Of a stretch of DNA of 64,000 nucleotides, positions 1-64,000 are shown one piece after another. Positions within the stretch are counted from its first letter, which is position 1; every line of letters begins with the position of its first letter. The notes beneath the pieces were generated by a model. It was not told the DNA's origin. It searched no databases and was given only the letters and a program-made list of their open reading frames with translations. A program made the position numbers and the translations under genes. The stretch covers positions 4,361,444-4,425,443 of the forward strand of contig NC_089863.1 of the NCBI RefSeq assembly GCF_036373705.1. Direction: 5' to 3'. The stretch comes from Amia ocellicauda. Lineage: Eukaryota; Chordata; Actinopteri; Amiiformes; Amiidae.

Positions 1-426
1 ATCTACAACCAACTCTCACTGTTTTCTTCTCATATCTGGCGACCAGCAACACTACATCATAGTGTGCCTGACCAGGCATGGGAGGACCATCAAAGTCACC
101 GCTACCACACTCCAATCTCATTCCATGATGATTATCAAACCATTGCACCAGTGTGACTGAGGTGCAACATACATTCAATGTGTTCATGGCTCCATCTGCT
201 CATTCAATTCAACCTGTACCCGACTGCTGCCTCTCACCTGAACCGTAGTCAACAGAAATGCGCACTTGTATCACACCTTGTCGACACTGTTAATGTGTCA
301 TTGACACCCAATATCCTGACATGTTGCTTAATCCGTTTAATCTCAATTCTTTCATAATAAGACTCTGTTACAATAAGACACTTCCACAACACTACATTCA
401 TTTGAATAGACAATCACTTTTGAATA
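1..426. other. Spacer between tRNA-Arg and the SINE; no gene seen
   Basis: No protein or RNA gene is recognised here. It holds the T4 terminator of the upstream tRNA-Arg (22-25) and a short hairpin-forming inverted repeat near 49-65 (ACACTA / TAGTGT around a 5-nt loop). Short open frames are present in several frames but are small, mutually overlapping and without coding signature. The corresponding first ~426 bases of every other unit are the same apart from scattered substitutions. Confidence 0.7.
22..25 (+). terminator. RNA polymerase III T4 terminator of the tRNA-Arg just upstream of the window
   Basis: A TTTT run followed by C lies at the same distance (26 nt of trailer) after the inferred tRNA-Arg end as in the other units. 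The gene it serves ends about 5 nt before base 1 and is outside the window. Confidence 0.75.
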
Positions 427-651
427 CAGTGTGGAGTAGTGGTTTGGGCTCTGTACCCTGTAGCACAGCACGGTGTGTGCAATCTCTGGTACACTTACTA
501 CTCTTGAGCAAGGGACTTTAGCTAGATTGCACCAGTTAATGCCCACCCATGCCAATGGGTTAAGTGTAAGGAAAACAAAATGTGGTAATATCTCGTTAAC
601 ATCTGTAAGTCACCCTGGCTATGGTGTCTGCTAAGAAATCGAATTAAAAAA
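427..651 (+). mobile_element. Old tRNA-headed SINE (V-SINE-like), unit 1
   Basis: About 225 bp in three parts. The degenerate tRNA-like head has an A-box-like TAGTGGTTTGGGCT but no clear B box. The middle begins TTGAGCAAGG and continues through a TAGATTGCACCAGT segment. The tail reads CTGTAAGTCACCCTGG then GTGTCTGCTAAGAAAT and ends in an A-rich run. From memory the middle and tail match the V-SINE class of fishes, whose 3' tail derives from a LINE2 element. It is non-coding and non-autonomous. It occupies the same site in every unit, so it inserted before the array was amplified. Ends are approximate and no target-site duplication was found. Confidence 0.7.
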
Positions 652-1296
652 TACGTTGATATGAATCTCCATTGATTTATTTCTGTGTTCAACATGTATA
701 ATTCATGTATTTATTATTATCTTCTCTCTGCATTTATTTTTAATTCTGCCTTGGATTATCCTCCATACATGTCGCACAAATGAATGTACAATGCATTCTG
801 GCCCTTCTCATCACTACAACAAGCAAAGGCAAAATATGAAAGAGAACGTGAGTTGAAAAGGTGAGGTGGTGTTTTTCTCTTTATATCTCTATTTACAGAG
901 TAGACGAAATGCAGAGGAGGAAATATAAATAGAAAAGAAGAAAAAATGTCAACGAAGAACTGTAAAGGCACAGAGGGAAATGTGAACATAAAATTGGTAT
1001 TACATACGGACATACGTTTTTTCTTAGATCTATGTAAAAATGTAATATTTTATAGCATAGAGCGAAGTAATATGAACTGATACAGAATATTAGATGAAGT
1101 CTAAATACATCTGTTTGTTCAAAACAGAATACACTGTATTGTTCTTGTTGTGAATACATTGGGGTGGATATATTTACGAATGGTATGGTGGTTGTGATCA
1201 AGAAGTGAAAAATGACGACCCCTCGTATGCTTGTGAGGATCTCAGCAGGGCTGTCCTGCGGGCTGAAGACGGGTCTGGTAGCAGATGAAGGAGCTC
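652..1296. other. AT-rich spacer and tRNA-Ala trailer region; no gene seen
   Basis: No gene is recognised. The stretch is AT-rich up to about 1200 and contains a short palindrome near 1130-1142 (AATACA / TGTATT). An A5 run at 1208-1212 reads as T5 on the minus strand and is the first likely Pol III stop for tRNA-Ala, leaving an 84-nt trailer. Bases 1213-1296 are more GC-rich. The same layout holds in all units. Units 13, 17, 20, 24 and 28 carry an 8-bp insertion near the middle of it (19849-19856 in unit 13). Confidence 0.65.
1208..1212 (-). terminator. Probable Pol III T5 terminator for tRNA-Ala
   Basis: A run of five A on the plus strand is T5 for the minus-strand tRNA-Ala, 84 nt past its 3' end. 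No T4 or longer run lies between them, so the primary transcript would have an unusually long trailer. The run is kept in every unit that I checked. Confidence 0.5.
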
Positions 1297-1369
1297 TGGA
1301 GAATGCGGGCATCGGTCCCGCCACCTCTCGCATGCTAAGCGAGCGCTCTACCATCTGAGCTAATTCCCC
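1297..1369 (-). tRNA. tRNA-Ala (AGC), unit 1
   Basis: This 73-nt intronless cloverleaf has acceptor arm GGGGAAT paired with ATTCTCC and discriminator A73. The pair G3:T70 is present, the main identity element for alanyl-tRNA synthetase. The D stem is GCTC/GAGC and the anticodon stem CTCGC/GCGAG with loop TTAGCAT, giving anticodon AGC (plus-strand 1334-1336). A34 would be edited to inosine and read GCU/GCC/GCA. The T stem is GCGGG/CCCGC. The A box (TAGCTCAGATGG) is normal. The T loop reads ACCGATG, so position 55 is C instead of the near-universal T, which also weakens the B box. No CCA is encoded. The copy may be functional or a well-kept relic. Confidence 0.88.
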
Positions 1370-1511
1370 GCTGCTTCCTGTGGCAGCACCGCCCTGTGCA
1401 GCGCCGGCTGCAGGTTCGCTCTGAACTTTGCATCCCTTTGGGTTCACTGATACCCTGTTCCAGGACAGAAGAAGCTGTTTCCATCGGATTGCTTGAGTGC
1501 GTCCAAACGTG
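1370..1511. promoter_or_regulatory. 142-bp divergent linker between tRNA-Ala and tRNA-Arg
   Basis: The 5' ends of the two divergently transcribed tRNA genes face each other across this GC-rich linker, so it is the 5' flank of both. It contains an imperfect hairpin around 1409-1432 (GTTC, loop, GAAC flanked by TGCA on each side). No TATA-like box is evident, which is usual because tRNA promoters are internal. In five units most of it is missing through an 87-bp deletion. A regulatory role is inferred from position only. Confidence 0.4.
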
Positions 1512-1584
1512 GGGCCAGTGGCGCAATGGATAACGCGTCTGACTACGAATCAGAAGACTGTAGGTTCGACTCCTACCTGGCTCG
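1512..1584 (+). tRNA. tRNA-Arg (ACG), unit 1
   Basis: This 73-nt intronless cloverleaf has acceptor GGGCCAG paired with CTGGCTC (G2:T71 wobble) and discriminator G73. The D stem has three pairs (GCG/CGC). The anticodon stem is TCTGA/TCAGA with loop CTACGAA, giving anticodon ACG at 1545-1547 (inosine-34 would read CGU/CGC/CGA). The T stem is GTAGG/CCTAC with loop TTCGACT. The A box (TGGCGCAATGG) and B box (GGTTCGACTCC) match the Pol III consensus. A TTTT stop lies at 1611-1614. Position 37 is A, where I recall G in vertebrate tRNA-Arg(ACG). No CCA is encoded. Confidence 0.95.
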
Positions 1585-2015
1585 ACAGCATCTACAACCA
1601 ACTCTCACTGTTTTCTTCTCATATCTGGCGACCAGCAACACTACATCATAGTGTGCCGGACCAGGCATGGGAGGACCATCAAAGTCACCGCTACCACACT
1701 CCAATCTCATTCCATGATGATTATCAAACCATTGCACCAGTGTGACTGAGGTGCAACATACATTCAATGTCTTCATGGCTCCATCTGCTCATTCAATTCA
1801 ACCTGTACCCGACTGCTGCCTCTCACCTGAAACGTAGTCAACAGAAATGCGCACTTGTATCACACCTTGTCGACACTGTTAATGTGTCATTGACACCCAA
1901 TATCCTGACATGTTGCTTAATCCGTTTAATCTCAATTCTTTCATAATAAGACTCTGTTACAATAAGACACTTCCACAACACTACATTCATTTGAATAGAC
2001 AATCACTTTTGAATA

Positions 2016-2240
2016 CAGTGTGGAGTAGTGGTTTGGGCTCTGTACCCTGTAGCACAGCACGGTGTGTGCAATCTCTGGTACACTTACTACTCTTGAGCAA
2101 GGGACTTTAGCTAGATTGCACCAGTTAATGCCCACCCATGCCAATGGGTTAAGTGTAAGGAAAACAAAATGTGGTAATATCTCGTTAACATCTGTAAGTC
2201 ACCCTGGCTATGGTGTCTGCTAAGAAATCGAATTAAAAAA
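2016..2240 (+). mobile_element. SINE copy, unit 2
   Basis: Same site and form as in unit 1. Confidence 0.68.
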
Positions 2241-2885
2241 TACGTTGATATGAATCTCCATTGATTTATTTCTGTGTTCAACATGTATAATTCATGTATT
2301 TATTATTATCTTCTCTCTGCATTTATTTTTAATTCTGCCTTGGATTATCCTCCATACATGTCGCACAAATGAATGTACAATGCATTCTGGCCCTTCTCAT
2401 CACTACAACAAGCAAAGGCAAAATATGAAAGAGAACGTGAGTTGAAAAGGTGAGGTGGTGTTTTTCTCTTTATATCTCTATTTACAGAGTAGACGAAATG
2501 CAGAGGAGGAAATATAAATAGAAAAGAAGAAAAAATGTCAACGAAGAAATGTAAAGGCACAGAGGGAAATGTGAACATAAAATTGGTATTACATACGGAC
2601 ATACGTTTTTTCTTAGATCTATGTAAAAATGTAATATTTTATAGCATAGAGCGAAGTAATATGAACTGATACAGAATATTAGATGAAGTCTAAATACATC
2701 TGTTTGTTCAAAACAGAATACACTGTATTGTTCTTGTTGTGAATACATTGGGGTGGATATATTTACGAATGGTATGGTGGTTGTGATCAAGAAGTGAAAA
2801 ATGACGACCCCTCGTATGCTTGTGAGGATCTCAGCAGGGCTGTCCTGCGGGCTGAAGACGGGTCTGGTAGCAGATGAAGGAGCTC

Positions 2886-2958
2886 TGGAGAATGCGGGCA
2901 TCGGTCCCGCCACCTCTCGCATGCTAAGCGAGCGCTCTACCATCTGAGCTAATTCCCC
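2886..2958 (-). tRNA. tRNA-Ala (AGC), unit 2
   Basis: Full-length 73-nt copy with G3:T70 and anticodon AGC; C55 as in all copies. It lies 142 bp from its divergent tRNA-Arg partner. Confidence 0.87.
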
Positions 2959-3100
2959 GCTGCTTCCTGTGGCAGCACCGCCCTGTGCAGCGCCGGCTGC
3001 AGGTTCGCTCTGAACTTTGCATCCCTTTGGGTTCACTGATACCCTGTTCCAGGACAGAAGAAGCTGTTTCCATCGGATTGCTTGAGTGCGTCCAAACGTG

Positions 3101-3173
3101 GGGCCAGTGGCGCAATGGATAACGCGTCTGACTACGAATCAGAAGACTGTAGGTTCGACTCCTACCTGGCTCG
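3101..3173 (+). tRNA. tRNA-Arg (ACG), unit 2, terminator weakened
   Basis: The gene body is intact, with anticodon ACG at 3134-3136. The usual TTTT stop is changed to GTTT, leaving only TTT at 3201-3203, so transcription may read further into the spacer. Confidence 0.94.
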
Positions 3174-3604
3174 ACAGCATCTACAATCAACTCTCACTGG
3201 TTTCTTCTCATATCTGGCGACCAGCAACACTACATCATAGTGTGCCGGACCAGGCATGGGAGGACCATCAAAGTCACCGCTACCACACTCCAATCTCATT
3301 CCATGATGATTATCAAACCATTGCACCAGTGTGACTGAGGTGCAACATACATTCAATGTGTTCATGGCTCCATCTGCTCATTCAATTCAACCTGTACCCG
3401 ACTGCTGCCTCTCACCTGAACCGTAGTCAACAGAAATGCGCACTTGTATCACACCTTGTCGACACTGTTAATGTGTCATTGACACCCAATATCCTGACAT
3501 GTTGCTTAATCCGTTTAATCTCAATTCTTTCATAATAAGACTCTGTTACAATAAGACACTTCCACAACACTACATTCATTTGAATAGACAATCACTTTTG
3601 AATA

Positions 3605-3829
3605 CAGTGTGGAGTAGTGGTTTGGGCTCTGTACCCTGTAGCACAGCACGGTGTGTGCAATCTCTGGTACACTTACTACTCTTGAGCAAGGGACTTTAGC
3701 TAGATTGCACCAGTTAATGCCCACCCATGCCAATGGGTTAAGTGTAAGGAAAACAAAATGTGGTAATATCTCGTTAACATCTGTAAGTCACCCTGGCTAT
3801 GGTGTCTGCTAAGAAATCGAATTAAAAAA
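3605..3829 (+). mobile_element. SINE copy, unit 3
   Basis: Same site and form as in unit 1. Confidence 0.68.
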
Positions 3830-4474
3830 TACGTTGATATGAATCTCCATTGATTTATTTCTGTGTTCAACATGTATAATTCATGTATTTATTATTATCT
3901 TCTCTCTGCATTTATTTTTAATTCTGCCTTGGATTATCCTCCATACATGTCGCACAAATGAATGTACAATGCATTCTGGCCCTTCTCATCACTACAACAA
4001 GCAAAGGCAAAATATGAAAGAGAACGTGAGTTGAAAAGGTGAGGTGGTGTTTTTCTCTTTATATCTCTATTTACAGAGTAGACGAAATGCAGAGGAGGAA
4101 ATATAAATAGAAAAGAAGAAAAAATGTCAACGAAGAACTGTAAAGGCACAGAGGGAAATGTGAACATAAAATTGGTATTACATACGGACATACGTTTTTT
4201 CTTAGATCTATGTAAAAATGTAATATTTTATAGCATAGAGCGAAGTAATATGAACTGATACAGAATATTAGATGAAGTCTAAATACATCTGTTTGTTCAA
4301 AACAGAATACACTGTATTGTTCTTGTTGTGAATACATTGGGGTGGATATATTTACGAATGGTATGGTGGTTGTGATCAAGAAGTGAAAAATGACGACCCC
4401 TCGTATGCTTGTGAGGATCTCAGCAGGGCTGTCCTGCGGGCTGAAGACGGGTCTGGTAGCAGATGAAGGAGCTC

Positions 4475-4547
4475 TGGAGAATGCGGGCATCGGTCCCGCC
4501 ACCTCTCGCATGCTAAGCGAGCGCTCTACCATCTGAGCTAATTCCCC
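4475..4547 (-). tRNA. tRNA-Ala (AGC), unit 3
   Basis: Full-length copy, anticodon AGC, G3:T70 kept, C55. Confidence 0.87.
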
Positions 4548-4689
4548 GCTGCTTCCTGTGGCAGCACCGCCCTGTGCAGCGCCGGCTGCAGGTTCGCTCT
4601 GAACTTTGCATCCCTTTGGGTTCACTGATACCCTGTTCCAGGACAGAAGAAGCTGTTTCCATCGGATTGCTTGAGTGCGTCCAAACGTG

Positions 4690-4762
4690 GGGCCAGTGGC
4701 GCAATGGATAACGCGTCTGACTACGAATCAGAAGACTGTAGGTTCGACTCCTACCTGGCTCG
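4690..4762 (+). tRNA. tRNA-Arg (ACG), unit 3
   Basis: Intact gene; anticodon at 4723-4725, TTTT stop at 4789-4792. Confidence 0.95.
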
Positions 4763-5193
4763 ACAGCATCTACAACCAACTCTCACTGTTTTCTTCTCAT
4801 ATCTGGCGACCAGCAGCACTACATCATAGTGTGCCGGACCAGGCATGGGAGGACCATCAAAGTCACCGCTACCACACTCCAATCTCATTCCATGATGATT
4901 ATCAAACCATTGCACCAGTGTGACTGAGGTGCAACATACATTCAATGTGTTCATGGCTCCATCTGCTCATTCAATTCAACCTGTACCCGACTGCTGCCTC
5001 TCACCTGAAACGTAGTCAACAGAAATGCGCACTTGTATCACACCTTGTCGACACTGTTAATGTGTCATTGACACCCAATATCCTGACATGTTGCTTAATC
5101 CGTTTAATCTCAATTCTTTCATAATAAGACTCTGTTACAATAAGACACTTCCACAACACTACATTCATTTGAATAGACAATCACTTTTGAATA

Positions 5194-5430
5194 CAGTGTG
5201 GAGTAGTGGTTTGNNNNNNNNNNNNNNNNNNNNNNNNNNNNNNNNNNNNNNNNNNNNNNNNNNNNNNNNNNNNNNNNNNNNNNNNNNNNNNNNNNNNNNN
5301 NNNNNNNNNNNNNNNNNNNNNNNNNNNNNNNNNNNNNNNNNNNNNNNNNNNNNNNNNNNNNNNNNNNNNNNNNNNNNNNNNNNNNNNNNNNNNNNNNNNN
5401 NNNNNNNNNNNNNGAAATCGAATTAAAAAA
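5194..5430 (+). mobile_element. SINE copy, unit 4, mostly hidden by the N gap
   Basis: Only the first 20 bases of the head (5194-5213) and the end of the tail (5414-5430) are visible; the rest lies in the gap. Confidence 0.6.
5214..5413. other. Assembly gap of exactly 200 N
   Basis: The gap falls inside the SINE of unit 4. In an ordinary unit the flanking bases are 188 bp apart, so the 200 N are a placeholder and not a measured size. Any whole number of units could be missing here. Confidence 0.98.
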
Positions 5431-6075
5431 TACGTTGATATGAATCTCCATTGATTTATTTCTGTGTTCAACATGTATAATTCATGTATTTATTATTATC
5501 TTCTCTCTGCATTTATTTTTAATTCTGCCTTGGATTATCCTCCATACATGTCGCACAAATGAATGTACAATGCATTCTGGCCCTTCTCATCACTACAACA
5601 AGCAAAGGCAAAATATGAAAGAGAACGTGAGTTGAAAAGGTGAGGTGGTGTTTTTCTCTTTATATCTCTATTTACAGAGTAGACGAAATGCAGAGGAGGA
5701 AATATAAATAGAAAAGAAGAAAAAATGTCAACGAAGAACTGTAAAGGCACAGAGGGAAATGTGAACATAAAATTGGTATTACATACGGACATACGTTTTT
5801 TCTTAGATCTATGTAAAAATGTAATATTTTATAGCATAGAGCGAAGTAATATGAACTGATACAGAATATTAGATGATGTCTAAATACATCTGTTTGTTCA
5901 AAACAGAATACACTGTATTGTTCTTGTTGTGAATACATTGGGGTGGATATATTTACGAATGGTATGGTGGTTGTGATCAAGAAGTGAAAAATGACGACCC
6001 CTCGTATGCTTGTGAGGATCTCAGCAGGGCTGTCCTGCGGGCTGAAGACGGGTCTGGTAGCAGATGAAGGAGCTC

Positions 6076-6148
6076 TGGAGAATGCGGGCATCGGTCCCGC
6101 CACCTCTCGCATGCTAAGCGAGCGCTCTACCATCTGAGCTAATTCCCC
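6076..6148 (-). tRNA. tRNA-Ala (AGC), unit 4
   Basis: Full-length copy, anticodon AGC, C55. The unit contains the assembly gap about 660 bp away; the gene itself is unaffected. Confidence 0.87.
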
Positions 6149-6290
6149 GCTGCTTCCTGTGGCAGCACCGCCCTGTGCAGCGCCGGCTGCAGGTTCGCTC
6201 TGAACTTTGCATCCCTTTGGGTTCACTGATACCCTGTTCCAGGACAGAAGAAGCTGTTTCCATCGGATTGCTTGAGTGCGTCCAAACGTG

Positions 6291-6363
6291 GGGCCAGTGG
6301 CGCAATGGATAACGCGTCTGACTACGAATCAGAAGACTGTAGGTTCGACTCCTACCTGGCTCG
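6291..6363 (+). tRNA. tRNA-Arg (ACG), unit 4
   Basis: Intact gene; anticodon at 6324-6326, TTTT stop at 6390-6393. Confidence 0.95.
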
Positions 6364-6794
6364 ACAGCATCTACAACCAACTCTCACTGTTTTCTTCTCA
6401 TATCTGGCGACCAGCAGCACTACATCATAGTGTGCCGGACCAGGCATGGGAGGACCATCAAAGTCACCGCTACCACACTCCAATCTCATTCCATGATGAT
6501 TATCAAACCATTGCACCAGTGTGACTGAGGTGCAACATACATTCAATGTGTTCATGGCTCCATCTGCTCATTCAATTCAACCTGTACCCGACTGCTGCCT
6601 CTCACCTGAACCGTAGTCAACAGAAATGCGCACTTGTATCACACCTTGTCGACACTGTTAATGTGTCATTGACACCCAATAACCTGACATGTTGCTTAAT
6701 CCGTTTAATCTCAATTCTTTCATAATAAGACTCTGTTACAATAAGACACTTCCACAACACTACATTCATTTGAACAGATAATCACTTTTGAATA

Positions 6795-7019
6795 CAGTGT
6801 GGAGTAGTGGTTTGGGCTCTGTACCCTGTAGCACAGCACGGTGTGTGCAATCTCTGGTACACTTACTACTCTTGAGCAAGGGACTTTAGCTGGATTGCAC
6901 CAGTTAATGCCCACCCATGCCAATGGGTTAAGTGTAAGGAAAACAAAATGTGGTAATATCTCGTTAACATCTGTAAGTCACCCTGGCTATGGTGTCTGCT
7001 AAGAAATCGAATTAAAAAA
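6795..7019 (+). mobile_element. SINE copy, unit 5
   Basis: Same site. The middle reads TAGCTGGATTGC rather than TAGCTAGATTGC, shared with units 6 and 33. Confidence 0.68.
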
Positions 7020-7664
7020 TACGTTGATATGAATCTCCATTGATTTATTTCTGTGTTCAACATGTATAATTCATGTATTTATTATTATCTTCTCTCTGCA
7101 TTTATTTTTAATTCTGCCTTGGATTATCCTCCATACATGTCGCACAAATGAATGTACAATGCATTCTGGCCCTTCTCATCACTACAACAAGCAAAGGCAA
7201 AATATGAAAGAGAACGTGAGTTGAAAAGGTGAGGTGGTGTTTTTCTCTTTATATCTCTATTTACAGAGTAGACGAAATGCAGAGGAGGAAATATAAATAG
7301 AAAAGAAGAAAAAATGTCAACGAAGAACTGTAAAGGCACAGAGGGAAATGTGAACATAAAATTGGTATTACATACGGACATACGTTTTTTCTTAGATCTA
7401 TGTAAAAATGTAATATTTTATAGCATAGAGCGAAGTAATATGAACTGAAACAGACTATTTGAAGAAGTCTAAATACATCTGCTTGTTCAAAACAGAATAC
7501 ACTGTTTGGTTCTTGTTGTGAATACATTGGGGTGGATATATTTACGAATGGTATGGTGGTTGTGATCAAGAAGTGAAAAATGATGACCCCTCGTATGCTT
7601 GTGAGGATCTCAGCAGGGCTGTCCTGCGGGCTGACGACGGGTCTGGTAGCAGATGAAGGAGCTC

Positions 7665-7737
7665 TGGAGAATGCGGGCATCGGTCCCGCCACCTCTCGCA
7701 TGCTAAGCGAGCGCTCTACCATCTGAGCTAATTCCCC
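7665..7737 (-). tRNA. tRNA-Ala (AGC), unit 5
   Basis: Full-length copy, anticodon AGC, C55. Its downstream flank (about 7448-7510) carries the variant haplotype shared with units 32 and 35. Confidence 0.87.
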
Positions 7738-7879
7738 GCTGCTTCCTGTGGCAGCACCGCCCTGTGCAGCGCCGGCTGCAGGTTCGCTCTGAACTTTGCA
7801 TCCCTTTGGGTTCACTGATACCCTGTTCCAGGACAGAAGAAGCTGTTTCCATCGGATTGCTTGAGTGCGTCCAAACGTG

Positions 7880-7952
7880 GGGCCAGTGGCGCAATGGATA
7901 ACGCGTCTGACTACGAATCAGAAGACTGTAGGTTCGACTCCTACCTGGCTCG
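7880..7952 (+). tRNA. tRNA-Arg (ACG), unit 5
   Basis: Intact gene; anticodon at 7913-7915, TTTT stop at 7979-7982. Confidence 0.95.
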
Positions 7953-8383
7953 ACAGCATCTACAACCAACTCTCACTGTTTTCTTCTCATATCTGGCGAC
8001 CAGCAGCACTACATCATAGTGTGCCTGACCAGGCATGGGAGGACCATCAAAGTCACCGCTACCACACTCCAATCTCATTCCATGATGATTATGAAACCAA
8101 TGCACCAGTGTGACTGAGGTGCAACATACATTCAATGTCTTCATGGCTCCATCTGCTCATTCAATTCAACCTGTACCCGACTGCTGCCTCTCACCTGAAA
8201 CGTAGTCAACAGAAATGCGCACTTGTATCACACCTTGTCGACACTGTTAATGTGTCATTGACACCCAATAACCTGACATGTTGCTTAATCCGTTTAATTT
8301 CAATTCTTTCATAATAAGACTCTGTTACAATAAGACACTTCCACAACACTACATTCATTTGAACAGATAATCACTTTTGAATA

Positions 8384-8608
8384 CAGTGTGGAGTAGTGGT
8401 TTGGGCTCTGTACCCTGTAGCACAGCACGGTGTGTGCAATCTCTGGTACACTTACTACTCTTGAGCAAGGGACTTTAGCTGGATTGCACCAGTTAATGCC
8501 CACCCATGCCAATGGGTTAAGTGTAAGGAAAACAAAATGTGGTAATATCTCGTTAACATCTGTAAGTCACCCTGGCTATGGTGTCTGCTAAGAAATCGAA
8601 TTAAAAAA
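8384..8608 (+). mobile_element. SINE copy, unit 6
   Basis: Same site, with the TAGCTGGATTGC variant. Confidence 0.68.
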
Positions 8609-9253
8609 TACGTTGATATGAATCTCCATTGATTTATTTCTGTGTTCAACATGTATAATTCATGTATTTATTATTATCTTCTCTCTGCATTTATTTTTAA
8701 TTCTGCCTTGGATTATCCTCCATACATGTCGCACAAATGAATGTACAATGCATTCTGGCCCTTCTCATCACTACAACAAGCAAAGGCAAAATATGAAAGA
8801 GAACGTGAGTTGAAAAGGTGAGGTGGTGTTTTTCTCTTTATATCTCTATTTACAGAGTAGACGAAATGCAGAGGAGGAAATATAAATAGAAAAGAAGAAA
8901 AAATGTCAACGAAGAACTGTAAAGGCACAGAGGGAAATGTGAACATAAAATTGGTATTACATACGGACATACGTTTTTTCTTAGATCTATGTAAAAATGT
9001 AATATTTTATAGCATAGAGCGAAGTAATATGAACTGATACAGAATATTAGATGATGTCTAAATACATCTGTTTGTTCAAAACAGAATACACTGTATTGTT
9101 CTTGTTGTGAATACATTGGGGTGGATATATTTACGAATGGTATGGTGGTTGTGATCAAGAAGTGAAAAATGACGACCCCTCGTATGCTTGTGAGGATCTC
9201 AGCAGGGCTGTCCTGCGGGCTGAAGACGGGTCTGGTAGCAGATGAAGGAGCTC

Positions 9254-9326
9254 TGGAGAATGCGGGCATCGGTCCCGCCACCTCTCGCATGCTAAGCGAG
9301 CGCTCTACCATCTGAGCTAATTCCCC
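9254..9326 (-). tRNA. tRNA-Ala (AGC), unit 6
   Basis: Full-length copy, anticodon AGC, C55. Confidence 0.87.
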
Positions 9327-9468
9327 GCTGCTTCCTGTGGCAGCACCGCCCTGTGCAGCGCCGGCTGCAGGTTCGCTCTGAACTTTGCATCCCTTTGGGT
9401 TCACTGATACCCTGTTCCAGGACAGAAGAAGCTGTTTCCATCGGATTGCTTGAGTGCGTCCAAACGTG

Positions 9469-9541
9469 GGGCCAGTGGCGCAATGGATAACGCGTCTGAC
9501 TACGAATCAGAAGACTGTAGGTTCGACTCCTACCTGGCTCG
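9469..9541 (+). tRNA. tRNA-Arg (ACG), unit 6
   Basis: Intact gene; anticodon at 9502-9504, TTTT stop at 9568-9571. Confidence 0.95.
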
Positions 9542-9972
9542 ACAGCATCTACAACCAACTCTCACTGTTTTCTTCTCATATCTGGCGACCAGCAGCACTA
9601 CATCATAGTGTGCCGGACCAGGCATGGGAGGACCATCAAAGTCACCGCTACCACACTCCAATCTCATTCCATGATGATTATCAAACCATTGCACCAGTGT
9701 GACTGAGGTGCAACATACATTCAATGTGTTCATGGCTCCATCTGCTCATTCAATTCAACCTGTACCCGACTGCTGCCTCTCACCTGAACCGTAGTCAACA
9801 GAAATGCGCACTTGTATCACACCTTGTCGACACTGTTAATGTGTCATTGACACCCAATATCCTGACATGTTGCTTAATCCGTTTAATCTCAATTCTTTCA
9901 TAATAAGACTCTGTTACAATAAGACACTTCCACAACACTACATTCATTTGAACAGATAATCACTTTTGAATA

Positions 9973-10197
9973 CAGTGTGGAGTAGTGGTTTGGGCTCTGT
10001 ACCCTGTAGCACAGCACGGTGTGTGCAATCTCTGGTACACTTACTACTCTTGAGCAAGGGACTTTAGCTAGATTGCACCAGTTAATGCCCACCCATGCCA
10101 ATGGGTTAAGTGTAAGGAAAACAAAATGTGGTAATATCTCGTTAACATCTGTAAGTCACCCTGGCTATGGTGTCTGCTAAGAAATCGAATTAAAAAA
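9973..10197 (+). mobile_element. SINE copy, unit 7
   Basis: Same site and form as in unit 1. Confidence 0.68.
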
Positions 10198-10840
10198 TAC
10201 GTTGATATGAATCTCCATTGATTTATTTCTGTGTTCAACATGTATAATTCATGTATTTATTATTATCTTCTCTCTGCATTTATTTTTAATTCTGCCTTGG
10301 ATTATCCTCCATACATGTCGCACAAATGAATGTACAATGCATTCTGGCCCTTCTCATCACTACAACAAGCAAAGGCAAAATATGAAAGAGAACGTGAGTT
10401 GAAAAGGTGAGGTGGTGTTTTTCTCTTTATATCTCTATTTACAGAGTAGACGAAATGCAGAGGAGGAAATATAAATAGAAAAGAAGAAAAAATGTCAACG
10501 AAGAACTGTAAATGCACAGAGGGAAATGTGAACATAAAATTGGTATTACATACGGACATACGTTTTTTCTTAGATCTATGTAAAAATGTAATATTTTATA
10601 GCATAGAGCGAAGTAATATGAACTGATACAGAATATTAGATGAAGTCTAAATACATCTGTTTGTTCAAGACAGAATACACTATTGTTCTTGTTGTGAATA
10701 CATTGGGGTGGATATATTTACGAATGGTATGGTGGTTGTGATCAAGAAGTGAAAAATGATGACCCCTCGTATGCTTGTGAGGATCTCAGCAGGGCTGTCC
10801 TGCGGGCTGAAGACGGGTCTGGTAGCAGATGAAGGAGCTC

Positions 10841-10913
10841 TGGAGAATGCGGGCATCGGTCCCGCCACCTCTCGCATGCTAAGCGAGCGCTCTACCATCT
10901 GAGCTAATTCCCC
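10841..10913 (-). tRNA. tRNA-Ala (AGC), unit 7
   Basis: Full-length copy, anticodon AGC, C55. The unit is 1587 bp because of a 2-bp loss near 10680 in the spacer, outside the gene. Confidence 0.87.
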
Positions 10914-11055
10914 GCTGCTTCCTGTGGCAGCACCGCCCTGTGCAGCGCCGGCTGCAGGTTCGCTCTGAACTTTGCATCCCTTTGGGTTCACTGATACCCT
11001 GTTCCAGGACAGAAGAAGCTGTTTCCATCGGATTGCTTGAGTGCGTCCAAACGTG

Positions 11056-11128
11056 GGGCCAGTGGCGCAATGGATAACGCGTCTGACTACGAATCAGAAG
11101 ACTGTAGGTTCGACTCCTACCTGGCTCG
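11056..11128 (+). tRNA. tRNA-Arg (ACG), unit 7
   Basis: Intact gene; anticodon at 11089-11091, TTTT stop at 11155-11158. Confidence 0.95.
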
Positions 11129-11559
11129 ACAGCATCTACAACCAACTCTCACTGTTTTCTTCTCATATCTGGCGACCAGCAACACTACATCATAGTGTGC
11201 CTGACCAGGCATGGGAGGACCATCAAAGTCACCGCTACCACACTCCAATCTCATTCCATGATGATTATCAAACCATTGCACCAGTGTGACTGAGGTGCAA
11301 CATACATTCAATGTGTTCATGGCTCCATCTGCTCATTCAATTCAACCTGTACCCGACTGCTGCCTCTCACCTGAACCGTAGTCAACAGAAATGCGCACTT
11401 GTATCACACCTTGTCGACACTGTTAATGTGTCATTGACACCCAATATCCTGACATGTTGCTTAATCCGTTTAATCTCAATTCTTTCATAATAAGACTCTG
11501 TTACAATAAGACACTTCCACAACACTACATTCATTTGAATAGACAATCACTTTTGAATA

Positions 11560-11784
11560 CAGTGTGGAGTAGTGGTTTGGGCTCTGTACCCTGTAGCACA
11601 GCACGGTGTGTGCAATCTCTGGTACACTTACTACTCTTGAGCAAGGGACTTTAGCTAGATTGCACCAGTTAATGCCCACCCATGCCAATGGGTTAAGTGT
11701 AAGGAAAACAAAATGTGGTAATATCTCGTTAACATCTGTAAGTCACCCTGGCTATGGTGTCTGCTAAGAAATCGAATTAAAAAA
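11560..11784 (+). mobile_element. SINE copy, unit 8
   Basis: Same site and form as in unit 1. Confidence 0.68.
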
Positions 11785-12429
11785 TACGTTGATATGAATC
11801 TCCATTGATTTATTTCTGTGTTCAACATGTATAATTCATGTATTTATTATTATCTTCTCTCTGCATTTATTTTTAATTCTGCCTTGGATTATCCTCCATA
11901 CATGTCGCACAAATGAATGTACAATGCATTCTGGCCCTTCTCATCACTACAACAAGCAAAGGCAAAATATGAAAGAGAACGTGAGTTGAAAAGGTGAGGT
12001 GGTGTTTTTCTCTTTATATCTCTATTTACAGAGTAGACGAAATGCAGAGGAGGAAATATAAATAGAAAAGAAGAAAAAATGTCAACGAAGAACTGTAAAG
12101 GCACAGAGGGAAATGTGAACATAAAATTGGTATTACATACGGACATACGTTTTTTCTTAGATCTATGTAAAAATGTAATATTTTATAGCATAGAGCGAAG
12201 TAATATGAACTGATACAGAATATTAGATGAAGTCTAAATACATCTGTTTGTTCAAAACAGAATACACTGTATTGTTCTTGTTGTGAATACATTGGGGTGG
12301 ATATATTTACGAATGGTATGGTGGTTGTGATCAAGAAGTGAAAAATGACGACCCCTCGTATGCTTGTGAGGATCTCAGCAGGGCTGTCCTGCGGGCTGAA
12401 GACGGGTCTGGTAGCAGATGAAGGAGCTC

Positions 12430-12502
12430 TGGAGAATGCGGGCATCGGTCCCGCCACCTCTCGCATGCTAAGCGAGCGCTCTACCATCTGAGCTAATTCC
12501 CC
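12430..12502 (-). tRNA. tRNA-Ala (AGC), unit 8
   Basis: Full-length copy, anticodon AGC, C55. Unit 8 matches unit 1 at the variable sites checked. Confidence 0.87.
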
Positions 12503-12644
12503 GCTGCTTCCTGTGGCAGCACCGCCCTGTGCAGCGCCGGCTGCAGGTTCGCTCTGAACTTTGCATCCCTTTGGGTTCACTGATACCCTGTTCCAGGACA
12601 GAAGAAGCTGTTTCCATCGGATTGCTTGAGTGCGTCCAAACGTG

Positions 12645-12717
12645 GGGCCAGTGGCGCAATGGATAACGCGTCTGACTACGAATCAGAAGACTGTAGGTTC
12701 GACTCCTACCTGGCTCG
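12645..12717 (+). tRNA. tRNA-Arg (ACG), unit 8
   Basis: Intact gene; anticodon at 12678-12680, TTTT stop at 12744-12747. Confidence 0.95.
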
Positions 12718-13148
12718 ACAGCATCTACAACCAACTCTCACTGTTTTCTTCTCATATCTGGCGACCAGCAACACTACATCATAGTGTGCCGGACCAGGCA
12801 TGGGAGGACCATCAAAGTCACCGCTACCACACTCCAATCTCATTCCATGATGATTATCAAACCATTGCACCAGTGTGACTGAGGTGCAACATACATTCAA
12901 TGTCTTCATGGCTCCATCTGCTCATTCAATTCAACCTGTACCCGACTGCTGCCTCTCACCTGAAACGTAGTCAACAGAAATGCGCACTTGTATCACACCT
13001 TGTCGACACTGTTAATGTGTCATTGACACCCAATATCCTGACATGTTGCTTAATCCGTTTAATCTCAATTCTTTCATAATAAGACTCTGTTACAATAAGA
13101 CACTTCCACAACACTACATTCATTTGAATAGACAATCACTTTTGAATA

Positions 13149-13373
13149 CAGTGTGGAGTAGTGGTTTGGGCTCTGTACCCTGTAGCACAGCACGGTGTGT
13201 GCAATCTCTGGTACACTTACTACTCTTGAGCAAGGGACTTTAGCTAGATTGCACCAGTTAATGCCCACCCATGCCAATGGGTTAAGTGTAAGGAAAACAA
13301 AATGTGGTAATATCTCGTTAACATCTGTAAGTCACCCTGGCTATGGTGTCTGCTAAGAAATCGAATTAAAAAA
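13149..13373 (+). mobile_element. SINE copy, unit 9
   Basis: Same site and form as in unit 1. Confidence 0.68.
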
Positions 13374-14018
13374 TACGTTGATATGAATCTCCATTGATTT
13401 ATTTCTGTGTTCAACATGTATAATTCATGTATTTATTATTATCTTCTCTCTGCATTTATTTTTAATTCTGCCTTGGATTATCCTCCATACATGTCGCACA
13501 AATGAATGTACAATGCATTCTGGCCCTTCTCATCACTACAACAAGCAAAGGCAAAATATGAAAGAGAACGTGAGTTGAAAAGGTGAGGTGGTGTTTTTCT
13601 CTTTATATCTCTATTTACAGAGTAGACGAAATGCAGAGGAGGAAATATAAATAGAAAAGAAGAAAAAATGTCAACGAAGAAATGTAAAGGCACAGAGGGA
13701 AATGTGAACATAAAATTGGTATTACATACGGACATACGTTTTTTCTTAGATCTATGTAAAAATGTAATATTTTATAGCATAGAGCGAAGTAATATGAACT
13801 GATACAGAATATTAGATGAAGTCTAAATACATCTGTTTGTTCAAAACAGAATACACTGTATTGTTCTTGTTGTGAATACATTGGGGTGGATATATTTACG
13901 AATGGTATGGTGGTTGTGATCAAGAAGTGAAAAATGACGACCCCTCGTATGCTTGTGAGGATCTCAGCAGGGCTGTCCTGCGGGCTGAAGACGGGTCTGG
14001 TAGCAGATGAAGGAGCTC

Positions 14019-14091
14019 TGGAGAATGCGGGCATCGGTCCCGCCACCTCTCGCATGCTAAGCGAGCGCTCTACCATCTGAGCTAATTCCCC
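14019..14091 (-). tRNA. tRNA-Ala (AGC), unit 9
   Basis: Full-length copy, anticodon AGC, C55. Unit 9 is the counterpart of unit 2. Confidence 0.87.
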
Positions 14092-14233
14092 GCTGCTTCC
14101 TGTGGCAGCACCGCCCTGTGCAGCGCCGGCTGCAGGTTCGCTCTGAACTTTGCATCCCTTTGGGTTCACTGATACCCTGTTCCAGGACAGAAGAAGCTGT
14201 TTCCATCGGATTGCTTGAGTGCGTCCAAACGTG

Positions 14234-14306
14234 GGGCCAGTGGCGCAATGGATAACGCGTCTGACTACGAATCAGAAGACTGTAGGTTCGACTCCTACCT
14301 GGCTCG
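14234..14306 (+). tRNA. tRNA-Arg (ACG), unit 9, terminator weakened
   Basis: The gene body is intact, with anticodon ACG at 14267-14269. As in unit 2 the TTTT stop is GTTT, leaving TTT at 14334-14336, so the two copies descend from one variant. Confidence 0.94.
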
Positions 14307-14737
14307 ACAGCATCTACAATCAACTCTCACTGGTTTCTTCTCATATCTGGCGACCAGCAACACTACATCATAGTGTGCCGGACCAGGCATGGGAGGACCA
14401 TCAAAGTCACCGCTACCACACTCCAATCTCATTCCATGATGATTATCAAACCATTGCACCAGTGTGACTGAGGTGCAACATACATTCAATGTGTTCATGG
14501 CTCCATCTGCTCATTCAATTCAACCTGTACCCGACTGCTGCCTCTCACCTGAACCGTAGTCAACAGAAATGCGCACTTGTATCACACCTTGTCGACACTG
14601 TTAATGTGTCATTGACACCCAATATCCTGACATGTTGCTTAATCCGTTTAATCTCAATTCTTTCATAATAAGACTCTGTTACAATAAGACACTTCCACAA
14701 CACTACATTCATTTGAATAGACAATCACTTTTGAATA

Positions 14738-14962
14738 CAGTGTGGAGTAGTGGTTTGGGCTCTGTACCCTGTAGCACAGCACGGTGTGTGCAATCTCTGG
14801 TACACTTACTACTCTTGAGCAAGGGACTTTAGCTAGATTGCACCAGTTAATGCCCACCCATGCCAATGGGTTAAGTGTAAGGAAAACAAAATGTGGTAAT
14901 ATCTCGTTAACATCTGTAAGTCACCCTGGCTATGGTGTCTGCTAAGAAATCGAATTAAAAAA
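14738..14962 (+). mobile_element. SINE copy, unit 10
   Basis: Same site and form as in unit 1. Confidence 0.68.
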
Positions 14963-15607
14963 TACGTTGATATGAATCTCCATTGATTTATTTCTGTGTT
15001 CAACATGTATAATTCATGTATTTATTATTATCTTCTCTCTGCATTTATTTTTAATTCTGCCTTGGATTATCCTCCATACATGTCGCACAAATGAATGTAC
15101 AATGCATTCTGGCCCTTCTCATCACTACAACAAGCAAAGGCAAAATATGAAAGAGAACGTGAGTTGAAAAGGTGAGGTGGTGTTTTTCTCTTTATATCTC
15201 TATTTACAGAGTAGACGAAATGCAGAGGAGGAAATATAAATAGAAAAGAAGAAAAAATGTCAACGAAGAACTGTAAAGGCACAGAGGGAAATGTGAACAT
15301 AAAATTGGTATTACATACGGACATACGTTTTTTCTTAGATCTATGTAAAAATGTAATATTTTATAGCATAGAGCGAAGTAATATGAACTGATACAGAATA
15401 TTAGATGAAGTCTAAATACATCTGTTTGTTCAAAACAGAATACACTGTATTGTTCTTGTTGTGAATACATTGGGGTGGATATATTTACGAATGGTATGGT
15501 GGTTGTGATCAAGAAGTGAAAAATGACGACCCCTCGTATGCTTGTGAGGATCTCAGCAGGGCTGTCCTGCGGGCTGAAGACGGGTCTGGTAGCAGATGAA
15601 GGAGCTC

Positions 15608-15680
15608 TGGAGAATGCGGGCATCGGTCCCGCCACCTCTCGCATGCTAAGCGAGCGCTCTACCATCTGAGCTAATTCCCC
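15608..15680 (-). tRNA. tRNA-Ala (AGC), unit 10
   Basis: Full-length copy, anticodon AGC, C55. Confidence 0.87.
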
Positions 15681-15822
15681 GCTGCTTCCTGTGGCAGCAC
15701 CGCCCTGTGCAGCGCCGGCTGCAGGTTCGCTCTGAACTTTGCATCCCTTTGGGTTCACTGATACCCTGTTCCAGGACAGAAGAAGCTGTTTCCATCGGAT
15801 TGCTTGAGTGCGTCCAAACGTG

Positions 15823-15895
15823 GGGCCAGTGGCGCAATGGATAACGCGTCTGACTACGAATCAGAAGACTGTAGGTTCGACTCCTACCTGGCTCG
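15823..15895 (+). tRNA. tRNA-Arg (ACG), unit 10
   Basis: Intact gene; anticodon at 15856-15858, TTTT stop at 15922-15925. Confidence 0.95.
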
Positions 15896-16326
15896 ACAGC
15901 ATCTACAACCAACTCTCACTGTTTTCTTCTCATATCTGGCGACCAGCAGCACTACATCATAGTGTGCCGGACCAGGCATGGGAGGACCATCAAAGTCACC
16001 GCTACCACACTCCAATCTCATTCCATGATGATTATCAAACCATTGCACCAGTGTGACTGAGGTGCAACATACATTCAATGTGTTCATGGCTCCATCTGCT
16101 CATTCAATTCAACCTGTACCCGACTGCTGCCTCTCACCTGAAACGTAGTCAACAGAAATGCGCACTTGTATCACACCTTGTCGACACTGTTAATGTGTCA
16201 TTGACACCCAATATCCTGACATGTTGCTTAATCCGTTTAATCTCAATTCTTTCATAATAAGACTCTGTTACAATAAGACACTTCCACAACACTACATTCA
16301 TTTGAATAGACAATCACTTTTGAATA

Positions 16327-16551
16327 CAGTGTGGAGTAGTGGTTTGGGCTCTGTACCCTGTAGCACAGCACGGTGTGTGCAATCTCTGGTACACTTACTA
16401 CTCTTGAGCAAGGGACTTTAGCTAGATTGCACCAGTTAATGCCCACCCATGCCAATGGGTTAAGTGTAAGGAAAACAAAATGTGGTAATATCTCGTTAAC
16501 ATCTGTAAGTCACCCTGGCTATGGTGTCTGCTAAGAAATCGAATTAAAAAA
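16327..16551 (+). mobile_element. SINE copy, unit 11
   Basis: Same site and form as in unit 1; the complete counterpart of the gapped copy in unit 4. Confidence 0.68.
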
Positions 16552-17196
16552 TACGTTGATATGAATCTCCATTGATTTATTTCTGTGTTCAACATGTATA
16601 ATTCATGTATTTATTATTATCTTCTCTCTGCATTTATTTTTAATTCTGCCTTGGATTATCCTCCATACATGTCGCACAAATGAATGTACAATGCATTCTG
16701 GCCCTTCTCATCACTACAACAAGCAAAGGCAAAATATGAAAGAGAACGTGAGTTGAAAAGGTGAGGTGGTGTTTTTCTCTTTATATCTCTATTTACAGAG
16801 TAGACGAAATGCAGAGGAGGAAATATAAATAGAAAAGAAGAAAAAATGTCAACGAAGAACTGTAAAGGCACAGAGGGAAATGTGAACATAAAATTGGTAT
16901 TACATACGGACATACGTTTTTTCTTAGATCTATGTAAAAATGTAATATTTTATAGCATAGAGCGAAGTAATATGAACTGATACAGAATATTAGATGAAGT
17001 CTAAATACATCTGTTTGTTCAAAACAGAATACACTGTATTGTTCTTGTTGTGAATACATTGGGGTGGATATATTTACGAATGGTATGGTGGTTGTGATCA
17101 AGAAGTGAAAAATGACGACCCCTCGTATGCTTGTGAGGATCTCAGCAGGGCTGTCCTGCGGGCTGAAGACGGGTCTGGTAGCAGATGAAGGAGCTC

Positions 17197-17269
17197 TGGA
17201 GAATGCGGGCATCGGTCCCGCCACCTCTCGCATGCTAAGCGAGCGCTCTACCATCTGAGCTAATTCCCC
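17197..17269 (-). tRNA. tRNA-Ala (AGC), unit 11
   Basis: Full-length copy, anticodon AGC, C55. Confidence 0.87.
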
Positions 17270-17411
17270 GCTGCTTCCTGTGGCAGCACCGCCCTGTGCA
17301 GCGCCGGCTGCAGGTTCGCTCTGAACTTTGCATCCCTTTGGGTTCACTGATACCCTGTTCCAGGACAGAAGAAGCTGTTTCCATCGGATTGCTTGAGTGC
17401 GTCCAAACGTG

Positions 17412-17484
17412 GGGCCAGTGGCGCAATGGATAACGCGTCTGACTACGAATCAGAAGACTGTAGGTTCGACTCCTACCTGGCTCG
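17412..17484 (+). tRNA. tRNA-Arg (ACG), unit 11
   Basis: Intact gene; anticodon at 17445-17447, TTTT stop at 17511-17514. Confidence 0.95.
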
Positions 17485-17915
17485 ACAGCATCTACAACCA
17501 ACTCTCACTGTTTTCTTCTCATATCTGGCGACCAGCAACACTACATCATAGTGTGCCGGACCAGGCATGGGAGGACCATCAAAGTCACCGCTACCACACT
17601 CCAATCTCATTCCATGATGATTATCAAACCATTGCACCAGTGTGACTGAGGTGCAACATACATTCAATGTCTTCATGGCTCCATCTGCTCATTCAATTCA
17701 ACCTGTACCCGACTGCTGCCTCTCACCTGAACCGTAGTCAACAGAAATGCGCACTTGTATCACACCTTGTCGACACTGTTAATGTGTCATTGACACCCAA
17801 TATCCTGACATGTTGCTTAATCCGTTTAATCTCAATTCTTTCATAATAAGACTCTGTTACAATAAGACACTTCCACAACACTACATTCATTTGAATAGAC
17901 AATCACTTTTGAATA

Positions 17916-18140
17916 CAGTGTGGAGTAGTGGTTTGGGCTCTGTACCCTGTAGCACAGCACGGTGTGTGCAATCTCTGGTACACTTACTACTCTTGAGCAA
18001 GGGACTTTAGCTAGATTGCACCAGTTAATGCCCACCCATGCCAATGGGTTAAGTGTAAGGAAAACAAAATGTGGTAATATCTCGTTAACATCTGTAAGTC
18101 ACCCTGGCTATGGTGTCTGCTAAGAAATCGAATTAAAAAA
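17916..18140 (+). mobile_element. SINE copy, unit 12
   Basis: Same site and form as in unit 1. Confidence 0.68.
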
Positions 18141-18785
18141 TACGTTGATATGAATCTCCATTGATTTATTTCTGTGTTCAACATGTATAATTCATGTATT
18201 TATTATTATCTTCTCTCTGCATTTATTTTTAATTCTGCCTTGGATTATCCTCCATACATGTCGCACAAATGAATGTACAATGCATTCTGGCCCTTCTCAT
18301 CACTACAACAAGCAAAGGCAAAATATGAAAGAGAACGTGAGTTGAAAAGGTGAGGTGGTGTTTTTCTCTTTATATCTCTATTTACAGAGTAGACGAAATG
18401 CAGAGGAGGAAATATAAATAGAAAAGAAGAAAAAATGTCAACGAAGAACTGTAAAGGCACAGAGGGAAATGTGAACATAAAATTGGTATTACATACGGAC
18501 ATACGTTTTTTCTTAGATCTATGTAAAAATGTAATATTTTATAGCATAGAGCGAAGTAATATGAACTGATACAGAATATTAGATGAAGTCTAAATACATC
18601 TGTTTGTTCAAAACAGAATACACTGTATTGTTCTTGTTGTGAATACATTGGGGTGGATATATTTACGAATGGTATGGTGGTTGTGATCAAGAAGTGAAAA
18701 ATGACGACCCCTCGTATGCTTGTGAGGATCTCAGCAGGGCTGTCCTGCGGGCTGAAGACGGGTCTGGTAGCAGATGAAGGAGCTC

Positions 18786-18858
18786 TGGAGAATGCGGGCA
18801 TCGGTCCCGCCACCTCTCGCATGCTAAGCGAGCGCTCTACCATCTGAGCTAATTCCCC
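18786..18858 (-). tRNA. tRNA-Ala (AGC), unit 12
   Basis: Full-length copy, anticodon AGC, C55. Confidence 0.87.
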
Positions 18859-19000
18859 GCTGCTTCCTGTGGCAGCACCGCCCTGTGCAGCGCCGGCTGC
18901 AGGTTCGCTCTGAACTTTGCATCCCTTTGGGTTCACTGATACCCTGTTCCAGGACAGAAGAAGCTGTTTCCATCGGATTGATTGAGTGCGTCCAAACGTT

Positions 19001-19073
19001 GGGCCAGTGGCGCAATGGATAACGCGTCTGACTACGAATCAGAAGACTGTAGGTTCGACTCCTACCTGGCTCG
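19001..19073 (+). tRNA. tRNA-Arg (ACG), unit 12
   Basis: Gene body intact; anticodon at 19034-19036, TTTT stop at 19100-19103. The base just before the gene is T instead of G, and the trailer starts AAAG instead of ACAG. This flank type is shared with units 15, 16 and 19. Confidence 0.95.
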
Positions 19074-19504
19074 AAAGCATCTACATCCAACTCTCGCTGT
19101 TTTCTTCTCATATCTGGCGACCAGCAGCACTACATCATAGTGTGCCGGACCAGGCATGGGAGGACCATCAAAGTCACCGCTACCACACTCCAATCTCATT
19201 CCATGATGATTATCAAACCATTGCACCAGTGTGACTGAGGTGCAACATACATTCAATGTGTTCATGGCTCCATCTGCTCATTCAATTCAACCTGTACCCG
19301 ACTGCTGCCTCTCACCTGAACCGTAGTCAACAGAAATGCGCACTTGTATCACACCTTGTCGACACTGTTAATGTGTCATTGACACCCAATAACCTGACAT
19401 GTTGCTTAATCCGTTTAATCTCAATTCTTTCATAATAAGACTCTGTTACAATAAGACACTTCCACAACACTACATTCATTTGAATAGACAATCACTTTTG
19501 AATA

Positions 19505-19728
19505 CAGTGTGGAGTAGTGGTTTGGGCTCTGTACCCTGTAGCACAGCACGGTGTGTGCAATCTCTGGTACACTTACTACTCTTGAGCAAGGGACTTTAGC
19601 TAGATTGCACCAGTTAATGCCCACCCATGCCAATGGGTTAAGTGTAAGGAAAACAAAATGTGGTAATATCTCGTTAACATCTGTAAGTCACCCTGGCTTT
19701 GGTGTCTGCTAAGAAATCGAGTTAAAGA
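19505..19728 (+). mobile_element. SINE copy, unit 13
   Basis: Same site. The tail has CCCTGGCTTTGG and an altered A-rich end (GAGTTAAAGATA), one base shorter; this tail type recurs in units 16, 17, 20, 24 and 26. Confidence 0.68.
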
Positions 19729-20381
19729 TACGTTGATATGAATCTCCATTGATTTATTTCTATGCTCAACATGTATAATTAATGTATATATTATTATCTT
19801 CTCTCTGCATTTATTTTTAATTCTGCCTTGGATTATCCTCCATACATGATAGCCTGTCGCACAAATGAATGTACAATGCATTCTGGCCCTTTTTATCACT
19901 ACAACAAGTAAAGCCAAAATATGAAAGAGAACGTGAGTTGAAAAGGTGAGGTGGTGTTTTTCTCTTTATATCTCTATTTACAGAGTAGACGAAATGCAGA
20001 GGAGGAAATATAAATAGAAAAGAAGAAAGAATGTCAACGAAGAACTGTAAATGCACAGAGGGAAATGTGAACATAAAATTGGTATTACATACGGACATAC
20101 GTTTTTTCTTAGATCTATGTAAAAATGTAATATTTTATAGCATAGAGCGAAGTAATATGAACTGATACAGAATATTAGATGAAGTCTAAATACATCTGTT
20201 TGTTCAAAACAGAATACACTGTATTGTTCTTGTTGTGAATACATTGGGGTGGATATATTTACGAATGGTATGGTGGTTGTGATCAAGAAGTGAAAAACGA
20301 CGACCCCTCGTATGCTTGTGAGGATCTCAGCAGGGCTGTCCTGCAGGCTGAAGACGGGTCTGGTAACAGATGAAGGAGCTC

Positions 20382-20449
20382 TGGAGAATGCGGGCATCGG
20401 TCCCGCCACCTATCGCATGCTAAGCGAGCGCTCTACCATCTGAGCTAAT
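20382..20449 (-). pseudogene. tRNA-Ala (AGC) truncated by the 87-bp deletion, unit 13
   Basis: Residues 6-73 remain, but the first five acceptor bases and the linker beyond them are gone. The new 5' neighbour would read AGGGT in place of GGGGA, so a weak acceptor helix with A1:C72 and T5:T68 mismatches could still form. Position 43 is also G to T, breaking the first anticodon-stem pair (C27:G43). It is probably not a functional tRNA. Confidence 0.85.
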
Positions 20450-20509
20450 ACCCTGTTCCAGGACAGAAGAAGCTGTTTCCATCGGATTGCTTGAGTGCGT
20501 CCAAACGTG

Positions 20510-20582
20510 GGGCCAGTGGCGCAATGGATAACGCGTCTGACTTCGAATCAGAAGACTGTAGGTTCGACTCCTACCTGGCTCG
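20510..20582 (+). tRNA. tRNA-Arg (TCG), unit 13
   Basis: Identical in fold to the ACG copies, but the wobble base is T, giving anticodon TCG at 20543-20545. Such a tRNA would read CGA and probably CGG rather than CGU/CGC/CGA. All identity-relevant pairs, A/B boxes and the TTTT stop (20609-20612) are kept. Confidence 0.94.
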
Positions 20583-21013
20583 ACAGCATCTACACCCAAC
20601 TCTCGCTGTTTTCTTCTCATATCTGGCGACCAGCAGCACTACATCATAGTGTGCCGGACCAGGCATGGGAGGACCATCAAAGTCACCGCTACCACACTCC
20701 AATCTCATTCCATGATGATTATCAAACCATTGCACCAGTGTGACTGAGGTGCAACATACATTCAATGTGTTCATGGCTCCATCTGCTCATTCAATTCAAC
20801 CTGTACCCGACTGCTGCCTCTCACCTGAACCGTAGTCAACAGAAATGCGCACTTGTATCACACCTTGTCGACACTGTTAATGTGTCATTGACACCCAATA
20901 ACCTGACATGTTGCTTAATCCGTTTAATCTCAATTCTTTCATAATAAGACTCTGTTACAATAAGACACTTCCACAACACTACATTCATTTGAATAGACAA
21001 TCACTTTTGAATA

Positions 21014-21238
21014 CAGTGTGGAGTAGTGGTTTGGGCTCTGTACCCTGTCGCACAGCACGGTGTGTGCAATCTCTGGTACACTTACTACTCTTGAGCAAGG
21101 GACTTTAGCTAGATTGCACCAGTTAATGCCCACCCATGCCAATGGGTTAAGTGTAAGGAAAACAAAATGTGGTAATATCTCGTTAACATCTGTAAGTCAC
21201 CCTGGCTTTGGTGTCTGCTAAGAAATCGAATTAAAAAA
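21014..21238 (+). mobile_element. SINE copy, unit 14
   Basis: Same site. The head has CCCTGTCGCAC and the tail CCCTGGCTTTGG, shared with units 18, 25 and 29. Confidence 0.68.
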
Positions 21239-21883
21239 TACGTTGATATGAATCTCCATTGATTTATTTCTGTGTTCAACATGTATAATTCATGTATTTA
21301 TTATTATCTTCTCTCTGCATTTATTTTTAATTCTGCCTTGGATTATCCTACATACATGTCGCACAAGTGAATGTACAATGCATTCTGGCCCTTCTCATCA
21401 CTACAACAAGCAAAGCCAAAATATGAAAGAGAAAGTGAGTTGAAAAGGTGAGGTGGTGTTTTTCTCTTTATATCTCTATTTACAGAGTAGACGAAATGCA
21501 GAGGAGGAAATATAAATAGAAAAGAAGAAAAAATGTCAACGAAGAACTGTAAAGGCACAGAGGGAAATGTGAACATAAAATTGGTATTACATACGGACAT
21601 ACGTTTTTTCTTAGATCTATGTAAAAATGTAATATTTTATAGCATAGAGCGAAGTAATATGAACTGATACAGAATATTAGATGAAGTCTAAATACATCTG
21701 TTTGTTCAAAACAGAATACACTGTATTGTTCTTGTTGTGAATACATTGGGGTGGATATATTTACGAATGGTATGGTGGTTGTGATCAAGAAGTGAAAAAT
21801 GACGACCCCTCGTATGCTTGTGAGGATCTCAGCAGGGCTGTCCTGCGGGCTGAAGACGGGTCTGGTAGCAGATGAAGGAGCTC

Positions 21884-21956
21884 TGGAGAATGCGGGCATC
21901 GGTCCCGCCACCTCTCGCATGCTAAGCGAGCGCTCTACCATCTGAGCTAATTCCCC
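21884..21956 (-). tRNA. tRNA-Ala (AGC), unit 14
   Basis: Full-length copy, anticodon AGC, C55. Confidence 0.87.
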
Positions 21957-22098
21957 GCTGCTTCCTGTGGCAGCACCGCCCTGTGCAGCGCCGGCTGCAG
22001 GTTCGCTCTGAACTTTGCATCCCTTTGGGTTCACTGATACCCTGTTCCAGGACAGAAGAAGCTGTTTCCATCGGATTGCTTGAGTGCGTCCAAACGTG

Positions 22099-22171
22099 GG
22101 GCCAGTGGCGCAATGGATAACGCGTCTGACTACGAATCAGAAGACTGTAGGTTCGACTCCTACCTGGCTCG
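22099..22171 (+). tRNA. tRNA-Arg (ACG), unit 14
   Basis: Intact gene; anticodon at 22132-22134, TTTT stop at 22198-22201. Confidence 0.95.
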
Positions 22172-22602
22172 ACAGCATCTACAACCAACTCTCACTGTTT
22201 TCTTCTCATATCTGGCGACCAGCAGCACTACATCATAGTGTGCCTGACCAGGCATGGGAGGACCATCAAAGTCACCGCTACCACACTCCAATCTCATTCC
22301 ATGATGATTATCAAACCATTGCACCAGTGTGACTGAGGTGCAACATACATTCAATGTCTTCATGGCTCCGTCTGCTCATTCAATTCAACCTGTACCCGAC
22401 TGCTGCCTCTCACCTGAAACGTAGTCAACAGAAATGCGCACTTGTATCACACCTTGTCGACACTGTTAATGTGTCATTGACACCCAATATCCTGACATGT
22501 TGCTTAATCCGTTTAATCTCAATTCTTTCATAATAAGACTCTGTTACAATAAGACACTTCCACAACACTACATTCATTTGAATAGACAATCACTTTTGAA
22601 TA

Positions 22603-22827
22603 CAGTGTGGAGTAGTGGTTTGGGCTCTGTACCCTGTAGCACAGCACGGTGTGTGCAATCTCTGGTACACTTACTACTCTTGAGCAAGGGACTTTAGCTA
22701 GATTGCACCAGTTAATGCCCACCCATGCCAATGGGTTAAGTGTAAGGAAAACAAAATGTGGTAATATCTCGTTAACATCTGTAAGTCACCCTGGCTATGG
22801 TGTCTGCTAAGAAATCGAATTAAAAAA
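22603..22827 (+). mobile_element. SINE copy, unit 15
   Basis: Same site and form as in unit 1. Confidence 0.68.
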
Positions 22828-23472
22828 TACGTTGATATGAATCTCCATTGATTTATTTCTGTGTTCAACATGTATAATTCATGTATTTATTATTATCTTC
22901 TCTCTGCATTTATTTTTAATTCTGCCTTGGATTATCCTCCATACATGTCGCACAAATGAATGTACAATGCATTCTGGCCCTTCTCATCACTACAACAAGC
23001 AAAGGCAAAATATGAAAGAGAACGTGAGTTGAAAAGGTGAGGTGGTGTTTTTCTCTTTATATCTCTATTTACAGAGTAGACGAAATGCAGAGGAGGAAAT
23101 ATAAATAGAAAAGAAGAAAAAATGTCAACGAAGAACTGTAAAGGCACAGAGGGAAATGTGAACATAAAATTGGTATTACATACGGACATACGTTTTTTCT
23201 TAGATCTATGTAAAAATGTAATATTTTATAGCATAGAGCGAAGTAATATGAACTGATACAGAATATTAGATGAAGTCTAAATACATCTGTTTGTTCAAAA
23301 CAGAATACACTGTATTGTTCTTGTTGTGAATACATTGGGGTGGATATATTTACGAATGGTATGGTGGTTGTGATCAAGAAGTGAAAAATGACGACCCCTC
23401 GTATGCTTGTGAGGATCTCAGCAGGGCTGTCCTGCGGGCTGAAGACGGGTCTGGTAGCAGATGAAGGAGCTC

Positions 23473-23545
23473 TGGAGAATGCGGGCATCGGTCCCGCCAC
23501 CTCTCGCATGCTAAGCGAGCGCTCTACCATCTGAGCTAATTCCCC
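23473..23545 (-). tRNA. tRNA-Ala (AGC), unit 15
   Basis: Full-length copy, anticodon AGC, C55. Confidence 0.87.
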
Positions 23546-23687
23546 GCTGCTTCCTGTGGCAGCACCGCCCTGTGCAGCGCCGGCTGCAGGTTCGCTCTGA
23601 ACTTTGCATCCCTTTGGGTTCACTGATACCCTGTTCCAGGACAGAAGAAGCTGTTTCCATCGGATTGATTGAGTGCGTCCAAACGTT

Positions 23688-23760
23688 GGGCCAGTGGCGC
23701 AATGGATAACGCGTCTGACTACGAATCAGAAGACTGTAGGTTCGACTCCTACCTGGCTCG
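23688..23760 (+). tRNA. tRNA-Arg (ACG), unit 15
   Basis: Intact gene with the unit-12 flank type; anticodon at 23721-23723, TTTT stop at 23787-23790. Confidence 0.95.
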
Positions 23761-24191
23761 AAAGCATCTACATCCAACTCTCGCTGTTTTCTTCTCATAT
23801 CTGGCGACCAGCAGCACTACATCATAGTGTGCCGGACCAGGCATGGGAGGACCATCAAAGTCACCGCTACCACACTCCAATCTCATTCCATGATGATTAT
23901 CAAACCATTGCACCAGTGTGACCGAGGTGCAACATACATTCAATGTGTTCATGGCTCCATCTGCTCATTCAATTCAACCTGTACCCGACTGCTGCCTCTC
24001 ACCTGAACCGTAGTCAACAGAAATGCGCACTTGTATCACACCTTGTCGACACTGTTAATGTGTCATTGACACCCAATAACCTGACATGTTGCTTAATCCG
24101 TTTAATCTCAATTCTTTCATAATAAGACTCTGTTACAATAAGACACTTCCACAACACTACATTCATTTGAATAGACAATCACTTTTGAATA

Positions 24192-24415
24192 CAGTGTGGA
24201 GTAGTGGTTTGGGCTCTGTACCCTGTAGCACAGCACGGTGTGTGCAATCTCTGGTACACTTACTACTCTTGAGCAAGGGACTTTAGCTAGATTGCACCAG
24301 TTAATGCCCACCCATGCCAATGGGTTAAGTGTAAGGAAAACAAAATGTGGTAATATCTCGTTAACATCTGTAAGTCACCCTGGCTTTGGTGTCTGCTAAG
24401 AAATCGAGTTAAAGA
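24192..24415 (+). mobile_element. SINE copy, unit 16
   Basis: Same site, unit-13 tail type, although the rest of the unit to the right is the ordinary form. Confidence 0.68.
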
Positions 24416-25060
24416 TACGTTGATATGAATCTCCATTGATTTATTTCTATGCTCAACATGTATAATTAATGTATATATTATTATCTTCTCTCTGCATTTA
24501 TTTTTAATTCTGCCTTGGATTATCCTCCATACATGTCGCACAAATGAATGTACAATGCATTCTGGCCCTTCTCATCACTACAACAAGCAAAGGCAAAATA
24601 TGAAAGAGAACGTGAGTTGAAAAGGTGAGGTGGTGTTTTTCTCTTTATATCTCTATTTACAGAGTAGACGAAATGCAGAGGAGGAAATATAAATAGAAAA
24701 GAAGAAAAAATGTCAACGAAGAACTGTAAAGGCACAGAGGGAAATGTGAACATAAAATTGGTATTACATACGGACATACGTTTTTTCTTAGATCTATGTA
24801 AAAATGTAATATTTTATAGCATAGAGCGAAGTAATATGAACTGATACAGAATATTAGATGAAGTCTAAATACATCTGTTTGTTCAAAACAGAATACACTG
24901 TATTGTTCTTGTTGTGAATACATTGGGGTGGATATATTTACGAATGGTATGGTGGTTGTGATCAAGAAGTGAAAAATGACGACCCCTCGTATGCTTGTGA
25001 GGATCTCAGCAGGGCTGTCCTGCGGGCTGAAGACGGGTCTGGTAGCAGATGAAGGAGCTC

Positions 25061-25133
25061 TGGAGAATGCGGGCATCGGTCCCGCCACCTCTCGCATGCT
25101 AAGCGAGCGCTCTACCATCTGAGCTAATTCCCC
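25061..25133 (-). tRNA. tRNA-Ala (AGC), unit 16
   Basis: Full-length copy, anticodon AGC, C55. It lies to the right of the inferred crossover junction in this recombinant unit. Confidence 0.87.
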
Positions 25134-25275
25134 GCTGCTTCCTGTGGCAGCACCGCCCTGTGCAGCGCCGGCTGCAGGTTCGCTCTGAACTTTGCATCCC
25201 TTTGGGTTCACTGATACCCTGTTCCAGGACAGAAGAAGCTGTTTCCATCGGATTGATTGAGTGCGTCCAAACGTT

Positions 25276-25348
25276 GGGCCAGTGGCGCAATGGATAACGC
25301 GTCTGACTACGAATCAGAAGACTGTAGGTTCGACTCCTACCTGGCTCG
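25276..25348 (+). tRNA. tRNA-Arg (ACG), unit 16
   Basis: Intact gene with the unit-12 flank type; anticodon at 25309-25311, TTTT stop at 25375-25378. Confidence 0.95.
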
Positions 25349-25779
25349 AAAGCATCTACATCCAACTCTCGCTGTTTTCTTCTCATATCTGGCGACCAGC
25401 AGCACTACATCATAGTGTGCCGGACCAGGCATGGGAGGACCATCAAAGTCACCGCTACCACACTCCAATCTCATTCCATGATGATTATCAAACCATTGCA
25501 CCAGTGTGACTGAGGTGCAACATACATTCAATGTGTTCATGGCTCCATCTGCTCATTCAATTCAACCTGTACCCGACTGCTGCCTCTCACCTGAACCGTA
25601 GTCAACAGAAATGCGCACTTGTATCACACCTTGTCGACACTGTTAATGTGTCATTGACACCCAATAACCTGACATGTTGCTTAATCCGTTTAATCTCAAT
25701 TCTTTCATAATAAGACTCTGTTACAATAAGACACTTCCACAACACTACATTCATTTGAATAGACAATCACTTTTGAATA

Positions 25780-26003
25780 CAGTGTGGAGTAGTGGTTTGG
25801 GCTCTGTACCCTGTAGCACAGCACGGTGTGTGCAATCTCTGGTACACTTACTACTCTTGAGCAAGGGACTTTAGCTAGATTGCACCAGTTAATGCCCACC
25901 CATGCCAATGGGTTAAGTGTAAGGAAAACAAAATGTGGTAATATCTCGTTAACATCTGTAAGTCACCCTGGCTTTGGTGTCTGCTAAGAAATCGAGTTAA
26001 AGA
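25780..26003 (+). mobile_element. SINE copy, unit 17
   Basis: Same site, unit-13 tail type. Confidence 0.68.
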
Positions 26004-26656
26004 TACGTTGATATGAATCTCCATTGATTTATTTCTATGCTCAACATGTATAATTAATGTATATATTATTATCTTCTCTCTGCATTTATTTTTAATTCTG
26101 CCTTGGATTATCCTCCATACATGATAGCCTGTCGCACAAATGAATGTACAATGCATTCTGGCCCTTTTTATCACTACAACAAGTAAAGCCAAAATATGAA
26201 AGAGAACGTGAGTTGAAAAGGTGAGGTGGTGTTTTTCTCTTTATATCTCTATTTACAGAGTAGACGAAATGCAGAGGAGGAAATATAAATAGAAAAGAAG
26301 AAAGAATGTCAACGAAGAACTGTAAATGCACAGAGGGAAATGTGAACATAAAATTGGTATTACATACGGACATACGTTTTTTCTTAGATCTATGTAAAAA
26401 TGTAATATTTTATAGCATAGAGCGAAGTAATATGAACTGATACAGAATATTTGATGAAGTCTAAATACATCTGTTTGTTCAAAACAGAATACACTGTATT
26501 GTTCTTGTTGTGAATACATTGGGGTGGATATATTTACGAATGGTATGGTGGTTGTGATCAAGAAGTGAAAAACGACGACCCCTCGTATGCTTGTGAGGAT
26601 CTCAGCAGGGCTGTCCTGCAGGCTGAAGACGGGTCTGGTAACAGATGAAGGAGCTC

Positions 26657-26724
26657 TGGAGAATGCGGGCATCGGTCCCGCCACCTATCGCATGCTAAGC
26701 GAGCGCTCTACCATCTGAGCTAAT
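26657..26724 (-). pseudogene. tRNA-Ala (AGC) truncated by the 87-bp deletion, unit 17
   Basis: Same deletion junction and same G43T change as unit 13; the 5' acceptor strand is missing. Confidence 0.85.
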
Positions 26725-26784
26725 ACCCTGTTCCAGGACAGAAGAAGCTGTTTCCATCGGATTGCTTGAGTGCGTCCAAACGTG

Positions 26785-26857
26785 GGGCCAGTGGCGCAAT
26801 GGATAACGCGTCTGACTTCGAATCAGAAGACTGTAGGTTCGACTCCTACCTGGCTCG
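26785..26857 (+). tRNA. tRNA-Arg (TCG), unit 17
   Basis: Anticodon TCG at 26818-26820; otherwise intact, TTTT stop at 26884-26887. Confidence 0.94.
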
Positions 26858-27288
26858 ACAGCATCTACACCCAACTCTCGCTGTTTTCTTCTCATATCTG
26901 GCGACCAGCAGCACTACATCATAGTGTGCCGGACCAGGCATGGGAGGACCATCAAAGTCACCGCTACCACACTCCAATCTCATTCCATGATGATTATCAA
27001 ACCATTGCACCAGTGTGACTGAGGTGCAACATACATTCAATGTGTTCATGGCTCCATCTGCTCATTCAATTCAACCTGTACCCGACTGCTGCCTCTCACC
27101 TGAACCGTAGTCAACAGAAATGCGCACTTGTATCACACCTTGTCGACACTGTTAATGTGTCATTGACACCCAATAACCTGACATGTTGCTTAATCCGTTT
27201 AATCTCAATTCTTTCATAATAAGACTCTGTTACAATAAGACACTTCCACAACACTACATTCATTTGAATAGACAATCACTTTTGAATA

Positions 27289-27513
27289 CAGTGTGGAGTA
27301 GTGGTTTGGGCTCTGTACCCTGTCGCACAGCACGGTGTGTGCAATCTCTGGTACACTTACTACTCTTGAGCAAGGGACTTTAGCTAGATTGCACCAGTTA
27401 ATGCCCACCCATGCCAATGGGTTAAGTGTAAGGAAAACAAAATGTGGTAATATCTCGTTAACATCTGTAAGTCACCCTGGCTTTGGTGTCTGCTAAGAAA
27501 TCGAATTAAAAAA
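27289..27513 (+). mobile_element. SINE copy, unit 18
   Basis: Same site, unit-14 head and tail variants. Confidence 0.68.
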
Positions 27514-28158
27514 TACGTTGATATGAATCTCCATTGATTTATTTCTGTGTTCAACATGTATAATTCATGTATTTATTATTATCTTCTCTCTGCATTTATT
27601 TTTAATTCTGCCTTGGATTATCCTACATACATGTCGCACAAGTGAATGTACAATGCATTCTGGCCCTTCTCATCACTACAACAAGCAAAGCCAAAATATG
27701 AAAGAGAAAGTGAGTTGAAAAGGTGAGGTGGTGTTTTTCTCTTTATATCTCTATTTACAGAGTAGACGAAATGCAGAGGAGGAAATATAAATAGAAAAGA
27801 AGAAAAAATGTCAACGAAGAACTGTAAAGGCACAGAGGGAAATGTGAACATAAAATTGGTATTACATACGGACATACGTTTTTTCTTAGATCTATGTAAA
27901 AATGTAATATTTTATAGCATAGAGCGAAGTAATATGAACTGATACAGAATATTAGATGAAGTCTAAATACATCTGTTTGTTCAAAACAGAATACACTGTA
28001 TTGTTCTTGTTGTGAATACATTGGGGTGGATATATTTACGAATGGTATGGTGGTTGTGATCAAGAAGTGAAAAATGACGACCCCTCGTATGCTTGTGAGG
28101 ATCTCAGCAGGGCTGTCCTGCGGGCTGAAGACGGGTCTGGTAGCAGATGAAGGAGCTC

Positions 28159-28231
28159 TGGAGAATGCGGGCATCGGTCCCGCCACCTCTCGCATGCTAA
28201 GCGAGCGCTCTACCATCTGAGCTAATTCCCC
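28159..28231 (-). tRNA. tRNA-Ala (AGC), unit 18
   Basis: Full-length copy, anticodon AGC, C55. Confidence 0.87.
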
Positions 28232-28373
28232 GCTGCTTCCTGTGGCAGCACCGCCCTGTGCAGCGCCGGCTGCAGGTTCGCTCTGAACTTTGCATCCCTT
28301 TGGGTTCACTGATACCCTGTTCCAGGACAGAAGAAGCTGTTTCCATCGGATTGCTTGAGTGCGTCCAAACGTG

Positions 28374-28446
28374 GGGCCAGTGGCGCAATGGATAACGCGT
28401 CTGACTACGAATCAGAAGACTGTAGGTTCGACTCCTACCTGGCTCG
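28374..28446 (+). tRNA. tRNA-Arg (ACG), unit 18
   Basis: Intact gene; anticodon at 28407-28409, TTTT stop at 28473-28476. Confidence 0.95.
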
Positions 28447-28877
28447 ACAGCATCTACAACCAACTCTCACTGTTTTCTTCTCATATCTGGCGACCAGCAG
28501 CACTACATCATAGTGTGCCTGACCAGGCATGGGAGGACCATCAAAGTCACCGCTACCACACTCCAATCTCATTCCATGATGATTATCAAACCATTGCACC
28601 AGTGTGACTGAGGTGCAACATACATTCAATGTCTTCATGGCTCCGTCTGCTCATTCAATTCAACCTGTACCCGACTGCTGCCTCTCACCTGAAACGTAGT
28701 CAACAGAAATGCGCACTTGTATCACACCTTGTCGACACTGTTAATGTGTCATTGACACCCAATATCCTGACATGTTGCTTAATCCGTTTAATCTCAATTC
28801 TTTCATAATAAGACTCTGTTACAATAAGACACTTCCACAACACTACATTCATTTGAATAGACAATCACTTTTGAATA

Positions 28878-29102
28878 CAGTGTGGAGTAGTGGTTTGGGC
28901 TCTGTACCCTGTAGCACAGCACGGTGTGTGCAATCTCTGGTACACTTACTACTCTTGAGCAAGGGACTTTAGCTAGATTGCACCAGTTAATGCCCACCCA
29001 TGCCAATGGGTTAAGTGTAAGGAAAACAAAATGTGGTAATATCTCGTTAACATCTGTAAGTCACCCTGGCTATGGTGTCTGCTAAGAAATCGAATTAAAA
29101 AA
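28878..29102 (+). mobile_element. SINE copy, unit 19
   Basis: Same site and form as in unit 1. Confidence 0.68.
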
Positions 29103-29747
29103 TACGTTGATATGAATCTCCATTGATTTATTTCTGTGTTCAACATGTATAATTCATGTATTTATTATTATCTTCTCTCTGCATTTATTTTTAATTCTGC
29201 CTTGGATTATCCTCCATACATGTCGCACAAATGAATGTACAATGCATTCTGGCCCTTCTCATCACTACAACAAGCAAAGGCAAAATATGAAAGAGAACGT
29301 GAGTTGAAAAGGTGAGGTGGTGTTTTTCTCTTTATATCTCTATTTACAGAGTAGACGAAATGCAGAGGAGGAAATATAAATAGAAAAGAAGAAAAAATGT
29401 CAACGAAGAACTGTAAAGGCACAGAGGGAAATGTGAACATAAAATTGGTATTACATACGGACATACGTTTTTTCTTAGATCTATGTAAAAATGTAATATT
29501 TTATAGCATAGAGCGAAGTAATATGAACTGATACAGAATATTAGATGAAGTCTAAATACATCTGTTTGTTCAAAACAGAATACACTGTATTGTTCTTGTT
29601 GTGAATACATTGGGGTGGATATATTTACGAATGGTATGGTGGTTGTGATCAAGAAGTGAAAAATGACGACCCCTCGTATGCTTGTGAGGATCTCAGCAGG
29701 GCTGTCCTGCGGGCTGAAGACGGGTCTGGTAGCAGATGAAGGAGCTC

Positions 29748-29820
29748 TGGAGAATGCGGGCATCGGTCCCGCCACCTCTCGCATGCTAAGCGAGCGCTCT
29801 ACCATCTGAGCTAATTCCCC
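29748..29820 (-). tRNA. tRNA-Ala (AGC), unit 19
   Basis: Full-length copy, anticodon AGC, C55. Confidence 0.87.
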
Positions 29821-29962
29821 GCTGCTTCCTGTGGCAGCACCGCCCTGTGCAGCGCCGGCTGCAGGTTCGCTCTGAACTTTGCATCCCTTTGGGTTCACTG
29901 ATACCCTGTTCCAGGACAGAAGAAGCTGTTTCCATCGGATTGATTGAGTGCGTCCAAACGTT

Positions 29963-30035
29963 GGGCCAGTGGCGCAATGGATAACGCGTCTGACTACGAA
30001 TCAGAAGACTGTAGGTTCGACTCCTACCTGGCTCG
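29963..30035 (+). tRNA. tRNA-Arg (ACG), unit 19
   Basis: Intact gene with the unit-12 flank type; anticodon at 29996-29998, TTTT stop at 30062-30065. Confidence 0.95.
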
Positions 30036-30466
30036 AAAGCATCTACATCCAACTCTCGCTGTTTTCTTCTCATATCTGGCGACCAGCAGCACTACATCAT
30101 AGTGTGCCGGACCAGGCATGGGAGGACCATCAAAGTCACCGCTACCACACTCCAATCTCATTCCATGATGATTATCAAACCATTGCACCAGTGTGACCGA
30201 GGTGCAACATACATTCAATGTGTTCATGGCTCCATCTGCTCATTCAATTCAACCTGTACCCGACTGCTGCCTCTCACCTGAACCGTAGTCAACAGAAATG
30301 CGCACTTGTATCACACCTTGTCGACACTGTTAATGTGTCATTGACACCCAATAACCTGACATGTTGCTTAATCCGTTTAATCTCAATTCTTTCATAATAA
30401 GACTCTGTTACAATAAGACACTTCCACAACACTACATTCATTTGAATAGACAATCACTTTTGAATA

Positions 30467-30690
30467 CAGTGTGGAGTAGTGGTTTGGGCTCTGTACCCTG
30501 TAGCACAGCACGGTGTGTGCAATCTCTGGTACACTTACTACTCTTGAGCAAGGGACTTTAGCTAGATTGCACCAGTTAATGCCCACCCATGCCAATGGGT
30601 TAAGTGTAAGGAAAACAAAATGTGGTAATATCTCGTTAACATCTGTAAGTCACCCTGGCTTTGGTGTCTGCTAAGAAATCGAGTTAAAGA
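30467..30690 (+). mobile_element. SINE copy, unit 20
   Basis: Same site, unit-13 tail type. Confidence 0.68.
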
Positions 30691-31343
30691 TACGTTGATA
30701 TGAATCTCCATTGATTTATTTCTATGCTCAACATGTATAATTAATGTATATATTATTATCTTCTCTCTGCATTTATTTTTAATTCTGCCTTGGATTATCC
30801 TCCATACATGATAGCCTGTCGCACAAATGAATGTACAATGCATTCTGGCCCTTTTTATCACTACAACAAGTAAAGCCAAAATATGAAAGAGAACGTGAGT
30901 TGAAAAGGTGAGGTGGTGTTTTTCTCTTTATATCTCTATTTACAGAGTAGACGAAATGCAGAGGAGGAAATATAAATAGAAAAGAAGAAAGAATGTCAAC
31001 GAAGAACTGTAAATGCACAGAGGGAAATGTGAACATAAAATTGGTATTACATACGGACATACGTTTTTTCTTAGATCTATGTAAAAATGTAATATTTTAT
31101 AGCATAGAGCGAAGTAATATGAACTGATACAGAATATTTGATGAAGTCTAAATACATCTGTTTGTTCAAAACAGAATACACTGTATTGTTCTTGTTGTGA
31201 ATACATTGGGGTGGATATATTTACGAATGGTATGGTGGTTGTGATCAAGAAGTGAAAAACGACGACCCCTCGTATGCTTGTGAGGATCTCAGCAGGGCTG
31301 TCCTGCAGGCTGAAGACGGGTCTGGTAACAGATGAAGGAGCTC

Positions 31344-31411
31344 TGGAGAATGCGGGCATCGGTCCCGCCACCTATCGCATGCTAAGCGAGCGCTCTACCA
31401 TCTGAGCTAAT
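31344..31411 (-). pseudogene. tRNA-Ala (AGC) truncated by the 87-bp deletion, unit 20
   Basis: Same deletion and G43T change as units 13 and 17. Confidence 0.85.
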
Positions 31412-31471
31412 ACCCTGTTCCAGGACAGAAGAAGCTGTTTCCATCGGATTGCTTGAGTGCGTCCAAACGTG

Positions 31472-31544
31472 GGGCCAGTGGCGCAATGGATAACGCGTCT
31501 GACTTCGAATCAGAAGACTGTAGGTTCGACTCCTACCTGGCTCG
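31472..31544 (+). tRNA. tRNA-Arg (TCG), unit 20
   Basis: Anticodon TCG at 31505-31507; otherwise intact, TTTT stop at 31571-31574. Confidence 0.94.
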
Positions 31545-31975
31545 ACAGCATCTACACCCAACTCTCGCTGTTTTCTTCTCATATCTGGCGACCAGCAGCA
31601 CTACATCATAGTGTGCCGGACCAGGCATGGGAGGACCATCAAAGTCACCGCTACCACACTCCAATCTCATTCCATGATGATTATCAAACCATTGCACCAG
31701 TGTGACTGAGGTGCAACATACATTCAATGTGTTCATGGCTCCATCTGCTCATTCAATTCAACCTGTACCCGACTGCTGCCTCTCACCTGAACCGTAGTCA
31801 ACAGAAATGCGCACTTGTATCACACCTTGTCGACACTGTTAATGTGTCATTGACACCCAATAACCTGACATGTTGCTTAATCCGTTTAATCTCAATTCTT
31901 TCATAATAAGACTCTGTTACAATAAGACACTTCCACAACACTACATTCATTTGAATAGACAATCACTTTTGAATA

Positions 31976-32200
31976 CAGTGTGGAGTAGTGGTTTGGGCTC
32001 TGTACCCTGTAGCACAGCACGGTGTGTGCAATCTCTGGTACACTTACTACTCTTGAGCAAGGGACTTTAGCTAGATTGCACCAGTTAATGCCCACCCATG
32101 CCAATGGGTTAAGTGTAAGGAAAACAAAATGTGGTAATATCTCGTTAACATCTGTAAGTCACCCTGGCTTTGGTGTCTGCTAAGAAATCGAATTAAAAAA
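31976..32200 (+). mobile_element. SINE copy, unit 21
   Basis: Same site; tail CCCTGGCTTTGG with the ordinary A-rich end. Confidence 0.68.
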
Positions 32201-32845
32201 TACGTTGATATGAATCTCCATTGATTTATTTCTGTGTTCAACATGTATAATTCATGTATTTATTATTATCTTCTCTCTGCATTTATTTTTAATTCTGCCT
32301 TGGATTATCCTACATACATGTCGCACAAGTGAATGTACAATGCATTCTGGCCCTTCTCATCACTACAACAAGCAAAGCCAAAATATGAAAGAGAAAGTGA
32401 GTTGAAAAGGTGAGGTGGTGTTTTTCTCTTTATATCTCTATTTACAGAGTAGACGAAATGCAGAGGAGGAAATATAAATAGAAAAGAAGAAAAAATGTCA
32501 ACGAAGAACTGTAAATGCACAGAGGGAAATGTGAACATAAAATTGGTATTACATACGGACATACGTTTTTTCTTAGATCTATGTAAAAATGTAATATTTT
32601 ATAGCATAGAGCGAAGTAATATGAACTGATACAGAATATTAGATGAAGTCTAAATACATCTGTTTGTTCAAAACAGAATACACTGTATTGTTCTTGTTGT
32701 GAATACATTGGGGTGGATATATTTACGAATGGTATGGTGGTTGTGATCAAGAAGTGAAAAATGACGACCCCTCGTATGCTTGTGAGGATCTCAGCAGGGC
32801 TGTCCTGCGGGCTGAAGACGGGTCTGGTAGCAGATGAAGGAGCTC

Positions 32846-32918
32846 TGGAGAATGCGGGCATCGGTCCCGCCACCTCTCGCATGCTAAGCGAGCGCTCTAC
32901 CATCTGAGCTAATTCCCC
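32846..32918 (-). tRNA. tRNA-Ala (AGC), unit 21
   Basis: Full-length copy, anticodon AGC, C55. Confidence 0.87.
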
Positions 32919-33060
32919 GCTGCTTCCTGTGGCAGCACCGCCCTGTGCAGCGCCGGCTGCAGGTTCGCTCTGAACTTTGCATCCCTTTGGGTTCACTGAT
33001 ACCCTGTTCCAGGACAGAAGAAGCAGTTTCCATCGGATTGCTTGAGTGCGTCCAAACGTG

Positions 33061-33133
33061 GGGCCAGTGGCGCAATGGATAACGCGTCTGACTACGAATC
33101 AGAAGACTGTAGGTTCGACTCCTACCTGGCTCG
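33061..33133 (+). tRNA. tRNA-Arg (ACG), unit 21
   Basis: Intact gene; anticodon at 33094-33096, TTTT stop at 33160-33163. The linker has AAGCAGTTT in place of AAGCTGTTT, as in units 25, 29 and 38-40. Confidence 0.95.
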
Positions 33134-33564
33134 ACAGCATCTACACCCAACTCTCGCTGTTTTCTTCTCATATCTGGCGACCAGCAGCACTACATCATAG
33201 TGTGCCGGACCAGGCATGGGAGGACCATCAAAGTCACCGCTACCACACTCCAATCTCATTCCATGATGATTATCAAACCATTGCACCAGTGTGACTGAGG
33301 TGCAACATACATTCAATGTGTTCATGGCTCCATCTGCTCATTCAATTCAACCTGTACCCGACTGCTGCCTCTCACCTGAACGGTAGTCAACAGAAATGCG
33401 CACTTGTATCACACCTTGTCGACACTGTTAATGTGTCATTGACACCCAATAACCTGACATGTTGCTTAATCCGTTTAATCTCAATTCTTTCATAGTAAGA
33501 CTCTGTTACAATAAGACACTTCCACAACACTACATTCATTTGAATAGACAATCACTTTTGAATA

Positions 33565-33789
33565 CAGTGTGGAGTAGTGGTTTGGGCTCTGTACCCTGTC
33601 GCAGAGCACGGTGTGTGCAATCCCTGGTTCGCTGACTACTCTTGAGCAAGGGACTTTAGCTAGATTGCACCAGTTAATGCCCACCCATGCCAATGGGTTA
33701 AGTGTAAGGAAAACAAAATGTGGTAATATCTCGTTAACATCTGTAATTTACCCTGGCTTTGGTGTCTGCTAAGAAATCGAATTAAAAAA
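33565..33789 (+). mobile_element. Divergent SINE copy, unit 22
   Basis: Same site but with clustered differences. The end of the head reads AATCCCTGGTTCGCTGAC (four changes in about 12 bases), and the tail reads CTGTAATTTACCCTGG. Shared only with unit 40. Confidence 0.68.
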
Positions 33790-34434
33790 TACTTTGATAT
33801 GAATCTCCATTGATTTATTTCTATGTTCAACATGTATAATTCATGTATTTATTATTATCTTCTCTCTGCATTTATTTTTAATTCTGCCTTGGATTATCCT
33901 ACATACATGTCGCACAAGTGAATGTACAATGCATTCTGGCCCTTCTCATCACTACAACAAGCAAAGCCAAAATATGAAAGAGAAAGTGAGTTGAAAAGGT
34001 GAGGTGGTGTTTTTCTCTTTATATCTCTATTTACAGAGTAGACGAAATGCAGAGGAGGAAATATAAATAGAAAAGAAGAAAAAATGTCAACGAAGAACTG
34101 TAAATGCACAGAGGGAAATGTGAACATAAAATTGGTATTACATACGGACATACGTTTTTTCTTAGATCTATGTAAAAATGTAATATTTTATAGCATAGAG
34201 CGAAGTAATATGAACTGATACAGAATATTTGATGAAGTCTAAATACATCTGTTTGTTCAAAACAGAATACACTGTATTGTTCTTGTTGTGAATACATTGG
34301 GGTGGATATATTTACGAATGGTATGGTGGTTGTGATCAAGAAGTGAAAAATGACGACCCCTCGTATGCTTGGGAGGATCTCAGCAGGGCTGTCCTGCGGG
34401 CTGAAGACGGGTCTGATAGCAGATGAAGGAGCTC

Positions 34435-34507
34435 TGGAGAATGCGGGCATCGGTCCCGCCACCTCTCGCATGCTAAGCGAGCGCTCTACCATCTGAGCTA
34501 ATTCCCC
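34435..34507 (-). tRNA. tRNA-Ala (AGC), unit 22
   Basis: Full-length copy, anticodon AGC, C55. The trailer flank has variants shared with unit 40. Confidence 0.87.
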
Positions 34508-34649
34508 GCTGCTTCCTGTGGCAGCACCGCCCTGTGCAGCGCCGGCTGCAGGTTCGCTCTGAACTTTGCATCCCTTTGGGTTCACTGATACCCTGTTCCA
34601 GGACAGAAGAAGCTGTTTCCATCGGATTGCTTGACTGCATCTAAACGTG

Positions 34650-34722
34650 GGGCCAGTGGCGCAATGGATAACGCGTCTGACTACGAATCAGAAGACTGTA
34701 GGTTCGACTCCTACCTGGCTCG
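34650..34722 (+). tRNA. tRNA-Arg (ACG), unit 22
   Basis: Intact gene with three private substitutions in its immediate 5' flank (34635-34643); anticodon at 34683-34685, TTTT stop at 34749-34752. Confidence 0.95.
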
Positions 34723-35153
34723 ACAGCATCTACAACCAACTCTCGCTGTTTTCTTCTCATATCTGGCGACCAGCAGCACTACATCATAGTGTGCCGGACC
34801 AGGCATGGGAGGACCATCAAAGTCACCGCTACCACACTCCAATCTCATTCCATGATGATTATCAAACCATTGCACCAGTGTGACTGAGGTGCAACATACA
34901 TTCAATGTGTTCATGGCTCCATCTGCTCATTCAATTCAACCTGTACCCGACTGCTGCCTCTCACCTGAAACGTAGTCAGCAGAAATGCGCACTTGTATCA
35001 CACCTTGTCGACACTGTTAATGTGTCATTGACACCCAATAACCTGACATGTTGCTTTATCCGTTTAATCTCAATTCTTTCATAATAAGACTCTGTTACAA
35101 TAAGACACTTCCACAACACTACATTCATTTGAATAGACAATCACTTTTGAATA

Positions 35154-35378
35154 CAGTGTGGAGTAGTGGTTTGGGCTCTGTACCCTGTAGCACAGCACGG
35201 TGTGTGCAATCTCTGGTACACTTACTACTCTTGAGCAAGGGACTTTAGCTAGATTGCACCAGTTAATGCCCACCCATGCCAATGGGTTAAGTGTAAGGAA
35301 AACAAAATGTGGTAATATCTCGTTAACATCTGTAAGTCACCCTGGCTTTGGTGTCTGCTAAGAAATCGAATTAAAAAA
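35154..35378 (+). mobile_element. SINE copy, unit 23
   Basis: Same site; tail CCCTGGCTTTGG. Confidence 0.68.
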
Positions 35379-36023
35379 TACGTTGATATGAATCTCCATT
35401 GATTTATTTCTGTGTTCAACATGTATAATTCATGTATTTATTATTATCTTCTCTCTGCATTTATTTTTAATTCTGCCTTGGATTATCCTACATACATGTC
35501 GCACAAGTGAATGTACAATGCATTCTGGCCCTTCTCATCACTACAACAAGCAAAGCCAAAATATGAAAGAGAAAGTGAGTTGAAAAGGTGAGGTGGTGTT
35601 TTTCTCTTTATATCTCTATTTACAGAGTAGACGAAATGCAGAGGAGGAAATATAAATAGAAAAGAAGAAAAAATGTCAACGAAGAACTGTAAATGCACAG
35701 AGGGAAATGTGAACATAAAATTGGTATTACATACGGACATACGTTTTTTCTTAGATCTATGTAAAAATGTAATATTTTATAGCATAGAGCGAAGTAATAT
35801 GAACTGATACAGAATATTTGATGAAGTCTAAATACATCTGTTTGTTCAAAACAGAATACACTGTATTGTTCTTGTTGTGAATACATTGGGGTGGATATAT
35901 TTACGAATGGTATGGTGGTTGTGATCAAGAAGTGAAAAATGACGACCCCTCGTATGCTTGTGAGGATCTCAGCAGGGCTGTCCTGCGGGCTGAAGACGGG
36001 TCTGGTAGCAGATGAAGGAGCTC

Positions 36024-36091
36024 TGGAGAATGCGGGCATCGGTCCCGCCACCTCTCGCATGCTAAGCGAGCGCTCTACCATCTGAGCTAAT
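36024..36091 (-). pseudogene. tRNA-Ala (AGC) truncated by the 87-bp deletion, unit 23
   Basis: Same deletion junction as unit 13, but position 43 is still G, so only the acceptor arm is damaged. Confidence 0.83.
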
Positions 36092-36151
36092 ACCCTGTTC
36101 CAGGACAGAAGAAGCTGTTTCCATCGGATTGCTTGAGTGCGTCCAAACGTG

Positions 36152-36224
36152 GGGCCAGTGGCGCAATGGATAACGCGTCTGACTTCGAATCAGAAGACTG
36201 TAGGTTCGACTCCTACCTGGCTCG
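36152..36224 (+). tRNA. tRNA-Arg (TCG), unit 23
   Basis: Anticodon TCG at 36185-36187; otherwise intact, TTTT stop at 36251-36254. Confidence 0.94.
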
Positions 36225-36655
36225 ACAGCATCTACACCCAACTCTCGCTGTTTTCTTCTCATATCTGGCGACCAGCAGCACTACATCATAGTGTGCCGGA
36301 CCAGGCATGGGAGGACCATCAAAGTCACCGCTACCACACTCCAATCTCATTCCATGATGATTATCAAACCATTGCACCAGTGTGACTGAGGTGCAACATA
36401 CATTCAATGTGTTCATGGCTCCATCTGCTCATTCAATTCAACCTGTACCCGACTGCTGCCTCTCACCTGAACCGTAGTCAACAGAAATGCGCACTTGTAT
36501 CACACCTTGTCGACACTGTTAATGTGTTTTTGACACCCAATATCCTGACATGTTGCTTAATCCGTTTAATCTCAATTCTTTCATAATAAGACTCTGTTAC
36601 AATAAGACACTTCCACAAAACTACATTCATTTGAACAGATAATCACTTTTGAATA

Positions 36656-36879
36656 CAGTGTGGAGTAGTGGTTTGGGCTCTGTACCCTGTAGCACAGCAC
36701 GGTGTGTGCAATCTCTGGTACACTTACTACTCTTGAGCAAGGGACTTTAGCTAGATTGCACCAGTTAATGCCCACCCATGCCAATGGGTTAAGTGTAAGG
36801 AAAACAAAATGTGGTAATATCTCGTTAACATCTGTAAGTCACCCTGGCTTTGGTGTCTGCTAAGAAATCGAGTTAAAGA
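36656..36879 (+). mobile_element. SINE copy, unit 24
   Basis: Same site, unit-13 tail type. Confidence 0.68.
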
Positions 36880-37532
36880 TACGTTGATATGAATCTCCAT
36901 TGATTTATTTCTATGCTCAACATGTATAATTAATGTATATATTATTATCTTCTCTCTGCATTTATTTTTAATTCTGCCTTGGATTATCCTCCATACATGA
37001 TAGCCTGTCGCACAAATGAATGTACAATGCATTCTGGCCCTTCTCATCACTACAACAGGCAAAGCCAAAATATGAAAGAGAACGTGAGTTGAAAAGGTGA
37101 GGTGGTGTTTTTCTCTTTATATCTCTATTTACAGAGTAGACGAAATGCAGAGGAGGAAATATAAATAGGAAAGAAGAAAAAATGTCAACGAAGAACTGTA
37201 AATGCACAGAGGGAAATGTGAACATAAAATTGGTATTACATACGGACATACGCTTTTTCTTAGATCTATGTAAAAATGTAATATTTTATAGCATAGAGCG
37301 AAGTAATATGAACTGATACAGAATATTTGAAGAAGTCTAAATACATCTGTTTGTTCAAAACAGAATACACTGTATTGTTCTTGTTGTGAATACATTGGGG
37401 TGGATATATTTACGAATGGTATGGTGGTTGTGATCAAGAAGTGAAAAACGACGACCCCTCGTATGCTTGTGAGGATCTCAGCAGGGCTGTCCTGCGGGCT
37501 GAAGACGGGTCTGGTAGCAGATGAAGGAGCTC

Positions 37533-37605
37533 TGGAGAATGCGGGCATCGGTCCCGCCACCTCTCGCATGCTAAGCGAGCGCTCTACCATCTGAGCTAAT
37601 TCCCC
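37533..37605 (-). tRNA. tRNA-Ala (AGC), unit 24
   Basis: Full-length copy, anticodon AGC, C55. It is a complete tRNA-Ala paired with a TCG-type tRNA-Arg. Confidence 0.87.
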
Positions 37606-37747
37606 GCTGCTTCCTGTGGCAGCACCGCCCTGTGCAGCGCCGGCTGCAGGTTCGCTCTGAACTTTGCATCCCTTTGGGTGCACTGATACCCTGTTCCAGG
37701 ACAGAAGAAGCTGTTTCCATCGGATTGCTTGAGTGCGTCCAAACGTG

Positions 37748-37820
37748 GGGCCAGTGGCGCAATGGATAACGCGTCTGACTTCGAATCAGAAGACTGTAGG
37801 TTCGACTCCTACCTGGCTCG
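37748..37820 (+). tRNA. tRNA-Arg (TCG), unit 24
   Basis: Anticodon TCG at 37781-37783; otherwise intact, TTTT stop at 37847-37850. Confidence 0.94.
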
Positions 37821-38251
37821 ACAGCATCTACACCCAACTCTCGCTGTTTTCTTCTCATATCTGGCGACCAGCAGCACTACATCATAGTGTGCCGGACCAG
37901 GCATGGGAGGACCATCAAAGTCACCGCTACCACACTCCAATCTCATTCCATGATGATTATCAAACCATTGCACCAGTGTGACTGAGGTGCAACATACATT
38001 CAATGTGTTCATGGCTCCATCTGCTCATTCAATTCAACCTGTACCCGACTGCTGCCTCTCACCTGAACCGTAGTCAACAGAAATGCGCACTTGTATCACA
38101 CCTTGTCGACACTGTTAATGTGTCATTGACACCCAATAACCTGACATGTTGCTTAATCCGTTTAATCTCAATTCTTTCATAATAAGACTCTGTTACAATA
38201 AGACACTTCCACAACACTACATTCATTTGAATAGACAATCACTTTTGAATA

Positions 38252-38476
38252 CAGTGTGGAGTAGTGGTTTGGGCTCTGTACCCTGTCGCACAGCACGGTG
38301 TGTGCAATCTCTGGTACACTTACTACTCTTGAGCAAGGGACTTTAGCTAGATTGCACCAGTTAATGCCCACCCATGCCAATGGGTTAAGTGTAAGGAAAA
38401 CAAAATGTGGTAATATCTCGTTAACATCTGTAAGTCACCCTGGCTTTGGTGTCTGCTAAGAAATCGAATTAAAAAA
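38252..38476 (+). mobile_element. SINE copy, unit 25
   Basis: Same site, unit-14 head and tail variants. Confidence 0.68.
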
Positions 38477-39121
38477 TACGTTGATATGAATCTCCATTGA
38501 TTTATTTCTATGTTCAACATGTATAATTCATGTATTTATTATTATCTTCTCTCTGCATTTATTTTTAATTCTGCCTTGGATTATCCTACATACATGTCGC
38601 ACAAGTGAATGTACAATGCATTCTGGCCCTTCTCATCACTACAACAAGCAAAGGCAAAATATGAAAGAGAACGTGAGTTGAAAAGGTGAGGTGGTGTTTT
38701 TCTCTTTATATCTCTATTTACAGAGTAGACGAAATGCAGAGGAGGAAATATAAATAGAAAAGAAGAAAAAATGTCAACGAAGAACTGTAAATGCACAGAG
38801 GGAAATGTGAACATAAAATTGGTATTACATACGGACATACGTTTTTTCTTAGATCTATGTAAAAATGTAATATTTTATAGCATAGAGCGAAGTAATATGA
38901 ACTGATACAGAATATTTGATGAAGTCTAAATACATCTGTTTGTTCAAAACAGAATACACTGTATTGTTCTTGTTGTGAATACATTGGGGTGGATATATTT
39001 ACGAATGGTATGGTGGTTGTGATCAAGAAGTGAAAAATGACGACCCCTCGTATGCTTGTGAGGATCTCAGCAGGGCTGTCCTGCGGGCTGAAGACGGGTC
39101 TGGTAGCAGATGAAGGAGCTC

Positions 39122-39194
39122 TGGAGAATGCGGGCATCGGTCCCGCCACCTCTCGCATGCTAAGCGAGCGCTCTACCATCTGAGCTAATTCCCC
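39122..39194 (-). tRNA. tRNA-Ala (AGC), unit 25
   Basis: Full-length copy, anticodon AGC, C55. Confidence 0.87.
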
Positions 39195-39336
39195 GCTGCT
39201 TCCTGTGGCAGCACCGCCCTGTGCAGCGCCGGCTGCAGGTTCGCTCTGAACTTTGCATCCCTTTGGGTTCACTGATACCCTGTTCCAGGACAGAAGAAGC
39301 AGTTTCCATCGGATTGCTTGAGTGCGTCCAAACGTG

Positions 39337-39409
39337 GGGCCAGTGGCGCAATGGATAACGCGTCTGACTACGAATCAGAAGACTGTAGGTTCGACTCCTA
39401 CCTGGCTCG
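39337..39409 (+). tRNA. tRNA-Arg (ACG), unit 25
   Basis: Intact gene; anticodon at 39370-39372, TTTT stop at 39436-39439. Confidence 0.95.
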
Positions 39410-39840
39410 ACAGCATCTACACCCAACTCTCGCTGTTTTCTTCTCATATCTGGCGACCAGCAGCACTACATCATAGTGTGCCGGACCAGGCATGGGAGGA
39501 CCATCAAAGTCACCGCTACCACACTCCAATCTCATTCCATGATGATTATCAAACCATTGCACCAGTGTGACTGAGGTGCAACATACATTCAATGTGTTCA
39601 TGGCTCCATCTGCTCATTCAATTCAACCTGTACCCGACTGCTGCCTCTCACCTGAACCGTAGTCAACAGAAATGCGCACTTGTATCACACCTTGTCGACA
39701 CTGTTAATGTGTTTTTGACACCCAATATCCTGACATGTTGCTTAATCCGTTTAATCTCAATTCTTTCATAATAAGACTCTGTTACAATAAGACACTTCCA
39801 CAAAACTACATTCATTTGAACAGATAATCACTTTTGAATA

Positions 39841-40064
39841 CAGTGTGGAGTAGTGGTTTGGGCTCTGTACCCTGTAGCACAGCACGGTGTGTGCAATCTC
39901 TGGTACACTTACTACTCTTGAGCAAGGGACTTTAGCTAGATTGCACCAGTTAATGCCCACCCATGCCAATGGGTTAAGTGTAAGGAAAACAAAATGTGGT
40001 AATATCTCGTTAACATCTGTAAGTCACCCTGGCTTTGGTGTCTGCTAAGAAATCGAGTTAAAGA
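39841..40064 (+). mobile_element. SINE copy, unit 26
   Basis: Same site, unit-13 tail type, while the right part of the unit is the ordinary form. Confidence 0.68.
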
Positions 40065-40709
40065 TACGTTGATATGAATCTCCATTGATTTATTTCTATG
40101 CTCAACATGTATAATTAATGTATTTATTATTATCTTCTCTCTGCATTTATTTTTAATTCTGCCTTGGATTATCCTCCATACATGTCGCACAAATGAATGT
40201 ACAATGCATTCTGGCCCTTCTCATCACTACAACAAGCAAAGGCAAAATATGAAAGAGAACGTGAGTTGAAAAGGTGAGGTGGTGTTTTTCTCTTTATATC
40301 TCTATTTACAGAGTAGACGAAATGCAGAGGAGGAAATATAAATAGAAAAGAAGAAAAAATGTCAACGAAGAACTGTAAAGGCACAGAGGGAAATGTGAAC
40401 ATAAAATTGGTATTACATACGGACATACGTTTTTTCTTAGATCTATGTAAAAATGTAATATTTTATAGCATAGAGCGAAGTAATATGAACTGATACAGAA
40501 TATTAGATGAAGTCTAAATACATCTGTTTGTTCAAAACAGAATACACTGTATTGTTCTTGTTGTGAATACATTGGGGTGGATATATTTACGAATGGTATG
40601 GTGGTTGTGATCAAGAAGTGAAAAATGACGACCCCTCGTATGCTTGTGAGGATCTCAGCAGGGCTGTCCTGCGGGCTGACGACGGGTCTGGTAGCAGATG
40701 AAGGAGCTC

Positions 40710-40782
40710 TGGAGAATGCGGGCATCGGTCCCGCCACCTCTCGCATGCTAAGCGAGCGCTCTACCATCTGAGCTAATTCCCC
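40710..40782 (-). tRNA. tRNA-Ala (AGC), unit 26
   Basis: Full-length copy, anticodon AGC, C55. Confidence 0.87.
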
Positions 40783-40924
40783 GCTGCTTCCTGTGGCAGC
40801 ACCGCCCTGTGCAGCGCCGGCTGCAGGTTCGCTCTGAACTTTGCATCCCTTTGGGTTCACTGATACCCTGTTCCAGGACAGAAGAAGCTGTTTCCATCGG
40901 ATTGCTTGAGTGCGTCCAAACGTG

Positions 40925-40997
40925 GGGCCAGTGGCGCAATGCATAACGCGTCTGACTACGAATCAGAAGACTGTAGGTTCGACTCCTACCTGGCTCG
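40925..40997 (+). tRNA. tRNA-Arg (ACG), unit 26, G19C variant
   Basis: The fold is complete and the anticodon is ACG (40958-40960). The invariant D-loop pair GG is changed to GC at 40942 (G19C). That removes the G19:C56 tertiary contact that holds the elbow together and also alters the A box, so this copy is probably poor or inactive. TTTT stop at 41024-41027. Confidence 0.85.
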
Positions 40998-41428
40998 ACA
41001 GCATCTACAACCAACTCTCACTGTTTTCTTCTCATATCTGGCGACCAGCAACACTACATCATAGTGTGCCGGACCAGGCATGGGAGGACCATCAAAGTCA
41101 CCGCTACCACACTCCAATCTCATTCCATGATGATTATCAAACCATTGCACCAGTGTGACTGAGGTGCAACATACATTCAATGTCTTCATGGCTCCATCTG
41201 CTCATTCAATTCAACCTGTACCCGACTGCTGCCTCTCACCTGAAACGTAGTCAACAGAAATGCGCACTTGTATCACACCTTGTCGACACTGTTAATGTGT
41301 CATTGACACCCAATATCCTGACATGTTGCTTAATCCGTTTAATCTCAATTCTTTCATAATAAGACTCTGTTACAATAAGACACTTCCACAACACTACATT
41401 CATTTGAATAGACAATCACTTTTGAATA

Positions 41429-41653
41429 CAGTGTGGAGTAGTGGTTTGGGCTCTGTACCCTGTAGCACAGCACGGTGTGTGCAATCTCTGGTACACTTAC
41501 TACTCTTGAGCAAGGGACTTTAGCTAGATTGCACCAGTTAATGCCCACCCATGCCAATGGGTTAAGTGTAAGGAAAACAAAATGTGGTAATATCTCGTTA
41601 ACATCTGTAAGTCACCCTGGCTATGGTGTCTGCTAAGAAATCGAATTAAAAAA
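41429..41653 (+). mobile_element. SINE copy, unit 27
   Basis: Same site and form as in unit 1. Confidence 0.68.
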
Positions 41654-42298
41654 TACGTTGATATGAATCTCCATTGATTTATTTCTGTGTTCAACATGTA
41701 TAATTCATGTATTTATTATTATCTTCTCTCTGCATTTATTTTTAATTCTGCCTTGGATTATCCTCCATACATGTCGCACAAGTGAATGTACAATGCATTC
41801 TGGCCCTTCTCATCACTACAACAGGCAAAGCCAAAATATGAAAGAGAAAGTGAGTTGAAAAGGTGAGGTGGTGTTTTTCTCTTTATATCTCTATTTACAG
41901 AGTAGACGAAATGCAGAGGAGGAAATATAAATAGGAAAGAAGAAAAAATGTCAACGAAGAACTGTAAATGCACAGAGGGAAATGTGAACATAAAATTGGT
42001 ATTACATACGGACATACGCTTTTTCTTAGATCTATGTAAAAATGTAATATTTTATAGCATAGAGCGAAGTAATATGAACTGATACAGAATATTTGAAGAA
42101 GTCTAAATACATCTGTTTGTTCAAAACAGAATACACTGTATTGTTCTTGTTGTGAATACATTGGGGTGGATATATTTACGAATGGTATGGTGGTTGTGAT
42201 CAAGAAGTGAAAAATGACGACCCCTCGTATGCTTGTGAGGATCTCAGCAGGGCTGTCCTGCGGGCTGAAAACGGGTCTGGTAGCAGATGAAGGAGCTC

Positions 42299-42366
42299 TG
42301 GAGAATGCGGGCATCGGTCCCGCCACCTCTCGCATGCTAAGCGAGCGCTCTACCATCTGAGCTAAT
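42299..42366 (-). pseudogene. tRNA-Ala (AGC) truncated by the 87-bp deletion, unit 27
   Basis: Same deletion junction as unit 23, with G43 kept; the 5' acceptor strand is missing. Confidence 0.83.
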
Positions 42367-42426
42367 ACCCTGTTCCAGGACAGAAGAAGCTGTTTCCATC
42401 GGATTGCTTGAGTGCGTCCAAACGTG

Positions 42427-42499
42427 GGGCCAGTGGCGCAATGGATAACGCGTCTGACTTCGAATCAGAAGACTGTAGGTTCGACTCCTACCTGGCTCG
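42427..42499 (+). tRNA. tRNA-Arg (TCG), unit 27
   Basis: Anticodon TCG at 42460-42462; otherwise intact, TTTT stop at 42526-42529. Confidence 0.94.
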
Positions 42500-42930
42500 A
42501 CAGCATCTACACCCAACTCTCGCTGTTTTCTTCTCATATCTGGCGACCAGCAGCACTACATCATAGTGTGCCGGACCAGGCATGGGAGGACCATCAAAGT
42601 CACCGCTACCACACTCCAATCTCATTCCATGATGATTATCAAACCATTGCACCAGTGTGACTGAGGTGCAACATACATTCAATGTGTTCATGGCTCCATC
42701 TGCTCATTCAATTCAACCTGTACCCGACTGCTGCCTCTCACCTGAACCGTAGTCAACAGAAATGCGCACTTGTATCACACCTTGTCGACACTGTTAATGT
42801 GTTTTTGACACCCAATATCCTGACATGTTGCTTAATCCGTTTAATCTCAATTCTTTCATAATAAGACTCTGTTACAATAAGACACTTCCACAAAACTACA
42901 TTCATTTGAACAGATAATCACTTTTGAATA

Positions 42931-43154
42931 CAGTGTGGAGTAGTGGTTTGGGCTCTGTACCCTGTAGCACAGCACGGTGTGTGCAATCTCTGGTACACTT
43001 ACTACTCTTGAGCAAGGGACTTTAGCTAGATTGCACCAGTTAATGCCCACCCATGCCAATGGGTTAAGTGTAAGGAAAACAAAATGTGGTAATATCTCGT
43101 TAACATCTGTAAGTCACCCTGGCTTTGGTGTCTGCTAAGAAATCGAGTTAACGA
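42931..43154 (+). mobile_element. SINE copy, unit 28
   Basis: Same site; close to the unit-13 tail type with one further change (GTTAACGATA). Confidence 0.68.
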
Positions 43155-43807
43155 TATGTTGATATGAATCTCCATTGATTTATTTCTATGCTCAACATGT
43201 ATAATTAATGTATATATTATTATCTTCTCTCTGCATTTATTTTTAATTCTGCCTTGGATTATCCTCCATACATGATAGCCTGTCGCACAAATGAATGTAC
43301 AATGCATTCTGGCCCTTCTCATCACTACAACAGGCAAAGCCAAAATATGAAAGAGAACGTGAGTTGAAAAGGTGAGGTGGTGTTTTTCTCTTTATATCTC
43401 TATTTACAGAGTAGACGAAATGCAGAGGAGGAAATATAAATAGGAAAGAAGAAAAAATGTCAACGAAGAACTGTAAATGCACAGAGGGAAATGTGAACAT
43501 AAAATTGGTATTACATACGGACATACGCTTTTTCTTAGATCTATGTAAAAATGTAATATTTTATAGCATAGAGCGAAGTAATATGAACTGATACAGAATA
43601 TTTGAAGAAGTCTAAATACATCTGTTTGTTCAAAACAGAATACACTGTATTGTTCTTGTTGTGAATACATTGGGGTGGATATATTTACGAATGGTATGGT
43701 GGTTGTGATCAAGAAGTGAAAAACGACGACCCCTCGTATGCTTGTGAGGATCTCAGCAGGGCTGTCCTGCGGGCTGAAGACGGGTCTGGTAGCAGATGAA
43801 GGAGCTC

Positions 43808-43880
43808 TGGAGAATGCGGGCATCGGTCCCGCCACCTCTCGCATGCTAAGCGAGCGCTCTACCATCTGAGCTAATTCCCC
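43808..43880 (-). tRNA. tRNA-Ala (AGC), unit 28
   Basis: Full-length copy, anticodon AGC, C55; counterpart of unit 24. Confidence 0.87.
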
Positions 43881-44022
43881 GCTGCTTCCTGTGGCAGCAC
43901 CGCCCTGTGCAGCGCCGGCTGCAGGTTCGCTCTGAACTTTGCATCCCTTTGGGTGCACTGATACCCTGTTCCAGGACAGAAGAAGCTGTTTCCATCGGAT
44001 TGCTTGAGTGCGTCCAAACGTG

Positions 44023-44095
44023 GGGCCAGTGGCGCAATGGATAACGCGTCTGACTTCGAATCAGAAGACTGTAGGTTCGACTCCTACCTGGCTCG
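44023..44095 (+). tRNA. tRNA-Arg (TCG), unit 28
   Basis: Anticodon TCG at 44056-44058; otherwise intact, TTTT stop at 44122-44125. Confidence 0.94.
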
Positions 44096-44526
44096 ACAGC
44101 ATCGACACCCAACTCTCGCTGTTTTCTTCTCATATCTGGCGACCAGCAGCACTACATCATAGTGTGCCGGACCAGGCATGGGAGGACCATCAAAGTCACC
44201 GCTACCACACTCCAATCTCATTCCATGATGATTATCAAACCATTGCACCAGTGTGACTGAGGTGCAACATACATTCAATGTGTTCATGGCTCCATCTGCT
44301 CATTCAATTCAACCTGTACCCGACTGCTGCCTCTCACCTGAACCGTAGTCAACAGAAATGCGCACTTGTATCACACCTTGTCGACACTGTTAATGTGTCA
44401 TTGACACCCAATAACCTGACATGTTGCTTAATCCGTTTAATCTCAATTCTTTCATAATAAGACTCTGTTACAATAAGACACTTCCACAACACTACATTCA
44501 TTTGAATAGACAATCACTTTTGAATA

Positions 44527-44751
44527 CAGTGTGGAGTAGTGGTTTGGGCTCTGTACCCTGTCGCACAGCACGGTGTGTGCAATCTCTGGTACACTTACTA
44601 CTCTTGAGCAAGGGACTTTAGCTAGATTGCACCAGTTAATGCCCACCCATGCCAATGGGTTAAGTGTAAGGAAAACAAAATGTGGTAATATCTCGTTAAC
44701 ATCTGTAAGTCACCCTGGCTTTGGTGTCTGCTAAGAAATCGAATTAAAAAA
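44527..44751 (+). mobile_element. SINE copy, unit 29
   Basis: Same site, unit-14 head and tail variants. Confidence 0.68.
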
Positions 44752-45396
44752 TACGTTGATATGAATCTCCATTGATTTATTTCTATGTTCAACATGTATA
44801 ATTCATGTATTTATTATTATCTTCTCTCTGCATTTATTTTTAATTCTGCCTTGGATTATCCTACATACATGTCGCACAAGTGAATGTACAATGCATTCTG
44901 GCCCTTCTCATCACTACAACAAGCAAAGGCAAAATATGAAAGAGAACGTGAGTTGAAAAGGTGAGGTGGTGTTTTTCTCTTTATATCTCTATTTACAGAG
45001 TAGACGAAATGCAGAGGAGGAAATATAAATAGAAAAGAAGAAAAAATGTCAACGAAGAACTGTAAATGCACAGAGGGAAATGTGAACATAAAATTGGTAT
45101 TACATACGGACATACGTTTTTTCTTAGATCTATGTAAAAATGTAATATTTTATAGCATAGAGCGAAGTAATATGAACTGATACAGAATATTTGATGAAGT
45201 CTAAATACATCTGTTTGTTCAAAACAGAATACACTGTATTGTTCTTGTTGTGAATACATTGGGGTGGATATATTTACGAATGGTATGGTGGTTGTGATCA
45301 AGAAGTGAAAAATGACGACCCCTCGTATGCTTGTGAGGATCTCAGCAGGGCTGTCCTGCGGGCTGAAGACGGGTCTGGTAGCAGATGAAGGAGCTC

Positions 45397-45469
45397 TGGA
45401 GAATGCGGGCATCGGTCCCGCCACCTCTCGCATGCTAAGCGAGCGCTCTACCATCTGAGCTAATTCCCC
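45397..45469 (-). tRNA. tRNA-Ala (AGC), unit 29
   Basis: Full-length copy, anticodon AGC, C55. Confidence 0.87.
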
Positions 45470-45611
45470 GCTGCTTCCTGTGGCAGCACCGCCCTGTGCA
45501 GCGCCGGCTGCAGGTTCGCTCTGAACTTTGCATCCCTTTGGGTGCACTGATACCCTGTTCCAGGACAGAAGAAGCAGTTTCCATCGGATTGCTTGAGTGC
45601 GTCCAAACGTG

Positions 45612-45684
45612 GGGCCAGTGGCGCAATGGATAACGCGTCTGACTACGAATCAGAAGACTGTAGGTTCGACTCCTACCTGGCTCG
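45612..45684 (+). tRNA. tRNA-Arg (ACG), unit 29
   Basis: Intact gene; anticodon at 45645-45647, TTTT stop at 45711-45714. Confidence 0.95.
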
Positions 45685-46115
45685 ACAGCATCTACACCCA
45701 ACTCTCGCTGTTTTCTTCTCATATCTGGCGACCAGCAGCACTACATCATAGTGTGCCGGACCAGGCATGGGAGGACCATCAAAGTCACCGCTACCACACT
45801 CCAATCTCATTCCATGATGATTATCAAACCATTGCACCAGTGTGACTGAGGTGCAACATACATTCAATGTGTTCATGGCTCCATCTGCTCATTCAATTCA
45901 ACCTGTACCCGACTGCTGCCTCTCACCTGAACCGTAGTCAACAGAAATGCGCACTTGTATCACACCTTGTCGACACTGTTAATGTGTCATTGACACCCAA
46001 TATCCTGACATGTTGCTTAATCCGTTTAATCTCAATTCTTTCATAATAAGACTCTGTTACAATAAGACACTTCCACAACACTACATTCATTTGAATAGAC
46101 AATCACTTTTGAATA

Positions 46116-46340
46116 CAGTGTGGAGTAGTGGTTTGGGCTCTGTACCCTGTAGCACAGCACGGTGTGTGCAATCTCTGGTACACTTACTACTCTTGAGCAA
46201 GGGACTTTAGCTAGATTGCACCAGTTAATGCCCACCCATGCCAATGGGTTAAGTGTAAGGAAAACAAAATGTGGTAATATCTCGTTAACATCTGTAAGTC
46301 ACCCTGGCTATGGTGTCTGCTAAGAAATCGAATTAAAAAA
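46116..46340 (+). mobile_element. SINE copy, unit 30
   Basis: Same site and form as in unit 1. Confidence 0.68.
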
Positions 46341-46985
46341 TACGTTGATATGAATCTCCATTGATTTATTTCTGTGTTCAACATGTATAATTCATGTATT
46401 TATTATTATCTTCTCTCTGCATTTATTTTTAATTCTGCCTTGGATTATCCTCCATACATGTCGCACAAATGAATGTACAATGCATTCTGGCCCTTCTCAT
46501 CACTACAACAAGCAAAGGCAAAATATGAAAGAGAACGTGAGTTGAAAAGGTGAGGTGGTGTTTTTCTCTTTATATCTCTATTTACAGAGTAGACGAAATG
46601 CAGAGGAGGAAATATAAATAGAAAAGAAGAAAAAATGTCAACGAAGAAATGTAAAGGCACAGAGGGAAATGTGAACATAAAATTGGTATTACATACGGAC
46701 ATACGTTTTTTCTTAGATCTATGTAAAAATGTAATATTTTATAGCATAGAGCGAAGTAATATGAACTGATACAGAATATTAGATGAAGTCTAAATACATC
46801 TGTTTGTTCAAAACAGAATACACTGTATTGTTCTTGTTGTGAATACATTGGGGTGGATATATTTACGAATGGTATGGTGGTTGTGATCAAGAAGTGAAAA
46901 ATGACGACCCCTCGTATGCTTGTGAGGATCTCAGCAGGGCTGTCCTGCGGGCTGAAGACGGGTCTGGTAGCAGATGAAGGAGCTC

Positions 46986-47058
46986 TGGAGAATGCGGGCA
47001 TCGGTCCCGCCACCTCTCGCATGCTAAGCGAGCGCTCTACCATCTGAGCTAATTCCCC
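46986..47058 (-). tRNA. tRNA-Ala (AGC), unit 30
   Basis: Full-length copy, anticodon AGC, C55. Confidence 0.87.
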
Positions 47059-47200
47059 GCTGCTTCCTGTGGCAGCACCGCCCTGTGCAGCGCCGGCTGC
47101 AGGTTCGCTCTGAACTTTGCATCCCTTTGGGTTCACTGATACCCTGTTCCAGGACAGAAGAAGCTGTTTCCATCGGATTGCTTGAGTGCGTCCAAACGTG

Positions 47201-47273
47201 GGGCCAGTGGCGCAATGGATAACGCGTCTGACTACGAATCAGAAGACTGTAGGTTCGACTCCTACCTGGCTCG
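47201..47273 (+). tRNA. tRNA-Arg (ACG), unit 30
   Basis: Intact gene; anticodon at 47234-47236, TTTT stop at 47300-47303. Confidence 0.95.
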
Positions 47274-47704
47274 ACAGCATCTACAACCAACTCTCACTGT
47301 TTTCTTCTCATATCTGGCGACCAGCAGCACTACATCATAGTGTGCCGGACCAGGCATGGGAGGACCATCAAAGTCACCGCTACCACACTCCAATCTCATT
47401 CCATGATGATTATCAAACCATTGCACCAGTGTGACTGAGGTGCAACATACATTCAATGTGTTCATGGCTCCATCTGCTCATTCAATTTAACCTGTACCCG
47501 ACTGCTGCCTCTCACCTGAAACGTAGTCAACAGAAATGCGCACTTGTATCACACCTTGTCGACACTGTTAATGTGTCATTGACACCCAATATCCTGACAT
47601 GTTGCTTAATCCGTTTAATCTCAATTCTTTCATAATAAGACTCTGTTACAATAAGACACTTCCACAACACTACATTCATTTGAACAGATAATCACTTTTG
47701 AATA

Positions 47705-47929
47705 CAGTGTGGAGTAGTGGTTTGGGCTCTGTACCCTGTAGCACAGCACGGTGTGTGCAATCTCTGGTACACTTACTACTCTTGAGCAAGGGACTTTAGC
47801 TAGATTGCACCAGTTAATGCCCACCCATGCCAATGGGTTAAGTGTAAGGAAAACAAAATGTGGTAATATCTCGTTAACATCTGTAAGTCACCCTGGCTAT
47901 GGTGTCTGCTAAGAAATCGAATTAAAAAA
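47705..47929 (+). mobile_element. SINE copy, unit 31
   Basis: Same site and form as in unit 1. Confidence 0.68.
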
Positions 47930-48574
47930 TATGTTGATATGAATCTCCATTGATTTATTTCTGTGTTCAACATGTATAATTCATGTATTTATTATTATCT
48001 TCTCTCTGCATTTATTTTTAATTCTGCCTTGGATTATCCTCCATACATGTCGCACAAATGAATGTACAATGCATTCTGGCCCTTCTCATCACTACAACAA
48101 GCAAAGGCAAAATATGAAAGAGAACGTGAGTTGAAAAGGTGAGGTGGTGTTTTTCTCTTTATATCTCTATTTACAGAGTAGACGAAATGCAGAGGAGGAA
48201 ATATAAATAGAAAAGAAGAAAAAATGTCAACGAAGAACTGTAAATGCACAGAGGGAAATGTGAACATAAAATTGGTATTACATACGGACATACGTTTTTT
48301 CTTAGATCTATGTAAAAATGTAATATTTTATAGCATAGAGCGAAGTAATATGAACTGATACAGAATATTAGATGAAGTCTAAATACATCTGTTTGTTCAA
48401 AACAGAATACACTGTATTGTTCTTGTTGTGAATACATTGGGGTGGATATATTTACGAATGGTATGGTGGTTGTGATCAAGAAGTGAAAAATGATGACCCC
48501 TCGTATGCTTGTGAGGATCTCAGCAGGGCTGTCCTGCGGGCTGACGACGGGTCTGGTAGCAGATGAAGGAGCTC

Positions 48575-48647
48575 TGGAGAATGCGGGCATCGGTCCCGCC
48601 ACCTCTCGCATGCTAAGCGAGCGCTCTACCATCTGAGCTAATTCCCC
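48575..48647 (-). tRNA. tRNA-Ala (AGC), unit 31
   Basis: Full-length copy, anticodon AGC, C55. Confidence 0.87.
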
Positions 48648-48789
48648 GCTGCTTCCTGTGGCAGCACCGCCCTGTGCAGCGCCGGCTGCAGGTTCGCTCT
48701 GAACTTTGCATCCCTTTGGGTTCACTGATACCCTGTTCCAGGACAGAAGAAGCTGTTTCCATCGGATTGCTTGAGTGCGTCCAAACGTG

Positions 48790-48862
48790 GGGCCAGTGGC
48801 GCAATGGATAACGCGTCTGACTACGAATCAGAAGACTGTAGGTTCGACTCCTACCTGGCTCG
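48790..48862 (+). tRNA. tRNA-Arg (ACG), unit 31
   Basis: Intact gene; anticodon at 48823-48825, TTTT stop at 48889-48892. Confidence 0.95.
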
Positions 48863-49293
48863 ACAGCATCTACAACCAACTCTCACTGTTTTCTTCTCAT
48901 ATCTGGCGACCAGCAGCACTACATCATAGTGTGCCGGACCAGGCATGGGAGGACCATCAAAGTCACCGCTACCACACTCCAATCTCATTCCATGATGATT
49001 ATCAAACCATTGCACCAGTGTGACTGAGGTGCAACATACATTCAATGTCTTCATGGCTCCATCTGCTCATTCAATTCAACCTGTACCCGACTGCTGCCTC
49101 TCACCTGAAACGTAGTCAACAGAAATGCGCACTTGTATCACACCTTGTCGACACTGTTAATGTGTCATTGACACCCAATATCCTGACATGTTGCTTAATC
49201 CGTTTAATCTCAATTCTTTCATAATAAGACTCTGTTACAATAAGACACTTCCACAACACTACATTCATTTGAATAGACAATCACTTTTGAATA

Positions 49294-49518
49294 CAGTGTG
49301 GAGTAGTGGTTTGGGCTCTGTACCCTGTAGCACAGCACGGTGTGTGCAATCTCTGGTACACTTACTACTCTTGAGCAAGGGACTTTAGCTAGATTGCACC
49401 AGTTAATGCCCACCCATGCCAATGGGTTAAGTGTAAGGAAAACAAAATGTGGTAATATCTCGTTAACATCTGTAAGTCACCCTGGCTATGGTGTCTGCTA
49501 AGAAATCGAATTAAAAAA
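49294..49518 (+). mobile_element. SINE copy, unit 32
   Basis: Same site and form as in unit 1. Confidence 0.68.
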
Positions 49519-50163
49519 TACGTTGATATGAATCTCCATTGATTTATTTCTGTGTTCAACATGTATAATTCATGTATTTATTATTATCTTCTCTCTGCAT
49601 TTATTTTTTATTCTGCCTTGGATTATCCTCCATACATGTCGCACAAATGAATGTACAATGCATTCTGGCCCTTCTCATCACTACAACAAGCAAAGCCAAA
49701 ATATGAAAGAGAACGTGAGTTGAAAAGGTGAGGTGGTGTTTTTCTCTTTATATCTCTATTTACAGAGTAGACGAAATGCAGAGGAGGAAATATAAATAGA
49801 AAAGAAGAAAAAATGTCAACGAAGAACTGTAAATGCACAGAGGGAAATGTGAACATAAAATTGGTATTACATACGGACATACGATTTTTCTTAGATCTAT
49901 GTAAAAATGTAATATTTTATAGCATAGAGCGAAGTAATATGAACTGAAACAGACTATTTGAAGAAGTCTAAATACATCTGCTTGTTCAAAACAGAATACA
50001 CTGTTTGGTTCTTGTTGTGAATACATTGGGGTGGATATATTTACGAATGGTATGGTGGTTGTGATCAAGAAGTGAAAAATGATGACCCCTCGTATGCTTG
50101 TGAGGATCTCAGCAGGGCTGTCCTGCGGGCTGACGACGGGTCTGGTAGCAGATGAAGGAGCTC

Positions 50164-50236
50164 TGGAGAATGCGGGCATCGGTCCCGCCACCTCTCGCAT
50201 GCTAAGCGAGCGCTCTACCATCTGAGCTAATTCCCC
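50164..50236 (-). tRNA. tRNA-Ala (AGC), unit 32
   Basis: Full-length copy, anticodon AGC, C55. The trailer-side flank carries the haplotype shared with units 5 and 35. Confidence 0.87.
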
Positions 50237-50378
50237 GCTGCTTCCTGTGGCAGCACCGCCCTGTGCAGCGCCGGCTGCAGGTTCGCTCTGAACTTTGCAT
50301 CCCTTTGGGTTCACTGATACCCTGTTCCAGGACAGAAGAAGCTGTTTCCATCGGATTGCTTGAGTGCGTCCAAACGTG

Positions 50379-50451
50379 GGGCCAGTGGCGCAATGGATAA
50401 CGCGTCTGACTACGAATCAGAAGACTGTAGGTTCGACTCCTACCTGGCTCG
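50379..50451 (+). tRNA. tRNA-Arg (ACG), unit 32
   Basis: Intact gene; anticodon at 50412-50414, TTTT stop at 50478-50481. Confidence 0.95.
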
Positions 50452-50882
50452 ACAGCATCTACAACCAACTCTCACTGTTTTCTTCTCATATCTGGCGACC
50501 AGCAGCACTACATCATAGTGTGCCGGACCAGGCATGGGAGGACCATCAAAGTCACCGCTACCACACTCCAATCTCATTCCATGATGATTATGAAACCAAT
50601 GCACCAGTGTGACTGAGGTGCAACATACATTCAATGTCTTCATGGCTCCATCTGCTCATTCAATTCAACCTGTACCCGACTGCTGCCTCTCACCTGAAAC
50701 GTAGTCAACAGAAATGCGCTCTTGTATCACACCTTGTCGACACTGTTAATGTGTCATTGACACCCAATAACCTGACATGTTGCTTAATCCGTTTAATCTC
50801 AATTCTTTCATAATAAGACTCTGTTACAATAAGACACTTCCACAACACTACATTCATTTGAACAGATAATCACTTTTGAATA

Positions 50883-51107
50883 CAGTGTGGAGTAGTGGTT
50901 TGGGCTCTGTACCCTGTAGCACAGCACGGTGTGTGCAGTCTCTGGTACACTTACTACTCTTGAGCAAGGGACTTTAGCTGGATTGCACCAGTTAATGCCC
51001 ACCCATGCCAATGGGTTAAGTGTAAGGAAAACAAAATGTGGTAATATCTCGTTAACATCTGTAAGTCACCCTGGCTATGGTGTCTGCTAAGAAATCGAAT
51101 TAAAAAA
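50883..51107 (+). mobile_element. SINE copy, unit 33
   Basis: Same site, with the TAGCTGGATTGC variant plus a private A to G in the head (GTGCAGTC). Confidence 0.68.
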
Positions 51108-51752
51108 TACGTTGATATGAATCTCCATTGATTTATTTCTGTGTTCAACATGTATAATTCATGTATTTATTATTATCTTCTCTCTGCATTTATTTTTAAT
51201 TCTGCCTTGGATTATCCTCCATACATGTCGCACAAATGAATGTACAATGCATTCTGGCCCTTCTCATCACTACAACAAGCAAAGGCAAAATATGAAAGAG
51301 AACGTGAGTTGAAAAGGTGAGGTGGTGTTTTTCTCTTTATATCTCTATTTACAGAGTAGACGAAATGCAGAGGAGGAAATATAAATAGAAAAGAAGAAAA
51401 AATGTCAACGAAGAACTGTAAAGGCACAGAGGGAAATGTGAACATAAAATTGGTATTACATACGGACATACGTTTTTTCTTAGATCTATGTAAAAATGTA
51501 ATATTTTATAGCATAGAGCGAAGTAATATGAACTGATACAGAATATTAGATGAAGTCTAAATACATCTGTTTGTTCAAAACAGAATACACTGTATTGTTC
51601 TTGTTGTGAATACATTGGGGTGGATATATTTACGAATGGTATGGTGGTTGTGATCAAGAAGTGAAAAATGACGACCCCTCGTATGCTTGTGAGGATCTCA
51701 GCAGGGCTGTCCTGCGGGCTGAAGACGGGTCTGGTAGCAGATGAAGGAGCTC

Positions 51753-51825
51753 TGGAGAATGCGGGCATCGGTCCCGCCACCTCTCGCATGCTAAGCGAGC
51801 GCTCTACCATCTGAGCTAATTCCCC
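51753..51825 (-). tRNA. tRNA-Ala (AGC), unit 33
   Basis: Full-length copy, anticodon AGC, C55. Confidence 0.87.
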
Positions 51826-51967
51826 GCTGCTTCCTGTGGCAGCACCGCCCTGTGCAGCGCCGGCTGCAGGTTCGCTCTGAACTTTGCATCCCTTTGGGTT
51901 CACTGATACCCTGTTCCAGGACAGAAGAAGCTGTTTCCATCGGATTGCTTGAGTGCGTCCAAACGTG

Positions 51968-52040
51968 GGGCCAGTGGCGCAATGGATAACGCGTCTGACT
52001 ACGAATCAGAAGACTGTAGGTTCGACTCCTACCTGGCTCG
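51968..52040 (+). tRNA. tRNA-Arg (ACG), unit 33
   Basis: Intact gene; anticodon at 52001-52003, TTTT stop at 52067-52070. Confidence 0.95.
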
Positions 52041-52471
52041 ACAGCATCTACAACCAACTCTCACTGTTTTCTTCTCATATCTGGCGACCAGCAGCACTAC
52101 ATCATAGTGTGCCTGACCAGGCATGGGAGGACCATCAAAGTCACCGCTACCACACTCCAATCTCATTCCATGATGATTATCAAACCATTGCACCAGTGTG
52201 ACTGAGGTGCAACATACATTCAATGTGTTCATGGCTCCATCTGCTCATTCAATTCAACCTGTACCCGACTGCTGCCTCTCACCTGAACCGTAGTCAACAG
52301 AAATGCGCACTTGTATCACACCTTGTCGACACTGTTAATGTGTCATTGACACCCAATAACCTGACATGTTGCTTAATCCGTTTAATCTCAATTCTTTCAT
52401 AATAAGACTCTGTTACAATAAGACACTTCCACAACACTACATTCATTTGAACAGATAATCACTTTTGAATA

Positions 52472-52696
52472 CAGTGTGGAGTAGTGGTTTGGGCTCTGTA
52501 CCCTGTAGCACAGCACGGTGTGTGCAATCTCTGGTACACTTACTACTCTTGAGCAAGGGACTTTAGCTAGATTGCACCAGTTCATGCCCACCCATGCCAA
52601 TGGGTTAAGTGTAAGGAAAACAAAATGTGGTAATATCTCGTTAACATCTGTAAGTCACCCTGGCTATGGTGTCTGCTAAGAAATCGAATTAAAAAA
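52472..52696 (+). mobile_element. SINE copy, unit 34
   Basis: Same site, with a private A to C in the middle (CAGTTCATGCC). Confidence 0.68.
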
Positions 52697-53341
52697 TACG
52701 TTGATATGAATCTCCATTGATTTATTTCTGTGTTCAACATGTATAATTCATGTATTTATTATTATCTTCTCTCTGCATTTATTTTTAATTCTGCCTTGGA
52801 TTATCCTCCATACATGTCGCACAAATGAATGTACAATGCATTCTGGCCCTTCTCATCACTACAACAAGCAAAGGCAAAATATGAAAGAGAACGTGAGTTG
52901 AAAAGGTGAGGTGGTGTTTTTCTCTATATATCTCTATTTACAGAGTAGACGAAATGCAGAGGAGGAAATATAAATAGAAAAGAAGAAAAAATGTCAACGA
53001 AGAACTGTAAAGGCACAGAGGGAAATGTGAACATAAAATTGGTATTACATACGGACATACGTTTTTTCTTAGATCTATGTAAAAATGTAATATTTTATAG
53101 CATAGAGCGAAGTAATATGAACTGATACAGAATATTAGATGAAGTCTAAATACATCTGTTTGTTCAAAACAGAATACACTGTATTGTACTTGTTGTGAAT
53201 ACATTGGGGTGGATATATTTACGAATGGTATGGTGGTTGTGATCAAGAAGTGAAAAATGACGACCCCTCGTATGCTTGTGAGGATCTCAGCAGGGCTGTC
53301 CTGCGGGCTGAAGACGGGTCTGGTAGCAGATGAAGGAGCTC

Positions 53342-53414
53342 TGGAGAATGCGGGCATCGGTCCCGCCACCTCTCGCATGCTAAGCGAGCGCTCTACCATC
53401 TGAGCTAATTCCCC
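53342..53414 (-). tRNA. tRNA-Ala (AGC), unit 34
   Basis: Full-length copy, anticodon AGC, C55. Confidence 0.87.
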
Positions 53415-53556
53415 GCTGCTTCCTGTGGCAGCACCGCCCTGTGCAGCGCCGGCTGCAGGTTCGCTCTGAACTTTGCATCCCTTTGGGTTCACTGATACCC
53501 TGTTCCAGGACAGAAGAAGCTGTTTCCATCGGATTGCTTGAGTGCGTCCAAACGTG

Positions 53557-53629
53557 GGGCCAGTGGCGCAATGGATAACGCGTCTGACTACGAATCAGAA
53601 GACAGTAGGTTCGACTCCTACCTGGCTCG
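53557..53629 (+). tRNA. tRNA-Arg (ACG), unit 34, T48A variant
   Basis: All stems are intact and the anticodon is ACG (53590-53592). Base 53604 is A instead of T at tRNA position 48, which normally pairs with purine 15 (Levitt pair), so an A15:A48 clash would weaken the core. TTTT stop at 53656-53659. Confidence 0.88.
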
Positions 53630-54060
53630 ACAGCATCTACAACCAACTCTCACTGTTTTCTTCTCATATCTGGCGACCAGCAGCACTACATCATAGTGTG
53701 CCGGACCAGGCATGGGAGGACCATCAAAGTCACCGCTACCACACTCCAATCTCATTCCATGATGATTATCAAACCATTGCACCAGTGTGACTGAGGTGCA
53801 ACATACATTCAATGTGTTCATGGCTCCATCTGCTCATTCAATTCAACCTGTACCCGACTGCTGCCTCTCACCTGAACCGTAGTCAACAGAAATGCGCACT
53901 TGTATCACACCTTGTCGACACTGTTAATGTGTCATTGACACCCAATAACCTGACATGTTGCTTAATCCGTTTAATCTCAATTCTTTCATAATAAGACTCT
54001 GTTACAATAAGACACTTCCACAACACTACATTCATTTGAACAGATAATCACTTTTGAATA

Positions 54061-54285
54061 CAGTGTGGAGTAGTGGTTTGGGCTCTGTACCCTGTAGCAC
54101 AGCACGGTGTGTGCAATCTCTGGTACACTTACTACTCTTGAGCAAGGGACTTTAGCTAGATTGCACCAGTTAATGCCCACCCATGCCAATGGGTTAAGTG
54201 TAAGGAAAACAAAATGTGGTAATATCTCGTTAACATCTGTAAGTCACCCTGGCTATGGTGTCTGCTAAGAAATCGAATTAAAAAA
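54061..54285 (+). mobile_element. SINE copy, unit 35
   Basis: Same site and form as in unit 1. Confidence 0.68.
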
Positions 54286-54930
54286 TACGTTGATATGAAT
54301 CTCCATTGATTTATTTCTGTGTTCAACATGTATAATTCATGTATTTATTATTATCTTCTCTCTGCATTTATTTTTTATTCTGCCTTGGATTATCCTCCAT
54401 ACATGTCGCACAAATGAATGTACAATGCATTCTGGCCCTTCTCATCACTACAACAAGCAAAGCCAAAATATTAAAGAGAACGTGAGTTGAAAAGGTGAGG
54501 TGGTGTTTTTCTCTTTATATCTCTATTTACAGAGTAGACGAAATGCAGAGGAGGAAATATAAATAGAAAAGAAGAAAAAATGTCAACGAAGAACTGTAAA
54601 TGCACAGAGGGAAATGTGAACATAAAATTGGTATTACATACGGACATACGATTTTTCTTAGATCTATGTAAAAATGTAATATTTTATAGCATAGAGCGAA
54701 GTAATATGAACTGAAACAGACTATTTGAAGAAGTCTAAATACATCTGCTTGTTCAAAACAGAATACACTGTTTGGTTCTTGTTGTGAATACATTGGGGTG
54801 GATATATTTACGAATGGTATGGTGGTTGTGATCAAGAAGTGAAAAATGATGACCCCTCGTATGCTTGTGAGGATCTCAGCAGGGCTGTCCTGCGGGCTGA
54901 CGACGGGTCTGGTAGCAGATGAAGGAGCTC

Positions 54931-55003
54931 TGGAGAATGCGGGCATCGGTTCCGCCACCTCTCGCATGCTAAGCGAGCGCTCTACCATCTGAGCTAATTC
55001 CCC
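54931..55003 (-). tRNA. tRNA-Ala (AGC), unit 35, T-stem mismatch
   Basis: Full-length copy, anticodon AGC, C55. A private change makes position 53 A instead of G, so the pair closing the T loop (53:61) is A:C, and the B box is damaged further. It is likely the weakest of the full-length tRNA-Ala copies. Confidence 0.8.
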
Positions 55004-55145
55004 GCTGCTTCCTGTGGCAGCACCGCCCTGTGCAGCGCCGGCTGCAGGTTCGCTCTGAACTTTGCATCCCTTTGGGTTCACTGATACCCTGTTCCAGGAC
55101 AGAAGAAGCTGTTTCCATCGGATTGCTTGAGTGCGTCCAAACGTG

Positions 55146-55220
55146 GGGCCAGTGGCGCAATGGATAACGCGTCTGACTACGAATCAGAAGACTGTAGAGG
55201 TTCGACTCCTACCTGGCTCG
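55146..55220 (+). pseudogene. tRNA-Arg (ACG) with a 2-nt insertion in the T arm, unit 35
   Basis: The copy is 75 nt long because AG is duplicated at about 55195-55198. The 5' T-stem strand becomes GTAGAGG opposite CCTAC, so two bases must bulge or the variable loop must absorb them. Anticodon ACG is at 55179-55181, the B box core is intact and the TTTT stop lies at 55247-55250. It may be transcribed, but it probably misfolds. Confidence 0.75.
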
Positions 55221-55651
55221 ACAGCATCTACAACCAACTCTCACTGTTTTCTTCTCATATCTGGCGACCAGCAGCACTACATCATAGTGTGCCTGACCAG
55301 GCATGGGAGGACCATCAAAGTCACCGCTACCACACTCCAATCTCATTCCATGATGATTATGAAACCAATGCACCAGTGTGACTGAGGTGCAACATACATT
55401 CAATGTCTTCATGGCTCCATCTGCTCATTCAATTCAACCTGTACCCGACTGCTGCCTCTCACCTGAAACGTAGTCAACAGAAATGCGCACTTGTATCACA
55501 CCTTGTCGACACTGTTAATGTGTCATTGACACCCAATAACCTGACATGTTGCTTAATCCGTTTAATCTCAATTCTTTCATAATAAGACTCTGTTACAATA
55601 AGACACTTCCACAACACTACATTCATTTGAACAGATAATCACTTTTGAATA

Positions 55652-55876
55652 CAGTGTGGAGTAGTGGTTTGGGCTCTGTACCCTGTAGCACAGCACGGTG
55701 TGTGCAATCTCTGGTACACTTACTACTCTTGAGCAAGGGACTTTAGCTAGATTGCACCAGTTAATGCCCACCCATGCCAATGGGTTAAGTGTAAGGAAAA
55801 CAAAATGTGGTAATATCTCGTTAACATCTGTAAGTCACCCTGGCTATGGTGTCTGCTAAGAAATCGAATTAAAAAA
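55652..55876 (+). mobile_element. SINE copy, unit 36
   Basis: Same site and form as in unit 1. Confidence 0.68.
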
Positions 55877-56521
55877 TACGTTGATATGAATCTCCATTGA
55901 TTTATTTCTGTGTTCAACATGTATAATTCATGTATTTATTATTATCTTCTCTCTGCATTTATTTTTAATTCTGCCTTGGATTATCCTCCATACATGTCGC
56001 ACAAATGAATGTACAATGCATTCTGGCCCTTCTCATCACTACAACAAGCAAAGGCAAAATATGAAAGAGAACGTGAGTTGAAAAGGTGAGGTGGTGTTTT
56101 TCTCTTTATATCTCTATTTACAGAGTAGACGAAATGCAGAGGAGGAAATATAAATAGAAAAGAAGAAAAAATGTCAACGAAGAACTGTAAATGCACAGAG
56201 GGAAATGTGAACATAAAATTGGTATTACATACGGACATACGTTTTTTCTTAGATCTATGTAAAAATGTAATATTTTATAGCATAGAGCGAAGTAATATGA
56301 ACTGATACAGAATATTAGATGAAGTCTAAATACATCTGTTTGTTCAAAACAGAATACACTGTATTGTTCTTGTTGTGAATACATTGGGGTGGATATATTT
56401 ACGAATGGTATGGTGGTTGTGATCAAGAAGTGAAAAATGATGACCCCTCGTATGCTTGTGAGGATCTCAGCAGGGCTGTCCTGCGGGCTGACGACGGGTC
56501 TGGTAGCAGATGAAGGAGCTC

Positions 56522-56594
56522 TGGAGAATGCGGGCATCGGTCCCGCCACCTCTCGCATGCTAAGCGAGCGCTCTACCATCTGAGCTAATTCCCC
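56522..56594 (-). tRNA. tRNA-Ala (AGC), unit 36
   Basis: Full-length copy, anticodon AGC, C55. Confidence 0.87.
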
Positions 56595-56736
56595 GCTGCT
56601 TCCTGTGGCAGCACCGCCCTGTGCAGCGCCGGCTGCAGGTTCGCTCTGAACTTTGCATCCCTTTGGGTTCACTGATACCCTGTTCCAGGACAGAAGAAGC
56701 TGTTTCCATCGGATTGCTTGAGTGCGTCCAACCGTG

Positions 56737-56809
56737 GGGCCAGTGGCGCAATGGATAACGCGTCTGACTACGAATCAGAAGACTGTAGGTTCGACTCCTA
56801 CCTGGCTCG
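56737..56809 (+). tRNA. tRNA-Arg (ACG), unit 36
   Basis: Intact gene with one private flank change (A to C a few bases upstream); anticodon at 56770-56772, TTTT stop at 56836-56839. Confidence 0.95.
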
Positions 56810-57240
56810 ACAGCATCTACAACCAACTCTCACTGTTTTCTTCTCATATCTGGCGACCAGCAGCACTACATCATAGTGTGCCTGACCAGGCATGGGAGGA
56901 CCATCAAAGTCACCGCTACCACACTCCAATCTCATTCCATGATGATTATCAAACCATTGCACCAGTGTGACTGAGGTGCAACATACATTCAATGTGTTCA
57001 TGGCTCCATCTGCTCATTCAATTCAACCTGTACCCGACTGCTGCCTCTCACCTGAAACGTAGTCAACAGAAATGCGCACTTGTATCACACCTTGTCGACA
57101 CTGTTAATGTGTCATTGACACCCAATATCCTGACATGTTGCTTAATCCGTTTAATCTCAATTCTTTCATAATAAGACTCTGTTACAATAAGACACTTCCA
57201 CAACACTACATTCATTTGAATAGACAATCACTTTTGAATA

Positions 57241-57465
57241 CAGTGTGGAGTAGTGGTTTGGGCTCTGTACCCTGTAGCACAGCACGGTGTGTGCAATCTC
57301 TGGTACACTTACTACTCTTGAGCAAGGGACTTTAGCTAGATTGCACCAGTTAATGCCCACCCATGCCAATGGGTTAAGTGTAAGGAAAACAAAATGTGGT
57401 AATATCTCGTTAACATCTGTAAGTCACCCTGGCTATGGTGTCTGCTAAGAAATCGAATTAAAAAA
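57241..57465 (+). mobile_element. SINE copy, unit 37
   Basis: Same site and form as in unit 1. Confidence 0.68.
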
Positions 57466-58110
57466 TACGTTGATATGAATCTCCATTGATTTATTTCTGT
57501 GTTCAACATGTATAATTCATGTATTTATTATTATCTTCTCTCTGCATTTATTTTTAATTCTGCCTTGGATTATCCTCCATACATGTCGCACAAATGAATG
57601 TACAATGCATTCTGGCCCTTCTCATCACTACAACAAGCAAAGGCAAAATATGAAAGAGAACGTGAGTTGAAAAGGTGAGGTGGTGTTTTTCTCTTTATAT
57701 CTCTATTTACAGAGTAGACGAAATGCAGAGGAGGAAATATAAATAGAAAAGAAGAAAAAATGTCAACGAAGAACTGTAAAGGCACAGAGGGAAATGTGAA
57801 CATAAAATTGGTATTACATACGGACATACGTTTTTTCTTAGATCTATGTAAAAATGTAATATTTTATAGCATAGAGCGAAGTAATATGAACTGATACAGA
57901 ATATTAGATGAAGTCTAAATACATCTGTTTGTTCAAAACAGAATACACTGTATTGTTCTTGTTGTGAATACATTGGGGTGGATATATTTACGAATGGTAT
58001 GGTGGTTGTGATCAAGAAGTGAAAAATGACGACCCCTCGTATGCTTGTGAGGATCTCAGCAGGGCTGTCCTGCGGGCTGAAGACGGGTCTGGTAGCAGAT
58101 GAAGGAGCTC

Positions 58111-58183
58111 TGGAGAATGCGGGCATCGGTCCCGCCACCTCTCGCATGCTAAGCGAGCGCTCTACCATCTGAGCTAATTCCCC
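58111..58183 (-). tRNA. tRNA-Ala (AGC), unit 37
   Basis: Full-length copy, anticodon AGC, C55. Confidence 0.87.
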
Positions 58184-58325
58184 GCTGCTTCCTGTGGCAG
58201 CACCGCCCTGTGCAGCGCCGGCTGCAGGTTCGCTCTGAACTTTGCATCCCTTTGGGTTCACTGATACCCTGTTCCAGGACAGAAGAAGCTGTTTCCATCG
58301 GATTGCTTGAGTGCGTCCAAACGTG

Positions 58326-58398
58326 GGGCCAGTGGCGCAATGGATAACGCGTCTGACTACGAATCAGAAGACTGTAGGTTCGACTCCTACCTGGCTCG
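58326..58398 (+). tRNA. tRNA-Arg (ACG), unit 37
   Basis: Intact gene; anticodon at 58359-58361, TTTT stop at 58425-58428. Confidence 0.95.
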
Positions 58399-58829
58399 AC
58401 AGCATCTACAACCAACTCTCACTGTTTTCTTCTCATATCTGGCGACCAGCAGCACTACATCATAGTGTGCCTGACCAGGCATGGGAGGACCATCAAAGTC
58501 ACCGCTACCACACTCCAATCTCATTCCATGATGATTATCAAACCATTGCACCAGTGTGACTGAGGTGCAACATACATTCAATGTCTTCATGGCTCCATCT
58601 GCTCATTCAATTCAACCTGTACCCGACTGCTGCCTCTCACCTGAAACGTAGTCAACAGAAATGCGCACTTGTATCACACCTTGTCGACACTGTTAATGTG
58701 TCATTGACACCCAATATCCTGACATGTTGCTTAATCCGTTTAATCTCAATTCTTTCATAATAAGACTCTGTTACAATAAGACACTTCCACAACACTACAT
58801 TCATTTGAATAGACAATCACTTTTGAATA

Positions 58830-59054
58830 CAGTGTGGAGTAGTGGTTTGGGCTCTGTACCCTGTAGCACAGCACGGTGTGTGCAATCTCTGGTACACTTA
58901 CTACTCTTGAGCAAGGGACTTTAGCTAGATTGCACCAGTTAATGCCCACCCATGCCAATGGGTTAAGTGTAAGGAAAACAAAATGTGGTAATATCTCGTT
59001 AACATCTGTAAGTCACCCTGGCTATGGTGTCTGCTAAGAAATCGAATTAAAAAA
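58830..59054 (+). mobile_element. SINE copy, unit 38
   Basis: Same site and form as in unit 1. Confidence 0.68.
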
Positions 59055-59699
59055 TACGTTGATATGAATCTCCATTGATTTATTTCTGTGTTCAACATGT
59101 ATAATTCATGTATTTATTATTATCTTCTCTCTGCATTTATTTTTAATTCTGCCTTGGATTATCCTCCATACATGTCGCACAAATGAATGTACAATGCATT
59201 CTGGCCCTTCTCATCACTACAACAAGCAAAGGCAAAATATGAAAGAGAACGTGAGTTGAAAAGGTGAGGTGGTGTTTTTCTCTTTATATCTCTATTTACA
59301 GAGTAGACGAAATGCAGAGGAGGAAATATAAATAGAAAAGAAGAAAAAATGTCAACGAAGAACTGTAAATGCACAGAGGGAAATGTGAACATAAAATTGG
59401 TATTACATACGGACATACGTTTTTTCTTAGATCTATGTAAAAATGTAATATTTTATAGCATAGAGCGAAGTAATATGAACTGATACAGAATATTAGATGA
59501 AGTCTAAATACATCTGTTTGTTCAAAACAGAATACACTGTATTGTTCTTGTTGTGAATACATTGGGGTGGATATATTTACGAATGGTATGGTGGTTGTGA
59601 TCAAGAAGTGAAAAATGACGACCCCTCGTATGCTTGTGAGGATCTCAGCAGGGCTGTCCTGCGGGCTGAAGACGGGTCTGGTAGCAGATGAAGGAGCTC

Positions 59700-59772
59700 T
59701 GGAGAATGCGGGCATCGGTCCCGCCACCTCTCGCATGCTAAGCGAGCGCTCTACCATCTGAGCTAATTCCCC
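59700..59772 (-). tRNA. tRNA-Ala (AGC), unit 38
   Basis: Full-length copy, anticodon AGC, C55. Confidence 0.87.
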
Positions 59773-59914
59773 GCTGCTTCCTGTGGCAGCACCGCCCTGT
59801 GCAGCGCCGGCTGCAGGTTCGCTCTGAACTTTGCATCCCTTTGGGTTCACTGATACCCTGTTCCAGGACAGAAGAAGCAGTTTCCATCGGATTGCTTGAG
59901 TGCGTCCAAACGTG

Positions 59915-59987
59915 GGGCCAGTGGCGCAATGGATAACGCGTCTGACTACGAATCAGAAGACTGTAGGTTCGACTCCTACCTGGCTCG
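59915..59987 (+). tRNA. tRNA-Arg (ACG), unit 38
   Basis: Intact gene; anticodon at 59948-59950, TTTT stop at 60014-60017. Confidence 0.95.
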
Positions 59988-60418
59988 ACAGCATCTACAC
60001 CCAACTCTCGCTGTTTTCTTCTCATATCTGGCGACCAGCAGCACTACATCATAGTGTGCCGGACCAGGCATGGGAGGACCATCAAAGTCACCGCTACCAC
60101 ACTCCAATCTCATTCCATGATGATTATCAAACCATTGCACCAGTGTGACTGAGGTGCAACATACATTCAATGTGTTCATGGCTCCATCTGCTCATTCAAT
60201 TCAACCTGTACCCGACTGCTGCCTCTCACCTGAACCGTAGTCAACAGAAATGCGCACTTGTATCACACCTTGTCGACACTGTTAATGTGTCATTGACACC
60301 CAATAACCTGACATGTTGCTTAATCCGTTTAATCTCAATTCTTTCATAGTAAGACTCTGTTACAATAAGACACTTCCACAACACTACATTCATTTGAATA
60401 GACAATCACTTTTGAATA

Positions 60419-60643
60419 CAGTGTGGAGTAGTGGTTTGGGCTCTGTACCCTGTAGCACAGCACGGTGTGTGCAATCTCTGGTACACTTACTACTCTTGAG
60501 CAAGGGACTTTAGCTAGATTGCACCAGTTAATGCCCACCCATGCCAATGGGTTAAGTGTAAGGAAAACAAAATGTGGTAATATCTCGTTAACATCTGTAA
60601 GTCACCCTGGCTATGGTGTCTGCTAAGAAATCGAATTAAAAAA
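60419..60643 (+). mobile_element. SINE copy, unit 39
   Basis: Same site and form as in unit 1. Confidence 0.68.
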
Positions 60644-61288
60644 TACGTTGATATGAATCTCCATTGATTTATTTCTGTGTTCAACATGTATAATTCATGT
60701 ATTTATTATTATCTTCTCTCTGCATTTATTTTTAATTCTGCCTTGGATTATCCTCCATACATGTCGCACAAATGAATGTACAATGCATTCTGGCCCTTCT
60801 CATCACTACAACAAGCAAAGGCAAAATATGAAAGAGAACGTGAGTTGAAAAGGTGAGGTGGTGTTTTTCTCTTTATATCTCTATTTACAGAGTAGACGAA
60901 ATGCAGAGGAGGAAATATAAATAGAAAAGAAGAAAAAATGTCAACGAAGAACTGTAAATGCACAGAGGGAAATGTGAACATAAAATTGGTATTACATACG
61001 GACATACGTTTTTTCTTAGATCTATGTAAAAATGTAATATTTTATAGCATAGAGCGAAGTAATATGAACTGATACAGAATATTAGATGAAGTCTAAATAC
61101 ATCTGTTTGTTCAAAACAGAATACACTGTATTGTTCTTGTTGTGAATACATTGGGGTGGATATATTTACGAATGGTATGGTGGTTGTGATCAAGAAGTGA
61201 AAAATGACGACCCCTCGTATGCTTGTGAGGATCTCAGCAGGGCTGTCCTGCGGGCTGAAGACGGGTCTGGTAGCAGATGAAGGAGCTC

Positions 61289-61361
61289 TGGAGAATGCGG
61301 GCATCGGTCCCGCCACCTCTCGCATGCTAAGCGAGCGCTCTACCATCTGAGCTAATTCCCC
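61289..61361 (-). tRNA. tRNA-Ala (AGC), unit 39
   Basis: Full-length copy, anticodon AGC, C55. Confidence 0.87.
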
Positions 61362-61503
61362 GCTGCTTCCTGTGGCAGCACCGCCCTGTGCAGCGCCGGC
61401 TGCAGGTTCGCTCTGAACTTTGCATCCCTTTGGGTTCACTGATACCCTGTTCCAGGACAGAAGAAGCAGTTTCCATCGGATTGCTTGAGTGCGTCCAAAC
61501 GTG

Positions 61504-61576
61504 GGGCCAGTGGCGCAATGGATAACGCGTCTGACTACGAATCAGAAGACTGTAGGTTCGACTCCTACCTGGCTCG
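61504..61576 (+). tRNA. tRNA-Arg (ACG), unit 39
   Basis: Intact gene; anticodon at 61537-61539, TTTT stop at 61603-61606. Confidence 0.95.
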
Positions 61577-62007
61577 ACAGCATCTACACCCAACTCTCGC
61601 TGTTTTCTTCTCATATCTGGCGACCAGCAGCACTACATCATAGTGTGCCGGACCAGGCATGGGAGGACCATCAAAGTCACCGCTACCACACTCCAATCTC
61701 ATTCCATGATGATTATCAAACCATTGCACCAGTGTGACTGAGGTGCAACATACATTCAATGTGTTCATGGCTCCATCTGCTCATTCAATTCAACCTGTAC
61801 CCGACTGCTGCCTCTCACCTGAACCGTAGTCAACAGAAATGCGCACTTGTATCACACCTTGTCGACACTGTTAATGTGTCATTGACACCCAATAACCTGA
61901 CATGTTGCTTAATCCGTTTAATCTCAATTCTTTCATAGTAAGACTCTGTTACAATAAGACACTTCCACAACACTACATTCATTTGAATAGACAATCACTT
62001 TTGAATA

Positions 62008-62232
62008 CAGTGTGGAGTAGTGGTTTGGGCTCTGTACCCTGTCGCACAGCACGGTGTGTGCAATCCCTGGTTCGCTGACTACTCTTGAGCAAGGGACTTT
62101 AGCTAGATTGCACCAGTTAATGCCCACCCATGCCAATGGGTTAAGTGTAAGGAAAACAAAATGTGGTAATATCTCGTTAACATCTGTAATTTACCCTGGC
62201 TTTGGTGTCTGCTAAGAAATCGAATTAAAAAA
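62008..62232 (+). mobile_element. Divergent SINE copy, unit 40
   Basis: Same clustered differences as the unit 22 copy. Confidence 0.68.
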
Positions 62233-62877
62233 TACTTTGATATGAATCTCCATTGATTTATTTCTATGTTCAACATGTATAATTCATGTATTTATTATTA
62301 TCTTCTCTCTGCATTTATTTTTAATTCTGCCTTGGATTATCCTACATACATGTCGCACAAGTGAATGTACAATGCATTCTGGCCCTTCTCATCACTACAA
62401 CAAGCAAAGCCAAAATATGAAAGAGAAAGTGAGTTGAAAAGGTGAGGTGGTGTTTTTCTCTTTATATCTCTATTTACAGAGTAGACGAAATGCAGAGGAG
62501 GAAATATAAATAGAAAAGAAGAAAAAATGTCAACGAAGAACTGTAAATGCACAGAGGGAAATGTGAACATAAAATTGGTATTACATACGGACATACGTTT
62601 TTTCTTAGATCTATGTAAAAATGTAATATTTTATAGCATAGAGCGAAGTAATATGAACTGATACAGAATATTTGATGAAGTCTAAATACATCTGTTTGTT
62701 CAAAACAGAATACACTGTATTGTTCTTGTTGTGAATACATTGGGGTGGATATATTTACGAATGGTATGGTGGTTGTGATCAAGAAGTGAAAAATGACGAC
62801 CCCTCGTATGCTTGGGAGGATCTCAGCAGGGCTGTCCTGCGGGCTGAAGACGGGTCTGATAGCAGATGAAGGAGCTC

Positions 62878-62950
62878 TGGAGAATGCGGGCATCGGTCCC
62901 GCCACCTCTCGCATGCTAAGCGAGCGCTCTACCATCTGAGCTAATTCCCC
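62878..62950 (-). tRNA. tRNA-Ala (AGC), unit 40
   Basis: Full-length copy, anticodon AGC, C55. The flank variants match unit 22. Confidence 0.87.
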
Positions 62951-63092
62951 GCTGCTTCCTGTGGCAGCACCGCCCTGTGCAGCGCCGGCTGCAGGTTCGC
63001 TCTGAACTTTGCATCCCTTTGGGTTCACTGATACCCTGTTCCAGGACAGAAGAAGCAGTTTCCATCGGATTGCTTGAGTGCGTCCAAACGTG

Positions 63093-63165
63093 GGGCCAGT
63101 GGCGCAATGGATAACGCGTCTGACTACGAATCAGAAGACTGTAGGTTCGACTCCTACCTGGCTCG
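63093..63165 (+). tRNA. tRNA-Arg (ACG), unit 40
   Basis: Intact gene; anticodon at 63126-63128, TTTT stop at 63192-63195. It is the last tRNA gene in the window. Confidence 0.95.
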
Positions 63166-63170
63166 ACAGC

Positions 63171-64000
63171 ATCTACACCCAACTCTCGCTGTTTTCTTCT
63201 CATATCTGGCGACCAGCAGCACTACATCATAGTGTGCCGGACCAGGCATGGGAGGACCATCAAAGTCACCGCTACCACACTCCAATCTCATTCCATGATG
63301 ATTATCAAACCATTGCACCAGTGTGACTGAGGTGCAACATACATTCAATGTGTTCATGGCTCCATCTGCTCATTCAATTCAACCTGTACCCGACTGCTGC
63401 CTCTCACCTGAACCGTAGTCAACAGAAATGCGCACTTGTATCACACCTTGTCGACACTGTTAATGTGTCATTGACACCCAATAACCTGACATGTTGCTTA
63501 ATCCGTTTAATCTCAATTCTTTCATAGTAAGACTCTGTTACAATAAGACACTTCCACAACACTACATTCATTTGAATAGACAATCACTTTTGAATACAGT
63601 GTGGAGTAGTGGTTTGGGCTCTGTACCCTGTAGCACAGCACGGTGTGTGCAATCTCTGGTACACTTACTACTCTTGAGCAAGGGACTTTAGCTAGATTGC
63701 ACCAGTTAATGCCCACCCATGCCAATGGGTTAAGTGTAAGGAAAACAAAATGTGGTAATATCTCGTTAACATCTGTAAGTCACCCTGGCTATGGTGTCTG
63801 CTAAGAAATCGAATTAAAAAATACGTTGATATGAATCTCCATTGATTTATTTCTGTGTTCAACATGTATAATTCATGTATTTATTATTATCTTCTCTCTG
63901 CATTTATTTTTAATTCTGCCTTGGATTATCCTCCATACATGTCGCACAAATGAATGTACAATGCATTCTGGCCCTTCTCATCACTACAACAAGCAAAGGC
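63171..64000. repeat. Unit 41, cut by the window end
   Basis: The first 830 bp of a further unit (T4 terminator, spacer, SINE, start of the AT-rich spacer). Its tRNA genes, if present, lie beyond the window. Confidence 0.95.
63597..63821 (+). mobile_element. SINE copy, unit 41
   Basis: Same site and form as in unit 1. Confidence 0.68.

Follow-up and report, generated by a model that had tools for sequence, protein, structure and literature searches.

How did an arginine tRNA gene in a tandem array of Amia ocellicauda come to carry the anticodon of another isoacceptor class, and how did this change reach dozens of copies? The array fills the window, by which we mean the whole stretch of 64,000 nucleotides that was analyzed (1..64000), and comprises 40 units there, mostly of 1589 bp, with 40 tRNA-Arg and 40 tRNA-Ala genes. 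In each unit, a tRNA-Ala(AGC) gene on the minus strand and a tRNA-Arg gene on the plus strand form a divergent pair with facing 5' ends. On the contig that holds the window (C20), the copies run from 4347076 (first exact ACG copy among the matches listed) to 4576488 (last TCG copy). Tandem Repeats Finder, run with periods up to 500, reported no repeats in the window. A 200-N assembly gap (5214..5413) lies outside the TCG units; an unplaced contig, C136, contains a stretch that matches the 5213 bases left of the gap at 100% identity.

The first-pass annotation had assigned a TCG anticodon to units 13, 17, 20, 23, 24, 27, and 28, with the remainder of the gene equal to the ACG copies, and this description held in full. 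TCG is present in these 7 of the 40 tRNA-Arg genes, located on the plus strand at 20510..20582 (unit 13), 26785..26857 (unit 17), 31472..31544 (unit 20), 36152..36224 (unit 23), 37748..37820 (unit 24), 42427..42499 (unit 27), and 44023..44095 (unit 28); the tRNA-Ala partners of units 24 and 28 are intact. A34T is the sole change in 7/7 genes, the other 72 bases being those of the common ACG copy. Both anticodons specify arginine in the standard code, and C35 and G36 are kept. The switched gene reached a structure score of 66.5 bits as compared to 63.7 bits for the unmutated ACG gene, and changes of the body were found in 3 of the 33 ACG copies (units 26, 34, and 35). The internal promoter boxes, judged by their consensus, are intact in all seven TCG genes, and TTTT is found at +27 downstream in 38 of the 40 units, including these seven. 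The array genes have a further feature, overlooked in the first-pass annotation, in that all 40 copies in the window carry A37.

The direction of the change was set by comparing paralogs within this one genome. Counted as exact matches to a 34-base core, the whole genome contains 39 copies with TCG and A37, 172 with ACG and A37, 11 with ACG and G37, and none with TCG and G37. Among the 211 A37 copies of the array body, 139 were placed, namely, the 39 TCG copies on C20, C136, and a third contig, C231 (24 of them on C20), and the first 100 ACG copies on C20. The 11 ACG copies with G37 are found outside the array, 8 on C2, 2 on C4, and 1 on C9, and the 3 on C4 and C9 also sit outside clusters of the array kind. 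Eight of the 11 equal the array gene except at base 37; the other three differ in the T arm as well. The switched gene shows one difference from the array ACG gene, two from the C2 ACG gene, and seven from the isolated C9 ACG gene. Because the isolated and C2 ACG genes have the array body, the sequence comparison supports ACG as the ancestral state.

A switch in situ, as proposed in the first-pass annotation, would leave the other tRNA-Arg(TCG) genes with a different body, and this was the case for 27/27 copies with the exact canonical arm (19 to 35 of 73 positions): 26 differ from the switched gene at 19 to 22 positions and a degenerate 27th at 35. Together with at least five more copies with an imperfect arm, these canonical-type genes compare with 39 switched copies. 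Canonical TCG genes sit in a separate array at C20:24.96-25.26 Mb; all canonical-type copies that were found to have a normal D arm belong to the C20/C47 array, and no isolated TCG gene was seen among the canonical-type copies found in the genome. A genome-wide search for canonical TCG genes sharing the array body returned none, and this body combined with TCG occurred exclusively with A37 (39/39). Since canonical TCG bodies differ widely and the switched gene lies near the ACG copies, the switch is supported as having arisen within the array body.

We also considered whether copying of a single unit gave rise to the Ala/Arg clusters. This was unsupported, as matches among the eight loci compared from three clusters extend little or not at all beyond the tRNA genes. 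The one exception is a 348-base alignment of 69% identity with the C2 cluster, which runs from tRNA-Ala through the spacer into tRNA-Arg, and the array may thus share a weak, old homology with that cluster.

Subsequently, we asked whether the TCG units share a history. A tree of a 462-base core gave too little support, as the 25 TCG units unite only in a clade that takes in six ACG units and has a support of 19; thus, a single origin is not shown by the tree alone, and the flank haplotypes were used instead. Of the 96 units from the window, C231, and C136, 94 were compared; the two left out are a deleted TCG unit at the end of C231, with short downstream sequence, and an ACG copy on C136 that misfits the longer pattern. 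All 25 TCG units among the 94 carry 34T together with 86C and 96G, although the 94 are not independent because C136 and C231 partly duplicate C20.

The units also bear traces of repeated block duplication. In pairwise and diversity comparisons of 39 of the 40 window units (unit 40 runs past the end of the window), units 1 to 3 and 8 to 10, 12 to 14 and 16 to 18, and 23 to 24 and 27 to 28 differ by zero to three changes, as compared to a mean of 18.2 per pair, and multi-unit blocks repeat at lags of three, four, and seven units. C231 is 99.94% identical to C20 over 19,275 bp, yet contains two TCG units against one in C20. C136 matches window positions 37683-47213 at 99.97% over 9531 bp; it has no counterpart of TCG unit 24, and its first two TCG units are spaced by one additional unit. 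Both contigs resemble alternative versions of parts of C20, and the count of 39 should therefore not be read as 39 per haploid genome. The shared haplotype, the block repeats, and the whole-unit differences between assembly versions all agree with the earlier proposal of spread by unequal exchange, which would be the probable mechanism.

In addition, many TCG units have an 87-bp deletion that replaces the first five bases of tRNA-Ala, GGGGA, by AGGGT, its placement being ambiguous by two bases. The first-pass annotation had described a truncated tRNA-Ala in five of the seven TCG units. The count was right (units 13, 17, 20, 23, and 27), but the gene is not truncated: its 5' end is altered and it stays full length, with Rfam scores of 38.4 to 42.3 bits as compared to 53.2 for the intact gene. 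All five altered genes are on the minus strand. Those of unit 23 (36024..36096) and unit 27 (42299..42371) have the deletion only and score 42.3 bits, while the tRNA-Ala(AGC) of unit 13 (20382..20454) adds a single substitution in the anticodon stem and scores 38.4 bits; unit 17 (26657..26729) and unit 20 (31344..31416) each show two mismatches and the same score as unit 13. Among the 94 units, 17/17 deleted units are TCG, 0/69 ACG units are deleted, and 8/25 TCG units are undeleted. The association holds for the units read, where the deletion was seen on TCG units only.

These results suggest the following course. The Ala/Arg array was built on the usual ACG body, with G37A in every copy read, as the within-genome comparison shows. 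One unit with the flank bases +86C and +96G then gained A34T, as shown by the haplotype. On a TCG unit, the 87-bp deletion, with 2-bp microhomology, probably followed, altering the start of the neighboring tRNA-Ala; the association is observed, and the order is our reading of it. Unequal exchange and multi-unit duplication, suggested by the block repeats and copy-number differences, would have raised the switched gene to 39 assembled copies. Leaving the deletion aside, we consider it highly probable that turnover of the tandem array has amplified an isoacceptor anticodon shift at this locus.

Other origins of the TCG copies fit these observations less well. An assembly or sequencing artefact might be suspected from the 200-N gap in the array and the two unplaced contigs that duplicate parts of it. 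However, 39 exact copies of the core occur on three contigs, and the 25 fully compared units share one linked haplotype, whose flank bases differ from those of the main ACG haplotype, 17 of these units being set apart by the 87-bp deletion as well. Thus, the 39 copies and the same +86 and +96 bases in 25/25 units speak against chance or scattered error, and an artefact is hardly credible. It is just as improbable that TCG was ancestral for this body and ACG derived: we found no point in its favor, all 11 G37 copies outside the array (8 on C2, 2 on C4, and 1 on C9) are ACG, and the exact pattern search gave no G37 copy with TCG. A somewhat better case can be made for short-tract gene conversion from the canonical array at C20:24.96-25.26 Mb, as this potential donor is on the same contig and most of its copies are identical to the switched gene from base 24 to 36. 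Yet the switched genes keep the C23 and A37 of the array where the donors have G23 and G37, which limits the tract to at most 13 bases, and a single substitution is simpler; we regard conversion as unlikely.

Whether the amplified point mutation matters for translation is a separate issue. Intact internal promoter boxes and TTTT starting 27 bases downstream suggest transcription by Pol III, which would yield a tRNA-Arg(UCG), charged with arginine and reading CGA/CGG, with no A34-to-inosine edit; we judge this predicted transcription, charging, and decoding to be about evenly balanced between true and false. Its rival, which bears on this step alone and not on origin and spread, is that the array is wholly or mostly silent or highly redundant, A34T having no translational effect and reaching ~18% of copies by random turnover. 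Consistent with such neutrality, the genes show no significant reduction in diversity relative to the flanks within the array (5/145 versus 90/1444 variable columns, p = 0.20, 39 of 40 units), the linked deletion harms the predicted tRNA-Ala and traveled along, and most recent remolding events are argued to be in nonfunctional copies (PMC4981973). Against it stand the promoter boxes, as judged by their consensus, and the terminator, intact in the seven window TCG genes, and a 73-base gene that is one base from the C2-cluster gene amid surroundings that are at most weakly alike. Furthermore, in zebrafish it is the highly repetitive regions that encode the maternally deposited tRNAs (PMC11417395). 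A neutral passenger is a serious contender that we place slightly below an even chance. As in maternal-type tRNA genes, the array genes form a many-copy repetitive cluster (40 units in the window, 211 A37 copies in the genome) and, with zebrafish as a guide, would be of the egg or early-embryo type. It is conceivable, albeit rather unlikely, that at one stage, probably in the egg, tRNA-Arg(UCG) comes mainly from the switched genes, with array turnover acting as a quick genetic dial between inosine- and U34-reading arginine tRNAs; if so, copy number would differ between the chromosomes of one animal.

Last, the amplified shift can be set beside known systems. A literature search for an Arg UCG/ACG switch in a tRNA gene array gave no match, which does not prove its absence from print, and work on fish tRNA genes and concerted evolution included no such Arg case among the matches listed. 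The accessible parts of two studies of nuclear isoacceptor shifts and remolding (PMC3923123 and PMC4981973) likewise contained no Arg ACG/TCG case. As in the cases described there, a wobble-base substitution leaves the body intact and the same amino acid is expected; here, the standard code gives arginine for both anticodons, the direction follows from the paralogs of one genome, and the ordinary TCG genes are built on another body. Those studies compare syntenic orthologs between species, whereas here one shift would account for 39 assembled copies in a tandem array, and, unlike in those cases, TCG copy number varies between assembly versions. Teleost tandem clusters (PMC2888827) and the repeat-encoded maternal tRNAs of zebrafish (PMC11417395) also group numerous tRNA genes of various kinds into long clusters or repeats, but nearly all Danio pairs are described as parallel (PMC2888827), in contrast to the divergent Ala/Arg pair. 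The arrays of Entamoeba (PMC2652664) similarly consist of tandem units that combine two or more tRNA genes, but contain short tandem repeats between genes, of which none with periods up to 500 was reported in the window. Thus, the isoacceptor anticodon shift is of a known kind, and its amplification to dozens of copies is unusual. If the genes are expressed, tandem-array turnover could quickly change decoding capacity with isolated genes untouched. Anticodon shifts are usually inferred from species comparison as finished events; the shift in this array appears to be caught in progress within one genome, where the haplotype of origin, the hitchhiking deletion, and the copy-number differences can be read.

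The window (G000:C20:4361444-4425443, in an assembly of 988 Mb and 385 contigs) sits inside a tandem array, of which it holds 40 units, mostly 1589 bp in length. Every unit carries a divergent pair, with tRNA-Ala(AGC) on the minus strand and tRNA-Arg on the plus strand. ARAGORN called 40 Arg and 36 Ala genes; the Ala genes that it missed, in units 13, 17, 20 and 35, were recovered by blastn. Seven of the 40 Arg genes have the anticodon TCG, and their other 72 of 73 bases equal the common ACG copy. Thus, the claim of the first-pass annotation that the anticodon base alone separates these genes from the ACG copies held for 7/7. Body changes were found in three ACG copies, all on the plus strand: unit 26 (40925) has C for G in its D loop, unit 34 (53557) has A for T at base 48, and unit 35 (55146) has two bases inserted ahead of the T loop.

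The same annotation had proposed a comparison with the bodies of the canonical tRNA-Arg(TCG) genes. The exact canonical TCG arm was found in 27 genes, 16 of them farther along the same contig (C20:24.96-25.26 Mb), 10 on contig C47 and 1 on C4. All 27 differ from the switched gene, at 19-35 of 73 positions: 26 copies at 19-22, and the C4 copy, which is degenerate and is reported as a tRNA neither by ARAGORN nor by Rfam at cut-off, at 35. In contrast, the ACG genes lie 1-7 differences away (array gene, 1; C2 gene, 2; isolated C9 gene, 7). These body distances indicate that the A34T switch took place in the array's own ACG body. Separately, two copies of the canonical TCG array, L065 (C20:25034136) and L075 (C20:25194567), have the anticodon TTG and are called tRNA-Gln by ARAGORN, possibly an alloacceptor change on an Arg body.

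Polarity, judged inside one genome, could be followed at base 37. A37 is present in 40/40 window Arg genes (1512-63165), while 11 ACG genes elsewhere (8 on C2, 2 on C4, 1 on C9) have G37. The 34-base core with TCG occurs in 39 exact copies (24 on C20, 10 on C136 and 5 on C231, two contigs duplicating parts of the array), with A37 in 39/39. The core with ACG and A37 occurs in 172 copies, and the 100 places listed are all in the C20 array. The switched share of exact A37 copies is therefore 39/211 (18.5%), as compared to 7/40 in the window, in counts that overlook mutated copies. G37A came first, in every array copy read, and A34T afterwards, in one unit. The earlier account of the Arg genes was borne out for A34T but had overlooked A37, common to all 40. 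Because G37 beside G36 is normally the m1G37 site, the modification of the array tRNA may be altered as well.

The comparison of 94 units included 25 with TCG, every one of which has 34T together with +86C and +96G. From -62 to +113 of the gene start, 23 of them are identical, and the other two add one change at +82. Ten ACG units also have +86C and +96G, plus one further difference at -36; T34 therefore probably arose on such a background. In a maximum-likelihood tree of the core, the TCG units did not form a clade of their own: the group of 31 units that holds them includes 6 ACG units and has support 19. We attribute this to recombination and few informative sites.

The altered tRNA-Ala results from an 87-bp deletion with 2 bp (AT) shared at its ends, which shortens the Ala-Arg distance from 142 to 55 bp and turns the first five bases of the gene from GGGGA into AGGGT. 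G3-U70, the main alanine identity element, is kept. Pair 1-72 becomes A-C and pair 5-68 U-U; in the predicted lone-strand fold the acceptor stem is not closed, and the Rfam score falls from 53.2 to 42.3 bits, or 38.4 with one more base changed. As had been claimed, the two changes travel together: 17/17 deleted units among the 94 are TCG as compared to 0/69 ACG units deleted, and one extra deleted unit outside this count is TCG too. Most simply, the deletion would have arisen on a TCG unit. Plain linkage explains the joint travel, A34T and the deletion being ~90 bp apart.

Blocks of units recur within the window. Units 1-3 differ from units 8-10 at 0, 0 and 1 positions, units 12-14 from 16-18 at 1, 0 and 0, and units 23-24 from 27-28 at 3 and 1, against a mean pairwise difference of 18.2 among 39 window units. 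C231:12701-31975 matches C20 without gaps (99.938% over 19,275 bp), and C231:10000-11876 is a 100% match to the C20 stretch with the TCG unit already matched by that segment; C231 therefore has two TCG units versus one in C20. Two stretches of the unplaced contig C136 match the window, at 99.97% across 9531 bp and at 99.71% across 17,023 bp. TCG units follow a similar order in C136 and C20, but C136 has an extra unit between the first two TCG units, nothing that corresponds to unit 24, and a later interval that is one unit shorter. On these alignments, C20 and C136/C231 look like two alleles differing by whole units, as expected from the unequal exchange proposed earlier, although the whole-unit differences may also have an assembly cause. 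The 5213 bases left of a 200-N gap (5214-5413) are 100% identical to part of C136; the gap may therefore join two haplotypes and mark a switch between them in the scaffold.

Switched copies (39) outnumber canonical genes with the exact arm (27); looser patterns add at least five TCG copies with an imperfect arm, and both totals may be inflated by double-counted alleles (C136, C231; possibly C47). When the arm pattern was relaxed but a normal D arm was still required, 24 TCG copies came up, every one of them on C47 or near 25 Mb of C20, and a 3-mismatch pattern gave none outside these places. Isolated ACG genes are present on C4 and C9; no isolated TCG gene was found by the arm patterns, which are blind to another D arm or an intron. 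The divergent tRNA-Ala(AGC)/tRNA-Arg pair occurs in three separate clusters whose surroundings hardly align: the window; L010, L015, L026 and L030 (C20/C47), in which L025 has no Ala call; and L036, L037, L040 and L043 (C2). The array and C2 cluster Arg genes are one base apart, with surroundings at most weakly alike.

Each of the seven TCG genes scores 66.5 Rfam bits (window 14000-58000) versus 63.7 for the unmutated ACG gene, and their A and B boxes are unchanged. A TTTT beginning 27 bases downstream of Arg is found in 38/40 units, including 7/7 TCG units. It is broken (GTTTC) in two units, 2 (Arg at 3101) and 9 (Arg at 14234), with no further run of four T in 400 bases, and these copies may be without a terminator. 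For tRNA-Ala, the first downstream run of at least four T begins 86 bases away in 39/40 units, a long trailer. The intact structure, promoter and terminator of the TCG genes speak for function, as does the one-base distance to the Arg gene of the C2 cluster. On the other side, variation in the array genes was not significantly lower than in their flanks (5/145 versus 90/1444 variable columns, p = 0.20; Arg 3/73, Ala 2/72). With the arginine identity elements A20, C35 and G36 kept, the switched tRNA would still be charged with arginine and would read CGA/CGG.

The A34T case is an isoacceptor anticodon shift, alias isoacceptor remolding, a kind described before (PMC3923123, PMC4981973). What is unusual is that dozens of copies arose by amplification of a single shift, whose origin can still be read and whose copy number varies; our literature search found no description of such an amplified shift, which does not establish its absence from print. 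In zebrafish, isodecoders of the egg and early embryo are reported to be encoded in highly repetitive regions and those rising later by scattered genes (PMC11417395); a second study describes distinct maternal and zygotic tRNA pools and, in its account, codon content was not matched better (PMC11574265). Should the zebrafish pattern apply to this array, the switched genes would be active at the egg and early-embryo stages.
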